Below are positions 1 to 64,000 of a stretch of 64,000 nucleotides of DNA, in pieces. A program made the position numbers and the translations under genes. Location of the stretch: assembly GCA_023205875.1 (NCBI GenBank), contig CP060759.1, positions 62,001 to 126,000 of the forward strand, given 5' to 3'. The notes under the pieces were generated by a model. It was not told the DNA's origin and did not search any database. It saw only the letters and a program-made list of their open reading frames with translations. This stretch comes from Chloropicon primus. Its lineage: Eukaryota > Chlorophyta > Chloropicophyceae > Chloropicales > Chloropicaceae. Within the stretch, counting starts at the first letter, position 1; each line of letters starts with the position of its first letter.

Positions 1-465
1 ACATGCGGACGGTGCGGAACTAGACCCACGTTCCGTGAGCCCGCCCGTGAGCAGCCCGAGGAGGAGATTGGTCGCCGCGGGGGGGATTCCGGCCGGGGAT
101 CCCGGAGGCAGCCCCGGTCCCCCGCCAGGTACCCTTGCGAGTGCACGAACGACGGTTACTCTGGAAACGTTCAAACTGACCGCCGCGGCTGCTTCACCAT
201 CAACGTGGCGGAGGAGGCCGCGGCGAGGTACGCCGGCAACGCGGGAGGCAGGGTCGGCGAGGCCATCGCCGGATACTGGGGCGGGGACGCCGCTCAGTTC
301 TCCTCCTACTTTGCGGGCCTGTGGAGCAACGTCGCCCAGAGCTGGGCCCGGACCAACATGAGAGATTCTACCACGAACATCTGCTACGTGGTCGATCCGC
401 AAAACTGCGCTTCCTCGAGGGAGAGCGAGCTCTTCCCCGGGGCTCGCTGGCGCTCCTGCGACTAG
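1..465 (+). CDS. 3' end of a Cys-containing protein gene (partial)
   Basis: Frame 1 is open from the window edge to a TAG at 463-465. The convincing part begins near position 129, after an acceptor-like CCCCCGCCAG; it reads PCECTNDGYSG, then GCFTINVAEE, a Gly/Ala-rich stretch, and ends CYVVDPQNC...PGARWRSC. The paired cysteines and the closing WRSC resemble extracellular or wall-associated domains of algae, but I recognise no named family. The part before about 129 is Arg/Gly/Pro-rich and looks like intron read-through. The 5' end lies outside the window, so a signal peptide cannot be judged. That this is a real C-terminal exon is likely; its function is unknown. Confidence 0.5.
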   Translation, partial: TCGRCGTRPTFREPAREQPEEEIGRRGGDSGRGSRRQPRSPARYPCECTNDGYSGNVQTDRRGCFTINVAEEAAARYAGNAGGRVGEAIAGYWGGDAAQFSSYFAGLWSNVAQSWARTNMRDSTTNICYVVDPQNCASSRESELFPGARWRSCD

Positions 466-921
466 CCGGGCTGTTCAAGATGCATGATGTAAGTGGATGA
501 AACAGCAACTAACAACAGCAAGCTCACTGTTGCCTTTGCAAAACATATACATATATAGACGTCTCTCTCTCCCTCCCCCTCTCTCCCTCCTCGTTCCTCG
601 TCCTCCACCGCAACTCGTTGACCCTTCTTCTGGTTCCCCCCACCTTTCTTGACTTCCCTCCTTCCCCCTTGCGTCCTCCTGAACCTCTCCAGCTCACTCC
701 CCCTCTCGGCGCCATGCCAGCCTAATTAGGGCTCCAGAGGCTTTATCAGCGCGGGGGGCGACCTCATCTAAACAAGGAGAGAGAGAGGGGGGCGTGTTAT
801 ATATGTATTGTTTCTATATATAAAAAAGATATGAAATATATGATTGGGAGAGAGACAGAGAGAGACATCGGTTGCTCGAGGAGAAGATGAAGAAGACGAG
901 AAAAAAAAAGCATGATGAAAG
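466..921. other. intergenic, low complexity
   Basis: No gene seen. It holds a CT-rich tract at about 565-690, a GA tract at 776-792 and 850-866, and an AT-rich stretch (TATATATGTATTG...ATATATAAAAAAG) at about 797-830. This is probably the 3' flank of both neighbouring genes, which converge here. Confidence 0.6.
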
Positions 922-2061
922 CTAAGCTGCGGAATGGAAGTACTTGTCGGTCCACGTGTCTGCCTTGTTACGCGCGTGCGGGTTCGGCTGCACGCCAATC
1001 TGCGACGCGTGCAGCTTCAGGCACGTCTTCCCAGGCTGCGACTCCGATTGCAGGTACCCTTTCGCCTCCAGCTCTGCCGCGGGGATGATCCAAAAGTATG
1101 CTTTGCCTTCCACCCACGCCACCGCCACTAGCTCGTCGAACGCCCCTGCCGGGTAAGGATCTTGCAGCCGCTTGCCCGCCTCGTCACGCCCGGCGTAGGT
1201 GTTCAGGCTGCACATAAACCCGGCGGCGCCGTTAGACGCCGCGCTCGCCGTCTTGAACTGCTGGCGCGTCGTCGCATCCTTGAGCAGGTCGACTTGGGTG
1301 TTCTGTCCCTCGGGGAAGGCGTAGCGGTGCTTTGGGAAGCTCGCCTTGAACGCGTCGATGCCGCGCATCTCGAGCGCTTGGGCCGCGGACGCGAAGTCGT
1401 GCCGCGCGGCGTGCTCGGTGACGGTCGTCCACCGACACAGATGGGCCTGGGCCTGGGCCTGCTCGCTCAGCCATTGCACGAGCGCGTCGAGGTTGAGGTC
1501 ACGCGCGAGCGCGAGCTCACAGTTCTTGCGGCGGGGGGTGACGCTCAGGTCCAGCTTGCCGCGCTCGTTCAGCGCGTTGCCGTTGTACACCCACGCATCG
1601 CCGACGTCGCACCGCCAGCACACCACACACATCCCCGAGTAGCCGGTGACGTTGTGGAAGTTCCACGTATTCGGGCTACCCTTCACGGTGCCGCTCGTCG
1701 TCTTGAGCTGCACCGGCAGCCACGCGTCCTCCTCGCTCAGGCGGAGGAGGACGTCGGCTTTCGTACCGTCGTTTAGCACGAGCGCCGCGCTCGCGGGGAA
1801 GGTCGCCTCCCATCTGGCGACGAGGGCGAGCGCCACTTCGCGCTCCGTGGCGGAGTTCCGGCCGTAGATCGCCAGGTTGCGGGCGCGCTTCACCGCGAGC
1901 GCGGCTCGGTCGGTCTCCCTCTTCTTGAGTTTGCCCGCGCGGTACGCCTCGAGGGCGGCGACGGCCTCCGCCACGGTGGCGAAGTATTCCGGGCGGCGAC
2001 CGATACGCACTCCGTACTTCTTCTTCTTGCGGCGCTTGTTATTGAACACCCCCTTGGGCAT
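922..2061 (-). CDS. twin PD-(D/E)XK nuclease-like protein with basic N terminus
   Basis: The protein has 379 residues, ATG at 2061, TAG at 922. Residues 1-20 are basic (KRRKKKK), followed by YGVRIGRRPEYFATVAEA (about 16-33), which resembles the small AP2/integrase-type DNA-binding unit found before nucleases. Then come two nuclease-like halves. In half 1, E73 sits in a helix, D103 in KADVLLRL, and Q118-x-K120 in PVQLKTT. In half 2, D258 lies in TQVDLLKD and Q268-x-K270 in QQFKTAS. D...QxK is the form of the PD-(D/E)XK site I recall for group I intron endonucleases such as I-Ssp6803I. Each half continues with strand-like segments (CVVCWRCDVGDAWVYN; LVAVAWVEGKAYFWIIP). Among the first 13 Arg codons only one is AGG, unlike the neighbours, which suggests acquisition from elsewhere. 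Nuclease activity is inferred; it could be a DNA-binding relic or part of a dispersed family. Confidence 0.6.
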   Translation of the reverse strand: MPKGVFNNKRRKKKKYGVRIGRRPEYFATVAEAVAALEAYRAGKLKKRETDRAALAVKRARNLAIYGRNSATEREVALALVARWEATFPASAALVLNDGTKADVLLRLSEEDAWLPVQLKTTSGTVKGSPNTWNFHNVTGYSGMCVVCWRCDVGDAWVYNGNALNERGKLDLSVTPRRKNCELALARDLNLDALVQWLSEQAQAQAHLCRWTTVTEHAARHDFASAAQALEMRGIDAFKASFPKHRYAFPEGQNTQVDLLKDATTRQQFKTASAASNGAAGFMCSLNTYAGRDEAGKRLQDPYPAGAFDELVAVAWVEGKAYFWIIPAAELEAKGYLQSESQPGKTCLKLHASQIGVQPNPHARNKADTWTDKYFHSAA

Positions 2062-2069
2062 GGTCGCGC

Positions 2070-2135
2070 TCCGTCTTGAACTGCTGGCGCGTCGTGGCAT
2101 CCTTCAGCAGGTCGACGTGTGTGTTCTGTCCCTCG
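2070..2135 (-). pseudogene. truncated duplicate of the nuclease core
   Basis: These 66 bp match 1249-1313 almost base for base. On the minus strand they read EGQNTHVDLLKDATTRQQFKT, the second catalytic core of the neighbouring gene with one residue changed. The copy starts about 9 bp before the ATG at 2061 and is in no complete reading frame. It is a short displaced copy, so the locus was rearranged or two family members recombined here. Confidence 0.75.
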
Positions 2136-2173
2136 GCCTCGACGGCCGTCCGTTACTTTTAGTTTTTTCAAAA

Positions 2174-2185
2174 TTCCCGCCAAAA
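2174..2185 (-). promoter_or_regulatory. E2F-type site TTTTGGCGGGAA
   Basis: The minus strand reads TTTTGGCGGGAA, the textbook E2F/DP site, about 113 bp upstream of the nuclease-like ATG. Its position and orientation suit a proximal promoter of that gene. Binding is inferred from sequence only. Confidence 0.4.
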
Positions 2186-2423
2186 GCCATGGGATCACTT
2201 TTGGAAAAAACACAGCTTTTGTAGTATTTATAAACTCCCCTTTTGTTGCCGCTCTTATTTTCTCAGGCTCGGGAGAGTCCACCTTTGCTTCCCCTCCCTC
2301 CACGGCGCGGAGAGGTGGCTCGTGCTGCACGCCATCGCCATGGTCCACGGCTCGCCGATGGAGCCCCTAGTGAACTGGCGATCATGATTGATCCATACAA
2401 TACACAGCGTGGACCCCTGCCCA

Positions 2424-2561
2424 CTACCCTCCGAAGATGCTATGAAAGACTCTGTCCACCCCCTTGACCACGGACCTTACGGCCGGAGGCACCAGCCTCT
2501 GCTTGTCAATCCACTCGTCGTTGGGCCGCACGACCTTGACCCTCAGCCTCCGCCTCCCCCA
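2424..2561 (-). CDS. possible terminal exon of an unrecognised small gene
   Basis: On the minus strand an acceptor-like GGTTGCAG is followed by 45 codons and a TAG (2426-2424). The peptide contains WGRRRLRVKVVRPNDEW and ends KGVDRVFHSIFGG. Codons are almost all G/C-ending with AGG for Arg, as in host genes, and the residues look like folded protein rather than chance. The frame stays open upstream through low-complexity sequence without an ATG, so a first exon was not found. It may be a small gene, a gene remnant or chance. Confidence 0.3.
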   Translation of the reverse strand, partial: WGRRRLRVKVVRPNDEWIDKQRLVPPAVRSVVKGVDRVFHSIFGG

Positions 2562-2583
2562 CTGCAACCGCGGTTTTGTTTTT

Positions 2584-2595
2584 TTTGGCGCCAAA
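2584..2595. promoter_or_regulatory. palindromic E2F-type site TTTGGCGCCAAA
   Basis: A perfect 12-bp palindrome carrying TTTGGCGC on both strands. It lies about 520 bp upstream of the nuclease-like ATG and about 420 bp beyond the SLC9B stop codon. The target gene is unclear. Confidence 0.35.
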
Positions 2596-2697
2596 CAGGA
2601 GAAGCAGAACCGATCGATCGAAGTGATCGACGAGGGAGAGGCGGCAGGGGAGGGAGGCCGAGGCGGGGCGCGAAGGCCACGGCGGAAGGAGAAAGAA

Positions 2698-2729
2698 GGG
2701 ACCAGGACCAGGACCAGGACCAGGACGAG
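2698..2729. repeat. 6-bp tandem repeat (GACCAG)n
   Basis: Four units of GACCAG followed by GACGAG in an otherwise featureless intergenic stretch. The rest of 2600-3010 is GA-rich and carries no further gene that I can support. Confidence 0.7.
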
Positions 2730-3012
2730 TGGATTGTTCTGCAGCTTCCTCCTTTCGCGAGGCGAGCGAACGCCCGGGTTTAGTTTTAGAAGAAGAAAAA
2801 GCTTGCCCTTGGTTTGGTTTGGTTAGGACCACCTTCTCCGGACCGAACGAACCAACCTTTGGACGGAAGAGTGAGAGAGAGAGAGAGGAAGAGAGAGAGG
2901 TCCGGGGCCGAAGAGGCCGAGGCGGACGACGACGAAGGCTCGTAATTGGAAAAAAATTCAGTTACACACAAACGGACGCGCAGCCCCAAGCCCAAGGCCC
3001 TTTCCTTTGTCT

Positions 3013-4674
3013 TTACAGTGACTTCACCTCCCCGCCGTTCAGGTTCACGTCGACCTGGTCCGGGAGCTCGACAAGCTCCTCCAAGTTGTTGTGGCTCTTG
3101 ATGCTCTCCAGGGTCGGGGCATTCTTGTTCTTGTCGTTGGTCAGCCACCGGGGACCCAAGTTGTTGATGATGAACACCCCCGCAGGAGCAGTAAGGATGA
3201 TGCTCACCACCGCAACCGTCACGATGTCGTTGCCCCACGCGATGTACTTTGGGTCGTCCTTCTTGTACTCTTCTATGAGCTCCAAGGGGACCGAGGCGAG
3301 GGCCGCCTGGACGGTCGCCTTGGGCAGCCAGGACAGGGCGATGAAGGCCTTCTCGATGTTCGTGTAATACCCCCCGGACACCGCGGCGTAGGCGACTGGT
3401 ATCCGCATCACCACCCCAATCATGGTGACTGCGAGTGCCTTGGGGAGGGTGGAGCTCGGGATCTTCGAGAAGTCGATCTCGCTGCCTATCACCGCGAACA
3501 GCAGGGGCTGGGACACGAGCTTCCACAGCTTGGCGAGGTCGTGCTCGATCTGGTGGAGCATGAAGTAGGTCGCCATGCCCGGAAACTTGTTGTCCTCGTA
3601 CTTCCTCCAAGCCTTCTGGGCGACCACCGCGGTGATCAAACTGGCGAGCGGGCCCGCCCCAGGGAAGTGGAACTTCTTCGCCGTGAACATGAGGGCCATC
3701 CCCGCGCAGACCAAGGCGGCGACTTTCTTCCACCTCTCGTCAAAGAGCTCCCCGTGAGATATCAGCAACCCTGCCAAGACACCTCCCACGATTCCGAAAC
3801 CCACGTTCAGCGGCCCCTGTATGAGGTTCCAGAATAAGGTGCCGTGTGGCACCGCTAACCCGATGAAGAGACTGAACCCCGTGATGGCGAACACGTCGTC
3901 CATGCTCGCCGCCGCGATGACTAGAGACGGGATGCCCTTCGCCGTCCCTATCCCCAGCTCCTGCAGCTTGAGCATCCCCGTGACCACGACGGCCGGGCTC
4001 ACCGCCGCCAGGATGAACCCCTGCGACAAGCCAAGGAAGAGCGGCATGCTGAAGATGCCGACGCTCGCCAGGCCCGAGGAGAGGGCCTCCATGCAAGCGG
4101 GCAAGATGGTTAGCCTCCCCGTGATCGGCCCCAAGTTCTTCACCTGGTCGAGCTCCATCTCCAGCCCAGACCGGAGCAAGATCAGGGACAGGCCGCTCGC
4201 CCTTATCCCACTCGACCACTCCTTGGTCATCCCCTTGATGATGTCCCCCGGCAAGTTCCTCAGAATGATTCCCGAGATGATCATCCCTATCAGCGGTGGC
4301 ATCCCTATCCTAGTGCACAGCTGCGACGCGAAGTGCGCCCCCGCGAGAAGGAGAAGCAGGGACCAGCCCAGCTCGAAGGGAAGGAAGGTGTCCCCGAACA
4401 TGACGTACAAGGCGGCATACCCAAGGCCGCAGATTACGAACAGGGACAGGATCTCGTGGTGGTGCTCGATGGGCTGCGTGAAGTCGTTCTGACTCCCGAT
4501 GGACGCCCTCGTCAGGTTGATCTGCCTATCCATGCTGCTGATGCTGGACTCCACCCGCTCCAACTCCCCTGAGCCTCTCTCCATGTCGCTCAACGGGTTC
4601 CCCAAAGGCCCTTGAAGGGGGTTCTTCGTCCCCGTCGACGAGTTCGAGTAAGACCGGGACTGGCGGTTCGCCAT
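3013..4674 (-). CDS. SLC9B/NHA-type Na+(K+)/H+ antiporter
   Basis: A 553-residue protein from ATG 4674; the frame runs further upstream but only to ATG 4731 through Gly/Arg-rich sequence. A Ser-rich cytosolic tail of about 95 residues precedes roughly 12 membrane segments. Family marks are LILLRSGLEMEL, the paired acids in ASMDDVFAITGFS (the ion-binding aspartates expected for CPA2-type antiporters) and SWLPKATVQAAL, typical of SLC9B1/NHA2. It exchanges monovalent cations for protons across a plasma or organelle membrane. Length fits the family and there is no intron. A TGTAA on the minus strand (2962-2966) follows the stop. Localisation is not evident. Assignment to the family is firm; the exact ion is not. 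Confidence 0.88.
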   Translation of the reverse strand: MANRQSRSYSNSSTGTKNPLQGPLGNPLSDMERGSGELERVESSISSMDRQINLTRASIGSQNDFTQPIEHHHEILSLFVICGLGYAALYVMFGDTFLPFELGWSLLLLLAGAHFASQLCTRIGMPPLIGMIISGIILRNLPGDIIKGMTKEWSSGIRASGLSLILLRSGLEMELDQVKNLGPITGRLTILPACMEALSSGLASVGIFSMPLFLGLSQGFILAAVSPAVVVTGMLKLQELGIGTAKGIPSLVIAAASMDDVFAITGFSLFIGLAVPHGTLFWNLIQGPLNVGFGIVGGVLAGLLISHGELFDERWKKVAALVCAGMALMFTAKKFHFPGAGPLASLITAVVAQKAWRKYEDNKFPGMATYFMLHQIEHDLAKLWKLVSQPLLFAVIGSEIDFSKIPSSTLPKALAVTMIGVVMRIPVAYAAVSGGYYTNIEKAFIALSWLPKATVQAALASVPLELIEEYKKDDPKYIAWGNDIVTVAVVSIILTAPAGVFIINNLGPRWLTNDKNKNAPTLESIKSHNNLEELVELPDQVDVNLNGGEVKSL

Positions 4675-5805
4675 TCGTTTGATTTGCCCCCGTTCTATCT
4701 GCCTTCCCCTCCCAAGTCCCACCCCACCCACTGAAGTCGCAAGTGTCCCTCAACCGCCAACCACCTAAAGCCCTCTCCCTCTCCCTCTCCCTCTCCCTCT
4801 CCCTCCCTTCCCTTTGCGCCCACCAACGTGCAACGTGCTTGTGTCTCCTCGACAAACGTCGTCGTCGTTAACGCATCTTTGCCCGAAACCCCATCCCCTT
4901 CTTCTCTCCTATCCAGCGCCCTCGTCCTGGTGTCCTTGCTCTGTGTGTGTGTCTATGTTCTTGCCCCCTTCGTCTCCTGCCCCCTGGCGGAGTTCTGTTG
5001 TTCTGTTGTCGTGTTGTTGTCTGCTGTGATCTGCTGTGTCCGCCTCCCGCAGCCGGAGCTGGAGCCGTGCTGCTCCTCGTGCCTCCTTCTCTTCTCTTCT
5101 CTCTCTGAAAAGGAAAAGCGAAGCGAAGGAAAAGGCGAAACCCCAACCCCACCCCACCCCCACCACGACAAGGCAAGGAGCACTGGCTCTCTTGCTCCTG
5201 GGAAAGGGAAAGGATATCTTTTTCGGCTGGTTTTCCTTTCCCGCGGTCGGATCCAAGTGGACGGTCCCAGAGAGGAACGAACCCAAACGAGGAAACCACA
5301 CAAGAGAGCCAAGAGCAAAGAGGAAAGAGCAAAGGAGAAGAAGGATCCTCTCCTCTTTCCTCTCTCCTCTCTCCTCTCTCTCTTTCCAGGTTTTCCTGTA
5401 TGGAAACCCAAGAGAGAGCCTCGCCTTGGGTTCCTCCCGTTCCTGCAGAGTGTCCATGGGATGAAGGGACTTCAAATATGAACTTCTCCTATTTCAAATG
5501 TCAAAAAGGCTCGACCGAGAGAGAGAGAGAGAAGAGCAACAGACCGAAGAGGAGTCGAAGGCGGACGAGGACCACTGCGCTGCGTATACGACCTAAGCGG
5601 AGCCTCCTCGCATTACCACAGGCCGAGGACGATACTCCTCTTCTCCTCTTTTTCTCTTTTTCTCTTCTTCTCTTCTCTTCTGCTTTCGTTGCGTCGTCGA
5701 GAGAGAGGATAGGATAGGAGAAGAGAACCACTGCAGACCTCCAGGATGGAGCAAGTGTTCCTCGAGTAGTTCTTCTATCCTCTGGTTCGAGGAGAAGGTG
5801 CGACG
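4675..5805. other. 1.1-kb divergent promoter region
   Basis: No gene seen between SLC9B (-) and ATG2 (+). It contains a CCCTCT tandem repeat at about 4773-4805, CT- and GA-rich tracts, an E2F-like TTTCCCGC at about 5238, and a weak minus-strand match to the bipartite promoter motif at 5119-5141 (10-mer CGAAGCGAAG, spacer 7, CGAAAC). The pyrimidine-rich sequence is probably 5' leader. Confidence 0.5.
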
Positions 5806-8800
5806 ATGATATCACGGGTACTGCAGGAGTGGGTGCTGAAGCGCCTGTACCGCATGGTGCTGAAACCGGTGCTCGGGAAGCTTCTCAGCAGCGACCTTGA
5901 CCTCGCCCAGCTCGACGTGCAGTTCCTCAACGGGACAGTGGAGCTCAGGGACTTGCACCTCAACGCGGCTTACATCTCGGAGCACTTCTCCAAGTACGGC
6001 CTGGAGCTCGAGGAAGGGTACATAGGCCACGCCAGGGCGGAGATACCGTACTACGCGTTGAGCAGCTCGCAGATTGTTTTGTGCGCGGACACCATAAAGC
6101 TCAAGCTGGTCCCTTGCGACAAGGCGAGCGAGGAGGGCGAGGAGTCCTGCAGCAGCTCGTCTGGGGACGCCAAGCTCTTCGAGGACGCCGCGAGCTCGGT
6201 GGACGCGGGGGAGGAGGAGGAGGAGGAGGACGAGCTGTGGGCCTCGAGCAGCGACGAGGAGGGGGGAGGGAGTTCCAGCTTGAGGAGGAGGAAGAGCGTC
6301 ATCATGAGCAGCATCGAGATGGTTGCAGGGGGCTTGGAAGACTTTCTGCAGAAGCTCAAGATCGTCTGCAGCAATGTCGAGATCGAGCTTGCTGTTTGCT
6401 CCGAGGAGGAGGAGTCCATCCGCGCGAAAGCGAGGCTCGGGGTGTCCCTCAAGCAGCTCTCGTACGAGACAAAGGTTTGGGATGCGGAGAGCGACCGCGC
6501 TGCCGGCGAAGCGACGTCGTCCTCGTCGGCCCCTTCTTCCCGCCAAATAACCTTCAGCGGGCTGTCCGTGGCGGTGGGGATCCCAGCGGCAGAGGCGGTA
6601 GGGGATCCCAGCGGCAGCGAAGAAGAGTTTCACGACGCCATCGGGACCCCAACGAGTGCGTCCGGGGAGGAGGCCATGGCGGCCGCGAGTGGGGGTAAGA
6701 GTGTAAAATTACTTGGGAGCGAGGAAGGGGAGGGCCTGGATGGGTTTGTATCAATAAGGGAGCTGAGGGGCGGTGACGACGGTGAAGGGAAGACACACAC
6801 GTCAATTGACGTTCAACTTGGATCACCGGTTGTGTACATTAGACCGAATAGTATAGAAGGGTGCATCCGCATCACGAACGAGTTCTCTCGCAAGACGGCG
6901 TCGGTTGAGGTTGTCGCCGATCCAGAGGGAGGGACGAGCGGTGCGAACGAGGGGCTGCAGAAGGACATGGTCGACTCCGTCCTGTTCCCCGATTGCAAGA
7001 GCATTGCGGCGGACATTCTGCCCACTTTGATCGCCAAATCAGGGGACGACGACCTTGGCGACGCCCCACCGGAAGCCCTCGCGCTTGCCTCGTCTGTGGA
7101 GGAGTTCTTTGACGCCAACAGCCGCTTGACTGCCTCGTTGAGCGCAAGCGCTTACGGGGGGGCACAGAAGGTGTTCTCCACCGTCATGAAAGTCCAGCAG
7201 GAGGACAAGGTCGGAGAAGACAAAAGGAGGAAGAACGAGTTGGACATGGTGCTGCACCTGCACATCGACCACGTCTCGCTTGATCTGCCCTTTGAAGAAT
7301 ACTGCAGTCACAGGAGCAAGGAGGGCACGGGAATGTTCCTGCGACTGTCGGGGCTTGAAGTGGTGAAGCAAAAGTACGTTTCGGACATGGAAGTTGATGT
7401 CAACGTGGCGTACTTTGGGGTATCTTGCTACGGGGCTCCTCCCCCGGAAGACAGCAAACCGGCGGAGAGGGCTATGGTCTCGGGCCTGCCCAATGGATCG
7501 ACCTTTGGTGAGAATGGGGCAAGGATCACGCCGAGTATTCACGGAAGGCGGCACTTGGTGCTCACGTCGAGCTTTGATTCTGGGACCAGGACTGAGGTTC
7601 AATACAAGCCACATTCCATGGAAGAAGACGAAGTCGGGAAAAGTAGCCGGAGAGGCCTCGTTCAGGTTTTGCTGCAGCCCTTTTGGGTCATGCTCGATGA
7701 CGGCACCCTAGGAATGCTGGTGCCGAAAGCCCTGGAGTGGGTTGCAAGCATCCAAAGGGTGGTTCCGAATGGCAGGAATGAGGGAGCAGTGGGTGCGGGG
7801 GCAGGACCAGCCAAAGGAAGCAAAGGGCAGGCACCTCCTTTCGTCTCACTGAATTCTGAGCACGTGAGAATCATGGGGCTGGCACCTAGGGAGGAGAGTG
7901 GCGGTGCAAAAGATGCGATGATTGTGGACATCGTGAATCGAAACGTGAACGAAAAAATGCTGAGCGTAGACTGTGCAAGTCACATCGAAGTAGAGGCCAA
8001 ACTCTCTGAAGTCTCGTTGTCTCTTCTCCCAGATGTGGGCCGGGCGTCAAACATTCACAGGGTGTTGCATATGCATGAGTCCTCTTCCGCGGGGAAGAGT
8101 TCCAGCTCCACGTTTAGAATCTTGACCGTCTTGCGAGGCAAGAATGAGTCGGACGAGGAGGAGATGTGCTCGTCTGCGTGGGAATATCTGAATGAGAGGT
8201 TCGCGGACGACGCTACGTCCACCTTGCCCCGCCGCGCGAAAGCTGAGGACGAGAGTCTGAAAGACTTTTATCTGCAGGAGAGGGCCATGAGCAAATCCCA
8301 AACGTTTGTGCACCTCTCCTGCAATGAAGTGCGAGCCCGCCTTTCGGTGGAGGACTGCTGTTTTCTCACGCGTTTTTTGGGGGCGTATTCTTCTATTCTC
8401 CCACCTGGTGACGGCGGTGAGACAAAATCGGAGCCAAAAGGTAACTTTAGCATGCTGCTGGAGACTTCGATCACCCTGGAGGCCCAAAGCCGAAGCAGCT
8501 CTGACGGAAAGGACCCTAGACTGTACGGGGTTACTTTGGATGGACTCAGATTATTCGGATCGCACTCGAACACTTTCAATCATTCCATGATTCACTTGGG
8601 AGCGCACGAGGTAGTCGCTTTCTCTCGGATGGCATCAGATACAACAGCGATTGTTCAGGTGCACTCCAAGCCAGAGGAAGGCCCGTGTCTGCAAGTGTCC
8701 TGTGCGGCGAAGAAGGGTGAAAAGGATCTCAACAAGGTCGTTGTCCTGCTCGTGGATGTGAAGGACGTGTCAGCGACTGTGCCAAATTTTCTCCTGGAGG

Positions 8801-10851
8801 AGGATGTGACGGTCATCGACGACGTTTGCTCCATGTTCAGTGATTCCCCAGCCGAAGAGACGCCCGTGTCACTGAAGCTGGCTTGCAGAACTTCCAATGC
8901 TTGTCTTGCGCTCAACACACCGCCGGTCCACAACGCGCTGGAGGACTTGAGTCTCAGCAGAACAGAAGTCAATGTCAGCGTGGCAGCGAGTTTGAACTTT
9001 GAGACGCAAAGCTTTCAGCTCGCCCTCCACGACCCATCTCTGTCGCTTCAGTTCAGGGAATCTCCAGGAGAATCGACCACGGTTTTCCAGGACACAGAAA
9101 TTCTGTTCCACGTCACAACAGACGATGACGAGGGCAAGTGCGTGAAAGTGATCAACGAGGAAGTCACTGTGCTGCTGAACGAGGATTCGCTGACGGGGAC
9201 CTTCCAGCTTGCCGAGTACTTGCTTGAGCACACGAAGAAGTACTTCAAGTCAGAAGCCGGGAAGGGAAGGGGCTCCTCCGCTGCCGAAGGCAGGGATGTG
9301 GCCGCGTACAGAAAACTCAAGATGGAGAGGTTGCGCCTGGAGCAAAAGCTATCGATGGGACCAGATACCCCTTGGGTGATCATTGACGATGCCCTGAGGC
9401 CAAGAAAGGATTCGGACGACAGCATGTCTGATTTCACGGATGTCGAGATAGAGGGCCACTCCTGTATGTACAGTTCGGAGGAGGTGGCGGTTATTGATGA
9501 CTACATTCCCGTTCCGGAGGTCTACGAGGACGAGAGCTTGAACGACGAGGAGCTCTTTGCTAGCCAGGGCTTCCAAAAATCGTTCGGGCATTATCCCGCG
9601 CCCCGATTCCAGTTGATTTCCAAGGTGAAGGCGTTGAACGTTCTCTTCGAGGCATCGAAGACGGCGGTCGCCGAAAGGGACGGGTCAGAAGAGGAGAGGA
9701 GGGAGCCGAGCGTGTACCAAATTCAGTGCAAGCTCGGGGACTCGACCTTCCAATACAGTGTGTTTGGCGGCGGCGAGGACTATGCGTGGCGGACCACCGC
9801 GGCGATCAAGACGATGAGCGTCAAAGAGAGCTTCGAGAACAAGAGCACTTACGCCTTGCACTTGTGGGAGACGGTGCAGCACCCCATCGAAGACAATTCG
9901 TTTGCGCTATCTGCTGCGGTGGACTTGGCGAGGCCCGAGCCGGCCAACCACCTCGAGGACGAGATGAACGTGAAGTTGACGATTCTGCCTCTGAGGGTGC
10001 GCCTGAATCCTAATCTCGTGCACTACTTCGCAGACTTTGCAGCAAAGCTTTCGAGCAAGCTCGCCAACTTTGTGGAGAGCGAGGAAGAGTACTACGACAT
10101 CGTCAGTGAGACTGCGCCGGACACTGTGACCTACGTGAAGACGTGCGACGTTTCCAGCCTGCGCTTGAGGCTGGACTACACCCCCCAGCGCAGCTACTTT
10201 GCGCCCCAATTCCAGAGCAGGAGGGTTCTGATCGACTTGCTGAACTTAGTCCCCTTGCACGGGGTGGAGCTCAGCATGAAGACGGTGCACTCGAAGGACA
10301 TGCTGGGCTTGGGGGCGTGCGTGGAGCAGGTCTTGGGGGAGTGGCTGGAACACGTGGCAAAGTACCAAGCGGGCGAGTTCGTGGTCGGGATCAAGCCCTT
10401 GAAGAGCATCTGCAAGGTGGGGGCTGGAGCGAAGAAGCTCATTACTCTGCCCATGAAGGAGTTCAGAGAGGGAGGGGCCATCACGCACGGGCTGAAGAAG
10501 GGCGCGTCCTCGTTCCTTCACGCCCTCTCCCTCGAAATTCTGCAGCTGGGGGCCAACATCGCGGGGCTTTTGGACGGCGACGAGGAGGGGGCCGATCGGG
10601 ACCAGCCCGCAGACATAAGGCAGGGGCTGAAGCAGGCATCAAGCAGGCTCTCCTCCGGCATGCTGGCCGCGGCGGAGCTCGTTGGTGCGGGGCAGACCTC
10701 CAAGGCCGCCGACCTCAAGGCCGTCGCTGGCGCCACCTTTCGATCCACTGCCGGTGCGATCAAGTGCACTCTCCTCGGAGCCAGGAACTCCCTCGACCCC
10801 GAGAGGTTCCAGAACCAGAAAAAGGAACAGCAAGTCGACCTAAGCTCTTGA
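5806..10851 (+). CDS. ATG2: autophagy lipid-transfer protein ATG2
   Basis: A 1681-residue single-exon gene, close to the usual ATG2 length. Residues 1-100 form the chorein-type N terminus: LKRLYRMVLKPVLGKLL, then LDLAQLDVQFLNGTVELRDL, nearly the ATG2 consensus. Acidic/Ser-rich linkers follow (about 125-165). The C-terminal signature at about 1463-1580 includes RRVLIDLLNLVPLHGVELSM, a Trp in GEWLEHVAKYQ, GIKPLKSICKVGAGAKKL and a Gly-rich HGLKKGASSFLHAL. ATG2 bridges the ER and the growing phagophore with Atg18/WIPI and Atg9 and moves bulk lipid. VPS13 is the other chorein family, but the C terminus and length favour ATG2. Only 126 bp separate its stop from the next gene's ATG, in the same direction. 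Confidence 0.92.
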   Translation: MISRVLQEWVLKRLYRMVLKPVLGKLLSSDLDLAQLDVQFLNGTVELRDLHLNAAYISEHFSKYGLELEEGYIGHARAEIPYYALSSSQIVLCADTIKLKLVPCDKASEEGEESCSSSSGDAKLFEDAASSVDAGEEEEEEDELWASSSDEEGGGSSSLRRRKSVIMSSIEMVAGGLEDFLQKLKIVCSNVEIELAVCSEEEESIRAKARLGVSLKQLSYETKVWDAESDRAAGEATSSSSAPSSRQITFSGLSVAVGIPAAEAVGDPSGSEEEFHDAIGTPTSASGEEAMAAASGGKSVKLLGSEEGEGLDGFVSIRELRGGDDGEGKTHTSIDVQLGSPVVYIRPNSIEGCIRITNEFSRKTASVEVVADPEGGTSGANEGLQKDMVDSVLFPDCKSIAADILPTLIAKSGDDDLGDAPPEALALASSVEEFFDANSRLTASLSASAYGGAQKVFSTVMKVQQEDKVGEDKRRKNELDMVLHLHIDHVSLDLPFEEYCSHRSKEGTGMFLRLSGLEVVKQKYVSDMEVDVNVAYFGVSCYGAPPPEDSKPAERAMVSGLPNGSTFGENGARITPSIHGRRHLVLTSSFDSGTRTEVQYKPHSMEEDEVGKSSRRGLVQVLLQPFWVMLDDGTLGMLVPKALEWVASIQRVVPNGRNEGAVGAGAGPAKGSKGQAPPFVSLNSEHVRIMGLAPREESGGAKDAMIVDIVNRNVNEKMLSVDCASHIEVEAKLSEVSLSLLPDVGRASNIHRVLHMHESSSAGKSSSSTFRILTVLRGKNESDEEEMCSSAWEYLNERFADDATSTLPRRAKAEDESLKDFYLQERAMSKSQTFVHLSCNEVRARLSVEDCCFLTRFLGAYSSILPPGDGGETKSEPKGNFSMLLETSITLEAQSRSSSDGKDPRLYGVTLDGLRLFGSHSNTFNHSMIHLGAHEVVAFSRMASDTTAIVQVHSKPEEGPCLQVSCAAKKGEKDLNKVVVLLVDVKDVSATVPNFLLEEDVTVIDDVCSMFSDSPAEETPVSLKLACRTSNACLALNTPPVHNALEDLSLSRTEVNVSVAASLNFETQSFQLALHDPSLSLQFRESPGESTTVFQDTEILFHVTTDDDEGKCVKVINEEVTVLLNEDSLTGTFQLAEYLLEHTKKYFKSEAGKGRGSSAAEGRDVAAYRKLKMERLRLEQKLSMGPDTPWVIIDDALRPRKDSDDSMSDFTDVEIEGHSCMYSSEEVAVIDDYIPVPEVYEDESLNDEELFASQGFQKSFGHYPAPRFQLISKVKALNVLFEASKTAVAERDGSEEERREPSVYQIQCKLGDSTFQYSVFGGGEDYAWRTTAAIKTMSVKESFENKSTYALHLWETVQHPIEDNSFALSAAVDLARPEPANHLEDEMNVKLTILPLRVRLNPNLVHYFADFAAKLSSKLANFVESEEEYYDIVSETAPDTVTYVKTCDVSSLRLRLDYTPQRSYFAPQFQSRRVLIDLLNLVPLHGVELSMKTVHSKDMLGLGACVEQVLGEWLEHVAKYQAGEFVVGIKPLKSICKVGAGAKKLITLPMKEFREGGAITHGLKKGASSFLHALSLEILQLGANIAGLLDGDEEGADRDQPADIRQGLKQASSRLSSGMLAAAELVGAGQTSKAADLKAVAGATFRSTAGAIKCTLLGARNSLDPERFQNQKKEQQVDLSS

Positions 10852-10865
10852 CTTCACTTGGTTTT

Positions 10866-10885
10866 AATCCATCCATCCATCCATC
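10866..10885. repeat. 4-bp repeat (ATCC)n in 3' UTR
   Basis: About five ATCC units just after the ATG2 stop. A similar ATTC/ATCC run occurs at 58197-58221. These are simple-sequence expansions. Confidence 0.7.
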
Positions 10886-10977
10886 TCTGCTGATCCTACT
10901 CATCGACGAAGTTTAAGTTTTCGCGAGGGGAAATAGGTTTTTTTCGCTTTTGGAGGGAGAGCAGAGCATTGACGACG

Positions 10978-13900
10978 ATGGCCGGCCCGGCCTCCACGAG
11001 CTATGGAAGGGAGGACGACGACGAGCTGGTGGTGCTGTTGGGGGAGGGCGACCTCGAGGCGAAGGCGGAGGTCATCCTGAGACTCTCTCCGCAATCGGAG
11101 GTCGACAAGAAGCGGAAAGCATGTATCCTCCACAAGGTCTACCGTCGGCTCGAAAAGGAAATCAGGAAGCTCACGACGAAGAAGGGGACCAGCACGGGGT
11201 GGGACAACACAATACGGACGACATTGGAGGTGGTGGAGTGGTCCTACGATAGGTACGGCGGGGACGACGTCGGGGAGGATGCGGAGTGGCGGAGGGAGGG
11301 GGAGAGGGAGGTGCCGGGGCTCCTGGCAACGACCCACCGGGTCATCAAGGAGAACGCTTACGTCCGCTCCGATTTCTCAAAGGGAACGACTTGCCTTGTG
11401 ATCCAGCTGCTTCACATCCTGCGCAAGGCCTTTGGTCAGATCCCAGACCCCTCGCTGGACGAAATTTCTCGCTCCTGCCTCAATGGGAGCTTGGTGGAGG
11501 CCGAGTTGGAAACACTCCTGGAGCAGTTCTCGGGCTGTGTGACCTCGCAAGTCTTGTCTTGCCTCTGCTCGATACTCAGGACCGTGGCCGCGTTCACGTG
11601 CACGGTGAAGGAGGCTTGGCAGTGGGTGTCGGAGACGAGGGAGCTGGCCAACTTGGGACCCAAGGAGGCGGCCGCGTGGCGCTTGCTTCTGCTGTCCGTG
11701 ATGAACAGGGTGTTGAAAGACGTCAGGGCGATGGAGCCGGGGAGCGCCTTTGCCCTCTCGGGGTCTTTGGGTGGCATCATCTGCGACGGCTGTGCCAAGT
11801 GGCCCTTCAACAACGGGTTCTGCTTCCTCACTCAAATTTGCATAGACAGGCTCGGCGCCAGCAGCGTCGACTACAAGCCTCGCTTGTTTACTTTTGTGAC
11901 CTCGGATGGCCAGGGGATCGAAGGGTTCTTCGAAGGCCCGTTCCTCGCGGTGGTGTTTCACACGGGGAGGACGGCGAGGTCCGAGGTAGTGCACTTCAAG
12001 CACGCCTTCCGACCCAGGTCGTGGTACTCGGTGGCGATCCAGGTGGAGAAGCCAAGTCTGGTGAAGGGAGGGAAGTCCAAGCTCGCACTGTGGGTGGACG
12101 GAAACCTGATGGACGCCCACAGCGTGGACTACAAGAAGATTCACAAGCCCCTCAGCGCGTTTTGTATTGGCACGAGGCCTCCCGCGATCAGGGGAAACCA
12201 CTCGTTCTTGAGCGACGCGGACGACAGCCTTAGATTCAACTTGAAGGGCTTCCTGGGGCCTGTGCACGTCTACCATCACAACCTTTCCGACTCTTACCTG
12301 AAGAGGATGGTCGGCAACGAGGCGCACTGCCTGCCGAACCATGTGCTCAGGGTAACGAGCACAAGCGCGTTGGGGAGCAGCCTGGGAAGGAGGAGGTCCT
12401 TCAGCGGCGACGCAAAGGGTCTGTTCTCCAATTTACTGGCTTTCTACCATCCTCTCCTGGTCAGGGGATCTGTGTGCCCAAACGCGGTTGGGCTGGACTT
12501 TCACACCCTCTCGGACTCGCGACAAAATCAGGCGCACTTGTCCGCCTCTGTCACGGTCTGCCGCAGGGTCCTCGCCACCTCGAGCTTTGCGGCCTGTGGC
12601 GAGCACATCCCTCGCCTTCTGATCTCCATCCTGAGCGAGAAAGCCTTCTGGAAGGATGACGCAAGGAGCGACACGGAGGACGTCAGTATGGTCGGGATTG
12701 CGTCGCACGTCTTGTCCACACTCGCCTCGGCGTCAATTCCCAGCGGAGGCAGCGAGGAGTACCTCGGGAAAAACTTTCCACTCTTGCTCTCTGGAGTGCT
12801 GCTTCAAGTTGTCGACCGGCTTACCGAGGAGGACAAGTTGGCTGTCGGGGGCATCACAGGTCTCTTGTCCTCCTTGTCAGACTTCATGGACAAGACAAAG
12901 ATATGGAAAGACTTTTGTGAATACCTGCTTTTCAACAGAAGGATCTGGGAGAGTGCTCCGGGCGAGTGCAAGGTCCAAATGATATACATCATAGGTCGCT
13001 ACTGCGAGAGGTTCCCGACAGAGATGCTCGAGATGGGGGTCGCTCAGCCGATATTCTGCTACCTGAGCGAGTGCACGTTTGAGCACAAGAAGCAGAAACT
13101 CACGAAAGAGATCTTCAACGCGACTTACACGGCAGTGGCCAAGTGCATCAAGGTGCTCGTTCTGGAGGGAGGTCCAGGCTTCCTGCAGGAGGTGATCGGG
13201 TCGTGCGTGGCGTACATGTCCTCCCTCAGTTCCACCGTTGAACTGGAACATCTGATCTTGATCTTCGAGGAAATTCTCGGAGAGGCCGGGGGTGAGCTGC
13301 AAAGGATGATCTCCAAGATGCTGATCCAGGAGAAGTTTGTGGAGATCACCCTCAACGTCTTGTCCCTCCAGGATGACAAGAACTCGCAGCATTTTTGCGA
13401 GATGGTCATGGTCCACACCATCCCCCTGTTCAGCAAAATACTCACGTATAGCCAGAGGGAAGCAGAGTCCCAGTTCGCGGAGACTTATTACACGATGTCC
13501 ACTCTGATACGCATGGTAGTGTTCTCGAAGGAGACTTCCTCGTTTGTCGGCAAAAGGGAGTACTGCAGTATCCTCTGTTCTTCCTTGGCAAATCTCGAGG
13601 ACTCGAAGTCTTACAGCAGGGAGCAGGTTCTCTCTGGGACGTGTGTGCTGAAGAACATGATGTTTTTGTCGCCCTTCATTCTTGGTCTTCACAAGCTAGA
13701 ATTTGAGATCCAGGAAGCCATGCTCCATGATCTGACGTTTTTGTTCTGCACCAACGCGGAGAACAGAAGGGTCTTCACGGCTTGGGACGAGTGGTATGTC
13801 AGCATGCTTCTCGTGTACCTGTACGCATGGTCCAACGAGAAGGAGGGCATCATGGACTCGTGCATCAACTTGATTCAAGTGCTTGCTCAGCACGCCTACA

Positions 13901-16900
13901 GAGGACACGGGTTTTTCCTCTTTGCCCACCAGGTTCTTTGCTCCACGCTCGTCTTGAAAACTGACCTGTACAAGGATTACCTCGGTGAGCTGGGGGGTTC
14001 AAACGTCTACGATGAGATTGATGCCATGACAAGCTCAGTCATGAAGCAACTCCTTTCGTTTGCTATGGAGGACTTGATTATCGACCAGAAGCCGAAAGTC
14101 CTGCCAAAGGTCGAGCTCTGCGAATTGAATAGCTTGATCCTTCTGATTTTGATCGATCGGTACTATTCCTTCATGTCCCTGTGTTCAGAGGACGGAGGTC
14201 ACTTTGATATCAGTGTACTGTCAGAATTTGCGAGCCTTGATGATTGGGTGGACGTCAAAGATGCAGCAGCGGCGGAGGGAGGGGGGTCTCTGACTGAGTC
14301 GATGGAGATGGGGCCCAACGAGGTTGCCGGGTTAATCATCCGACAGGTCATTGAGAGGGCTCCTGTGATCCCCGAGAGGAACAAGTTGGATTTGCTTTGT
14401 ACGTACGGTTCCAATCGCATCATTGAGAACGTGCTTGGTGAGCTGGGAAAGATGTTTCACATGAGCCAAAACGTGGACGTCAACATCCTCAACCTAGCCC
14501 TGAAGAACTTGGAAATTCTCCTCAAGAAGGAAAACATAGTGAAGCACATCCATCGAGATAGGGCGTCACATCTTATTTTGGTGCCCCTCACCCGACTCAT
14601 TCTGGTGTCGTTGAGACTGAGTACCCCGGAGCAAAAAGCGGACTTGTATCACCTTGCTTTCCTGGAGAAGCTTGTTTCCAACATCTTGTCCGATAGCAGT
14701 GATATGTGTCAGGCGATTTCGTTTGCGCTTACAGTAATCATCTACGAGGAGGTGATCCTTTCGTTGGAAGACTCTGGCTATCCCCTCAAAGAGGTTCTGG
14801 TGATCCTGATGAAGCTCGTACAGAAGTGGCAGACGCTGCTTCAAGACAACCTTCTCCAAGACTCGCAGAAAGCGAGGCGAATTCACGAGAACACAAAGAT
14901 CAACTCTCTGCCAGCTCCCTTGCTGTTGGCGCAGCAAAACTTGCTTTCCATCAGTTCTGGAGCGATCAAGAAGACTTTGGATGACGTTTTGGTGGTCCAA
15001 AAATCTGTCCTGGGAAGCACGGAGCTGAGCGCGGCTCTGAACAATCTGCTGACGACGCACGAGATCAAGCAAACGTACCACTTTCACGAAACCTTCCTGA
15101 GCAGAATTTTTCTGGATATGGACAAGGGCGTCCTGCTCAAGGAGTCTGTGGTGAAGGCGTTGGCAAACATTGTGAAGGAGAAGAAATCTCAGAACTCTGC
15201 GACGCTGCACCAAATGGAGCTTGCCAATCAAGAGAAGCTTGAGCTGTCAACCACTCTCCTCTTGAAGCTCTTGAAGAAAACTTCATTCGTGGAGCAGTCT
15301 TCCTACGCTTCAGTCTCCGAGGAACTCCGGGATGGCCAAAACAATTGGAAGGTTGAAAAGGTGGAGAACTCCTGCAGAAAGAGAAGTCGGCTCACGCTGT
15401 GCACGAAGAAAGCTGACTATCAGCCAGCGAGCGAGAAAGCAGCAGCCAAGGAAGACAAGAGCATAATGAATCTGTCGAACCTCCTGCCAGTCTACAAAGG
15501 AGTGCCTTTCTTTGAGGACGAGGAGGATGAGGATGGGTCACAAAGCGGCAACTCGAGTCCGCGGAGTACATCCGTCTTGACGTCCCCAGGAGGAACCCAG
15601 AGAGGCCTCGAAGAGAGGAAGAACTTGAAATTTGAAGCTTTTGCGCTTCTGGTCACCCCCAAGGGAACGAGTTTGGGCTGGATAGACATATGTAAGAACT
15701 CCGTTTTCTTTACTTACGTCGACACAGAAGAGGAAATAGCAGTCTACGAGGAAGAGGGGAAAACTCTGCCAATGTCCTACATGAGGTCCTTCGTGAACGA
15801 GGAGAGCGTCCACAAAGAGAAATCCTTGGAATGGGATTTGGATTCGCTGAGCCTCATTTTGGTTCGGCGCTACTGCCTCAGGAGGAGCGCCATCGAAATG
15901 TTTCATGCAGATCGAACAAGCTACTTTTTTGACTTCGGCAGCCCTGACCTGAGGCAGAAAGCTTATCAGGTGCTTGTCTCGATGAAGCCCCAAAATTTGC
16001 ACCCTTTGTGTTACCACTCTCAAAATCCTGAGAAGCTTGTCAAGAAATCAGAGATAACGGAGCAGTGGGTGAGGCGTGAGATCTCGAACTTCGAGTACTT
16101 GATGCACTTGAACACCTTTGCTGGTCGATCCTACAACGACATCACTCAGTACCCAGTCTTTCCTTGGGTTTTGAGTGACTACAAGAGCGAAAAGATAGAC
16201 TTGAATGACGCGAGCGTTTTCCGCGATCTGTCGAGGCCCGTTGGCGCGTTGAACGAAGAGCGACTGAAAAAGTTTGTCGAGAGGTACAACTCGTTTGAGG
16301 ACGAGATCATGCCAAAGTTTCACTACGGCTCGCACTACTCTTCCTCGGGTATTGTCTTGTACTACCTGCTCAGGCTCGAGCCCTTCGCAGGGCTGGCAGT
16401 ATCCCTGCAGGGGGGGAAGTTCGACCATGCAGACAGGTTGTTCGACGATCTGCCGGGGACTTGGGAAGGCGTTCTCAGTGACATGTCGGACGTGAAGGAG
16501 TTGATCCCCGAATTTTACTACTGTCCTGAAATTCTGAGGAATGTAAACAACTTCAATCTGGGTACGAGGCAGGACGGAAAAGTGCTGGGGGATGTCTCCT
16601 TGCCGCCGTGGGCGTCCGACGCGGCTGACTTCATTTCGAAGCACCAGCAAGCGCTTGAGAGTGAGTACGTTAGCAGCCACCTCCACGAGTGGATTGACTT
16701 GGTTTTTGGCTGCAAGCAGCGCGGAGAACAAGCCGTTGAGGCTTGCAATGTCTTCTTCTACATGACGTACGAAGGTCAGGTCGACATTGACGCTATAACT
16801 GACCCCATGCAGCAGAAGGCGGCACTGGATCAAATCGCGCACTTTGGTCAGACGCCATATCAGCTCTTCAAGGCAGGGCACCCATGCCGGATGCCGATAG

Positions 16901-18153
16901 AGGAGTGCATTTGTCCCCTGTTCGCCACACCAGCAGCAGTGAAATCGTATGAAGTGGATGCGGGCAACAGCGAGAGGACGTCAATAGGGCAGATGAGACT
17001 GACGAATGAATCGATTGTGATGATGAGCTCCTTGTATCCGTACCAAGTGACAGTCATGGACTTTCAAGCGAACACTCCGGACAGCTCGGGTCTTCCGTTC
17101 AGCGGGAAGTCAAAGGCAAAAGCATTCACAGCAATTTCGACGCTCACCCGGAAGCTTTCGGCAGTGACCAACTTGCTTGACTCTGGATTAAGTGCGTGGT
17201 CCTCGGGGCTGGATATGAACTTGAATTTCAAGGACTGCACTGCGATATCTGAGGACGGCCGTTACATTTTCAGCTGCGGGTACCTCGACTACACGATACG
17301 GTTCTGTGACAGTCACAGCGGAAGATCAATCGAAGTGCTGAGAGGCATGGTGCAACCTACTTGCCTGAAGCTTTCCCAGTGCGGCTCAATACTTGTAGTA
17401 GGGTTCAGAAACTCCACCGTGGGTGTGTGGGTAGTCCAGCCGGGCTTGAAGTCCGCCACGGAAAAAGTGAGTGGCATGACGAGCAACATGGATAGCTTCT
17501 TCTTTAACAGCGTCTCTTTCGCGGACTGGCTGTTGAAAGAGAAGAGGGATGACCTAGGCTACCAGAACTTGGTCTTTGTCAACACCCTGTCCTTCTGTTG
17601 TGGCGCCGTAAGGTGCGTCGACGTGAATACCGATTTGGACACCGTAGTGGCATTGACGTACGAAAGGGAGCTCATTTACCACAGCCTCTCGAAGTCCACG
17701 TTCACAAAAGTGAACGACGTCGAAGCGGACAGTGTCATGATATCCAACGAGAATTTCGTGGTGGCCACGAATCCTAAGAATGGCAGCGTCAGTTGTTTCT
17801 CCATGAACGGGCTCTTGCTGCGAACGATCACCGTCCCTACCCTCAGCCACTTGGAGCCACAGGCTATGTCGAACCGGGGGAAATACCTCGCTCTGAGCGG
17901 ATCAATCCCAAACAAGGCCGACAAAGTCTGCAAAGTTCTCGTGTACAATTTGTTGTCCATGGAGCTCACGTTCGAGCACGATCTGGAAAACTTCGTGGCA
18001 AGCTGCGCTTTCAGCAGCGATGACACCAACCTAGTCGCCGTCCTTGATGCAGGAGAAGTGATGGTGTTCACGGACCCGGCCACAAGCTTGAAGCTCGTTG
18101 ATCAAATGCTGAGACTTGGTTGGCAAGAGAGTGGCCTCGAGGCTCTGCAGTAA
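10978..18153 (+). CDS. BEACH-domain protein (neurobeachin/LRBA/SPIRRIG type)
   Basis: A 2391-residue protein in one exon; the ATG at 10978 was chosen over an in-frame TTG three codons earlier. Order: helical armadillo-like N terminus; a concanavalin-A-like lectin domain at about 280-405; long helical repeats; an acidic/Ser patch near 1510-1530; PH-BEACH at about 1549-1670; BEACH at about 1690-1970, with FEYLMHLNTFAGRSYNDI, QYPVFPWVLSDY and FHYGSHYSSSGIVLYYLLRL; and WD40 repeats from about 2085. Such proteins are large scaffolds for vesicle traffic, membrane fusion and, in plants (SPIRRIG), endosome or P-body function. The lectin-PH-BEACH-WD40 order fits the neurobeachin/SPIRRIG class rather than FAN or ALFY with FYVE. 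A TGTAA at 18172-18176 follows the stop. Confidence 0.95.
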   Translation: MAGPASTSYGREDDDELVVLLGEGDLEAKAEVILRLSPQSEVDKKRKACILHKVYRRLEKEIRKLTTKKGTSTGWDNTIRTTLEVVEWSYDRYGGDDVGEDAEWRREGEREVPGLLATTHRVIKENAYVRSDFSKGTTCLVIQLLHILRKAFGQIPDPSLDEISRSCLNGSLVEAELETLLEQFSGCVTSQVLSCLCSILRTVAAFTCTVKEAWQWVSETRELANLGPKEAAAWRLLLLSVMNRVLKDVRAMEPGSAFALSGSLGGIICDGCAKWPFNNGFCFLTQICIDRLGASSVDYKPRLFTFVTSDGQGIEGFFEGPFLAVVFHTGRTARSEVVHFKHAFRPRSWYSVAIQVEKPSLVKGGKSKLALWVDGNLMDAHSVDYKKIHKPLSAFCIGTRPPAIRGNHSFLSDADDSLRFNLKGFLGPVHVYHHNLSDSYLKRMVGNEAHCLPNHVLRVTSTSALGSSLGRRRSFSGDAKGLFSNLLAFYHPLLVRGSVCPNAVGLDFHTLSDSRQNQAHLSASVTVCRRVLATSSFAACGEHIPRLLISILSEKAFWKDDARSDTEDVSMVGIASHVLSTLASASIPSGGSEEYLGKNFPLLLSGVLLQVVDRLTEEDKLAVGGITGLLSSLSDFMDKTKIWKDFCEYLLFNRRIWESAPGECKVQMIYIIGRYCERFPTEMLEMGVAQPIFCYLSECTFEHKKQKLTKEIFNATYTAVAKCIKVLVLEGGPGFLQEVIGSCVAYMSSLSSTVELEHLILIFEEILGEAGGELQRMISKMLIQEKFVEITLNVLSLQDDKNSQHFCEMVMVHTIPLFSKILTYSQREAESQFAETYYTMSTLIRMVVFSKETSSFVGKREYCSILCSSLANLEDSKSYSREQVLSGTCVLKNMMFLSPFILGLHKLEFEIQEAMLHDLTFLFCTNAENRRVFTAWDEWYVSMLLVYLYAWSNEKEGIMDSCINLIQVLAQHAYRGHGFFLFAHQVLCSTLVLKTDLYKDYLGELGGSNVYDEIDAMTSSVMKQLLSFAMEDLIIDQKPKVLPKVELCELNSLILLILIDRYYSFMSLCSEDGGHFDISVLSEFASLDDWVDVKDAAAAEGGGSLTESMEMGPNEVAGLIIRQVIERAPVIPERNKLDLLCTYGSNRIIENVLGELGKMFHMSQNVDVNILNLALKNLEILLKKENIVKHIHRDRASHLILVPLTRLILVSLRLSTPEQKADLYHLAFLEKLVSNILSDSSDMCQAISFALTVIIYEEVILSLEDSGYPLKEVLVILMKLVQKWQTLLQDNLLQDSQKARRIHENTKINSLPAPLLLAQQNLLSISSGAIKKTLDDVLVVQKSVLGSTELSAALNNLLTTHEIKQTYHFHETFLSRIFLDMDKGVLLKESVVKALANIVKEKKSQNSATLHQMELANQEKLELSTTLLLKLLKKTSFVEQSSYASVSEELRDGQNNWKVEKVENSCRKRSRLTLCTKKADYQPASEKAAAKEDKSIMNLSNLLPVYKGVPFFEDEEDEDGSQSGNSSPRSTSVLTSPGGTQRGLEERKNLKFEAFALLVTPKGTSLGWIDICKNSVFFTYVDTEEEIAVYEEEGKTLPMSYMRSFVNEESVHKEKSLEWDLDSLSLILVRRYCLRRSAIEMFHADRTSYFFDFGSPDLRQKAYQVLVSMKPQNLHPLCYHSQNPEKLVKKSEITEQWVRREISNFEYLMHLNTFAGRSYNDITQYPVFPWVLSDYKSEKIDLNDASVFRDLSRPVGALNEERLKKFVERYNSFEDEIMPKFHYGSHYSSSGIVLYYLLRLEPFAGLAVSLQGGKFDHADRLFDDLPGTWEGVLSDMSDVKELIPEFYYCPEILRNVNNFNLGTRQDGKVLGDVSLPPWASDAADFISKHQQALESEYVSSHLHEWIDLVFGCKQRGEQAVEACNVFFYMTYEGQVDIDAITDPMQQKAALDQIAHFGQTPYQLFKAGHPCRMPIEECICPLFATPAAVKSYEVDAGNSERTSIGQMRLTNESIVMMSSLYPYQVTVMDFQANTPDSSGLPFSGKSKAKAFTAISTLTRKLSAVTNLLDSGLSAWSSGLDMNLNFKDCTAISEDGRYIFSCGYLDYTIRFCDSHSGRSIEVLRGMVQPTCLKLSQCGSILVVGFRNSTVGVWVVQPGLKSATEKVSGMTSNMDSFFFNSVSFADWLLKEKRDDLGYQNLVFVNTLSFCCGAVRCVDVNTDLDTVVALTYERELIYHSLSKSTFTKVNDVEADSVMISNENFVVATNPKNGSVSCFSMNGLLLRTITVPTLSHLEPQAMSNRGKYLALSGSIPNKADKVCKVLVYNLLSMELTFEHDLENFVASCAFSSDDTNLVAVLDAGEVMVFTDPATSLKLVDQMLRLGWQESGLEALQ

Positions 18154-18224
18154 TCTATTTTTTTGAGTAAATGTAAATTATGTACAAAAAGCAAGCTGGA
18201 TGATGAACTAGAGCCCGAACCCCA

Positions 18225-20543
18225 TCAAATCAAGCCAAAGTCTTTCAAATCGTCTGCTTTCTTCGCCTGCTTCCTCTTGATGCTAGTTACAGCTTTGCCC
18301 AGAACCTTCTTTGCGAAATCCACGTCCCGAACCGAGGCGGGGTGTTTGCGCTTTTTCCTGGCTTGAATGATGCTGTCAGACCCGTAAGTCACCCTCTGTG
18401 ACGAATCAAAGTCAGGCATGCTGTCTTCCTTGAGATCGGGTTCGTCTATCAGTTGCTTCTGCTCCATCTGGGACCTACTTCTCGTCCTTTTCTGCGACAC
18501 GCTGATGCCCGTGGTGGGGCTCTTGCTGTTCTGGAAAAGACCCTCGATCTTGTCAATGGCCTGGGCAACATCCTGCATCGAGGACCCCTGAGTGATTTTC
18601 GAGGCGCTCTTGGGCTTCCCGCTCACTTTGTTGTAATCCTTGATCGTGGAAGGTGGGTCTGCACTCTTGCCCGTGAACGAGCTCCTCGTTTGCCGTCGTG
18701 GAGAAAAGTTTGTCTGCACGGGCTCCAGAACCTTCTCGTGGTTCTCCTTGGCCTTCTGGTTCACTCTGACCTCCGTCTTGTGGAACACTACTTTCTTGGA
18801 CAGAACCTCATCGAAGCCCACTCTTTTGGAGCCCAAAGAGGATTGCTTGCCGCTCTGGGCAGAGCTTCTCTGCTGGCCCTTGGGCTTGTACCCTCCCTCC
18901 CAGAGCTTCTTTCCCTGCGTGGCAGAATCAAGTAGCCACTCTGCCGTCACCGTGTGGATGCCCCATTTCTCACACTTGTTGTACTTGTTCCCGGACGCCT
19001 CTGGGATCAAAAGATGGGTGGTGGAATTCCTCAACATACAGTCATCGGCCTTGCCCCCCAAAAGTCTTACCAGATCATACAAGACTTGCCGGTCTGTCGT
19101 CGGGTACTGGGAAGCGCAGAGGTTCACCTTCGAGAATGACAGCAACGGAGTAGAGTGCGTCAGAGGCCTGTAAAGGATACAGCGGCCCTCGTTGGGCAGA
19201 ACTTTCTTTTCTACAGATTCCCTGAGCCACTGCATTGTGACTTGTGCGGATCTTTGTATTTCTGGAGGTATGTCTTTGCACGACTCCTGGAAGACAACGT
19301 AGTCGCGGGCTCCCAGCGAACGCAGATGACTTGGCTGGGCCCTCTCGAGGTTGCCCTCCCAAGACCCTCCCCCGCTCAATACTAGTTCCTTTGCGCGGAA
19401 CTCCTCCGGGTTGGCCAACTGGTAGAACCAGAAGCGCATGCCACCGAAAACACCGTCACTGGCCACCAGCTGGTGGCCCTTGGAACTCTTGATTGGACCG
19501 GGAACCCCCGCCTCGCAGTCCAGCCCTTGACTCCCGTTCGGCAGGCTCTTCCTGGAGTTCGGCTTCAGCCTCTTCTCGAGGCTGCTCAGCAAGGGCTCCG
19601 GCTGAACGTCTAACGCGACCACGGCCTTGTTCTTGTTGCACTCTTCCAGCCAATCCATGTTCGCTAGTACCCCTGGACCACTCCTGACGTGTTCAGAAAC
19701 TTCGTCCAAGTCCTTCCTGTGGAATTTGCCTTGCCTTCCTGCAATGACGTGGGTCACGGACAGGTCAAAGGCCTCGAACCTCGCGGCCCCAAGCTGCCTT
19801 GCCAGCGTCTTGGTACGTTTCAACTCCCCAGAGTCCATACCAAAACAATAGAGTCTCAAGCTGCTCGGGCTGGTGGCCGTCCTCGATGACGCCAGCGATC
19901 CTCTCCCCACTTGGCCCCTGCCCTTCTTGTCCTCGGCAGCGGCCAGGCGATTCAGCGCATTCAGCTCGTCGTTCGTCGTCGGCTGCACGGGGTACTTCTT
20001 CTCGTTCAGCCTCGTTTTGTTCTGCACCGAGTCGTACAGCCACTGCAAGGACACGACGTGGGTACCCTTCCAGGTGCAGGCCCTCTCGTACTTTGCGCTC
20101 TGCGTGGAGACCGCAATCAGGTGCGTCGTGTTCTTCACCAAATCCCTCGTGTACTTGCCTCCGGCGCCCTCCACCGTGGCCTGGACGCCCGGCCGCCTCG
20201 CCTGGTCCACGCCCGTGACGCAGACGATGAGCCCGCTCAGAGCGGGAACCCGAAACCCGCTGTAAGGCAGTTGCTTCCTCGCCTTGTAGCACGCGTAAAT
20301 CCAGTCCACCTTGAGGACGGGCGTCTTTGCGATGCTCAGGACCTCGAGGTACCTCGAGCTCCTCACGTCGCCCGCTATCAGGATGTGGGGAGGCTCGCTC
20401 GCGGAACAGCACTTGAGCAGCTTGCCCCCCAAGTCCCGCACCATCTGCTCCACGTCCTCCGTCTTCCTCTTCCCGAGTCCTGCCGTCAGCACCCTCGTCC
20501 CCTCGAAGGGTTCCCCCTGCGGCAATCCGTTCCCTTGAGACAT
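18225..20543 (-). CDS. multi-BRCT protein, TopBP1/Dpb11/MEI1-like
   Basis: A 772-residue intronless protein. I count five BRCT-like units: about 12-95 (ends VLKVDWIYACYKARKQLP), 97-190 (LSGLIVCVTGV...VVSLQWLYDSV), 225-315 (MDWLEECNKNKAV), 365-465 (TMQWLRESVEKKVLP) and 475-565 (CASQYPTTDRQVLYDLVRLL...VTAEWLLDSA). Each carries the Trp of the third BRCT helix. The tail is Ser/Lys-rich and disordered, with several basic clusters that could act as nuclear localisation signals. A pair of BRCTs at the N terminus plus others fits TopBP1/Dpb11/Rad4, which recruit CDC45 and GINS to origins and activate the ATR checkpoint; plant MEI1 is a relative. Its divergent neighbour is CDC45, which supports this reading. 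Orthology within the BRCT proteins is inferred. Confidence 0.8.
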   Translation of the reverse strand: MSQGNGLPQGEPFEGTRVLTAGLGKRKTEDVEQMVRDLGGKLLKCCSASEPPHILIAGDVRSSRYLEVLSIAKTPVLKVDWIYACYKARKQLPYSGFRVPALSGLIVCVTGVDQARRPGVQATVEGAGGKYTRDLVKNTTHLIAVSTQSAKYERACTWKGTHVVSLQWLYDSVQNKTRLNEKKYPVQPTTNDELNALNRLAAAEDKKGRGQVGRGSLASSRTATSPSSLRLYCFGMDSGELKRTKTLARQLGAARFEAFDLSVTHVIAGRQGKFHRKDLDEVSEHVRSGPGVLANMDWLEECNKNKAVVALDVQPEPLLSSLEKRLKPNSRKSLPNGSQGLDCEAGVPGPIKSSKGHQLVASDGVFGGMRFWFYQLANPEEFRAKELVLSGGGSWEGNLERAQPSHLRSLGARDYVVFQESCKDIPPEIQRSAQVTMQWLRESVEKKVLPNEGRCILYRPLTHSTPLLSFSKVNLCASQYPTTDRQVLYDLVRLLGGKADDCMLRNSTTHLLIPEASGNKYNKCEKWGIHTVTAEWLLDSATQGKKLWEGGYKPKGQQRSSAQSGKQSSLGSKRVGFDEVLSKKVVFHKTEVRVNQKAKENHEKVLEPVQTNFSPRRQTRSSFTGKSADPPSTIKDYNKVSGKPKSASKITQGSSMQDVAQAIDKIEGLFQNSKSPTTGISVSQKRTRSRSQMEQKQLIDEPDLKEDSMPDFDSSQRVTYGSDSIIQARKKRKHPASVRDVDFAKKVLGKAVTSIKRKQAKKADDLKDFGLI

Positions 20544-20620
20544 CTCTTCGTCCCTTCTTCACGTCCCTGCAAGGAAAAGTCACAAGAGAGACGCACAAAG
20601 CACTTCAGTCCGAGCTCGGG

Positions 20621-20643
20621 CCAAGCGAGGGGTTCACCGAAAG
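20621..20643 (-). promoter_or_regulatory. bipartite promoter motif, copy for BRCT gene
   Basis: Minus strand CTTTCG, 7-bp spacer GTGAACC, then CCTCGCTTGG. It ends 77 bp before the BRCT ATG and points toward it. It is one of at least six copies in the window sharing both halves and the exact spacer. Confidence 0.6.
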
Positions 20644-20975
20644 AGGAAGAAGCGTTCGTCTTGCTCCTCGTTCCACACACACGCGCGCGCGCACGCGCTC
20701 TGACTCTGACACTGACCTCTCGTCCCCGTTCGCTTCTCTCCTCTCTCTACGGTTGGAAATGTTGTGCTGGGCTCCGCATCACACCATTCTCTTCAAGCGC
20801 GGGGTCCATGGAACCATAACACCACGATTCCTCCCCTCCCCCCCTCTCGCGACCACCAAACGCCCTTCCCACGCCGTGACCCCTCTCCTCCCTTCTCTCC
20901 TCCTCTTCCCTCCTCTTCCCTCCTCTTCCCTCCTCTTCCCTCGTCCCTTCCCCGCCACCCCGCGTTCCAAACCCC

Positions 20976-20998
20976 TCAAGCGAGGTATCGATCGAAAG
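20976..20998 (-). promoter_or_regulatory. bipartite promoter motif, left arm
   Basis: Minus strand CTTTCG, spacer ATCGATA, CCTCGCTTGA, oriented toward the BRCT gene. It is the inverted-repeat partner of the copy at 21291 and is identical to it over all 23 bp. Confidence 0.6.
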
Positions 20999-21127
20999 CC
21001 CACGACACGAGGATTCCCCTCCGTTGGCTCCCCTTCCCCCTCCGTCGTCCCTCCGGCCGTCCCTCGGTCCTCCAACCTGCCCTCCTCCTCGTCTCCTCCG
21101 ATCGATCGATCGATCTGGAAATCTCTT

Positions 21128-21135
21128 TTTGGCGC
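21128..21135 (+). promoter_or_regulatory. E2F-type site TTTGGCGC
   Basis: TTTGGCGC lies in the centre between the arms of the inverted repeat, within an AT-rich pocket (CTTTTTGGCGCAATTTTATT). Both flanking genes are replication-initiation factors of the kind E2F controls in plants and animals. Binding is inferred. Confidence 0.5.
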
Positions 21136-21290
21136 AATTTTATTTTGTTCGCGGTTTTTTTTTAAAACAGTCAGGGGCGGAGGACGAGGATCGCGTGGAG
21201 GGGTCGCGGGGGGGTGTAGGACCGAGGGACGGCCGGAGGGACGACGGAGGGGGAACGGGAGCCAACGGAGGGGAAGCGTCGTGTTGCGGG

Positions 21291-21313
21291 CTTTCGATCG
21301 ATACCTCGCTTGA
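21291..21313 (+). promoter_or_regulatory. bipartite promoter motif, copy for CDC45
   Basis: CTTTCG, spacer ATCGATA, CCTCGCTTGA, ending 134 bp before the CDC45 ATG. The flanking GCGGG before and GGGTTT after are partly shared with the copy at 63131. Confidence 0.6.
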
Positions 21314-21447
21314 GGGGTTTGGAACGCGGGGTGGCGGGGAAGGTGCTGGTGGCTTTGTGGAGAGGGGGGATTGGGTTGGAGGGGAGGGGAGGGGAGGGGA
21401 GGGGATCTCTTGAGGAAGGGCTCTCTTGAGGAGGGGGGACGGAGGAG

Positions 21448-23241
21448 ATGTTGTGCACGCCGGGATTCTGGGAGGACGCGTACCAGGCGCTCAAGGAGGA
21501 CGCCTTGAGTGGGGCGACTACCGCAAGGAGGGTGCTCCTGTTCGTGGCAACCGATAGCTGCGACTCGATAGCGACGTTGCAGATACTCGAGCACGTGCTG
21601 AACAAGGACAACGTGCCTTATGGGATTTATCCGGTGGCGAACGAGAGCGATCTCGTGAGGCACGCGGAGGACATGCTTCAGGACGACTCGGAGCGCTCGA
21701 TCGTTCTCGTGAACTGCGGGGCCACCGAGGACATAAGGGAGAAGCTGGGGTGCGGCCCTGGCATCAGGATCTACGTCTTCGACTCCCACAGACCCCTGAA
21801 CATCAAGAACGCTCAGAGGGAGAACGCCCAAGTCCTCGTGATCTGCGAGGACGGGGAGCAGGCGCACGAATATGTCGAGGAGGGCCTTGGCAACTTGCTC
21901 GACAGCGAGACGTCGTCCTCCTCAGAGTCCGAGTCGGACGACGATGGGGACGACGGGGACGAGGAGGGGGGAGCGCAGGCCAGGAAGAGGCAGAGGAGGG
22001 AGGTGAAGGAGAGGAAGAAGGATCTGAAGTCGAAGATCAAAGAGTACTATGACAGGGGTGCATCGTACTCGACCGCGGCGGGGTGTACCGCTTATGATTT
22101 TGCTTCCCACCTCAACAAGGACGACGTGAGTTGCCTGTGGAGAGCCATCGTTTCGCTGACGGACCACTACATCCACCAGCGGCTCAGCCACGAGACCTAC
22201 ATGAGAACGGTGGTGGAGTACGAGAGGAAGATATCGCAGCTTGGGAACGTGGCGGACTTGGCTTCAAACTCCCAAGACTCAGGGCCGGTGAACCTGGGAA
22301 CGAAGAGGATCCATTACAAGGAGGACTGTCACCTCGTGATGCTCCAGCACTGGTCCCTCGCAGACGCCCTCTTCAACTCTCCCTACGTCGCCACGAGGCT
22401 GAGGACTTGGAAGGAGAGCGGCAAGGAAAAGATCGAGCTGATGCTGGCCAAGATGGGATTCCCCCTCGTGGAATGCCAGCAGCACTGGACGCACATGAGC
22501 CCGAAGCTGAAGCAGAAGCTCTCGGCCAAGCTCCAGGAGTGTGCCCCGCAATTTGGCCTGGTGCACTTCCAGTTCAGCAGCTTTTACAAGGAGGACGGGT
22601 ACACCAGCATCTCTTCCACGGACATGGTTCACGCCGTCACGGCACTCCTTGAGGTTGGTTTCTACAACCCCGTGGACAGCGCTGGGGCTGGGAAGGAGGC
22701 CAACCAGGAACCTTTCAACGGGGTGGAATCTTTCTGGGCCGCTTACGAGGGCCTCGCCGGGAAGAAGAAGGAGCTCGTGCAGAAGGGCCTCGAGCTTGCC
22801 ATGTTGTTGCAGAAGGTCATCGTCAGCGTGGGGGGCGCCCAACTCAGCAGGAAAACGGTGTACCAGTGCGGCCACTTCAGGTACCTGAACTTGGACGAAG
22901 CGGGCTTGGGGGAGAACACGGATCTCTTGGCCCACCCGCTGGTGCTGGAGAGGCTGGCCTTCTTCCTCCAGGACGCCCATGCCCACATGGGGCGTTCCCA
23001 CAAGCCCGTGGTCATCGTTGGGCCCAAGCTGGGCGAGAAAGTTCTCGTGGTCGGCGTGACGGGGTCTCACGGCTCCCTGAAGAGCGGTCAGAAGGGTGGC
23101 AACATCTTCAGCAACAAGTTCAAGAAGGCATCCAAGGGCATCGGCGCCGAATATGAAGCGAGCGGCTTTGAGTCCAACGTCATCAAGATGCCTTACATGG
23201 ATGTCCAGCAATTCATGGACGAGCTCATCACCGACATGTGA
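21448..23241 (+). CDS. CDC45: replication initiation factor CDC45
   Basis: A 597-residue intronless protein of typical CDC45 length. The N terminus shows the degenerate DHH/RecJ fold: VLLFVATDSCDSIATLQIL, VPYGIYPVANE, IVLVNCGA, then IRIYVFDSHRPLNIKNA, the CDC45 signature. An acidic stretch (about 153-177) and a basic cluster (KRQRREVKERKK) follow, as in other CDC45s. The C terminus has FKKASKGIGAEYEASGFES and the final helix. CDC45 joins MCM2-7 and GINS as the replicative helicase and is loaded with help of TopBP1/Dpb11-type proteins. The divergent partner across the 904-bp promoter is such a BRCT protein. Confidence 0.95.
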   Translation: MLCTPGFWEDAYQALKEDALSGATTARRVLLFVATDSCDSIATLQILEHVLNKDNVPYGIYPVANESDLVRHAEDMLQDDSERSIVLVNCGATEDIREKLGCGPGIRIYVFDSHRPLNIKNAQRENAQVLVICEDGEQAHEYVEEGLGNLLDSETSSSSESESDDDGDDGDEEGGAQARKRQRREVKERKKDLKSKIKEYYDRGASYSTAAGCTAYDFASHLNKDDVSCLWRAIVSLTDHYIHQRLSHETYMRTVVEYERKISQLGNVADLASNSQDSGPVNLGTKRIHYKEDCHLVMLQHWSLADALFNSPYVATRLRTWKESGKEKIELMLAKMGFPLVECQQHWTHMSPKLKQKLSAKLQECAPQFGLVHFQFSSFYKEDGYTSISSTDMVHAVTALLEVGFYNPVDSAGAGKEANQEPFNGVESFWAAYEGLAGKKKELVQKGLELAMLLQKVIVSVGGAQLSRKTVYQCGHFRYLNLDEAGLGENTDLLAHPLVLERLAFFLQDAHAHMGRSHKPVVIVGPKLGEKVLVVGVTGSHGSLKSGQKGGNIFSNKFKKASKGIGAEYEASGFESNVIKMPYMDVQQFMDELITDM

Positions 23242-23635
23242 GCGAGCAAAGAAGTCCGTTTGGAGTCTGGGGCTTGGCGCGTGGCGTGGCGTGGCGTGGT
23301 CAGGCACCAAAGACGATATTACGACTGGACTCGTGTTGTTGGTGTGGACGGCGTACTCCTAAACACAGTGAGAGTCTGTCTCTCCCTCATGCATCTTCAT
23401 TGGAAATGAATAAAATATATTACACCAACATTATCAGGCACTTCAGAGGGGTCCAAACAAAGGGATTCTCCCGTTGTCCAACCATCATCACAACCAACCG
23501 CGATGAACTTGAACTTTGGCGTTACGTTATGCCCCTTTCCCGCCCCTTGGCAGATTCTTGAGAGGGGCCAGGCAATCAGCAACAGCGACTGGGCGGACTC
23601 CTCAGGAGAGGTCTCGGGGAGTGGGTGGCACGGCA
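23242..23635. other. intergenic between CDC45 and GNAT
   Basis: No gene seen. GTGGC tandem repeats occur at about 23279-23300. A TTTCCCGC E2F-like site lies at about 23536-23543, roughly 95 bp before the GNAT ATG. Confidence 0.5.
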
Positions 23636-24485
23636 ATGGCATACGTCGTGGATTTGGAGTCAAGATCCCACCTCGTGGAACATGTCTTGCCACTGCGGGG
23701 TAAGCTCAAGACGGGCCAACTCGTGGAGCTCTCTCTCCTCAAAAAACCTTTTGACATGGGCGACTTCCAAGCCTTGCATGAGATCTTCGAGGAAATCATC
23801 GAGGAGGGAGTCTCCTACCCTCAGCAAGGACCGGTGACTGCGGAGGCTTTCAGGGTGTATTATACGAGCCACGACGTTTTCGTGCTCAGGGAGGCGTCGA
23901 GTCGCGAGATACTCGGAGCATTCTACGTTAAGGTAGGTCCTGTCCGTGGGAAGGGAGCCGCCCGTTCCGCTAGTTGCAACGCTAACCTCCTTCTCTCGGC
24001 TCTGCGTGGTCTGCAGCCGAACTTCCCAGGACGTTGCTCCCACATCTGCAATCATGGATTCATGGTTCCTTCCAGGTTTAGGAACAGAGGCATTGGAACG
24101 GTGATGGCGAGACATTCATTATTCCTATCGAAGCTTCTTGGATACAAAGCAGTTTACTATAACCTTGTCTTCACGGACAACAAGCACGCCATCCACGCCT
24201 ACAAGAAGCTGGGTTTTCAGCAGACAGGTAAACAACTGGCAACAACTCCCTCCCTCTTCTCCTTTTCTGCCTCACCGACGCCTGCAGGAGTGCTGGGTGG
24301 TGCATGACTGACGACTCTGTTCGGCTCTGTTTCTTGCCTCGGCGACAGGATTCGTGCCCGAGGCGGCGAAGGTGACAAAGGACGGCAAAACGCATTACCA
24401 GGACGCCGTGCAGCTTTACTTCGACTTGGACGAGGTAAAAAGTGAGGAAGGACAGCCCCAGCCCCAGCCCAGTAACTTGCTGTAA
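23636..24485 (+). CDS. GNAT-family N-acetyltransferase (MPR1-like)
   Basis: Three exons by GT-AG and reading frame: 23636-23932, 24017-24227, 24349-24485, giving 214 residues. Exon 2 opens PNFPGRCSHICNHGFMV, then the acetyl-CoA loop RFRNRGIG (Q/R-x-x-G-x-G) and YYNLVFTDNKHAIHAYKKLGF, the last strand-helix of the GNAT fold. The PNFPGR-SHICN-GF block is what I associate with the yeast MPR1 / fission yeast ppr1 group, which acetylates toxic or oxidised proline analogues. The substrate here is unproven. Both introns are short (84 and 121 bp). The stop overlaps a TGTAA (24481-24485), so poly(A) addition must be very close. The tail is Gln/Pro-rich. Confidence 0.82.
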
Positions 24486-24642
24486 TTTATTCACTCGATT
24501 CACTTCCGTCCGATCGAGCGAGAGAGATCAAGCGACTTCTGTCGTGTGTGAGTTGCAGGTACGCGTCGTCGCCACTGTTGTTGTTTACTGGTAGATTACA
24601 AGAGCAGGTTTGAAGGCAGGAGCAGCCACCGCGGTGTGCACC

Positions 24643-25503
24643 TCAGACGGATTCCTTGAATTTTCTTCTCATCTTCCTCACAAACTTGCTGAAGTCCTGA
24701 TCGGCGTTCAGCTCTTTCTCGAGGTCCTTCACTCCGTTCACCTGTGGAGAAACATCCTGAACAGAGTACGTATCATCGCTCATGATGCGAACGTCGAACC
24801 AGAACTTCTTCTCGGGATTCCTCCTGTCGATCTGCGTGAACCCTATTCGTAGGGCGTTGTCATTGTCACTGGCGTCCCCACTCGCGGAGTTGGTGTGGAC
24901 AAAGTGAAGGCCAAGCTTCTCACCGTAAAGGTTGGAGAGTTTTTGGAGACTCTGCAGCTTGGTTTCCGTCTTGCTGTGAGCCATGGAGGCCTCGTCTTTC
25001 CTCCTCTGCAGCAGGTCGACCTTCAAGCTGACCTCGTCCTTGAGCCTGTTCACCTCCTCAGGAAGGAGCAGCGCGCTCTTCTGCTTCGCCTCGAGCTGCG
25101 CCATCGCGAGAGGGGGCGGGAACGAGAGAGAAAAGAGCAGTCAGCGACTGGATCACTTCGAGTCCCTCGCTCGAAACTCACCTTCTGAACCAGTGCGTGG
25201 GCCTCCTCGTTCTCCTCCTCGATACTCGTGTGGAGCTTCTCCACCTCGGACACAAGCCTGCTCAACCAAAAAAACGAAACGAAACGAAGAGGTTAGCGGT
25301 TATCTTTCCTTCTCCCCCTCTAGCGTTTGCGTCACTCACTTTTCTTGGTTCTCCTTGAGTTCTTCGTACTCGGTGTTTGCCTTCTTCATGTCTATCTGGT
25401 GCTTCTGTCTTATGCTTTCCACCGCATTAAGTCTGGAGTGCGCCCACCTGTCGAACCCACCCTTCTGCCTGTTCAGGCTCGCGCTCAACTCCGTCAAGTT
25501 CAT
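24643..25503 (-). CDS. SPC25: kinetochore protein SPC25
   Basis: Three exons on the minus strand: 25503-25340, 25257-25182, 25095-24643, with frames matching across both GT-AG introns; 230 residues, the usual Spc25 size. The ATG at 25503 (MNLTELSA) was chosen because the frame above it opens only at a GTG through an Asp/Glu run. The N-terminal three fifths is coiled coil; the C-terminal globular head has GEKLGLHFVHTN, LRIGFTQIDRRNPEKKFWF and FSKFVRKMRRKF, matching the RWD head of Spc25. In the NDC80 complex Spc24-Spc25 anchors to the inner kinetochore. A TGTAA on the minus strand at 24596-24600 follows the stop. Confidence 0.88.
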
Positions 25504-25980
25504 CTCCTCCTCCTCCTCCTCGTCGTCGTCGTCCTCGTCGTCGTTGTCGTCGTCGTCGTCGCCGCTCCGCTGCTCTTCTGTCACTCGACCGTTTGATTTT
25601 GGAGGAGTTTGATTTATTACGAAATGTGAAGATAAATGAGAAGATGAGAAGATCGGTTTGTGATGGCACAGGAAGAACGACGGCGGAGGGATGTGGATGT
25701 TAGACTTCTCTTTCTCTCTTCTTTCTCTCTTCTTTCTCTCTGTTTCTCTTGTCCTCTCCTCTCTCTCTTTCTCTCTGCGTCACTTCACTCTGGTTTGGGG
25801 ACTGCTCCTTGGCTTTGGCTTGGCTTGGCTTGAAAGAGGGGGGGGAAGGCCAGGCTCAAAAGGGACGACGATGGCCGACGAGGTTTATTGTAGTTACATG
25901 GGTGTGAAGTATGTCTTAATTCTAACTAATAATGTCTACACAATGCGATGATATGATATGATATGATGTGATGCGGTGGC
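25504..25980. other. promoter of SPC25 and 3' flank of the kinase
   Basis: No gene seen. A GTC/GTCCTC trinucleotide run (25522-25562) lies upstream of the SPC25 ATG, then CT-rich repeats (25707-25775). A minus-strand TGTAA at 25894-25898 serves the kinase gene. Confidence 0.5.
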
Positions 25981-28719
25981 TCAAACCCGCTTTCCTTTCT
26001 TCTTGAACTCCTCCATGATCAGCAGTCTCAGCCTCTCCATCTGGAACGGCTTTGTGAGGACCGCGTCCATGCCCGCGGCCAAGAACTTCTCTTGGTCGAT
26101 CTCCAGCGCGTTTCCGGTCAAAGCAACGACGATGCCGTCCCATCCCCCCTTCCTCAGTTTCTTCACGGCCTGGTCTCCGCTCAAGACTGGCATGGTGATG
26201 TCCATGAGGACCACGTCGTAGTAATTCTTCTCGCACAAGCTCAGGGCCTCTGCTCCGTTACCCGCGGCGTCGACCGTGCAACCTTGCTCCTCGAGGAGCC
26301 TCGTCCAGAGCTTGCGCAGAGTGGTGGAATCCTCCGCGACGAGGAACGACAGTCCAGAGATGCTCGATATCGACTTCTCCTTGCCTTCATCCTTCTTGGC
26401 CGGTTTGCTGCCCTTCTCCTTTTCCGCTTTGGAGAAGAGAACCGTGAACCAGAACATGGTACCCTCTCCGTACGTGCTCTCGACGCCGATCTGGCCGCCC
26501 ATGCACTCGATCAGGGCTTTGCTGATGCTGAGACCCAATCCAGTGCCTCCGAACTCCCTCGTGATGGAGGGCTTGGACTGAGAAAATGCGGAAAAGATGT
26601 GCTCCAGGTCCTTCTCCGGGATACCAATGCCGCTGTCCGACACGCTGAACTTCAGCCTCTTCCGGAAGGTGTCCTTGTCAAGCTCCACCTTGACCTTGAT
26701 GAAGCCCTGGAAGGTGAACTTGATCGAGTTGGACACCAAGTTGAGAAGCACCTGTCTCATACGGTTGGAGTCCGCTTTGATGATCTGCGGAACGTTGGGG
26801 TCGATCTCGAACTTCATCTCCACGTCTGGGCACGACCTCCTTGCGACCTCCTTCTGCTCCAGCATGGCCTTCTCGATCACGTCACACACGTTGAACTCCA
26901 CCGGATCAAGGACCAACATGTTTGCCTCGATCTTGGCATAATCCAAGACATCGTTGACGATGGCGCACATGAGCTCGGACTCCTGCTTGATGGTTCTCAC
27001 GCTCTCCGCGACCTCGCCCTTGAGCCTCTTGTTGTCGATGAGCATGTCGACGATTGCGACAATGCCGGACAAGGGGTTGCGCAGCTCGTGGCAGACGAAG
27101 GACAAGAACTCACTCTTCGCCTCGCTCGCGACTTGGGACTCCGAAAGGCTCTGCTCGTGCAGCTGCTTCTCGATCTGGATGGACTTGTTCAGATTCTCGA
27201 GCTCCCTGAGGTGGGCGTTCTTCATCTCAGCCTTCTCTCCGTTGTGCAACTTTATGAGGTTCATCGTCTCAATCTCAGACGCGTGGCGGGAGGCCGCCTT
27301 CCTCTCTTCGTACTCCTTGATGGTCTTCTCGTCCTCGGCCTTGTGGTCGGTGATCGCCTTTTCCTTCTCGGACTCCAACCTTTCCGCCAGGACCCTGATC
27401 TCTTCCTTGGCAATCTTAATCGCCTCCTCCGCTTCCTTCTTCTGCCTGTCCAGCGCAGCCTTCATCTCGGCACTGTCGAGGTCGGCACCGTCCTCCCGCA
27501 TTCCGAGCTTGCCCGAGTCGGACGACATGTCGGAGTGCTCCGAGCCGTTCGTTCCTCTTGAGCTCGTGGAGCCCCCGTCGAAGGAGCCGCCCGCCTTGGA
27601 CCCCGTGTGAGACCCGGTGTGAGACCCCATGGATCCGGTCAGGGAGGACATGTCCTCCCTCGAGAGCTTGTCCGCAAAGTCCTCCGCCCTCATCTTGAGC
27701 TCCTGCTCGAAACTTTGCCTAATCTGCTCCGCGTGCTTCTTCTGCATATGAAGCAGCTGCTTCTCCCTCTCTTGCTGGTCGTCCTTAAGCAGGCGTTCTT
27801 TTAGCTGCCGGGTCTCCACCAAGTTCGCCTTCCTGGCATTCTCCTTGAGGACTCTGATCTTCTTCTTCAGCCTCTGCTTCTCGAGCTTCTGCTGCAGGTC
27901 GAGCTTGTTCAGCTGAAACAGCCGCTCCTCCTTGGCAATCTCAAACCTCTCGGTGAAGGAGAGGTCCTCGTCCAACTCAGCGAGCCTGTACTTGGCTTTC
28001 ATGTGCTGAAGCTCCCTCAGCTGCTCGCCTTCCTTCTGCTGGAACTCCTTGAGCTGCTGCGCCTTGAGCTTGTTCTGCCTCTGCAGGAGGTCCTGGTCGT
28101 TCTTGTCCTTGAAGCGCATGTCAATCCCTTGCCACGCAGTGAGGTTCCTCGCGGCCCTCTCGTGAGACTCCTGGAGCTCCAGTCTCTCCCTCTTCTCGCT
28201 ATCCTCGATGTGCCTGGCGCTGATCTGGAACTGCTTTCGCCTCTGAGCCAAAGCCATCCTCAGCTGCTCGGCCTTGTTCTCGGCATCCTTGAGCTGCTTG
28301 ATCTCAGCGATCTTCTCCTTGAGCAAGTCGCACGTCTGAAGGAGAGCCTCCTTCAGCTCCTTCCTCTTCAGCCTCTCCTTGGCCTCCCAGTCTTGGAGCT
28401 CCAGCAGGCCCTTCCTCTCCCCCTCCTGCCTCTCGAGCAGAAGGAGGGCCTCCTTGGACTCCGCGACGGACCTCTGCGCCTCGGCTCTCTGGAAGTGCAC
28501 TCGCTTCTGCGCCACCAAGATGGTCTCCTCAATCTGCAAGGACTCCTTGTGCAACACAGTCAGCTTGTTGCTCGAGTTGCTGATCAGGCTGCTCACTTGC
28601 TGCTGGGCCGCGACCTTGTTCTTCTGGTCCGCCTTGCTCTCCTCCTTCTTCACCCTTCCGGCCTCCTTCATGAAGCTGGAGCTTCCGGACTTGTCCGTCT
28701 TGTTGGAGGACTCCGACAT
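25981..28719 (-). CDS. cytosolic coiled-coil hybrid histidine kinase
   Basis: A 912-residue intronless protein from ATG 28719; the frame above opens only at a TTG. Residues 20-500 are charged coiled coil (many E/K/Q heptads), broken by a Ser/Gly-rich patch (GSMGSHTGSHTGSKAGG) near 370-390. Then HisKA with H544 in FVCHELRNPLSG; HATPase with N-box RQVLLNLVSNSIKF, G1 SDSGIGIP and G2 FGGTGLGLS; and a receiver with phospho-acceptor D840 in VVLMDITMP and the Lys of VLTKPF. All catalytic residues are present. There is no membrane segment and no PAS, GAF, CHASE or LOV domain, so the signal is probably sensed through the coiled coil. It is not an ethylene- or cytokinin-type receptor. The output phosphotransfer partner is unknown. 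Confidence 0.9.
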   Translation of the reverse strand: MSESSNKTDKSGSSSFMKEAGRVKKEESKADQKNKVAAQQQVSSLISNSSNKLTVLHKESLQIEETILVAQKRVHFQRAEAQRSVAESKEALLLLERQEGERKGLLELQDWEAKERLKRKELKEALLQTCDLLKEKIAEIKQLKDAENKAEQLRMALAQRRKQFQISARHIEDSEKRERLELQESHERAARNLTAWQGIDMRFKDKNDQDLLQRQNKLKAQQLKEFQQKEGEQLRELQHMKAKYRLAELDEDLSFTERFEIAKEERLFQLNKLDLQQKLEKQRLKKKIRVLKENARKANLVETRQLKERLLKDDQQEREKQLLHMQKKHAEQIRQSFEQELKMRAEDFADKLSREDMSSLTGSMGSHTGSHTGSKAGGSFDGGSTSSRGTNGSEHSDMSSDSGKLGMREDGADLDSAEMKAALDRQKKEAEEAIKIAKEEIRVLAERLESEKEKAITDHKAEDEKTIKEYEERKAASRHASEIETMNLIKLHNGEKAEMKNAHLRELENLNKSIQIEKQLHEQSLSESQVASEAKSEFLSFVCHELRNPLSGIVAIVDMLIDNKRLKGEVAESVRTIKQESELMCAIVNDVLDYAKIEANMLVLDPVEFNVCDVIEKAMLEQKEVARRSCPDVEMKFEIDPNVPQIIKADSNRMRQVLLNLVSNSIKFTFQGFIKVKVELDKDTFRKRLKFSVSDSGIGIPEKDLEHIFSAFSQSKPSITREFGGTGLGLSISKALIECMGGQIGVESTYGEGTMFWFTVLFSKAEKEKGSKPAKKDEGKEKSISSISGLSFLVAEDSTTLRKLWTRLLEEQGCTVDAAGNGAEALSLCEKNYYDVVLMDITMPVLSGDQAVKKLRKGGWDGIVVALTGNALEIDQEKFLAAGMDAVLTKPFQMERLRLLIMEEFKKKGKRV

Positions 28720-29440
28720 CTTGTTCTTGTTCTTGTTCTTGCTCCTGTTCTTGTTTGTTGGAGGGAAGGGAAGGTTGAAGTCGTTGGGTTTGTGTTGTTG
28801 TTGTGTGTTGAGGAGGGTTTTCCTCTGGTCCTTGAGTCTCAGGTCGTTGTGGGAGCTCCGCCTTCGCCCTTTGCCACCCAACAAGACACGACCTTTGTCC
28901 CCTTTCTCTCTCAATCCAGGAGAAGGCACGATATCCTTTCCATCGACAAACCCTCTTGACGTCACGCACTCCAGAGAAGAGAAGAGGATGTGTGCGTGCG
29001 TTTGAGTGAAGAGGTTACCGGGGTGTCGGGGCTCGAGTCGAGAAGGATTAACGCTACCTCTTCCGCACTCGGACGTGTTGGAAAGAACGAAGGAAGTCTC
29101 CAATAAGATATCTTTCTTTCCAAAGCAAAGTGAAGCAAAGTGAAGAGAAGAGAAGAGAAAGAAGAGCACCAAGATACATCATTTCGCTTTCTCTTTCCTT
29201 TCCCAAAAAGAAAAGAAAAGAAAAGAGGTTGGGTTCGGTTGGGTCCTCCCTCCCGCCAATTTGATACTTTTCATTTTTTGTATTTCAAATTTGAAGTAGA
29301 AGCTTTTTCGGAAGCCTTATCCAGAACGCGGCGAACGAGGGCCAGAAGTGCAGCCAGGGGAGGAGGGTCTGTGTCTGTCTGTCTGCGGCGTTGGTGGTCT
29401 GTGGTCTGAAAGGGGAGGACAGAGAATAGGGACGGAGACG
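28720..29440. other. divergent promoter, kinase and plastid L3
   Basis: No gene seen. Features: TTCTTG hexamer repeats (28723-28755) just upstream of the kinase ATG, AAAGTG/AAGAG repeats (29120-29165), and an AT-rich pocket (29262-29300, CATTTTTTGTATTTCAAAT) that may be the core promoter for the L3 gene. Confidence 0.45.
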
Positions 29441-30341
29441 ATGGAGAGGACGATGGCGAGGAGTTTTGTGGGACGCGCGGTCGGAAGCGGAGGGGCGAGG
29501 GTTGGGGCGAGGAGGGCGCAACGCGGCCGCCTTCAGGTCCAAGCCAGGGCGATGGAGAGAGGGGTGGGGCTTATGGGGACCAAGGCGGGGATGACTTCCG
29601 TGTTCTCCGAAGACGGGAAGATGACGCCGGTCACCGTCATCGGGCTCAAGGACGGAGGGTGCTACGTCACGCAGATAAAAACCAAGGAGACGGACGGTAA
29701 GTCGGGGTGTTTGGGTTTCTTTCCTCCCTCTCATCTCTCTCTTTCATCTCTCTCGTCTCGTCTTGGCTTGTCTTGCCTTTCTTCCCCTCGGGGGCTGACC
29801 ACGAGAACGTTCATCTCTGCTCTGCTCTTGGCCTCGACCAGGGTACAACGCCGTGCAGGTGGGCTATGACGTGAAGCGCGAGACCCTTCTGACGAAGCCC
29901 GAGCTGGGTCACTTGAAGAAGAACGACTGCCCTCCGCTGAGGCACCTGACGGAGTTCAAGCTCGAGAGCATCCCAGAGGGTCTGGAGGTGGGCTCCGAGC
30001 TCGACCCCACGGAGATGTTCTCCGTTGGTGACAAGGTCGACGTCGCAGGAAGGAGCGTGGGCAAGGGATTCGCTGGCGGAATTAAGAGGCACGGTTTCTC
30101 GAGGGGCCTGATGTCCCACGGTAGCAAAAGCCACAGGGAGCACGGAACGACGGGTCCTGGATCTACCCCCTCCCGCGTTTACCCGGGGACCAAGCACCCC
30201 GGCCAGATGGGCGACAAGAGAGCAAAGGTGAAGAAGCTTGAGGTGATGCAGGTGGAGAAGGACATGATAGTTGTCAAGGGCTCCATCCCGGGGAAGCCAG
30301 GGAACATGATGACCATCACAAAGGCGAAAGGAAAGTGGTAG
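29441..30341 (+). CDS. RPL3: plastid ribosomal protein L3 (uL3c), nucleus-encoded
   Basis: Two exons, 29441-29696 and 29842-30341, joined in phase 1 across a 145-bp GT-AG intron; 251 residues. The first 35-38 residues are Arg/Ala/Gly-rich without acids after the start ([18 protein letters not shown]...), as expected of a plastid transit peptide. The mature part begins [15 protein letters not shown]. Bacterial-type L3 marks: [43 protein letters not shown] (the loop near the peptidyl-transferase centre) and [13 protein letters not shown]. Plastid rather than mitochondrial is inferred from similarity to plant plastid L3. A second ATG 12 bp downstream is an alternative start. A TGTAA lies at 30417-30421. 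Confidence 0.9.
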
Positions 30342-30509
30342 GCTGCTTTCGCTTTGCTCGTCCCTGCGCAGGAGTAGAGGAGAGAGAGAGAGCAAAAAAT
30401 TGGAGAATTTCATGTATGTAACAAACGAACGAAAAGGATATGATGTTTACTCCGTCCCAACACCGGCCCCTTCTGTTCTTCGATCTTGATCCCGAGCGGA
30501 CGCACGTCG

Positions 30510-31642
30510 TCAGTCCTGCTTCCTCGTGATGAGCTTGGTGCACGCCACGAAAACTCCGAGGAAGATGGAAACGACGATGCAATCCGTGCTGAAGCCACCA
30601 AAGTGGACGACCCGAAGCCCAAGCATACTTTGAGTCAGCACGAAGGAGAAGGAGGCGACTCCAACCATCAGGGCCACGGTGAAGTACGAGTAGGCCATCA
30701 TGCTAAGGTACTGCCCGAGCTTGATGTTGTAAAAGGGAATGTAAAGCTTCATTTCCGAGGGCGTCACCTCCACTGCGTTCGAGATGCTCGCACCGTAAGT
30801 CCTAGTGGTGTCAAGACGGGCCGCCGACGCACGAGTCAGGTTAGATTAGGGCACGAGAAAGGGCTGAGAGAAAAGATGTTGCGCCACGCGGGGGGGCTTC
30901 TCTCCCTGGTTGACGACGGCACTTACCTCTTCCATTCGGCTTTCCAAGTCTTGTTGATCTCATCGAAAAAGTCTTCAAAGTTGGAATAGTCGCCGGGTCG
31001 TATGACCTCGCTGAAACCCGAGATGCACTTGGTGCCGAAGCTCGCCCTCTGCATCTTTTGGGAGATGACATGCTCCTTGTTCGTCGTGATGACGATCTGG
31101 ACGGGCGTCCTCTCGGAGTACGCATAACGGAGCATGCCTCGCCGCAGGGGGAGAGACTCCGGTTTGATGTTCCGGGTGCCCTCTGGGTACACGACGATAC
31201 CCTGGCAAGGACTGCGCTGGATCTGACCGCTGATGAACTGGTTGAATTTCGTGAAGTCTCTCCCCTTGGTGTTTCTGCGGAAGAAGACCGCCGTCCTCGT
31301 GACCAGGCCGTAAAACCCAAAAACGGGGAAGGCGATGAGAACCATGAGCCTGCTAAGAAAGCAGGCACGACCCTCCACCACATACAGATCGATGAAGAAG
31401 TCGCCCCAGTCCCGGTGGTTGCACAGCCAGATGCAACTTCCATCTCGGTAGCACCCTTGCTCCCCGATGCGATACGTGCGCACTTTGAAGAAACCAAGCA
31501 GGAAGGCGGTCCAGAAGAATATGTCATTCCTAGCTTTGTACGACAGGCTCCAATCCGTGCCAAAAGCCACGGTCAGCGGAAAGCTCCAGTAAAAGATAAG
31601 CATCGCGAACAAGAAAGACATCTTGTCCTTGATCGCTTTCAT
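30510..31642 (-). CDS. PlsC-type lysophospholipid acyltransferase
   Basis: Two exons, 31642-30927 and 30801-30510, joined after two bases of a codon by a 125-bp GT-AG intron; 335 residues. An N-terminal membrane segment (about 8-25) precedes the catalytic NHRDWGD (H76-x4-D81). Later blocks are RRNTKGRD, VVYPEGTRN (about 157-165, glycerol-phosphate binding) and PVQIVITTNKE. Exon 2 adds an amphipathic stretch and two further membrane helices (about SMMAYSYFTVALMVGVASF and CIVVSIFLGVFVAC). It transfers an acyl chain to a lysophospholipid or related acceptor at the ER or another membrane; the acceptor cannot be told from sequence. The intron is my call: exon 2 has no strong start of its own and the join keeps frame. 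Confidence 0.82.
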
Positions 31643-32175
31643 TTTGACTCCCGCACACCAGCCCCCACCAACAACCGTGATACTCTCTGGATACTCGAGA
31701 CTCCCTGGATCACCCCCCCACCACTGCGTTCTACACGGTGTCCAAGGCTTTGACTCCGCACTCCGTTGTGTTCAGGTACAAGTCCAGGTGTTTTCTGGTG
31801 CTCCTGACCCCCTGATTGTGCACTCCAGTCTCCAGCCTCCTGGCCTCCTGGCCTCCTGGCCTCCTGGCCTCCTTGCTCTTCCCCGGACCCAAACTTCCAG
31901 TCTAGTGGAATCTTTGCCTCGGCCAAAGCGGAACTCTTAAGCCCAACCCCAAGTCAAGGACAGTCTGTTGTCAGGAAGGGTACGGCAAGGCCAGGGGCAA
32001 GATACGGGTGAGGCAAGGATCGCTTTCTTGCTCTTTCGAAAGAGCCTGGCCTTGCTCGAAACAAGCAAACGCGCTCGCTTTGCTTTGGTGAGGCAAAGAG
32101 GTTGCAGACACACAATCACAGTTTCAGGCGAGGAGGAGTAACGGAAGTACTAGAAACGAATCGTGGAGAGGAAAG
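31643..32175. other. intergenic with 8-bp minisatellite
   Basis: No gene seen. CCTCCTGG is repeated about five times at 31835-31872. AAGCAAA/CGCTTTGC-type short repeats occur at 32015-32100. An imperfect bipartite motif is listed separately. Confidence 0.5.
32033..32061 (+). promoter_or_regulatory. variant bipartite motif upstream of secreted orphan
   Basis: CTTTCGAAAGAGCCT is followed, after a few extra bases, by CTTGCTCGAAA. It shares CTTTCGAAAGAGCC with the copy at 47126, but the two halves are further apart. It lies 115-143 bp before the ATG at 32176. Confidence 0.35.
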
Positions 32176-32895
32176 ATGAGAGCTTTGAATGTCTTGCTCA
32201 TGCACATCGCGGTTGTGAGCCTTGCCATTGCACTGGTGGGTGCGGAAGCCGACCGGATTGGAGACGGAGAGGTTGGGTTCCAGTTGCTCGGTGTGGCGGT
32301 GTGTGATTACAAATCGGCTTCCTGCAACGTGGGAACGGACAACGCGGGGGCATTGAATTGCATGAACGAAGGATATCACTCGGTGTGCATACCAGCGGCC
32401 AGCGATTTGGGTTTTCAGGTAGGTCGCCACGACCCGGTTCCCCCCGATACAAACGTCGACACAGCCCTCAACAACAGTAACTTGATGTTGAAGAACGTGT
32501 TGAAGGGCATGGCGCAGAAGACGAGTTGGTTGGCCTTCACGCTTGCTAGCACGGGCGGGCAATATGGAATTCAAGACTGCACGGACGCCGTGAAAATGAA
32601 TACACCGGAGTGCGCTGCTTGCGGGCTTGACGGGTGCACACTCATCATGATTACCTTGGACAAGGTAGTCTTTGGCGATTTGGAGTATAGAGCATACAAG
32701 CTCCTGCCCGACGGCAGCTTGCCGCAGCCTCCTCCGGAGCCATTCTATCAGACAACGGGAAACAGCGTTATTCCCACCAACTCGGAGGCGTATGTGCAAG
32801 TGATGGCAACAAACAAGGGCCAGTGGGTGAGGTATCCGGACGACAAAGTTCAAGGAGTGGCTCGGTTCGGCGCGCCAATTCTTCCACCATTTTGA
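32176..32895 (+). CDS. secreted protein of unknown function
   Basis: A 239-residue intronless protein. Residues 1-23 form a clear signal peptide (hydrophobic core LLMHIAVVSLAIALV, cleavage near VGAEA). The mature part has eight cysteines, including CDYKSASC, CMNEGYHSVC and CAACGLDGC, which should form disulfides outside the cytosol. A Pro-rich stretch (SLPQPPPEPF) lies near 185-200, and the chain ends FGAPILPPF with no membrane anchor or HDEL. I recognise no family. The coding character is good (G/C-rich third positions, no low complexity), so the gene is probably real. It converges on DCAF11 with 60 bp between the stops. Confidence 0.7.
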   Translation: MRALNVLLMHIAVVSLAIALVGAEADRIGDGEVGFQLLGVAVCDYKSASCNVGTDNAGALNCMNEGYHSVCIPAASDLGFQVGRHDPVPPDTNVDTALNNSNLMLKNVLKGMAQKTSWLAFTLASTGGQYGIQDCTDAVKMNTPECAACGLDGCTLIMITLDKVVFGDLEYRAYKLLPDGSLPQPPPEPFYQTTGNSVIPTNSEAYVQVMATNKGQWVRYPDDKVQGVARFGAPILPPF

Positions 32896-32955
32896 GTTCT
32901 GACTGCTAATAATAACAGTAACATCAAGAAACAATGGATTGCAATTATGGCAAAA

Positions 32956-34810
32956 TCACTCCAAATCGCTCCCGACACTCAGGCCGTACTTCCTGCTTGC
33001 GCCTTCCTTCTCGTGCTCTGGTAATCTCTCCCACTTGACGACGCTGCCGTCCCACCCCACCGATGCCAGAAGCGGCTGAGTGGGGTGCCAGTCGCAATCT
33101 CGCATGACTGACCTGTGAAACCTGAACACCGCAACTTTCTTCTCTGTAATAATATCGTACACAAACAAGCTACCGCACTGAGAACCACTGAAGATGTACC
33201 TCTGGCCCGTGGTCTCGGCGGGGGACCAGCGGCACCTGATCAGAGTTTGCAAGACCCGGTGTCCCGTGAAGGTAGAGATGGACCTGTCGTTGGGGTGCTT
33301 GACCTTGTCTGGGTTCCCCGGATAGGGCTGCCACCTGTAGTCCCAGTAAAAGCGCGGGGTCCTCCCCTTCTTCATCTGAGAACCCGATGTGCACATCGCC
33401 CTAATGTCCCAAAGCTTGCACTTCTGGTCCTTGCCGTTCGATATGAAATACCGTCCGTCGCCCTTTGGCGACATGTAGGTCAGGCCCTCCGTGTGCCCAG
33501 GGAGGATGCCTTGGGCTCTGCTCAGCCCGTCCCCTGACTCACCGCACCTACGGTCCCACACCTTGATCATGCAATCGTCGCTGCCAGAGAGATAAACCTG
33601 ATCGTTGTCATCAGCAAAACACACCGTGTTCACGTCATCCTTGTGAGCATGCGCCTTTGAGATCGTCCGTTGGGCCTCCACGTCGTAAAGGTACGTGGCG
33701 TAGTCGCTGCTTCCGGCTAAAATATACCTCCCGTCGCTGCTGAAGTTGATGGCCCAAAGTCCATAAGACCCGTCCGAGAAACCTTCGCCAAAATCCAGCG
33801 GCGTATGCAAGTCCGTGATGTTTTGGATCGACCTTTGTGGTGTTTTGGAACGACGGCGACGAGTGATGCGCGCCACAAGAGACGATCGGAGGTGTTCCAA
33901 GTCAGCGACGAGGGCGGAGCCGGAGCAAAAGGGAGAGAATTACTACTCACATGACGTCGTCCGTCGCGTTGGTGTTGACGGCGTGGAGCACAGAGGAAAT
34001 CGTCGCGTACACCAGCAGCTGCTGGTTTGGGCTCATGCAAGTGTCGGTGATGGTCCAGTTCAGACTTCTCGCCACGATTTCCTTCCTCAGCTTCCAAGGT
34101 TGGTGCGCGTGATTCACTTCGTAAAGCCTGATGGTTTGGTTCTGAAATCCAGCGATGAAGACGTCGCCGTTCTCCGCAAAGTGGCCGATATACGCCCTCG
34201 AGTGCCCCAGGTCAATCACCTCGGGCTCCCCGTGGGGCAGCACCCTGTTTTGCAATCGAGCAGGTCGAGATTGACCAATGCAAGCGCTGTCAGGTTGAGA
34301 GGCAAGGCCACAAGAAAATACTGCCTTTTGTGCAACTTACCTGGACGAGACTCTGGTTCGCTTTGACGGTGACCAGTGCCCCATAGACTCCCTCCTTCGA
34401 ATCATGCTGGCCAAGTGGTCCTCCATGTCGCCCCTCCACCCCACATTGGCCTGAAGGATGCTCTTCAGTCTATCGAGGGACTCCACACGAGCCTTGTCCT
34501 TCGTATCGTCTTCTTCCCCCTCCCCTGACTCTTGTGCAGCACGAGGCTCACTCCCGCTGCTGCTCAGCCCAGCAAGCCTCGCGCTCCTCCTGCTCCTGGT
34601 GTTCCCACTCGGCCCCCCCAGGCCCTCCTCCTCCTCCTCCTCCTCGTACTCCTCCTCCTCGTACTCCACGTCACTCGAGTCCACGTCACTCGAGTCCTCG
34701 AACCTTTCTTCCAAGTCGTCAAAGTACTCTTCTTCCTCCACGTCAAACTCCACGTCCCTCTCCTCCGAAGCCGAAGCCTGCGATTGCGAAGCGCCTTGCC
34801 CCGCCACCAT
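32956..34810 (-). CDS. DCAF11: WD40 protein DCAF11/LEC14B
   Basis: Three exons on the minus strand, 34810-34341, 34244-33951 and 33832-32956, each joined in phase 2; 546 residues. The ATG at 34810 (MVAGQGAS) follows an upstream frame opened only by TTG. Exon 1 is acidic and disordered (Glu/Tyr runs) with LQANVGWRGDMEDHLASMI. The WD repeats follow: HSRAYIGHFAENGDVFIAGF, LVYATISSVLHAV, ILAGSSDYATYLYDVEA, HKDDVNTVCFADD, YLSGSDDCMIKVWDRR, RYFISNGKDQKCKLWDIR and VRDC-like MRDCDWHP. The order matches plant LEC14B and human DCAF11, a substrate receptor for the CUL4-DDB1 ubiquitin ligase; WDRR and WDIR are the Arg-bearing WDxR motifs that contact DDB1. Confidence 0.9.
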
Positions 34811-35272
34811 CTTCCCTCCTCCCTCCCACACAACCCCTTCCCCTGCCCCACACACTGGCACTGGCACCCACCTCACCTCCTCCACTGGCGCCACACTCTG
34901 CGCTCTCTCGTCTGTCGCTGTCGGTTCCTCGAGCTCGAGGAGGAAGAGCAAGAGGAAGAGGAGGACGGAAGCGAAGCGAGGAGGGAGAGGGACCGAACAC
35001 CAGCACCCTCCGACCTTGGATCGACACAAGCACACTTCCGTTGTCGTTGTCGTTGTCGTTGTCGTTTCTCGTTTTTGCTCCAAACGGGAACGGGTTGGAG
35101 GAGCGAGGGGCAGTGAAGCGACGACGCGACGAGGGTTTGAACGACGGTGGGGGAGGTCTGCGTCTGGGCCTCTTCATACGACGGGCGTTCGCTTGCTTGG
35201 GTGGGGGACCACGAACGTGCACGAACGCGCACTGGACAGGGAGAAAACATCACCACCACCTCCGAGGAGAGG
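34811..35272. other. divergent promoter, DCAF11 and GST
   Basis: No gene seen. A CGTTGT hexamer repeat lies at 35035-35066. CGAAGCGAGG (34972-34981), which resembles half of the bipartite motif, is present without a correctly spaced partner. Confidence 0.45.
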
Positions 35273-36019
35273 ATGAGTCGTTTCAAGTTCTATACCCACA
35301 CGTTGTGTCCGTACGCTGCGCGGGTTGGACTGACGTTGCGTGAGAAGGGTTGCGCTTTCGAAATGGTTCACGTGGACCTGAGCAACAAGCCGCCTTGGTT
35401 CAGGCAAGTCAACCCTCGTGGGCTTGTGCCAGCTCTGGAGGTCCCGGGGGGAACGATACTTGTCGAGAGCTTGGCGATCTGCAAGTGGGTCGACGAGAAC
35501 GTGGGTGGCGTGGATCTCATGCCTGCTGAGGAAGAGCCTGGTGGCGGAATGCGCCGTCAAGAGGCTTTGGACTTTGTGGATAACGTGGCGGACAGGATCG
35601 TGTCGAGCGGCCTGGCTGCGGTCGCTGGTTCCGGGCGCTCCTGGGGAATTGGAGCAAAGCCCGAAGTGAGCCGGATGGAGGAAGACTTGGGCAGGTTGGA
35701 GAGGATGCTGTCCGCGACCAAGGGGCCGTTCCTCGCCGGGAGCTTCCTCACGCTCTGCGATTTGGCCGTCTTTCCGTTCCTGGAGAGGTTTGACGTTGCC
35801 CTCAAGGTCAACGGGAGCGGGGAGAGGGACAGCATCAGGGGGGTGAACGAGAGGGTCGGACAGTGGATGGACGAAATGGCGAAGCGACCCAGCTGCGTTT
35901 GGGCGGCGGCGAACGAGTCCCTGCTCTTGGAGGCCTACAGGGAGCACGGCTGTCTGGATTTCTTCGACTACACGACGTACGAAGAATCCGATCTGCACCC
36001 GCACTGGCAACGAGACTGA
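35273..36019 (+). CDS. glutathione S-transferase-like protein (omega/lambda type)
   Basis: A 248-residue intronless protein. The N-terminal thioredoxin fold has the active site LCPYAARV with Cys12 rather than Ser or Tyr, as in omega, lambda and DHAR classes. VNPRGLVPALEVPGG contains the cis-proline, and ILVESLAICKWVDE contains the Glu-Ser pair that binds the glutamyl end of glutathione. The helical C-terminal domain has GPFLAGSFLTLCDLAVFPFL, the N-capping box. Cys-type GSTs act in thiol transfer or dehydroascorbate reduction rather than conjugation. No targeting peptide is seen, so it is probably cytosolic. It converges on the mTERF gene with 71 bp between stops. Confidence 0.88.
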   Translation: MSRFKFYTHTLCPYAARVGLTLREKGCAFEMVHVDLSNKPPWFRQVNPRGLVPALEVPGGTILVESLAICKWVDENVGGVDLMPAEEEPGGGMRRQEALDFVDNVADRIVSSGLAAVAGSGRSWGIGAKPEVSRMEEDLGRLERMLSATKGPFLAGSFLTLCDLAVFPFLERFDVALKVNGSGERDSIRGVNERVGQWMDEMAKRPSCVWAAANESLLLEAYREHGCLDFFDYTTYEESDLHPHWQRD

Positions 36020-36090
36020 GAAGAAGAAAAAAAGTATTACAACATTCGTCGTCGTCGTCGTCTCTCTCTCGGTGGTTTCGTTTTATCCTT

Positions 36091-37437
36091 TCACTTCACC
36101 TTCTTCGGCCGACCCCTTGGTCTTCCAGTCTTTTTTCCAGCGCTAGCGCTGGCCCTCCCCGTCGACTTTGTCTCCTTCAAAAAGTTCTTCAAAAACTGTT
36201 TGTACTCGTCCTCGCTGCACTTGGCAATGGACGTCGCGAAGACGGCGTCCTTGACCAGGAGCCACCTCCTCCTCTTGAAGTCTTTGAAGTAATCGAACAG
36301 GCCCTTCTGCACCAAGAACTGGTGCCTGCCCAGGATCCTGCCCTTGAGAGACAAGGACAACACCTGGGGGCTCATGCTAAGGTCGTGGACCGACCAGCCC
36401 AGCGTTCGCAAAAAATAAGAGAACTTTGCCATCAGATTCCTCTCCAGGGACATGGAGAAGACCTGAGGCAGCCTGCTTATGAGCACGACCCTCTCGTTCT
36501 TCGTGATCCCCAGCTTGGTGAAGAAGTAAATGATCTTCTTCATGGACTTCCTGTTGTACCGCAGGAGGGAAGGGTGCTTCACGAGCACCAGCTGCAGGCT
36601 CGGGGCGTCGAAGCCAATCTCGAGAAGGAAGAGGGCATTCTCCTCCATGGAGGAGATCGACCGGTTCATGATTGCGGGGTCCTTCACCAGGAGAGCCGGG
36701 TGCATCGCTTTCGGAATGCCCAGCTGCTCCAGGAACTGGAACCTCGGCTCCATGCTCTTGGTCACGTCGAGCCGGAAAAACTGGGGGGACTTCTTGAACA
36801 CCTTCGTGAGCTGCTGCTTGTCCACGCCCCTCCTCGCCAGGTACTGGACCCTCTTCGCGGTCGTCGTCTCCGGCGAGCACTGGAGGATCCTCGGGTCCCT
36901 CGTCAGCGCCTTTCCCAGCTCCTTGCCCGTCAGGTCAAAGCACTCGTTGTACCAACTCAATCTCTCCCTTAGTATGTCCTCCGGAATCTTCAGCACCTTG
37001 CCCCTGCTGTCGTTGCTCACCAGCTGACTCTTCGTGAGCTTCACCAGCTCGGGGACCTCCACCCCGAAGCTCGCGAAGCAGCCCAGCTGCGGGAGCAAGT
37101 AGTCGGGTATCGACTGGCCGACCTCCTTCTCGATGTTGGTCCTGATTTTGTTGTCGAACAGCGGGGTCAAGTAAGACACCTCGGACGTCAGGTGGACGTC
37201 CTCCTCCATGGAGTCGGCCAGCAAGTCGACCCCAGTCTCAGCCTCGGTCCGCTGCGCCGCAAGCGTCCTGGGAAACCCCCTCTCCCCACTCCGCTTGTTT
37301 CTCTTGTGCATTTCGGCGCCGAAGCGCTGCCCCTTGCAGCACACCGCGCACGACCCCCTCGGCGGCATGCGAAGCCCTGCTCCTCGCCACACGATCCTCC
37401 GCCGCGCAGCCCCCTCGCCACACCTCGCCACTCTCAT
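36091..37437 (-). CDS. mTERF-family organelle protein with AT-hook tail
   Basis: A 448-residue intronless protein. The ATG at 37437 follows an upstream frame opened only by GTG. The N terminus (MRVARCGEGAARRRIVWRG) is Arg-rich and acid-poor, as in organelle transit peptides. From about 180 the chain is a run of roughly 30-residue helical repeats with Pro at the start of helices: RDPRILQCSPE, KSPQFFRLDV, KDPAIMNRS, KHPSLLRYN, RLPQVFSMSL and MSPQVLSLSL, typical of mTERF. The end is TGRPRGRPKKVK, an AT-hook core (RGRP). mTERFs bind organelle nucleic acid in transcription, splicing or ribosome biogenesis. A minus-strand TGTAA lies at 36037-36041. Confidence 0.85.
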   Translation of the reverse strand: MRVARCGEGAARRRIVWRGAGLRMPPRGSCAVCCKGQRFGAEMHKRNKRSGERGFPRTLAAQRTEAETGVDLLADSMEEDVHLTSEVSYLTPLFDNKIRTNIEKEVGQSIPDYLLPQLGCFASFGVEVPELVKLTKSQLVSNDSRGKVLKIPEDILRERLSWYNECFDLTGKELGKALTRDPRILQCSPETTTAKRVQYLARRGVDKQQLTKVFKKSPQFFRLDVTKSMEPRFQFLEQLGIPKAMHPALLVKDPAIMNRSISSMEENALFLLEIGFDAPSLQLVLVKHPSLLRYNRKSMKKIIYFFTKLGITKNERVVLISRLPQVFSMSLERNLMAKFSYFLRTLGWSVHDLSMSPQVLSLSLKGRILGRHQFLVQKGLFDYFKDFKRRRWLLVKDAVFATSIAKCSEDEYKQFLKNFLKETKSTGRASASAGKKTGRPRGRPKKVK

Positions 37438-38171
37438 GCAACCACCAAAGTCCGTCCGTCTTGCCTCCCGATTCCAAATCACTTACACCATCGCCAACCT
37501 CGCCAAAGGGTGCGTCCTCTCGCTCTCTCGTTCGCTCCCAAGAATCAAGGAACAGGTCGACGGCGTCTGTGCCAAAGGTTTCGTGCGCTCCGTGTCCTCA
37601 CCCTTCGCCTCGGTGCGAGACCAGCACCAACTCGTCCCTCCTCGCCATCGGCTCTGGCCTCTCCCCCGCACGTGAGATTCTCGGCGCTTGCTGGCCACGA
37701 GAGATGAGTGAGGAGGAGGGGAGGACATGAGGAACGAGGACATGGAGGAGGGAGGGTGTTGTGGGCCAAGCAATGCCGTGGTGCTTCTCACTTCACGTGG
37801 TGGTGGTGCTGGTGGTGGACCAAGCAAGGGGATCCACTCCAGCAGCTCACCCGGTTCGTTCCAGGGGAGGCGGAGGAGGTGGAGGAGGGTGGGCGAGCAG
37901 CAGCTTCCTCTCTCCGTCTCTCGGAGTCTGAGGAGATAAAACGGAAGGGGTCGCTCGTCCACTGCATTCGGTTCTCTGGGTCTTTCGCGCTTGTCTCGGT
38001 ACGACGGACCTAGAAATGAATTATATAGGATTTAGAGCTAAGTGTGTCTGCGTTGGAAGAACCACCGACGACGAACGACGACGCCGTCGCGGGACGAACG
38101 TGCCTCGCAGAAATTTGTGCGACTTCGCTTCCTTGACCCGGACCCTTAATCGCGTTTCCCGAGAGTCGCGA
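37438..38171. other. intergenic, mTERF promoter side
   Basis: No gene seen. It contains GTGGTG repeats (37798-37820) and GGAGG-rich tracts (37865-37895). Nothing else is recognised. Confidence 0.45.
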
Positions 38172-38873
38172 TCACTTCTGGAACACGCTCTTCTTGTCTC
38201 CGATGGCTTCGCTGATGAATCCGCCCTTGGGGTTGCCTGCCCTAGCGCTGGAGAAGTTCTCCGCGTATCCGTTGAACCTCTTCGACCTCAGCCTTGGGCT
38301 GAGCTGAGGCTCCCGAACGGTGTACTCCCAGCCCTTGCTGTCGGCGAATCGCATCGCGGACTCCTGCGCGCGCGCGGGGAACGACGAAGACGTCAGTCAG
38401 TGACTACCTCCAAAAAACCTCGGCGAGGGGTTCGGGCTCCTTTCTCGCCCACTGGCCACGGGGAGCATCCTGCCGCCCGGTTCTCGCATGCACCACGACA
38501 TCCCACCACCACCACTTACCTTGGAGTCGAAGGCGAGGGTCATCCTACCGAGGTTCTCGCGAGGGTCCGCCGTGGAGGTCCACCCCATAAGCGGGTTCTC
38601 CCACTTTCCCTCCGTCTCGAACTCGATGCGCCACATCGAGTTCCCTTTGGCGAAGATGGTGTTCCCCATTCCCTGCTGCGAGGCTGAGCGCGCAGGCGTG
38701 TAAATGGTGCAATGCGCAGGCGAAGACTCTCCTTCCTCGAGGGAGTACGCCTCCTTCTTGGTGCTAAACCTCGCGGCCGCCACCCCACCTCCGCATAGCG
38801 CAGGACTCACCCCCACCAACTCGATACACTGCACCGCCACGACGATCCAAGCCACACCAACGACCCAAGCCAT
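38172..38873 (-). CDS. NDUFS4: mitochondrial complex I subunit NDUFS4
   Basis: Two exons, 38873-38520 and 38363-38172, phase 0, 156-bp GT-AG intron; 181 residues. The ATG at 38873 was chosen over an upstream GTG frame. Residues 1-40 are hydrophobic/Ala-rich with few acids until FSTKKEAYS and act as the mitochondrial presequence. The family core is unmistakable: IYTPARSASQQG, WRIEFETEGKWENPLMGW, TSTADPRENLGRMTLAF, then FADSKGWEYTVREPQ and the end of the family in NGYAENFS. A tail of about 22 residues (SARAGNPKGG...SVFQK) goes beyond the usual end. NDUFS4 is the AQDQ/18-kDa subunit of the matrix-arm N module. Confidence 0.93.
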
Positions 38874-39472
38874 TCGTTCCAACACAACAACAACGTCACT
38901 CCGTCACGTCAGGTCATAGGGTTTGAATGCCATGAACCACACCCCACGGAGAAAAAGAGAGCGAGAGAGAGCGAGAGAGAGCGAGAGAGAGAGGGAAGGG
39001 AGAGGGAATGTATGTTTTCATGGTCCGTGCTCTCCTCCCCTGGGCTCCTCTTCGTGCAAGCCCGTGGGACACGACACGACCACGACCACGACCCTTACCT
39101 TGCGCAGGCGCAGCATCGTCCTTCCGTGTCTGGCCTCGCCCGGGGTCCTTCCATCGGTGTAAACACTTTGTTCTACAATAGACGTGACTTTTCCCTGGTG
39201 GTCGTGCGTACACTCCTTCTTACGAGGGGAGAGATGAGGAAAAAAAGGAAAAAGGAAAAGGTCAGGGTGACGAGGGGACTGGGGAGGGACGGAGAGGGGG
39301 TTGTTTGGGGTGACGGGAAGGGTCAAGGGGAGGGGAAAGAGAGAACGGGAGGTCCAGAAAACGAAAGTACACTTCACGGTCTTTTGATTGGATACCTCAT
39401 TGGTAGGATTTGGGGCCAGGTGTGGGGAGAGGGAGAGGACGAGGACTGCTCGAGGAGTGCTGGAGGTTCGTG
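38874..39472. other. divergent promoter, NDUFS4 and NDR kinase
   Basis: No gene seen. GAGC/GAGA repeats lie at 38955-38994 and ACGACC repeats at 39070-39092. A degenerate relative of the bipartite motif, CTTTTG...CCTCATTGG, lies at 39381-39404, about 70 bp before the kinase ATG. Confidence 0.4.
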
Positions 39473-41161
39473 ATGGAGTCTGGAAGGATGAAGGCGAGTG
39501 ACGCGACCCAGAGGAGGGTGACGGCGGCGAAGAAGTACATCGAGGAGATGTACAAGAACCAGGCGCAAGCCCTGAGGGATAGGAGGAAGAGGAGGAGTTT
39601 GCTCGAGCAGGAGCTCGCGCAACAGACGAGCCTGCCCACGCAGGTAAGACGAGGACGAGGACGAGGACGAAAGGCTCTCTCTCTCTCGGTCGCTCGCTCT
39701 TCCGAGGAGGGGAGGGGCTCGCGACCTGCTTCGGCTCGCTCCACGGGAGGGAGAGGGCCCCGCAGACGGGAGTGGGGCGGGGGTCGCGACCGAGGCGAAT
39801 GTCCACGTAGGATTGGGGACGCGGGTCTTGAGACTCCCTTTTTCGGCAGCAGGAAAGACGTCTGACTTCTGTTGCCACTTGTTTGTGTCCGCTTGTTTTT
39901 TTCTTTTTTTGCGCTCCCTCTCTCTCGCGCGCGTGACTCGCAGGCCAAGGAGGAGAGGATGAAGGACCTCGCCCGGAAGGAGACGGAGTACGCGCGCCTC
40001 ATGAGGCAGAGGCACTGCGCGGACGACTTTGAGCCCCTGGCCATCATTGGGCGCGGGGCGTTCGGGGAGGTCAGGATCGTCAGGGAGAAGGCCACGGGGG
40101 AGATCCAAGCAATGAAGAAGCTGAAGAAGAGCGAGATGCTCCGGAGGGGTCAAGTCGAGCACGTCAAGGCCGAGAGAAACGTCTTGGTGGAGGTCAGCTC
40201 GCCTTACGTCATGAAGCTCTACTACTCTTTCCAGGATGAGGACTTTCTTTATCTCGTCACCGAGTACCTCCCGGGGGGCGACATGATGACCCTGCTGATG
40301 CGGCGGGACACGCTGACGGAGCGGGAGACCCAGTTCTACATCGCCGAGACCGTTCTGGCTCTGGAGAGCATCCACAAGCACGGGTACATTCACAGGGACA
40401 TCAAGCCGGACAACTTGCTTCTGGACAAGTTCGGCCACATGAAGCTTGCGGACTTCGGCCTCTGCAAGTCAGTCCAGCAGGCGGCGGTGACTTCCTTTCA
40501 CGAGCTGGCGAACATCCCGGAGAGCCCGACGGACTTGGAGAGCCAGATGAGCTCCAGCCCGGGGTTAATGGGGAAGGAAAGAATGATGATGTGGCAGAAG
40601 AACAGGAGGAAGCTGGCTTTCAGCACCGTGGGCACGCCGGACTACATCGCGCCGGAGGTCCTCTTGAAGAAGGGTTATGGCCTGGAGTGCGATTGGTGGA
40701 GCGTGGGGGCGATCATGTTCGAAATGATGGTGGGTTACCCGCCCTTCTACTCGGAGGACCCCATGACGACGTGCAAGAAGATCGTCAACTGGAAGCACTA
40801 CCTGCGGATACCAGAGGAGTCGAAGCTGTCCAACGCGGCGAGGGACTTCATCTTGGGGCTGATGTGCGGGGTGAACGACAGGCTTGGCACCAGGGGAGGC
40901 GTGAACGAGATCAAGGCCCACCCCTTCTTCAGGGGAATCGATTGGTCTACCTTGTACTCCAAGGCAGCGGCGTATCAGCCGACGGTTCTGCACGACTTGG
41001 ACACGAGCAACTTTGAGAAGTTCGAGGAGGATGAGAACATGAACACGCCGAACAGGAGGTCTTCCCGCATTGACATAGCGCAAGATGTGAACTTTGTGGG
41101 CTACAACTACAAGGACTTTGAGGCCATCCCATCCATCTCGAGAACCAGGAGCAACACTTGA
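39473..41161 (+). CDS. NDR/LATS-family AGC protein kinase
   Basis: Two exons, 39473-39643 and 39944-41161, phase 0, 300-bp intron; 462 residues, the NDR size. Residues 1-90 are the basic N-terminal regulatory helix that binds MOB1 ([22 protein letters not shown]...). The kinase starts [23 protein letters not shown] has the catalytic Lys; [12 protein letters not shown] and ADFGL are intact. The long insert before the activation loop ends in the basic KNRRKLAF, then [12 protein letters not shown], the NDR activation site. The hydrophobic motif is [14 protein letters not shown] kinases with MOB partners control mitotic exit, polarity and growth. All regulatory sites are conserved, so activation by MOB and an upstream STE20 kinase is expected. 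Confidence 0.94.
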
Positions 41162-41287
41162 ATGAATCGATAAACTATATATATATCTGTTTTCGTTTAT
41201 ATTCTTTTAGCTTGGGCGGTGAACCCTCCTGCTGCTACGAGAAGTGGGATGCGCACCACACGAGCCTCCTTCCGGCTCGTGGTCCCG

Positions 41288-42220
41288 TCAGTCGGAAGAC
41301 TCCCCGTCCTCCTCTCCCTCTTGCAGCAGCCTCAAAATGACAGACTCGACTTGACTGAAAAACTGAAAGTGAGCCGTGCCCATCGTCATCGGGTTCTCCT
41401 TCTCGTAAATCCTTCGGAGAAAGAGAAGCAGCGCCCCCGTTGGCGCTGACAGTGGCACGTTGTGCATCACCGCATCGCACGCCGTCGTCGCCAAGCCGGC
41501 GTGCGTCTCCCAATCGGTGGACAGGCACCTCCTGCATCCTCTTCGTAAGCCAAAGGACAGGTGAAACACTTGTGGATGCCTCGTAGACAGGGCGAGGTAC
41601 TCCTCTCTCCAGTGCTCTGGGACTTTTAGTTCCCTAACTGTCAGGTCTCTGGTGTGTGGGCACGCCCTGTGGACCAGGTCTCGCCACAGGTCGTTGGAGG
41701 CTGCCAGTCGGTTCCACAGCCTGCAGACCGAGGCGCACCTCGCGAGGGTCTTGGGATCTAGGTGGGCGAATACCCGAGACAGGACGCAGGCGTCCAGGTA
41801 GGGAAGGTCCTGCTCGACTTTCCTGCGCTGGACGAGGATGTGGACCCTCTTGAGCTTTGCGCTCAGCTGCTTCGTCTTCTTCGTCGGCAGCCGGTTCTCG
41901 ACCGAAGATTTCAGGGCAGCGATGGCGTCCAGGTCGGCCTGGCCCCAGCACAGCGACGAGGCCTCGCTCTGGATGTATTCCACGCTCGCTTCAACGTCCT
42001 CGACGACGCGCCGTTGGCACCCCCGTTGGCAGAGCTCAAAGGCGACGTCCACGAAGAGTGCTAGCTCCGCGAGAGCCTCGTGGAACGTGCACCGCGAGCG
42101 AAGCCCCTCACGAAGCCGGAGGCTTTGGACGTAGTCCCCCGCCGTGATGGACTGCCTGTACCCGTCCCCCTCCTTGATCGCCTCCACCACTTCGTGCAAC
42201 GCCTTCTTCTCCGCCTTCAT
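41288..42220 (-). CDS. F-box protein
   Basis: A 310-residue protein from ATG 42220; the frame extends 26 codons upstream but only to a TTG, so an earlier exon is possible. The first 140 residues are helical. The F-box is at about 137-185: LPYLDACVLSRVFAHLDPKTLARCA and VCRLWNRLAASNDLWRDL. A C-terminal region of about 120 residues has FGLRRGCRRCLSTDWE and a final helix, with no LRR, kelch or WD repeats. F-box proteins connect substrates to SKP1-CUL1 ligases. The substrate is unknown. It converges on the NDR kinase, with 126 bp between stops. Confidence 0.8.
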   Translation of the reverse strand: MKAEKKALHEVVEAIKEGDGYRQSITAGDYVQSLRLREGLRSRCTFHEALAELALFVDVAFELCQRGCQRRVVEDVEASVEYIQSEASSLCWGQADLDAIAALKSSVENRLPTKKTKQLSAKLKRVHILVQRRKVEQDLPYLDACVLSRVFAHLDPKTLARCASVCRLWNRLAASNDLWRDLVHRACPHTRDLTVRELKVPEHWREEYLALSTRHPQVFHLSFGLRRGCRRCLSTDWETHAGLATTACDAVMHNVPLSAPTGALLLFLRRIYEKENPMTMGTAHFQFFSQVESVILRLLQEGEEDGESSD

Positions 42221-42366
42221 CACCCGAACGAGCGAACTGGAACTCCTCGACTGCTGAGGCTGAGGCTCCTCAATTGAAGTGGGCGACTGCCCCAACAAAA
42301 GGTCTCCTCGTCCTCGGTCGTTTCGGTGATCCGGGCTGGTCTTGATCTGGGCTGCCGCCCAGGCGG

Positions 42367-42592
42367 GCCGCGTCGCCTACCAATGCCTTGTCACCCAGCC
42401 CGTCCCTTAGGCATACGAGGACGACAGGACGTCCTGTCGTCCTCGCCCTCCTCCTTCGGTTACCCCAACCATCGTCCTAACCAATAGCACTGTTGTTGGA
42501 AAGGGCAAGAACCTGCCTTGAACCGTCCCCGCGTCGTGCCTCCCCAATATGCCCTGCCCTGCCCGTCATCCCTTGAGGTATACGACAGGACG
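42367..42592. repeat. diverged direct repeat with a 30-bp palindrome
   Basis: About 65 bp at 42367-42433 recur, diverged, at 42525-42592; both contain CCGCGTCG, AATGCC/ATATGCC, GCCCGTC, CCCTT and ACAGGACGT. In the first copy the end has become a perfect 30-bp palindrome at 42416-42445 (CGAGGACGACAGGAC and its complement). There is no coding content. It lies upstream of the F-box gene (-) and the membrane hydrolase (+). Confidence 0.6.
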
Positions 42593-42955
42593 TGCCCCTT
42601 GCGTCCTCGTCCTCCCCTCTTGTGAACCAAAAGTCAACCCCACAAGCCACAGCTCGTTGTTTCTGGTTCTGGTTGTTGGGTCTTGGTTGAGGATAACGCG
42701 CGTTATCTTTTGTCTCGCCTGATGGAATCCTCACCCCAGGTTCAGGTTCCTTTTCATCCGATGCGATGTGGAATACAAAAGACATCGTACAAAAAGACAT
42801 CGCTCTTTCTACAGGGACCAACGGCAAAGAGGAGGAGCCACACTGCAGACCTACGAACGGGCGAGAAGGTGAGGAAACGGAAGCACGAGACCACGAGGGA
42901 AAGACCATGGCGGGGGCCTCGGGGCCCGAAACGGATCGAATCATCGAGTTGAGGG

Positions 42956-42978
42956 CTTTCGAACGAGACCTCGGTCGA
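42956..42978 (+). promoter_or_regulatory. bipartite promoter motif upstream of membrane hydrolase
   Basis: CTTTCG, spacer AACGAGA, CCTCGGTCGA, ending 349 bp before the ATG at 43328. It agrees especially well with the 47126 copy (CTTTCGAA..GAG..CCTCG.TCGAAA). The greater distance suggests a long leader. Confidence 0.5.
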
Positions 42979-43057
42979 AAAATGGGACGATAAAACGAGG
43001 ATTCGGGACGAGGTCGAGGATCCCCACACTCTGCTTTTCTCTTGTTGTTGACAATAT

Positions 43058-43284
43058 GTTGTTGTTGTTGTTGTTCATAATGATGATGCTGGTGATGTCT
43101 CGCGAATGGGTTGGGGTAGGTGTCACACGCTCGTGCGGGAGTGTTGCGTTGCCGATTGCATTGCGACGAGGGAGGCCAAGGTGAGTCAAAAGCGAGAACA
43201 GCGATAAAAATCAACTGAAACCTGACCTGTCTCTCTGTCTCTCTCTGTCTCTCTCTGTTCGTTCGTTCGTTCGCTCGTTCAGGG

Positions 43285-43319
<35 letters not shown>
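43058..43319. repeat. microsatellites (GTT)n and (GT)n
   Basis: (GTT)n at 43058-43076, CTCTGT/GTTC repeats at 43228-43275 and (GT)n at 43287-43319, ending 8 bp before the ATG of the next gene. The GT run is therefore in its 5' UTR. Confidence 0.85.
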
Positions 43320-43321
<2 letters not shown>

Positions 43322-43327
43322 TGAAGG

Positions 43328-44350
43328 ATGCCACCGGGGGGAGTGCACTTGACTGCGGGGGTTGGGGCGCTGAGGTGCTTCTCTTACGCCTACGGTGCGA
43401 GCAGGTTGGTCCGGGGGAAAGTTGATGGGGCTCTGGGGAGGTTCTGCCCATCGGTGGAAGCCGCGGACAGGAGAAAGGCGATCGCGGTAGGTTTCATCCT
43501 GGGCACGATACTTCCGGACGCCGATCTCCTGCTGTGCATACTCATAGGGGCCGTGACGACGATCACCGAGAAGGACTTGGAAGTGTTTCACAGAACTTTC
43601 AGCCATTCGCTCCTCGTCATTCCGTTGCTGGCGCTGGCCCTCATTTCTTGGCTCCAGTCCGTGGAGGCCAAGGGGACCAAGGGCGCGCGGGGGGCTCTGC
43701 AGAAGTGGGCCGTGAGGCTGGGGCTGGTCCGCGGCGGGGAGGAGCCGCGGACCAGCGTGCCGCAAGTCCTGGTTCTGTTCGTGACCTCGGTTGCCCTCGG
43801 CTGCGCCTTGCACTGCGTGATGGATCTGTTCTACGTGATGAAGTTGCAGATCCTGTGGCCGCTTTCTTACCAGTTCGACGTTCCGCTGATTTACCCGCTC
43901 GAGTTCCTTTCTGAGAAGGGGAAGAAGCTCCTGATCATTTTGGACTTCGGCTCGGACATGGCGTTCTGGTACCTGCCGCTTCTCGTCATCTGCGGCAAGA
44001 CCGGCATCCAGGGCGACAAGGTCAGTTTCTTGGCTTGCGTCATCGCTTCTTACGTCTTGACCCTGGGGTTCTTCATGAGAGAATCCTGGATCGGCGATGC
44101 GGTGTCGACTGTTCACTTCACCAGGCGGCTTTATATCACCGGCACGGTTTGGGTCACGACGCTGAAGTTGTCGCCCGTGATCTTCGGCGAGGCCGTCACG
44201 GCCGTCTGCATGGATCCCCTCGCAGCTCTGGAGCCGCGACCACAGCAGACGTGGCAGGAGGGGGAGTGCATGAAGAGGGCGGCTCTGAAGAAGATCATTG
44301 CTGCGCGGTCCAAGAGGCGCGCCAACTTTGCGAAGGCTCTCCTCCTGTGA
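43328..44350 (+). CDS. YdjM/DUF457-like membrane-bound metal hydrolase
   Basis: A 340-residue intronless protein with several membrane helices. Family marks: PPGGVHLTAG near the start (the His of the first motif), GTILPDADLL, HRTFSHSLLVIPLL (the H-R-x-x-x-H box), HCVMDLF and LWPLS. This set of His and Asp residues is the metal site of bacterial LexA-regulated membrane hydrolases (YdjM, DUF457). Eukaryotic members are uncommon, and the substrate of the family is not established. No plastid or mitochondrial presequence is evident. The tail is basic (KKIIAARSKRR). A TGTAA lies at 44426-44430. Confidence 0.75.
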   Translation: MPPGGVHLTAGVGALRCFSYAYGASRLVRGKVDGALGRFCPSVEAADRRKAIAVGFILGTILPDADLLLCILIGAVTTITEKDLEVFHRTFSHSLLVIPLLALALISWLQSVEAKGTKGARGALQKWAVRLGLVRGGEEPRTSVPQVLVLFVTSVALGCALHCVMDLFYVMKLQILWPLSYQFDVPLIYPLEFLSEKGKKLLIILDFGSDMAFWYLPLLVICGKTGIQGDKVSFLACVIASYVLTLGFFMRESWIGDAVSTVHFTRRLYITGTVWVTTLKLSPVIFGEAVTAVCMDPLAALEPRPQQTWQEGECMKRAALKKIIAARSKRRANFAKALLL

Positions 44351-44982
44351 TGCCGTCTGCGAGTAGGAGGGAGCCACGATCGGTCTCGTTTTTGTTTTTT
44401 TCCGGGGGGGGGAGGGGAACCTACTTGTAATTCTTTAGGTTATAACCAATAACAACGCGTATGGAATGCTTTTATATATATACACATTGGTCCATCGTCT
44501 ATGAACCCAACAGTGGCGGAGCAGGACATCCATGTCCATGTTCGCCTCCGTGTCCATGCCTCCACCACAGACGCGCGCCCCAAGCCCACAGAGGGAGGCC
44601 GATCAGGAGCAGTGGCCTGCGTCCCCCCCCCCCTGCACCTTCATCTCTCTGCCCAAGCCTCCCCACGGGCGTCCCCCTCCTCCCTGGCTCCTCTCCTCTC
44701 CTCTCCTCTCCTCCAGTCGACAGGGGAGATTGAGATTGTGGATTGTGTGGGCGGCGAGGAGGGAGGCGAACCTGACCTCAAGGGAGGAGAGGAGAGAAGG
44801 GGGCCTACGAGGGACGAGGCTCCTTGCGGCGCGGACGAGAGGACCGTCGTCGTCGTCGAGGGAGGGAGGGACCGTCTTCTGACAACGGGAGAGGGGGAAG
44901 GGAGAACCCACGACGTCGTGGGAGAACCCTCTCGTCTCGCTCGACGTCACTCGGCGCCGGAACACGCGCACACACAAACGGG
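44351..44982. other. intergenic before MATE gene
   Basis: No gene seen. Poly-C and CCTCT repeats lie at 44626-44715, and an AT-rich TTTTATATATATACAC at 44470-44485 may be a core promoter or the 3' end of the preceding gene. Confidence 0.45.
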
Positions 44983-46687
44983 ATGGTGAGACTCAAAGCG
45001 CAGCAGCCGCGAAGGAATGGCGGGAAGGGTGGGCTGGGAGGGGCGAGGGGCGGGAGGAAGGGGAGGGAGAGGGTCTCCCAGGGCATCCCGCGCCGGTCAA
45101 AGTCGTACGAGAACCTCCTGACGCGGTGTGACCCGCAAGAGCTCACGCGGGAGGAGGCTCCAGCGGAAACGACCGAGGTCTCCGAGGTTGTCGGCGGGGA
45201 GGACGCTCTCGGGACTTTGACCGACCCGAACCTGGTGGTCGACGGGGAGGCGGGGACGGCGCCGAAGGAAGCCTCCGTGGCGGAGCTTCTCAAGTTCACG
45301 GTGCCGACCATGGGGATCTGGCTCGCTTCCCCCATACTCTCTCTCGTGGATGCCACGGTGGTCGGGTCGCAGTCCGTGGTCGAGCTCGCTGCCCTGACCC
45401 CGGGGACCGTCCTGGTGGACTACCTGGTCTACGTCTTCACGTTCCTGGGAATAGCGACGACGAACATCCTTTCGGTGACGGTCGCGGAGAGAAACGCGAA
45501 GAAGACCGAGTCGAGGCTCAACGACGCGCTCACGCTGGGCTTGGTGTGCGGCGTTGTCCTCGGGGGCCTCATCTTCGTTGTCAACGGGAAGCTCTTCCCC
45601 ATGGTGATCGGCGCGGGTGCCCAGGAGCTCGTGAAGCCGGCGTCTGTCTACGCCTCCATCAGAGCCCTCGGAGTACCTTTTGCGCTCGTGGGAATGGTGC
45701 TCAACTGCGCCTTCTTGGCCTCCAAGAACACTCGAATCCCGCTCATTTCGACGCTCATAGGAGGCTTCGTCAACCTCGGGGGGGACATTGCCCTTGTGAA
45801 CTACCTTGGCTGGGGGATTGCGGGGGCGGCCTGGGCGACCGTGCTGTCGCAGCTGCTCACCGTGGTGGTGCTGTGCGCTTACGCCAGCGGGACCTTTGCC
45901 GGCATGCCGTTCAGGATGCGCATGAAGGTGCCCAAGCTGTCGTCCTTGCTCGAGTTCGTGAGAATCGCGGGCCCCGTGAGCATCATCCTGCTGAGCAAGG
46001 TCGTTGTCTTCTCCGTAGTGAGCCTGAGTGCGGCAAATTTGGGTGAGTTTGCTCGTTCTTTGCCTCTGGAAATGGCTTTTCTCCCGTTTCCCGTTCTTAC
46101 GACTGACGGCGTTTTTTTTTCTTCCTTCCTTCCTTCTTTCGCTTCGTCCAGGTGCAACGGCTTCGGCGGCGCACACGCTGCTCTTCAATGTATTTTTATT
46201 CTTCTGTGTGCCTGGGGACTCTCTCAACCAGTGTGCGCAGACATTTTTGCCCCCGGTCGCGGGGATCTTGAAGTCAGAGAAGGTGCTGAAAACTAGAATT
46301 ATCCTCACGGGAAACGTCATTGGGGTGGCCAACGTGATTCTGGCGCTTTTGCTGATCTTCTGTTTCCCTCAGATCCTCACCACGGACGCCTTGGTGACCA
46401 GGGCTCTCCAGGGTTGCGGGGCGCTGCTGAGCCTGGTCTTGTTCCTTCACCCCTTTGGAATTTCCACCGAGGGTATCTTGATGGCAACCAAGGAGTTTGA
46501 TTACCTCCTCGGCACGTACATCATTAACATGCTCTGCATGCTTGGGACGGTCAAGCTGATCGGTGCCACTGGACCGAACCTCTCAAAGGTTTGGATCTCG
46601 CTGGCGTTCATGCAGGTGCTGAGGCTCGCGGCAAACATGAGGAAGATCATCCCTCAGCAAATGAAGAGGATTCCGAAAACGGCGTGA
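44983..46687 (+). CDS. plastid-type MATE transporter, DinF-like
   Basis: Two exons, 44983-46042 and 46152-46687, phase 1, 109-bp GT-AG intron; 531 residues. The ATG at 44983 follows a frame opened only by TTG. Residues 1-95 are basic and Gly-rich and then acidic (MVRLKAQQPRRNGGKGG...), consistent with a plastid transit peptide. About 12 membrane helices follow: LLKFTVPTMGIWLASPILSL, VDATVVGSQSVVELAALTPG, GIATTNILSVTVAE, GGFVNLGGDIALVN and GWGIAGAAWATVLSQ are DinF/MATE marks. Exon 2 carries the last helices including HPFGISTEGILMATKEF. Plant members include EDS5 and other envelope carriers. The substrate is unknown. Confidence 0.88.
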
Positions 46688-47125
46688 ATCATCTAGAAAC
46701 TAGAAACTTTTTCTTGCGCTTTTTTTTCAGTTATTTTTAGGCTAAAACAAAATAAAACCAATCGAAACGAAAGCACAAGCGCAGCTAGCTAGCTTCTGTG
46801 TATCCTTTATAAACACTTACTTTTTACCTTTTCATCTTTTTTTTTTTGGGGGGGAGCATGCCAGCAGCATCGTGAAAGGGGTCTTTGGATCCCACCTGAA
46901 CCATCAAGTGGTCTCATCTCGATTCCCTCCTCCCTCCAGACCACGCCCCCCCCCCCCTCTTCCAGACCGCGCCTCCCGCCATTTTTAATTTTTTTCTCAA
47001 ACTGCCTCGCCTTGCTTCGCGTGGTTTGAGAGAGAGAGAGCGACGAGGAGGGCGACGAGGGGGGAGACGAGGGGGGCGAGGACGGCGAGGAGGACGGCGA
47101 GGAGATCGATAGAGGGTCCTCGGAT
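46688..47125. other. intergenic, MATE 3' flank and coilin promoter
   Basis: No gene seen. It holds T-runs (46717-46730, 46840-46850), a C-run near 46947 and GACGAGG/GGCGAGG repeats (47041-47105) directly upstream of the bipartite motif. Confidence 0.45.
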
Positions 47126-47148
47126 CTTTCGAAAGAGCCCTCGCTCGA
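47126..47148 (+). promoter_or_regulatory. bipartite promoter motif upstream of coilin
   Basis: CTTTCG, spacer AAAGAGC, CCTCGCTCGA, ending 57 bp before the ATG at 47206. Here the first half extends to the palindrome CTTTCGAAAG. Confidence 0.6.
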
Positions 47149-47205
47149 AAGAAACGGCGCTGGGGTGAGGCATTGAGAGCGGTGGACCGAGAGAGGTCGC
47201 GCGAA

Positions 47206-48651
47206 ATGGAGGCAGAGGTCGCGACGATGGAGGCGAGAAGAACGAGCTGGAGGAACGGCGCGAGGAGGCTGACGATATGCATCCCTCGCGAGATCCTTTG
47301 CCAAGAATTGGCCCAGCACTTCACCCCGGGGGAAGCGTATCGGGTCGCTTTGGATTTTGAAAAGTCGAACAAGGAAACCGAAACCGGTGGAGTGGACGAC
47401 AGGGGTGAGGACCTCATCCACTTGTGGAGGGAGGTGAGGCGGAGCTTTGGGCGATACATCGGCGACGAATGGAGGGAGGACTTCTCTTTGGTCGCGGAAG
47501 GGGGAGCGAGGCTGAACCCCCTGAACCCGACGATAGGAGTCGCCGAGGGGGACGTCTTCGAGCTGTCGCGTCCAATGGCTTGGGAGAAGAACCTGTGGCC
47601 GGACGCCGCGAAAGGGGTCGTGGATCGGGGCCAGGTGCTCCCAGCGAGGCCGGAAGCTGCTGGCCCGACGCCCGTGAAGAGCCCGAGCAGGAGCTCGCTG
47701 AGGAAGAGCAAGAAAAGGATGGGAAAACGGATGGAGAGGCTCGGGAGGCTGAACCTCATAGATGCTGCCAAGGTCGTGAGAGACGGAGGCAGCAAAGAGA
47801 GCAGACAGCAGCAGCAGCACCCAGCCTTCCGAGGAAGCCACGTCGTATTTGGGGAGGGGGGAAACGAGGCAGCTGCTGAGGACGAACAGGCGTCGCCCTC
47901 GGCTTCGGGCCGATACGAGTTCTACTGCGAGGGGGCCAGCGCCGACAGATCTTTGACCCGGGATGCTTTTCTCCAGGATGCTGGCAAGTACAGCGCTTAC
48001 CCGCTCTTAGAAGAGGGCTCGCTGCCCAAGGAGGGCGCGAAAATTGCGTATAGAATTCTGGAAATAGTGGAGCCAGGCATTCCTCAGCTCTCTGGTTACA
48101 GACTGGGAACGGTGCAGCAGGCGAATGAGCAAACCACGGAGGTCACGGTTGTTCCAGCAGAAGAACCGGGCTATGGTCTCTCTGAAAAGTATACGGAGGA
48201 TGGGACCCTGCGAGCAGACCTGCGTGATTTGCAAGAGATCAGGGTATTGGAAGAAAGTGTCGCGGGTGCTTCTGACGCTGGCGACAGTCTCGTTCCGTAC
48301 AACAGGGTGGCCGGGCCGCCGAAGCCGGGCACGAGCAAGGAGTTCACAAATTGCAAGACGTACGAGTCTTACTTGGAGCATGCTCACAAAGTGTTTGAGG
48401 AGGAGAGGGAAGCTTCTGCGTTAGCTAGAGGGACTTACGAGGATTACTTGGACCACGCTCACAAAGTGTTCGAGGCGACGCGAGCTTCCGCGTTAGCGGA
48501 AGGAAGTGGGGAAGGCTCCTCAGAAGGAAAAAAGAAGAGCGCAGGAAATCCAAAGGCAGCTCCAAAGATAAGAAAGGGAAGTATGAGCAAGAAAATGAGG
48601 GCAAAGTGCTTCAGCTTGAGTGTGGGTCACATGTTGAAGGAATTACAGTAA
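47206..48651 (+). CDS. COIL: coilin-like nuclear body protein
   Basis: A 481-residue intronless protein; the ATG at 47206 was chosen over an upstream TTG. The N-terminal 120 residues begin RRLTICIPREILCQELAQHF and contain EDLIHLWREV and a segment ending GDVFELSR, arranged like the coilin ubiquitin-fold self-association domain. A disordered basic middle follows (LRKSKKRMGKRMERLGR). At about 263-325, YSAYPLLEEGSLPKEGAKIAYRILEIVEPGIPQLSGYRLGTVQQ matches the atypical Tudor of plant and animal coilin in layout and key positions. The tail has two 24-residue repeats (TYESYLEHAHKVFEEE, TYEDYLDHAHKVFEAT) and a basic end. Coilin scaffolds Cajal bodies for snRNP maturation. The identification rests mainly on the Tudor-like domain. 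Confidence 0.68.
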   Translation: MEAEVATMEARRTSWRNGARRLTICIPREILCQELAQHFTPGEAYRVALDFEKSNKETETGGVDDRGEDLIHLWREVRRSFGRYIGDEWREDFSLVAEGGARLNPLNPTIGVAEGDVFELSRPMAWEKNLWPDAAKGVVDRGQVLPARPEAAGPTPVKSPSRSSLRKSKKRMGKRMERLGRLNLIDAAKVVRDGGSKESRQQQQHPAFRGSHVVFGEGGNEAAAEDEQASPSASGRYEFYCEGASADRSLTRDAFLQDAGKYSAYPLLEEGSLPKEGAKIAYRILEIVEPGIPQLSGYRLGTVQQANEQTTEVTVVPAEEPGYGLSEKYTEDGTLRADLRDLQEIRVLEESVAGASDAGDSLVPYNRVAGPPKPGTSKEFTNCKTYESYLEHAHKVFEEEREASALARGTYEDYLDHAHKVFEATRASALAEGSGEGSSEGKKKSAGNPKAAPKIRKGSMSKKMRAKCFSLSVGHMLKELQ

Positions 48652-48704
48652 GGATTTTGAAAGTCTGCAACACAAAGAAAATTTGCTCTTGGTTTTACCA
48701 CTTG

Positions 48705-51700
48705 TTACCCCATCTTCAACTCAGCCAGCTCGATCTTTGCTTCCGTCAGCTCGCCAATCAGGAAGGAGTTCTCCTCCTGGAGAGCGATCTTCTGATTGAC
48801 CAGCTCCTGAATCACCTTCTTGTGATCCATGTCTGCTGGCTTCTCCTCGGAAATCTTGATATTGCTGAAATCGTTCTTGCCGGACTCCTCCAATTCTTCC
48901 TTTGGCTTTTCGTTGGCCAGCCTCAAGAATTGCAGTTCTGATTCCAACTCGTCGATTCTGGCTTGCAACTTTGCCACAGCCAATTCGCTTTCGCCCTCCG
49001 CCTTTGTTGCGTCAGAGGAAACAGATACCTCTGCTGGTGACGCCATGGCCTCATCCCTCTCCCTGGTCAACGTCTCCACCGCAGTTGTTAGCTCATTGAC
49101 TTTCAGAACAGTTGCAGCCAAGTCCTCTCCCTTTTTGGAGCTCTCCTCTTCCAAGGTCGTGACCTGAGAGGTAAGCGCAGCGATCTCTGCACTGGACTCC
49201 ACGGCCTCTTGGGTCTTCAAGGCGACCTTCTCTTCGAGATCCTTGATCGACTGCCACAATTCTTCCTCTTCTTCAGGCGTCAAGGTTTCGGTTTCCTCCG
49301 GGGCTTCCACAGCACCAGGCTCTTTGGGAGCACCGTTTTCCCTTTTCAAGGCCTCCAGGGACGCAGTCAGAGCCTCGACCTTCAAAAGAGTCTCAGCAAG
49401 CTCTCCTTCCTTGCTCGAGCTCTTTTCTTCCAAGGAGATGATTTGGGATGTAAGGTCCGCAATCTTGGTATTGCGTTGCTCCACAGCCTTTGTCTTCGAG
49501 GCGACCTTCTCTTCCAACTCCTGGATGGATTGCTGCAGCTCTGTCTGGCCCTCAGATGATTGCTCTCCTTGTCCCTCAGATGCAGTGGCCTCGTCCTTCT
49601 CCCTCGTCAGGGCCTCGACGGTGGCGGTCAAAGCCGCGACCTTCAGAAGGGTCTCAGCAAGCTCTCCTTCCTTGCTCGAGCTCTTCTCCTCGAGAGTGGC
49701 GACCTGAGATGTGAGCTCGCCTATCTTTGCACTGGACTTCTCAGCCTCTTGGTTCTTCAAGGCGACCTTCTCTTCCAACTCCTGGATGGATTGCTGCAGC
49801 TCTGCTTGGGCCCCCGATGCCTGTTCTGCCTGCGATGCAGTGGCCTCGTCCTTCTCCCTCGTCAGGGCCTCGACGGTGGCGGTCAAAGCCGCGACCTTCA
49901 GAAGGGTCTCAGCAAGCTCTCCTTCCTTGCTCGAGCTCTTCTCCTCGAGAGTGGCGACCTGAGATGTGAGCTCGCCTATCTTTGCACTGGACTTCTCAGC
50001 CTCTTGGTTCTTCAAGGCGACCTTCTCTTCCAACTCCTGGATGGATTGCTGCAGCTCTGCTTGGGCCCCTGATGCCTGTTCTGCCTGCGATGCAGTGGCC
50101 TCGTCCTTCTCCCTCGTCAGGGCCTCGACGGTGGCGGTCAAAGCCGCGACCTTCAGAAGGGTCTCAGCAAGCTCTCCTTCCTTGCTCGAGCTCTTCTCCT
50201 CGAGAGTGGCGACCTGAGATGTGAGCTCGCCTATCTTTGCACTGGACTTCTCAGCCTCTTGGTTCTTCAAGGCGACCTTCTCTTCCAGTGCCTGGATGGA
50301 TTGCTGCAGCTCTGCTTGGGCCCCTGATGCCTGTTCTGCCTGCGATGCAGTGGCCTCGTCCTTCTCCCTCGTCAGAGCCTCGACCTTCAAAAGAGTCTCA
50401 GCAAGCTCTCCTTCCTTGCTCGAGCTCTTTTCTTCCAAGGAGATGATTTGGGATGTAAGGTCCGCAATCTTGGTATTGCGTTGCTCCACAGCCTTTGTCT
50501 TCGAGGCGACCTTCTCTTCCAACTCCTGGATGGATTGCTGCAGCTCTGCTTGGGCCCCTGATGCCTGTTCTGCCTGCGATGCAGTGGCCTCGTCCTTCTC
50601 CCTCGTCAGAGCCTCGATGGTGGCGGTCAAAGCCGCGACCTTCAGAAGGGTCTCAGCAAGCTCTCCTTCCTTGCTCGAGCTCTTCTCCTCGAGAGTGGCG
50701 ACCTGAGATGTGAGCTCGCCTATCTTTGCACTGGACTTCTCAGCCTCTTGGTTCTTCAAGGCGACCTTCTCTTCCAACTCCTGGATGGATTGCTGCAGCT
50801 CTGCTTGGGCCCCCGATGCCTGTTCTGCCTGCGATGCAGTGGCCTCGTCCTTCTCCCTCGTCAGGGCCTCGACGGTGGCGGTCAAAGCCGCGACCTTCAG
50901 AAGGGTCTCAGCAAGCTCTCCTTCCTTGCTCGAGCTCTTCTCCTCGAGAGTGGCGACCTGAGATGTGAGGTCGCCTATCTTTGCACTGGACTTCTCAGCC
51001 TCTTGGTTCTTCAAGGCGACCTTCTCTTCCAGTGCCTGGATGGATTGCTGCAGCTCTGCTTGGGCCCCTGATGCCTGTTCTGCCTGCGATGCAGTGGCCT
51101 CATCCCTCTCATCCTCCAAAGTTGCAATCTGGGCTCTGAGCAATGCAATGGATGCACTGTCCCTCCTCGAGGAGGGAGTACCTTCAAATTCCTCGATCTC
51201 CTCCATCGCCTGTTGCAATTCCGCCTTTTGCTTCTTCTCTTGCTTGACAGTTTCTTCAAGCTCCCGCACAGTTCTGTCAGCCTCGTCCTTTTCTGCCCTG
51301 ACCTCGTCGAGCTCCCTTATCAGAGCTGTCACCTTCGTGAGCAGCTTCTCATTTTTGGCCGCCAAGTCAGCTGCCTGCTGCTGCACGGGCTCGAAGTCCT
51401 CCTCAGCTGATTCGAAATCTTTAGAGGCAGTTGAGCCCGTCTCTTCGTTGTTGCCTCTAGGCTCCTCCCTCAGCTTCTGAAGCTCCGTGTCCTTTTCCTG
51501 AATAGCTTTCTTCAGGTTCCCAACACGGGTTTCGGAGATCAATGCCTCTTGCTTCAAGAATTCTATCTGCTGGTTTGCCTTCTCGAGTTCGCCCGCGTAT
51601 TTTTTCTCCGTCTCGTCCCTTGTGTCCTCCAAGAGCTTGAGCTGACTCTTCGAGGAATGCAGACCTCCGATTTTCCTCTTCATGCTCTCCAGCTTCTTCT

Positions 51701-52619
51701 CAACCACATCGGTGGCCAGCGACAAGTCATCCATCTTGCCGTCGACCTCGAAACTCAGCTTGCCAAAATCATCGACAAGCGTGTCCATGACGACCTCGCA
51801 GCGCTTCACGAGCTCCACAGCTTCGTCCTTTTCTCTTCTCAATCGCTTCACTTCGTCTTGCAGGTGCGTGACGTCGTCGACGGCCTCCAACCCGTCCCTG
51901 AAGCTGTTCGAGGCGCTGCCAAAGGGGTTTGGAGGGCTCGCGTCGCTCTTCCTCGGGCTGCCCAACTGCTGCTGCTTCGAGTTCACCGTCACCGAACCCC
52001 CCGCTCCCTTCTCAAGCCCACCCTCCTGGGCGGAGGGAGTGTGCGTCATCGCCGTGTGGTAATTGCTCGTCGAAGCGTCGCTGCCGTAAGACAAGTTGCT
52101 CATCTGGTCCAGGTCCGCACCCGTCAGATTCTTCAACCAGCTCGACTTGACCGTGACCTTGAGAACCGCAACATTGTTCGTGAAGCCTCTGTACTTCAAG
52201 GGAATTTTGAAGCTCTCGCTCCTCGATGACACGTTCTCGCTCGTGGCGTACTTTGCCAGGTCGATCTCCACCTGCCCTATCGTCTGCAAGACTTCCTGCC
52301 CGAGCTCCACATACTTTGCAATGACTTTTATGTCGTAGGCTTTCTCCTCGAAGGTGTACGGAGGCTTGGCGTCCCGATAGAGGGTGACCCCGGGCTGCGA
52401 GAGAGCCTCGTCGAAGAACGCCCTGGACTCTCCGGGATACACCAGTCTCCAGCTCGTGCTCTTCTTCTTCCCCCCGCGAGAGAAGCTCAGGCTGATCTCC
52501 ATCTCCTTGGTGTCCATCACGAGGCCCTCCAGACTGCTCACGAGGACGTCGAAGCGGTACCGCACCGGCTCCTTGGAGGCCATCTTCCTCTCGATTTGGT
52601 TCTTGATCCGCTTCAACAT
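48705..52619 (-). CDS. NT-C2 domain coiled-coil protein with tandem repeats
   Basis: A 1304-residue intronless protein; ATG 52619 (MLKRIKNQIERKM), with only a GTG-opened frame above. Residues 1-175 form an N-terminal C2 of the EEIG1/EHBP1 type: YRFDVLVSSLEGLV, EISLSFSRGGKKKSTSWRL, IGQVEIDLAKYA and VLKVTVKSSWLK. A Ser-rich linker follows, then coiled coil to the end. Residues about 500-1060 consist of seven copies of an 85-residue unit (EALTREKDEATASQAEQ...). C2-coiled-coil proteins of this type tether membranes or position organelles on actin in plants and animals. The specific role is unknown. It converges on the coilin gene; its poly(A) signal (TTACA, 48643-48647) lies inside the last coilin codons. 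Confidence 0.85.
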   Translation of the reverse strand: MLKRIKNQIERKMASKEPVRYRFDVLVSSLEGLVMDTKEMEISLSFSRGGKKKSTSWRLVYPGESRAFFDEALSQPGVTLYRDAKPPYTFEEKAYDIKVIAKYVELGQEVLQTIGQVEIDLAKYATSENVSSRSESFKIPLKYRGFTNNVAVLKVTVKSSWLKNLTGADLDQMSNLSYGSDASTSNYHTAMTHTPSAQEGGLEKGAGGSVTVNSKQQQLGSPRKSDASPPNPFGSASNSFRDGLEAVDDVTHLQDEVKRLRREKDEAVELVKRCEVVMDTLVDDFGKLSFEVDGKMDDLSLATDVVEKKLESMKRKIGGLHSSKSQLKLLEDTRDETEKKYAGELEKANQQIEFLKQEALISETRVGNLKKAIQEKDTELQKLREEPRGNNEETGSTASKDFESAEEDFEPVQQQAADLAAKNEKLLTKVTALIRELDEVRAEKDEADRTVRELEETVKQEKKQKAELQQAMEEIEEFEGTPSSRRDSASIALLRAQIATLEDERDEATASQAEQASGAQAELQQSIQALEEKVALKNQEAEKSSAKIGDLTSQVATLEEKSSSKEGELAETLLKVAALTATVEALTREKDEATASQAEQASGAQAELQQSIQELEEKVALKNQEAEKSSAKIGELTSQVATLEEKSSSKEGELAETLLKVAALTATIEALTREKDEATASQAEQASGAQAELQQSIQELEEKVASKTKAVEQRNTKIADLTSQIISLEEKSSSKEGELAETLLKVEALTREKDEATASQAEQASGAQAELQQSIQALEEKVALKNQEAEKSSAKIGELTSQVATLEEKSSSKEGELAETLLKVAALTATVEALTREKDEATASQAEQASGAQAELQQSIQELEEKVALKNQEAEKSSAKIGELTSQVATLEEKSSSKEGELAETLLKVAALTATVEALTREKDEATASQAEQASGAQAELQQSIQELEEKVALKNQEAEKSSAKIGELTSQVATLEEKSSSKEGELAETLLKVAALTATVEALTREKDEATASEGQGEQSSEGQTELQQSIQELEEKVASKTKAVEQRNTKIADLTSQIISLEEKSSSKEGELAETLLKVEALTASLEALKRENGAPKEPGAVEAPEETETLTPEEEEELWQSIKDLEEKVALKTQEAVESSAEIAALTSQVTTLEEESSKKGEDLAATVLKVNELTTAVETLTRERDEAMASPAEVSVSSDATKAEGESELAVAKLQARIDELESELQFLRLANEKPKEELEESGKNDFSNIKISEEKPADMDHKKVIQELVNQKIALQEENSFLIGELTEAKIELAELKMG
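49440..51115. repeat. 255-bp in-frame tandem repeat array
   Basis: Seven units recur with a 255-bp period (marker CTGGACTTCTCAGCCTCTTG or its variant at about 49469, 49728, 49983, 50238, 50473, 50727 and 50982); one unit is 21 bp shorter. Neighbouring units are nearly identical in DNA, including silent positions. A variant core (KTKAVEQRNTKIADLTSQ) occurs twice, as if a block of units had been copied. All lengths keep the reading frame and the heptad pattern. Confidence 0.92.
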
Positions 52620-52958
52620 GATGGCGCCTTCCCTTCCTCCCGCGACCACCGCCGCCCAGGGATCGCAACTTTTGAGAGGGGGAGGGGGGATGCACCCCCC
52701 GGGTTCAGGTTCATGGAGGCGAGTCCTGCAACGAGGATGGATGGAGAAGGGGACGAAGGGCGAGCCATATAAAAGGAAGGGGAAGGACTTGCATGCTCTC
52801 TCCATTGCTTTCGATGGATCAAGAAATGAATGGATCGGCCGCTTGCTTGCTTTGTAACGCACGCGGCGTCTCTTCCTCTTCTTTCGTGTGGAGGTACAAC
52901 GTCAAGTGAGATACAAAGGAAAGGTTTTCTATCTTTGCCTGTGTGTGTGTGTGCCCAT
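52620..52958. other. promoter region of the C2 protein
   Basis: No gene seen. Possible TATA-like CATATAAAAGG at 52767-52777 (plus orientation), CTTTCGATGG at 52809, and GT repeats at 52941-52952 near the end of the methyltransferase-like gene. Confidence 0.4.
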
Positions 52959-53786
52959 CTACGCGGATTTGGGCTTTCTGCGGCACACCCAAAGCCTCTC
53001 GTGCCCCCCCTCGAACGGCTTCACGGGGAGGACCTTCACAACGTCCCATTCTGCTTCCAGGAGGTCGAAGAGAGACGTCCCGCCGTTCACTCCACCTCGC
53101 CCCTCCCCGACATAGATAAGCACGTCCCCCCGATAGTGCCTCAAGCAGCGCTCCAGCAGTTTCCCTTCGGGGTACACCACGAGGAGGGTCCGATCCTGCA
53201 GGAGCCAACTGTCCAGCACCCGCTCGTCGCCTCGATGGACTTGGCCCTTTCTGGCGGAGGAGCGAGGCCTGGAGGACAAGTTGTCATAAGCGACGATATC
53301 GACGCCGGAGCGCCGGAGCTCGGCTTCCCATTGTCCCCAACCTGCCCCGAGCTCCACAATTGGCGAGTTCTCCTTGATCAAGGCGAGGGCCTCCTCAGTC
53401 CAACCCGTGCAGCCATACACGCTGGTGAATTCCGCGCGCCGTGCTTGCGCGTCCTCGGATCCCCAGGTCAGCTCCGCTGTCTCCCTCTGGACCCTCTTGA
53501 CGAGCTCCGTGTACTCCCTGCGCGCGCTCTCGCACCGCTTCCCCTCGCTTTCCGCCGCTGAAGCACCGCACTTGGCCACCGTCTGGCGAAGGCCCTGAAG
53601 CACTGGACCAACCTTCTTGACGTAAGACCGAAGATGGTCCTCCTTCTCCCTCCTTTGCGCGATTGCCGCGGTGAGCTCCGGGTACGTGAAGGGCGACGAG
53701 GTCGTCGGAGCGTCGCAAACCACCGGGGGCATGCTTCCCGTCGCCACCACGCAAGTCAATGCCCTGGCCACGACCTGCCTCATCAT
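52959..53786 (-). CDS. SAM-dependent methyltransferase-like protein
   Basis: 275 residues from ATG 53786 to TAG 52959; the frame continues upstream to 53954 with only a TTG, so the first exon or start is uncertain. The first half is helical. The core is FTSVYGCTGWTEEALALI, then PIVELGAGWGQWEAELRRSG (motif I, the SAM loop E-x-G-A-G-x-G) and VDIVAYDN (the acid at the end of strand 2). Later strands include LLVVYPEG and VLIYVGEGRGG, and the end is HERLWVCRRK. This layout is seen in uncharacterised algal and oomycete proteins that I would call class I methyltransferases. The substrate is not recognisable. Confidence 0.65.
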   Translation of the reverse strand: MMRQVVARALTCVVATGSMPPVVCDAPTTSSPFTYPELTAAIAQRREKEDHLRSYVKKVGPVLQGLRQTVAKCGASAAESEGKRCESARREYTELVKRVQRETAELTWGSEDAQARRAEFTSVYGCTGWTEEALALIKENSPIVELGAGWGQWEAELRRSGVDIVAYDNLSSRPRSSARKGQVHRGDERVLDSWLLQDRTLLVVYPEGKLLERCLRHYRGDVLIYVGEGRGGVNGGTSLFDLLEAEWDVVKVLPVKPFEGGHERLWVCRRKPKSA

Positions 53787-53966
53787 TTCTCGCAACAGGC
53801 CACGGTCGTCGCGCACGGAAAGGAACGGAAGCAAGCAGGCAAGCAGTCGTCCTCTTACGTCATTGGAATCGATTGGCGCCTCCTCCTGTTCGGCGTACCC
53901 CTCGCCCTCGTCCTGCCTCCATTCTTCCTTCCCTCTCTCGACGACGACAGCCAAAGCGAAAGTGAC

Positions 53967-53969
<3 letters not shown>

Positions 53970-54016
<47 letters not shown>

Positions 54017-54052
54017 AGAGAGAGAGAGAGGGAGGGAGGGAGGGAGGGAGGC
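53970..54052. repeat. GT/GA/GGGA simple repeats
   Basis: (GT)n passes into (GA)n and then GGGA/GGAG repeats between the methyltransferase-like gene (start side) and the stop of the AP2-like gene. It complicates the start of the methyltransferase-like gene. Confidence 0.85.
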
Positions 54053-54090
54053 ACAGGCCTGTCGGTGGATTGAGTGGGTGATGGAGTGGA

Positions 54091-54997
54091 TTACAGTGAC
54101 TTTTTGAGGTGCTGCAAGGTCTCTTGCGGAAGGTGATCCAGGAGCGCCTTGAGAGCGAGCATTTCCTGCTGCTGCTTCTCCTGGACCAGCTGCTGCAGGA
54201 AGTCTGATAAGTTAGGCTGTGCTGGGATCGGGGGGCCCGAGGGGGCAGTGAGCTGGGGCATCGAGGTGCTCTCGATGTCCTCCGTCTTCTCCCTCGCAGG
54301 CCTCGCGCTGGATCTCGCCTTGTACTTTCCGACCTTGGACTTGATCAGATTCAATTGCTCGGTCACTTTCGGGTCGGGCTCCGTGTGGTCGAAGAGCCAC
54401 CGGTGCTGCATCAGGTGCTTCCACACCGTCATGAACTCGTCCAGGTTGCTCCTGTCCTGGACCTCCCTGAGCAGGAACTCCAGGACGGGGGACCTCGCGT
54501 ACTTGCTCGCCGGCCTGTTCGTGGCCGCCGCGCTCCCCGCGAAGAAGATCTGCCCGACGTCGAACGCGTGGATGCTCGTCTCCAGGGAGTTGAAGCACCC
54601 CAAGTGGACCCTCCTCCCCTTCTCCACCTTCTTTCTCCGCTTCTTCCCCGTCGTCGTCGTCGCCGGACTGCTGCGCAGAGAGACGCCGAGTGGAAACGAA
54701 ACGCGCGGAAGGAAAAGGAAAGAAAAAGAAAAGAGAGGCGATGAAGGAGTCAGCGCACCGAGCGGAGCCGCGCGGGGAGAGAGACAGAGAAGAAAAAAGT
54801 GGTGGAGAGCGGTTTAGAGCCCCGCGCGCGCGTTACCTTTCCCCCTCGCCGCCGACCTGGCCCCTCTTGATCCAGATGCGAACCTGGTAGCGCGAGACGC
54901 CCTCCTTCGCCGTGCGCATCTTGTACACGCCTCGCACGCCTTGCGGCACCTCCATCCCCTCCTCGGTCTCCGACGCCGTGCGACCCTCCTCCACCAT
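54091..54997 (-). CDS. AP2-like DNA-binding protein (degenerate domain)
   Basis: Two exons, 54997-54837 and 54670-54091, joined in phase 2 across a 166-bp GT-AG intron; 246 residues. The join unites GVYKMRTAKEGVSRYQVRIW with a basic insert (GKKRRKKVEKGRR) and VHLGCFNSLETSIHAFDVGQ, then AATNRP. This follows the AP2/ERF pattern: three strands with W near the end of strand 2, the LG-x-F turn, a helix with Ala and Asp, and the final N-x-P. The insert between strands is longer and several consensus residues (GVR, WLGTF) are changed, so DNA specificity should differ. The C-terminal half is helical and Gln-rich (DFLQQLVQEKQQQ). Likely a nuclear transcription factor; moderate certainty. Confidence 0.6.
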
Positions 54998-55432
54998 CTC
55001 GTCGCTCGTCCCACAACCGTTACGTCCGTTCACAAACAACCAACCAAACAAAAAAGAAGAAAAAAAAACGCGACGCCGACGCCGACGCGAGACGCACCAA
55101 TCGACGCGACCCGCTTTCCCTCTCTCTCCCGTCCCGCTCTCTCTCCCGTCAAAGGCACCCTCTTCTCCCCTACCAAGCGCGCTCGATCATTGGCCCGCCG
55201 CCAGTGGTCCCACACCGACCGCTCAATTATTTGAAACTTTAAAGCCGGTATCGAATTTAACGCCCGAGCACAGCCTGCTCGCTCGAGTACTCGGCCATTG
55301 TGAGGAGCAATGGCGGACGGGAGGCAGAGGAAGGGTTAGGGTTAGGGCTAGGGCTAGGGAACGCTTTCTTCCTTTGCTTCATTCTTTCTTCTTTTCTTTT
55401 CTTTTCTTTTTCTTCGGCTGCTTGTACCGACG
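54998..55432. other. divergent promoter with telomere-like run
   Basis: No gene seen. An AT-rich pocket (55226-55262, ATTATTTGAAACTTTAAAG) probably contains core promoter. At 55333-55359 GGGTTA occurs twice and GGGCTA twice, a telomere-like stretch in the leader of the protease gene, followed by CTTTT repeats (55382-55412). Confidence 0.5.
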
Positions 55433-58123
55433 ATGGCGAGGTCGAGGTCGAGGGACTCGGTGGCCTGGCTTGGGCTGGTGGTGGTGCTCTGTGTGGGGAC
55501 GGCCTCTGTGTGGGGATCGCCTCGACCCCTGGTCGACTCCAGCATGACGACGTCGTCCTCGCCGCCTGCCCGCGGGCCCGCGAGCTGGAGGGTGCGGGGG
55601 CAGATGGAGGTCCTCGTCGACGCCGTGGTGCTGGAGAGGGTGGACAGGCAGAGGCTGCTGGCCGAGGACGAGGAGACGCAGAACCTCCTGATCGCCTCGG
55701 AGGAGGAGTTGAACGGAACCGGGGAGGCCTACACCAACAGGAAGCACCCGTACAGGTGGGGCACGGCCCCCGAGACCTCGTCCTTCTCCGGGATCTCCAT
55801 GCGGTACAACGGGAACTGGACGAAGATCGGGTCGGGCGACGACGAGTGGGTGTGGCGCCTCAAGGTGACGAGCCCGGGCGCGATCTCGCAGCAGCTCATC
55901 TTCAGCACCCTGTGGCTCCCCGCGGGGAGCGAGCTGTGGGTCTACTCCCAGGAGTCCGAGGAGACCATGGCGTGCGGGGCGGACTGCCACCTCTTCACGG
56001 CGGGCGACACGAGGATCGACGAGAAGTTCACGACCCCCATCGTGCACGGCAGCGACCTTTACTTGGAGTACCACATGAAGCTCCCGGTGGTGAGGAGGGA
56101 CACCATCGTGCCCAGGGTTCACATCTTTAAGGTGGTCCAGGGGTACCGAGACGTCCTGCGCGAGGCGCCTGGGGATCGCGACGCCCCGGTGGCCGCCAAG
56201 GGCCTCGACGAGATCTACAACCAAGGCCTGTCGCAGAGCTGCAACAACGACGCGACGTGCCCCCTGGTGGGCGACGAGTGGGAGAAGGCGAGGCGGTCGG
56301 TGGTTCAGATCATCACGGACGGCGGGAGCAACGGGAACCAGTTCAGCGCGGTGTGCACGGGAACGCTGATCAACAACCCCGGGAAGAGGAATTACGTGAT
56401 CACGGCGTACCACTGCCTCGAGGGGGAGAGCGTGTCCAACTGGGCCTTTGTGTTCAACTACGAGAAGGAGTGCGACAGGCAGTCCTTTCAGAACTCCAAG
56501 TTCAGCGACTTTCTGAACGGGGCGAGGCTGGTTTGGGCCGACAAGGCCACGGACACCATCCTGCTCGAGATCTACCAGGACATTCCCAGCCGTTACAACG
56601 CCTACTTCTCCGGCTGGGACGCTAGGAGCTTTGACTTGCTGGACCCCTTCACGGTCTCCTTCCACCACCCGAACGGCGACTTCAAGAAAGTTTCGGTGGA
56701 CACCAACGCCAAGGCCGAGGGGACCTGCCCGTTCTGCGGCAACCTTAGGAAGTCCCACATCGTGGTCACCGGGTGGGACGACGGCACCACGGAGAGGGGG
56801 TCTTCGGGCTGCTCCCTGTTCAACTCGGACCAGAGCATCGTGGGCGTCCTCTCGGGGGGCTCTGCTTCCTGCCCGGACAACTCCGGGTTTGACTTGTTTG
56901 GCAAAATGGAGGTGGCTTACGAGCACGGGCTCGTGGAGCACATCGCCAACCCGGGCCAGCTCAGCATGGGGGGGAGGTGGAACGCAGACCCGAGGTCCGC
57001 CCTCGCCTTCGAGCCGGAGACCTTGGTCGTGGTGGAGGGCGGGCCAGAGGCGTCGTTGGACGTGTGGCTCAATGCCCCCGTGGACCAGGGAGACCTGGTC
57101 ACGGTTTCCGTGAACCTCTCTGAGGGAGACGACAAGTGGGTGGAGGTGCTGCATCCCAGGGAGCTCACCTTTGACTCTTCCGACTGGAGCGAGGCCAAGC
57201 AGATCACAATCAAGCCGAGGGACAATGCGGACTTCGACGGGGACGTCAAGTACTACGTCAGGCTCCACGCTCGCCACAAGTCTGGCAAGGACGCTTACAT
57301 CTCTGACTTTCCCGTCGTTCAGCAGGACGACGAGCACATCACGGGCGACACGCTTTTCGATCCGATCGAAATCAACGATTTGCCCTTCAGCTTCATGGGG
57401 GACACCGGCATGGGTTACACCAACACCCTCCAGTCTCGGTGCGAGCTCGGGAGCGCCTCCCCCGACATCGTGTTCGAGTACACCCCCCGCAGGGACACTC
57501 ACATGAGTGTGAGTCTTTGTGCCCTGCCAATGTTCGACTCGACTCTGTACATCCTGGAGAATGGCCGGGAGAGGTGGTGCAACGACGACGGTGAGGACAG
57601 CTGCGGCGAGTCTGCCCAGCTGAACAACGTGGTCTTCAAGAGGGACCACACGTACCACATCGTGGTCGATGGGTACAACGGGGCGAGGGGGAGGTTCCAG
57701 CTGGACGTCCGCGAGCTCCCCCAGTTCGTGAACTCCTTCTCCGCCGCTGGAGCTGACGGCGCTTCCCCGATTCCGATGGACACTTACGTCCCGGCAGACA
57801 CGTACACCAAGGCAGATACCCAGGGATCCGACGCCCAGGGATCGGGGGTCGCCCTCAGCGCAGCCGGGATGCTCCCGATCGCCTCTCTCGCCGGCAACAA
57901 GGCCCCCGAGAGCGATTCCTACGTTACAGGCGGCTTTCGGAGCCAGCAAGACATCTTGCGGAGCGGGAGGGAGCACGTCAGCGCCGTGACGAGGTTCTTC
58001 AGCACCTTGGAGTCCTCCCAAAAGGAAAAGGAAGCCGCGCGACAAGATTCGTTCTCCCTCACCACCACGAGGAACGTCCTTGACCTCCTCGCTCTGCTAG
58101 CCGCTGTCATTCTATACTTCTGA
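55433..58123 (+). CDS. secreted Lys-C-like serine protease, bacterial type
   Basis: An 896-residue intronless protein. A signal peptide ends near WGSPR (core AWLGLVVVLCVG). A propeptide or beta domain (70-260) precedes the trypsin-fold protease, which resembles Achromobacter lysyl endopeptidase: H327 in TAYHC, D374 in TDTILLEI, S458 in RGSSGCSLF, with Cys pairs around them. Next come a beta-sandwich (about 520-620, VVVEGGPEASLDVWL...ITIKPRDNADF) and a PPC-like beta domain (about 640-765, FDSTLYILENGRERWCNDDG). The end is hydrophobic (LDLLALLAAVILYF), a membrane or GPI-type anchor. The triad is intact, so it should be active at the cell surface or in a lytic compartment. Domain make-up is that of bacterial exoproteases; Arg codons are host-like (AGG), so any transfer is old. 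Confidence 0.85.
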   Translation: MARSRSRDSVAWLGLVVVLCVGTASVWGSPRPLVDSSMTTSSSPPARGPASWRVRGQMEVLVDAVVLERVDRQRLLAEDEETQNLLIASEEELNGTGEAYTNRKHPYRWGTAPETSSFSGISMRYNGNWTKIGSGDDEWVWRLKVTSPGAISQQLIFSTLWLPAGSELWVYSQESEETMACGADCHLFTAGDTRIDEKFTTPIVHGSDLYLEYHMKLPVVRRDTIVPRVHIFKVVQGYRDVLREAPGDRDAPVAAKGLDEIYNQGLSQSCNNDATCPLVGDEWEKARRSVVQIITDGGSNGNQFSAVCTGTLINNPGKRNYVITAYHCLEGESVSNWAFVFNYEKECDRQSFQNSKFSDFLNGARLVWADKATDTILLEIYQDIPSRYNAYFSGWDARSFDLLDPFTVSFHHPNGDFKKVSVDTNAKAEGTCPFCGNLRKSHIVVTGWDDGTTERGSSGCSLFNSDQSIVGVLSGGSASCPDNSGFDLFGKMEVAYEHGLVEHIANPGQLSMGGRWNADPRSALAFEPETLVVVEGGPEASLDVWLNAPVDQGDLVTVSVNLSEGDDKWVEVLHPRELTFDSSDWSEAKQITIKPRDNADFDGDVKYYVRLHARHKSGKDAYISDFPVVQQDDEHITGDTLFDPIEINDLPFSFMGDTGMGYTNTLQSRCELGSASPDIVFEYTPRRDTHMSVSLCALPMFDSTLYILENGRERWCNDDGEDSCGESAQLNNVVFKRDHTYHIVVDGYNGARGRFQLDVRELPQFVNSFSAAGADGASPIPMDTYVPADTYTKADTQGSDAQGSGVALSAAGMLPIASLAGNKAPESDSYVTGGFRSQQDILRSGREHVSAVTRFFSTLESSQKEKEAARQDSFSLTTTRNVLDLLALLAAVILYF

Positions 58124-58383
58124 AAGAAAGGAAAAAAGAAAAGGTGGGACTTTATTATTATTTATTATGATTTTATTAAAAGTGGTTGGGTGTGGATCCA
58201 TTCATCCATCCATTCATTCATTTCTCTCAAGCAAGGCGCTTCCTTTCTTTCTTACCCCTCGTCCCCTTCATCCATCCATCGCCATTCCTCCTCCCCTCAT
58301 GAACTGGGCTCTCTGACAAAATTAAGACAGAGAGAGAGAGAGAGAGAGAGAGGAGAGACAAAGGGAAAGGGAAAGGGAGAGGT
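58124..58383. other. short intergenic with ATTC and GA repeats
   Basis: ATTC/ATCC repeats (58197-58221), an AT-rich stretch (58151-58180) and (GA)n at 58328-58353 just before the NDUFB10 ATG. No gene seen. Confidence 0.55.
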
Positions 58384-58729
58384 ATGACGCAAGGGTATTT
58401 TCCTTCGCCGCCGAGCGCAGAAGAGGCCAAGACCAACCCCGTGGCCTTGCTGGAACTCAGGGAACACCTCTCGAGGGAGAAGTTGGTCAAGATAGAAGAG
58501 CAAAAACTCGTACGCGAGGAGCTCAAGCTGTGCTACAGGAGGGAGGGCGTCAACCACATTTCAAAGTGCAAGGACGTAAGTGCCGGACCCCGCGATACGA
58601 GCTTCGGTCCCGTCGCCATGCCGCTGACCTCGCTGACTCCGTTTCCTTCTTCCCGTTCCCCCCTCGCAGTTGGCGCTCGAGTACATTAAGCTCATGAAGG
58701 AAAACAAGGCCGCAGTGAACCTGAATTAG
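58384..58729 (+). CDS. NDUFB10: mitochondrial complex I subunit NDUFB10 (PDSW)
   Basis: Two exons, 58384-58575 and 58670-58729, phase 0, 94-bp GT-AG intron; 83 residues. The core REHLSREKLVKIEEQKLVRE, then LCYRREGVNHISKCKD and LALEYIKLM, matches plant NDUFB10 closely, including the CYR-x-EGVNH and KC cysteines that form a disulfide in the intermembrane space. It belongs to the distal membrane arm of complex I. The protein is shorter than the animal form, as in plants. No presequence is present, which is usual for this subunit. The last exon encodes only 19 residues. Confidence 0.9.
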
Positions 58730-59057
58730 GGTTCCGCCATTGCATTGGTTCGGGTTTAAGTGGCAGGTGCTGGCGGGGAAGCGAAGAGCGTCGCACGAGC
58801 GTGCGTGCGTGCGTGCGTGCGACAGGACTGGCCTGATCGTCCTGACCTAATTCGTCCTGGCCTGGTGATGGTCCTGGCCTGGTGTTCTTTGGCGGCCAAA
58901 CTCTGCGCCTTCCATTTAATATAAAAACAATATACAACAAAGAGTTTCCAAATAATTATCTATCCAGGAAATGAATGTTGTGCTCCCCTATCGGTCTGTT
59001 TCTCTTCTTTCTATGTTGTTGAGGTAACTCATCCTCATTTAGTCTTCTCGAGGAAGT
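58730..59057. other. intergenic with GTGC repeats
   Basis: No gene seen. CGTG/GTGC repeats lie at 58798-58821 and GTCCTGGCCTGGTG-type repeats at 58853-58884. TTTGGCGGCCAAA (58887-58899) resembles an E2F site but lies in the 3' flank of two convergent genes. Confidence 0.5.
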
Positions 59058-60299
59058 TTAGAGCTCGTCGTGCTCCACCTCGTCGTCGTCCTCGTCGTCC
59101 TCGTCGTCTTCGACTGGGATCTCGGACTTCGCCTGCTCCTCCTCGAACCTGGCCTTGGCCTCAGCCTCCTCTGCAGCCTTGGTGTCATCGAAGAGCTTCT
59201 TCTCGATGTCCTTCATGGCTCCCCAGGTCTCCTGGGCGAACTGCTTGGCGTACTCGACGTCGTCGGTCACGAGGATGTTGTCGAAAATGGTGCCACTCTT
59301 GACCTGCCACAACTCGAAGCCGATGTACTTCAAGTCAGTGTACCTGTAGAGCTCGTCTCCGCTTCCGTCGACGTAGTCTGGGTTCTTGATCATGGGGGCC
59401 TCCCACTTTCCCTTGTACTCGGGGTTGTCCATAAGCTTCTGGGTCCACTCTCCCTTGTACTCAGGGTTCTTCATCATTGGCCTCTCCCACTCTCCGTCTT
59501 CCTCCTCGTCCCAGTCCTCTGGAAGCTCGGCCTTGTCGTCAGGGATCATCTCTGGCACGTCCCAGTCCTCTGGCTTGACGTCCTCTGGGTCAGGGATCTT
59601 CTCCCTCTCGTCCCAGTCCTCTGGCTTGGTGGCCTCGGGGTCGTGGATCTCCTTGGGTGGCAAGAACGCCCAGTCCTCCTCGAGCTCTCCCTTGGCGACC
59701 TCCTCCAAGTCCAAAAGAACCTCGTAGGTGTTGTCGGGGTGGACGATCAGGGTGTAAACGTGCGTGAGCTCGTCCGTGGCTACCCTCGTGAGCTTGTTCG
59801 TTCGGAGCTGGTTCACACCGTCCTTGTCCGTGAAGATCACATGCGTGTGCTTGGTTCCTCCGCAAATGTCAGGCCCGAACATGATGGAATAAGGCGTCTC
59901 CCCGGAGAAGTCAGCGATCTTGTCGGCGCTGCTCGCGGGGACCAGCTTGACGTATCCGCCACCGCAGTCGATCTTCTGCTCGTGCTTGACGCTGAACTGG
60001 AACACGAGATCCTTTCCAGTGTTGTCGAAGGTCTCCTTCATCTCCGCGGTCATGGCGTAAAACCTCGCGTCAGGAGTCGTCTGAATTCCGGCGTCCTTCT
60101 CCGGGTCGCTGAAGTACTTGCCGGCGCTTCTCACGAACTTGCCGTCCGCCCCTTCGGCGGTCTTCCAAGTGGACTTCACCCAATTCTTCTCCCAGTCCGC
60201 AGGGAAGGTCTCCTCGAAGTACACCTTCGCCTCCACGCAGCTCAGAATGCTAAGCGTCGCCAGGGCCAGCGCCGCGCAGCCCAATCCCTTCGTCCACAC

Positions 60300-60302
<3 letters not shown>
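59058..60302 (-). CDS. CRT: calreticulin
   Basis: A 414-residue intronless protein, typical size. A signal peptide ends at CVEA-KVYFEE. The lectin domain has FEETFPADWEKNWVKS, FSVKHEQKIDCGGGYVKL and MFGPDICGGTKHTHVIF. The P-domain has three type-1 repeats (IHDPEATKPEDWDERE and two more) and three type-2 repeats (GEWERPMMKNPEYKGEW...). GFELWQVKSGTIFDNILV closes the lectin fold. The C terminus is acidic (calcium storage) and ends HDEL, the ER retrieval signal. It folds glycoproteins and buffers calcium in the ER. It is calreticulin rather than calnexin: no membrane helix, and three repeats of each type. Confidence 0.97.
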
Positions 60303-60334
<32 letters not shown>

Positions 60335-60420
60335 AACCTCTCCCTTCTCGTTCTTCTTCGCTCGGCGGCGTCGGCGTTCTCGATCCCCCGGGGGGAAAAG
60401 AAAGATTTTTTTCGCAGAAC
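60303..60420. repeat. (CT)n in the calreticulin leader
   Basis: A (CT)n run at 60304-60335 directly before the calreticulin ATG (GA on the coding strand). The rest of this stretch holds nothing recognised. Confidence 0.8.
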
Positions 60421-60499
60421 CCTCGCTCTCCTCAGATCAAGAGGATGGAGGGCGGAGGGGGCAAGCAGAGGAGGGAGGGAGGGAACATCCAGATGTCGA

Positions 60500-60531
<32 letters not shown>

Positions 60532-60651
60532 TCTGTCTGTCTGTCTGTCTGTGCAGTGGGTTGGGATGCCCTCGCTCCTCAGATCAAGAGGATGGAGGGC
60601 GGGCGAGGGGGCAAGCAGAGGAGGGAGGGAGGGAGGGAACATCCAGATGTC

Positions 60652-60691
<40 letters not shown>

Positions 60692-60729
60692 GCACTCTGT
60701 CTGTCTGTCTGTGCAGTGGGTTGGGATGC
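60421..60729. repeat. 150-bp tandem duplication
   Basis: 60421-60568 and 60569-60729 are two copies of one block: CTCGCT(CT)CCTCAGATCAAG, a GGAGGGC stretch, AACATCCAGATGTCGATC, (CT)n, CTGT repeats and GTGCAGTGGGTTGGGATGC. They differ mainly in the length of the simple repeats and by CACACA in the first copy. No coding content. Confidence 0.9.
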
Positions 60730-60960
60730 TGTTCTAGAAAGGATGATGTCTTGGGGCTCGGCAACAGCGTGGGGAACGGTTTGACAATTTGGATATATTG
60801 AGAAAAATCGGTCGTCGTCGTCGGTTACGCTCATAGTAATGTTACAGAATCGTTGTACAAAGGAGGAACAAGGTGGCGTGGCCCCCGCTCGAGAGACTAC
60901 CCCTCACTCACTCACTCACTCACTCACTCACTCTCGCTCGTTCCCCATCCATTCATTCCT
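60730..60960. other. 3' flank of the Atg22-like gene
   Basis: (CTCA)n at 60903-60932 and a minus-strand TGTAA at 60842-60846, about 115 bp beyond the stop of the transporter gene. No gene seen. Confidence 0.55.
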
Positions 60961-62664
60961 TTATTCGTTCATTGCCTCTTCGGGCACGAGCTGGAACATC
61001 TCGAGGTCCGCCGTGGGCGGTTGGCTCACTTTCATCTTCTCGACATCCATCTTTTGGTCCGAGGCCACGGCCAAGCTGGTCTTGAAGAGGAAGGGAAGGG
61101 CGGGCAGCATCACGAAAAGCATCGAGAAGCAACCCCACCGAATCGATCCGGTGAGGTCGACGATCAGGCCGATGACCAGGGGCCCGATCCACGAGGTGCC
61201 GAGCTCCAAGATGCCCTCCAGGGACATGATGGTCGAGCTGTACCCCGCGGGAATCATCTGCGCGAGGATCCCCCTGCTCAACGCGGGGAAGGGGGAGACC
61301 AAGAGCCCAGCGAGCACGAACAAAAAGTAGATCTCCCACTTTTCTCGCAATCCCAAGAGCATGTACACGGGGATGAGATTCGTGACGCAGCACACGACCA
61401 GAGTCAGCCTCTGGTTGCTGTTCTTGTACCTCTTCACGAAGGCCCCCAGCGCCAGGGCGCTTATCATGGAGGTCACGAGCATGACCACGAGTGGGAGGAC
61501 GAGCTCGTCCGCTCGCAGGGAGAACTCCCGCTCGATGTAGAGCGTCGCCGTCGTCAGGATGGACTGCACCGCCGTCCAGTGAAGCGTCCTGCCGATCAAG
61601 AATACCATCATCTGGCTCATGTCCTTCCTCATCAGGGTCAGGGTACCGTACACCCTCTTGCACCCGAGGGAGAGCCAGTCGAGCGTGCCGCCCGCGAACG
61701 GGGGGCCTGGCCTGACCCCGAGACCGTAGATGGAATGCCAGCAAAATGCGATGCCAAAGACCGCAGCGAAGGCGAGGGCGAGCCTCAGACCGAAGGTGTT
61801 AGAAGGCTCCGTCTCCCCAGGAGCCAGAAGCGTCACCAGGAGGCCCTGGACGATGAAGCCCAAGATCTGCCCGACGAAAAAGTAAGCCGAGGTCGTGATC
61901 GAGAACTCAGAAGCGAGTTGCTCGGAGAGCTTGTTGACCTCCATCTTGGAATTCCGCTGCCGATTGTCGTCGCACCTTGCCCCGTCCTGGTCGTCAACCT
62001 CCTCGGCCTGGCTGTAGAGCTCCTTCATCTTCTCCTGGACCTTGGGATCTGATCGCACGAGGAGAGGCAAGTAGGCGTTCCTCAGCGCCCTGTTTCCGAA
62101 GTTCCAGGCAGTCGCACCGGCGAAGACGAATAGGGCGTTGACCAGGTAGAGGGAGGAGCTCGACAAGCTGACGGGGATGGCGAAGCAAACGCCCCAGACG
62201 CCCACGCAGAACGCCAAGGTCAGCCTTCTGTGGCTCCCAATGTCACCCATCGGCCCCAAGATCACCAGCAGAGCCCCAGAGGAGAACAAAACCAGGGCAG
62301 AGACGTACGCTGCCACCGACGTGTAATCCATTCCTATTCCCGGCACCTTGGTGTCCAAAGGGAACCACTGGCAGTCATCCGTGATGTTGTCTGGCCTGCG
62401 GAAGTCTGCGTCCGAGTGGACCGTCACGGGGGCAGCACAAAGGTCCCCATCGCTGGTGATGTGCCTCCACTCGATCACGCCCCCCTTTGAAGCCTCGTAT
62501 TTTGCCTGCGTCACGACCAAAAGGGGCGCGAACACGATGATTGCCAGAGCTATGGGTCCGATCCCGAAGTCGTACATGTACCAAGCCCGGAGCTCCTCAT
62601 CTTCAGGAAAGCAGCAGGCGCAGGACCCTCTGCAACTCCTCCTGTTTGACGATAGCGCGGCCAT
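60961..62664 (-). CDS. Atg22/UMF1-type MFS transporter
   Basis: A 567-residue intronless protein from ATG 62664; the frame above opens only at TTG. A Cys-rich start (CRGSCACCFPEDEE) leads into RAWYMYDFG, the signature of the Atg22 family. About 12 membrane helices follow in two sets with a large loop (about 235-290) holding a charged segment. GPMGDIGSHRR is the A-like loop of MFS carriers, WNFGNRALRNAYLPLL is an Atg22-type block, and FPALSRGILAQMIPAG with a following PLVIGLIVDLTGSIRWG completes the family signature. Yeast Atg22 exports amino acids from the vacuole during autophagy. A weak bipartite motif on the minus strand (62832-62854) lies 168 bp upstream. Confidence 0.85.
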   Translation of the reverse strand: MAALSSNRRSCRGSCACCFPEDEELRAWYMYDFGIGPIALAIIVFAPLLVVTQAKYEASKGGVIEWRHITSDGDLCAAPVTVHSDADFRRPDNITDDCQWFPLDTKVPGIGMDYTSVAAYVSALVLFSSGALLVILGPMGDIGSHRRLTLAFCVGVWGVCFAIPVSLSSSSLYLVNALFVFAGATAWNFGNRALRNAYLPLLVRSDPKVQEKMKELYSQAEEVDDQDGARCDDNRQRNSKMEVNKLSEQLASEFSITTSAYFFVGQILGFIVQGLLVTLLAPGETEPSNTFGLRLALAFAAVFGIAFCWHSIYGLGVRPGPPFAGGTLDWLSLGCKRVYGTLTLMRKDMSQMMVFLIGRTLHWTAVQSILTTATLYIEREFSLRADELVLPLVVMLVTSMISALALGAFVKRYKNSNQRLTLVVCCVTNLIPVYMLLGLREKWEIYFLFVLAGLLVSPFPALSRGILAQMIPAGYSSTIMSLEGILELGTSWIGPLVIGLIVDLTGSIRWGCFSMLFVMLPALPFLFKTSLAVASDQKMDVEKMKVSQPPTADLEMFQLVPEEAMNE

Positions 62665-62831
62665 CCTTCCCAACCAGCCGGAGTTTCTCACACTCCCAGG
62701 GTTTCCCGTCCCTTGGTTGCGCCTCTCAGACGCCAGCACCTCCTGGACAACAACTTCACTCAAGCCAACACCACTCAGCCGCTTGAAGAGAGAAACAACT
62801 CAAGTTCTCAGCCCCTGATCGACCAATCGCT

Positions 62832-62854
62832 TCAAGTGCGTGCACAATCGAAAG
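62832..62854 (-). promoter_or_regulatory. degenerate bipartite motif upstream of Atg22-like gene
   Basis: Minus strand CTTTCG, spacer ATTGTGC (7 bp), ACGCACTTGA, matching the second half at 7 of 10 positions with correct spacing and orientation. It may be chance. Confidence 0.3.
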
Positions 62855-63054
62855 AGGTGGAGACGAAGGTACGCGTCCCGTCCTCCCCTGCCCCTTTCCA
62901 CGCCGTCCTCGTCGTCTCCTTCCCCTCCAAACTTCGTTCCCCTGGCTGGCCCTTGGCCCAAAACTCTCCAGAGTGTCCTCGGGATGAGCGCACCCCAACT
63001 CAAAAAAAGAGAAACTCACGAGAGAGGAGCGAGGGAGTGAGGGAGTGAGGGAGA

Positions 63055-63320
63055 GAGCGAGGGTGTTGACGACGAGGCGAGAGGAAGACGAGGTGTACTG
63101 ACTGGACAGGACGAAAGTACGTCTCGCGGGCTTTCGTTTGGTGCCTCGCTTGACTTGTTTGACGGGCGGAGTGAACGAGGAGAAACCTTTGGCGAAGGAG
63201 GCCAACTGGAGTTCTGGAGCCAAGGAAGGAGCGAGGGTGTTGGCGACGAGGCGGAAGGAAGAGGAGGTTGGGTTGAGGTATACTGACTGGAGTGGACCGG
63301 ACGGAAGCACGCCTCGCAGC
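63055..63320. repeat. diverged direct repeat in a promoter
   Basis: 63055-63130 and 63229-63320 share GAGCGAGGGTGTTG, CGACGAGGCG, GGAAGA, TACTGACTGGA and ACG.CTCGC in the same order, with a 15-bp insertion in the second copy. The bipartite motif (63131-63153) lies directly after the first copy, and the ATG at 63322 directly after the second, where the motif is missing. Confidence 0.75.
63131..63153 (+). promoter_or_regulatory. bipartite promoter motif upstream of last gene
   Basis: CTTTCG, spacer TTTGGTG, CCTCGCTTGA, ending 168 bp before the ATG at 63322. Preceded by GCGGG like the CDC45 copy. Confidence 0.6.
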
Positions 63321-63321
63321 C

Positions 63322-64000
63322 ATGGCGGACGTGAGCGAGGGGGAGATAGACGACTTTTTGGACGATGACTGGGGTGCGGGCATGAGCGGCGAAGAGGAAG
63401 AGGGGGGAGGGGAGGAGAGGCCGAGCGAGGGAGCGCCGGGGGAGGGGGCGGGGGAGGAGGAGGAGGAGCCTGAGGCGGCCAAGGTGGAGACCGAGGAGGC
63501 AGAGAACGTTGAGGCGGGAGCGGAAGAGGCGAAGGAAGCTGAGGAGGCTCCAGAGGGTGGTGCTGGTGGCGAAGCAGAGGCAGAAACAGAAACGAGGGAG
63601 GAGGAGATCGAACCTGTGGTGGAAGAGAAGGGTGCCGGGCTCAGCGAGATCGAACCTGTGGTGGAAGACGCGGCAGCCACGTTGCCCTCAGTTCCACAGA
63701 CTCTTTCCATGAGCAAGGCGGCGACGACCTCGAGCTTGCCTGAAGTTCCAGCTTGGAACGACGAGGACTCGGAAGAGGAGAGCAGTGGTTGGGGCGGTTG
63801 GGGGACTTTCGGTCAGGCCGTGTCTGCCGCGGGCTTCGGGTTCGGAGCGAGGCTGACCGAAGCTGCGAAGACCATGGCAAACGATCTCAGCGACATGAAA
63901 GACACCTTGGTGGAGGCCGCGAACGAGGCCAACCGGGAGGACGATAGAATCGGAGAGAAGTCGAAAGACACGGACTCGAGACCAGGCCTGCAGGCCGACG
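63322..64000 (+). CDS. acidic protein, possibly FAM114-like (5' part)
   Basis: The frame from ATG 63322 is open to the window edge (226 codons). Residues 1-145 are Glu/Ala/Gly-rich and disordered, with a repeated IEPVVE (about 95-115). From about 152 the chain becomes ordered: PEVPAWNDEDSEEESSG, WGGWGTFGQAVSAAGFG and ARLTEAAKTMANDLSDMKD. The acidic patch followed by GWG-x-WG and an amphipathic helix resembles FAM114A/NOXP20 proteins (GWGSWG...). The name is tentative because the rest lies outside the window. Coding use is host-like. Confidence 0.55.
   Translation, partial: MADVSEGEIDDFLDDDWGAGMSGEEEEGGGEERPSEGAPGEGAGEEEEEPEAAKVETEEAENVEAGAEEAKEAEEAPEGGAGGEAEAETETREEEIEPVVEEKGAGLSEIEPVVEDAAATLPSVPQTLSMSKAATTSSLPEVPAWNDEDSEEESSGWGGWGTFGQAVSAAGFGFGARLTEAAKTMANDLSDMKDTLVEAANEANREDDRIGEKSKDTDSRPGLQAD

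Follow-up and report, generated by a model that had tools for sequence, protein, structure and literature searches.

The genome of the green picoalga Chloropicon primus carries, close to many genes, a recurring motif that is real, and the explanation we favour, with moderate confidence, is that it forms the core of a directional, roughly 70-bp promoter element which would lie in nucleosome register around bidirectional promoters and be read by a sequence-specific protein, fixing promoter chromatin and/or initiation. The element has a defined sequence with a nearly fixed spacer, an intergenic place and a direction; its copies follow a lattice spacing around a symmetric, AT-rich midpoint, and a phase-locked composition period runs downstream. 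Since copies often recur about every 180 letters, one nucleosome length, the arrangement suggests that the element helps to lay out chromatin at gene starts.

Recurrence and sequence of the element

Scanning of the genome (17.58 Mb, 20 contigs) returned 863 places within two mismatches of the core against 11 for the reversed pattern. A sequence-only reading of the window (the 64-kb stretch of contig CP060759.1 analysed here) had proposed a DNA element that is directional and tied to promoters, and the analysis supports this and finds it genome-wide. The window holds nine matches within three mismatches, as compared with a mean of 1.21 and a maximum of 3 in shuffled sequence, and it is a biased sample, having been picked for the motif. 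A held-out scan gave 15 sites of at least 25 bits and Markov and reversed controls gave none of at least 14 bits; the 20 evenly placed stretches alone contained 8 sites in 200 kb. The window shuffles, the reversed-pattern count and the controls of the held-out scan together rule out a chance origin.

A 12-bp direct repeat, TTTCGNNNGA-NN-CCTCGCTTGA, forms the core of the element of about 70 bp, whose conserved span runs from approximately -18 to +52. The initial reading had caught the motif but not its 12-bp repeat, fixed spacer and long conserved flanks, nor a weak copy at 20793 (-), and had pictured a single protein contacting two halves across spacers that differ. The analysis does not support that picture: spacers of 6, 7 and 8 bp occur at 41, 863 and 47 places genome-wide, which rules out half-sites with a free spacer, and the 7-bp spacer itself holds part of the first unit of the direct repeat. 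Our literature search found no published description of the element, and a scan of viral contigs did not find the core.

Copies in the window

All six copies reported initially were recovered at the same positions and strands, and by ORF calls each is intergenic and points to the next gene. A leftward array precedes a gene for a BRCT-repeat protein (18225..20543, -; Pfam PTCB-BRCT E 9e-36, BRCT E 2e-32): its inner copy (20976..20998, -) has an exact core with 0 mismatches (64.5 bits), a weak second copy follows at 183 bp (20793..20815, -; 25.5 bits, nhmmer E 0.013), and 172 bp beyond it, 77 bp before the BRCT ATG, stands a third place (20621..20643, -) with a good core (1 mismatch) but flanks that are a poor match to the long element (nhmmer E 0.22). 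At 315 bp from the 20976 copy, an exact rightward copy (21291..21313, +; 0 mismatches, 62.1 bits) faces the CDC45 gene (21448..23241, +; Pfam CDC45 E 1e-138). The centre between these two outward copies (21083..21203, midpoint about 21143) is AT-rich, with T/A runs. As had been recognised, the pair belongs to an inverted repeat, the left arm of which (20946..21071, -) contains the 20976 copy and the right arm (21218..21343, +) the 21291 copy, the arms being 96% identical over 126 bp.

Further along, one core (42956..42978, +; 2 mismatches, 43.8 bits) lies 350 bp before an ORF at 43328, and another (47126..47148, +; 1 mismatch, 62.5 bits) precedes a coilin-like gene (ATG called at 47206; Pfam Tudor_Coilin E 1e-11). 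Two copies 299 bp apart point away from each other, one leftward (62832..62854, -; 3 mismatches, 27.7 bits) before an Atg22-like gene (60961-62664; Pfam ATG22) and one rightward (63131..63153, +; 0 mismatches, 57.0 bits) before an ORF at 63322. The suggested distance of 57-170 bp to the ATG, counted to the called ATG from the core end nearest to it, holds for four of the six original copies and fails for 20976 (433 bp) and 42956 (350 bp). Among the weaker relatives that had been listed, 62832 (-) is real and 32033 (+) probably is, as a weak, gapped, partial match (32024..32063, +; nhmmer E 7e-4) upstream of an ORF at 32176; 39381 (+) is not significant (nhmmer E 3.2), and no nhmmer match was reported at 5119 (-).

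Placement and orientation relative to genes

Placement was assessed on 86 sites, most of them drawn from loci chosen for holding the core, against genes called by ORF scoring without introns; a downstream gene call is absent for 19 of these sites and an upstream call for 38. Copies equally common within coding sequence and on both strands, the outcome that had been named as speaking against a promoter role, were not what emerged: no site (0/86) falls within a called coding frame, and the strand bias is strong, with a same-strand gene ahead in 64 of 67 cases; a divergent gene lies behind in 45 of 48. The element is present in 8 of 39 divergent regions, in 2 of 52 tandem ones and in 0 of 39 convergent ones (Fisher p 0.001); only about one fifth of the called divergent regions carry it. 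The sequence-only reading had seen the link to promoters while overlooking both this head-to-head placement and the nucleosome-like spacing of 180/290 bp. A pathway regulon (replication or E2F), first suggested by the targets in the window, was discarded after a wider Pfam scan: 34 of the 53 listed targets were scanned and 27 had a match, with mixed functions and no common pathway.

The last copy lies at a median of 136 bp before the called ATG (range 38-569 bp), and in 6 of 53 cases the called ATG falls 38-48 bp past the core start, within the 3' part of the element, so the transcription start probably lies within or ahead of the element. Depletion of upstream ATGs, an indicator confounded by composition, gave no location for that start. 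These distances, together with the direction of the element towards its gene, are also what would be expected of an ordinary directional core-promoter or initiator, each copy marking a transcription start site and the copies at about 180 bp serving as alternative starts in successive linkers. We regard this account as unlikely, although it deserves serious attention: strand asymmetry and A/T runs put the promoter centre some 120-140 bp upstream of the core, an AT peak of the TATA type is missing immediately upstream of the core, and for an initiator a constrained span of 70 bp is long.

Spacing lattice and composition period

Same-strand copies that lie close together are separated by 159-194 bp in 17 of 18 pairs and outward-facing pairs are 278-315 bp apart in 11 of 11, spacings that recur genome-wide and among weak matches; the off-lattice cases are a weak pair (L074) at about 355 bp and a same-strand pair (L059) at 230 bp. 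The midpoint of the outward pairs is AT-rich and mirror-symmetric. Past the last copy, CG and GC content vary with a period of about 150-180 bp that is phase-locked to the element and not to the ATG of the same genes. Element-less genes anchored on the ATG also show GC periods, near 150 bp (0-500) and at 180-195 bp (-300..300), so the composition period is not exclusive to element genes. What is anchored on the element at nucleosome scale is a periodicity of the sequence, in copy spacing and in composition.

Such spacing could instead record history, the element being a dispersed repeat that multiplied as units of about 157-182 bp were duplicated in tandem, with no nucleosome register involved. 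Three identical 173-bp units in L071, near-identical 157-bp units in L073, nearly identical left flanks in the pairs L016 and L061 and partly raised left-flank identity in L045, L005, L052 and L030 all fit this idea, and recent tandem duplication in some arrays may mean that spacing is partly duplication history. We hold this account to be quite improbable: an ungapped comparison puts right flanks near random identity in all 18 pairs and left flanks in 12 of the 18 (0.29-0.43, where the random mean is 0.35), tandem duplication makes neither polarity nor outward pairs at 278-315 bp, and called coding frames are free of copies.

A nucleosome-positioning sequence acting through histone affinity, with no dedicated reader protein, would likewise match the nucleosome scale of the copy spacing and composition period, and a conserved block about 70 bp long comes close to half a nucleosome. 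Nucleosomal DNA carries a roughly 10-bp rotational signal. The element, in contrast, has letters fixed at fixed positions, and its matrix self-similarity is highest at 12 bp, next at 16 bp and about zero at 10 bp, which leaves this explanation very improbable. Scarcely credible is a structured 5'-UTR element acting in RNA: the element does lie on the strand of the gene and may be partly transcribed, but RNAalifold on 10 copies gave -1.5 kcal/mol and 7 pairs, none (0/7) with compensatory change, and the window has no Rfam match.

Proposed mechanism and comparison with known systems

In the directional promoter element that we favour, a sequence-specific protein would recognise the 70 bp as DNA, and the outward edges of head-to-head promoters would be marked by the element, in register with the nucleosomes. 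An AT-rich centre, presumably depleted of nucleosomes, would be flanked on one or both sides by outward-pointing copies at about ±145 bp, with further copies possibly coming towards the gene in steps of about 180 bp; promoter chromatin and/or initiation would in this manner be fixed for a broad set of genes. We infer three things here: the lattice corresponds to the nucleosome array, the element has a protein reader, and promoter chromatin and/or initiation is thereby fixed.

Sites of the yeast general regulatory factors Reb1, Abf1 and Rap1 are short, occur at promoters of many unrelated genes, organise flanking nucleosomes and act from inside the depleted region. The Chloropicon element resembles them in its sequence specificity, its presence at promoters of many unrelated genes and, presumably, its organisation of nucleosomes; it differs in being about 70 bp long and directional, and in being repeated at each nucleosome length, facing outward on either side. 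The CENP-B box is a protein site found once per nucleosome-length unit of alpha satellite. Recurrence per nucleosome-length unit, and a putative protein reader, are shared; unlike that box, the element stands at gene promoters, usually in one to three outward-facing copies, and forms no long satellite arrays.

Prasinophytes have been described as carrying periodic CG clusters with DNMT5 linker methylation (Huff and Zilberman 2014, as cited and described in PMC12695648), and the likeness is a nucleosome-scale sequence period with oscillating CG content in a compact marine green alga, the difference being the exact directional motif of Chloropicon. DNMT5-linked CG clusters were rejected as an explanation: neither a DNMT5 nor a DNMT1 gene was found, and the sole PF00145 gene found, in an exon-by-exon search that split genes could escape, best matches the DNMT2/tRNA-C38 methyltransferase. 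Species that encode AMT1 have linker 6mA on ApT downstream of transcription starts, according to PMC12695648. An AMT1/MTA1-like gene is present in the genome and the architecture is likewise periodic and start-linked; Chloropicon departs from that system in that TCG...GA forms the basis of the element core and no clear lattice is seen for ApT.

These comparisons bear on the old question of how far DNA sequence, as against remodellers, sets nucleosome positions near promoters. A compact genome in which one exact, directional element occurs hundreds of times, with a spacing that predicts nucleosome positions to perhaps 10-20 bp, would be informative in this respect and would also supply a rule for designing promoters in an ecologically important picoalga. 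More tentatively, and as a possibility we would not put first, the element may constitute a DNA-encoded nucleosome address: a dedicated, perhaps novel protein would read the directional 70-bp sequence once per nucleosome and so set the positions of nucleosomes one to three on either side of bidirectional promoters, in a lineage where cytosine methylation of the kind reported on linkers in other prasinophytes appears to be missing.

Other recurrent sequences

A blastn comparison among intergenic pieces for other recurrent elements yielded mainly the element itself and local repeats. With the element masked, a lag search gave a slight excess at 160-200 bp, few in number (11 matches; the 20-bp bins at 100-160 and 200-280 bp had 1-4 each). 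The telomere unit was seen at two places only, near the starts of C15 and C19.

Occurrence and anatomy of the element

The best-supported reading of these data is that the element, a motif of about 70 bp, would be a directional, sequence-specific component of promoter architecture, set around bidirectional promoters in a putative nucleosome register. All six copies of its core that the sequence-only reading had listed in the window are present, at 20621(-), 20976(-), 21291(+), 42956(+), 47126(+) and 63131(+), and 9 matches within 3 mismatches were found there versus 1.21 expected. Across the genome (17.58 Mb, 20 contigs) the pattern with at most 2 mismatches occurs at 863 places, 440 forward and 423 reverse, compared with 11 for the same pattern read backward. 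A held-out test set joined the window to 20 stretches of 10 kb at even intervals, 264 kb in total. Scored with a matrix that had been trained on 55 non-redundant sites from elsewhere, it yielded 15 sites of at least 25 bits (7 from the window, 8 from the other 200 kb) and none at 14-25 bits; none of five first-order Markov replicates reached 14 bits (10-12 bits was reached 0.6 times per replicate), and the reversed sequence gave nothing at 10 bits or above. A gapped profile search recovered one more site in the window, at 32024 (E 7e-4), along with weaker, partial matches such as those in the genome stretches L026 (E 0.005) and L015 (E 0.01); in its reversed control no match was better than E 1.8. 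Since the held-out scores and the gapped search leave few intermediate matches, the element is close to all-or-none in its occurrence.

In an alignment of 66 distinct sites from 69 sequences, conservation runs from roughly -18 to +52 relative to the core and includes the spacer. The core is a direct repeat of 12 bp, TTTCG-NNN-GA-NN-CCTCG-CTT-GA, and among lags 5 to 30 the self-similarity of the matrix is highest at 12 bp, with 16 second. Over 77 columns (85 sites of at least 25 bits) the element holds 52.3 bits, of which 24.7 come from the core letters by which sites were selected, 6.0 from the spacer, 11.6 from the upstream and 10.0 from the downstream part. The proposal of two preserved halves at a variable distance fails: spacers of 6, 7 and 8 bp occur at 41, 863 and 47 places (reversed controls 13, 11 and 12), so that the 7-bp spacer is nearly fixed.

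A literature search weighted away from subscription papers returned no description of such an element. The accessible portion of PMC6731263 describes none and has 0 occurrences of "promoter"; PMC12301720 has 0 each of promoter, motif, transcription factor, intergenic, upstream and introner; and none is described in the portion of PMC12695648 that was available.

Direction, target genes and promoter centres

The idea that the motif belongs to promoters holds, given that called coding frames contain none of the 86 sites in all sequence examined and that a same-strand gene lies ahead of 64 of the 67 sites having a called downstream gene; the 3 exceptions all fall at one locus, L007, where we suspect an overlooked gene. 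A divergent gene stands behind 45 of the 48 sites with a called gene behind, and in the 264 kb the element occupies 8/39 divergent, 2/52 tandem and 0/39 convergent intergenic regions (Fisher p 0.001). The last copy lies 38-569 bp upstream of the called ATG (median 136, n=53), within 174 bp in 35 cases, and in 6 the called ATG is 38-48 bp past the core start, i.e. within the element's 3' part.

Pfam scanning covered 34 of the 53 listed target genes, and 27 of these matched with an E of at most 0.001, in some cases below the curated cut-off. They include CDC45, a BRCT protein, a coilin domain, release factor 1 domains, UTP25, PI3/PI4 kinase, Nse1, Vps54, photolyase, coproporphyrinogen oxidase, Atg22 and an Elp3-like radical-SAM/acetyltransferase layout, among others; no pathway common to the 34 scanned was found.

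At the midpoint of 11 outward-facing pairs AT content is 0.52-0.55, versus 0.32-0.42 at 20-120 bp on either side, GC and AT skew switch sign, and 23 of the 42 A4/T4 run positions between -200 and +200 lie within 20 bp, a good part of the 23 coming from the window's own pair. CGATCGAT/GATCGATC palindromes recur near divergent-promoter centres (window 21083-21203 and the midpoints of loci L020, L030, L037, L038, L045 and L046), and divergent intergenic sequence (27.8 kb) contains CGATCGAT 10 times, tandem regions 3 times and called coding sequence (about 194 kb) once. The midpoint between CDC45 and the BRCT gene, at window 21128-21135, carries TTTGGCGC, which we take to be an E2F-like site.

Spacing and downstream composition

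Of 18 pairs of close same-strand neighbours, 17 have a spacing of 159-194 bp and one of 230 bp; outward-facing pairs are 278-315 bp apart in 11/11, and the sole convergent pair in that site set is 15.7 kb apart. A second set of 185 distinct genome coordinates among the matches listed, which includes 100 of the 863 places and overlaps in part with the first, gives same-strand gaps below 1 kb of 170-188 bp (11) and 355 (one), divergent gaps below 3 kb of 258, 291 and 315, and convergent gaps below 3 kb of 1571 and 1603. Around 70 strong sites (20-bp bins), same-strand matches lie nearly all at about ±180 or ±360 and other-strand matches at about -290, -480 and -660, with a few single off-positions, e.g. 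at -300 on the same strand and at +140, -180 and -260 on the opposite one. Three further loci, L071, L072 and L073, were located through the 8-bp spacer pattern. L071 and L073 are tandem units, while L072 holds a single copy pointing left and two pointing right, with spacings of about 285 and 181 bp. In L074, which belongs to a 2-kb repeat, a weak outward pair stands off the lattice at about 355 bp; the distances at these loci were computed by hand from match coordinates. Promoter-side sequence at L026:6132-6190 and L018:1068-1115 repeats at lags of 174 and 183 bp with no called element; these may be degenerate copies, or elements of another type, that share the lattice.

Past the last copy, CG content and GC content both rise and fall in phase with the element, with power at 165 bp of 17.8 (CG) and 19.7 (GC) times the null, as high in 0/2000 phase shuffles, and still 7.6 and 8.6 times over 200-640 bp (p 0.001 or less). 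Anchored on the ATG (0-500 bp), the same genes show no 165-180 peak. In 114 genes without a called element, GC content has a period of nearly 150 bp when measured over 0-500 bp past the ATG (10.8 times; p under 0.0005), and in 100 of them one near 180-195 bp over -300 to 300 (8.8 times; CG 4.1-4.3 times, p 0.011), which counts against periodicity being exclusive to element genes; it may reflect promoter and coding composition, or hidden phasing. The GC maximum falls at about +145 modulo 165 relative to the element which, if GC-rich sequence marks the nucleosome core, would place the element in the downstream half of a nucleosome or at its exit.

Duplication and methylation as possible sources of the lattice

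Recent duplication accounts for some arrays: locus L071 consists of three identical 173-bp tandem units and L073 of near-identical 157-bp ones, each with an element, a sign that nucleosome-length duplication can enlarge promoter arrays. In an ungapped comparison of 18 close pairs, which could understate likeness, left flanks are near-identical in L016 and L061, raised in L045, L005, one L052 pair and L030, and near random in the other 12 (0.29-0.43 versus a random mean of 0.35); on the right side, identity stays near random throughout the 18 pairs (0.17-0.40 versus 0.28). From these duplicates and flank identities we infer that duplication contributes to arrays and not to outward pairs. One and the same variant of the core recurs on contig C1 at 45812, 47876 and 49666, in three units about 2 kb apart, part of them being L074, which probably constitute a tandemly repeated gene. 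An intergenic direct repeat at window 60428-60729 (about 150 bp at 86% identity, step 147 bp) is accompanied by CT-rich simple repeats.

Linker 6mA is a possible contributor to the lattice. An exon-by-exon search, which may miss genes, found a sole MT-A70 gene (L070:406-867; C4:1358754-1359170) and none of METTL3 type; it is AMT1/MTA1-like, with E 7e-51 to Tetrahymena MTA1/AMT1, a DNA adenine methyltransferase, versus 5.5e-28 for METTL3. ApT density showed no clear lattice. In the available portion of PMC12695648, which makes no mention of Chloropicon, 5mC and 6mA of prasinophytes are located between nucleosomes and robust 6mA is found only with AMT1. CG methylation by DNMT5 is an unlikely cause, because the sole PF00145 (cytosine methyltransferase) gene found by a search of the same kind, which may likewise miss genes, is DNMT2 (L069:376-1497; C1:613202-614275). 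The telomere unit stands three in a row at two places, near the starts of contigs C15 and C19.
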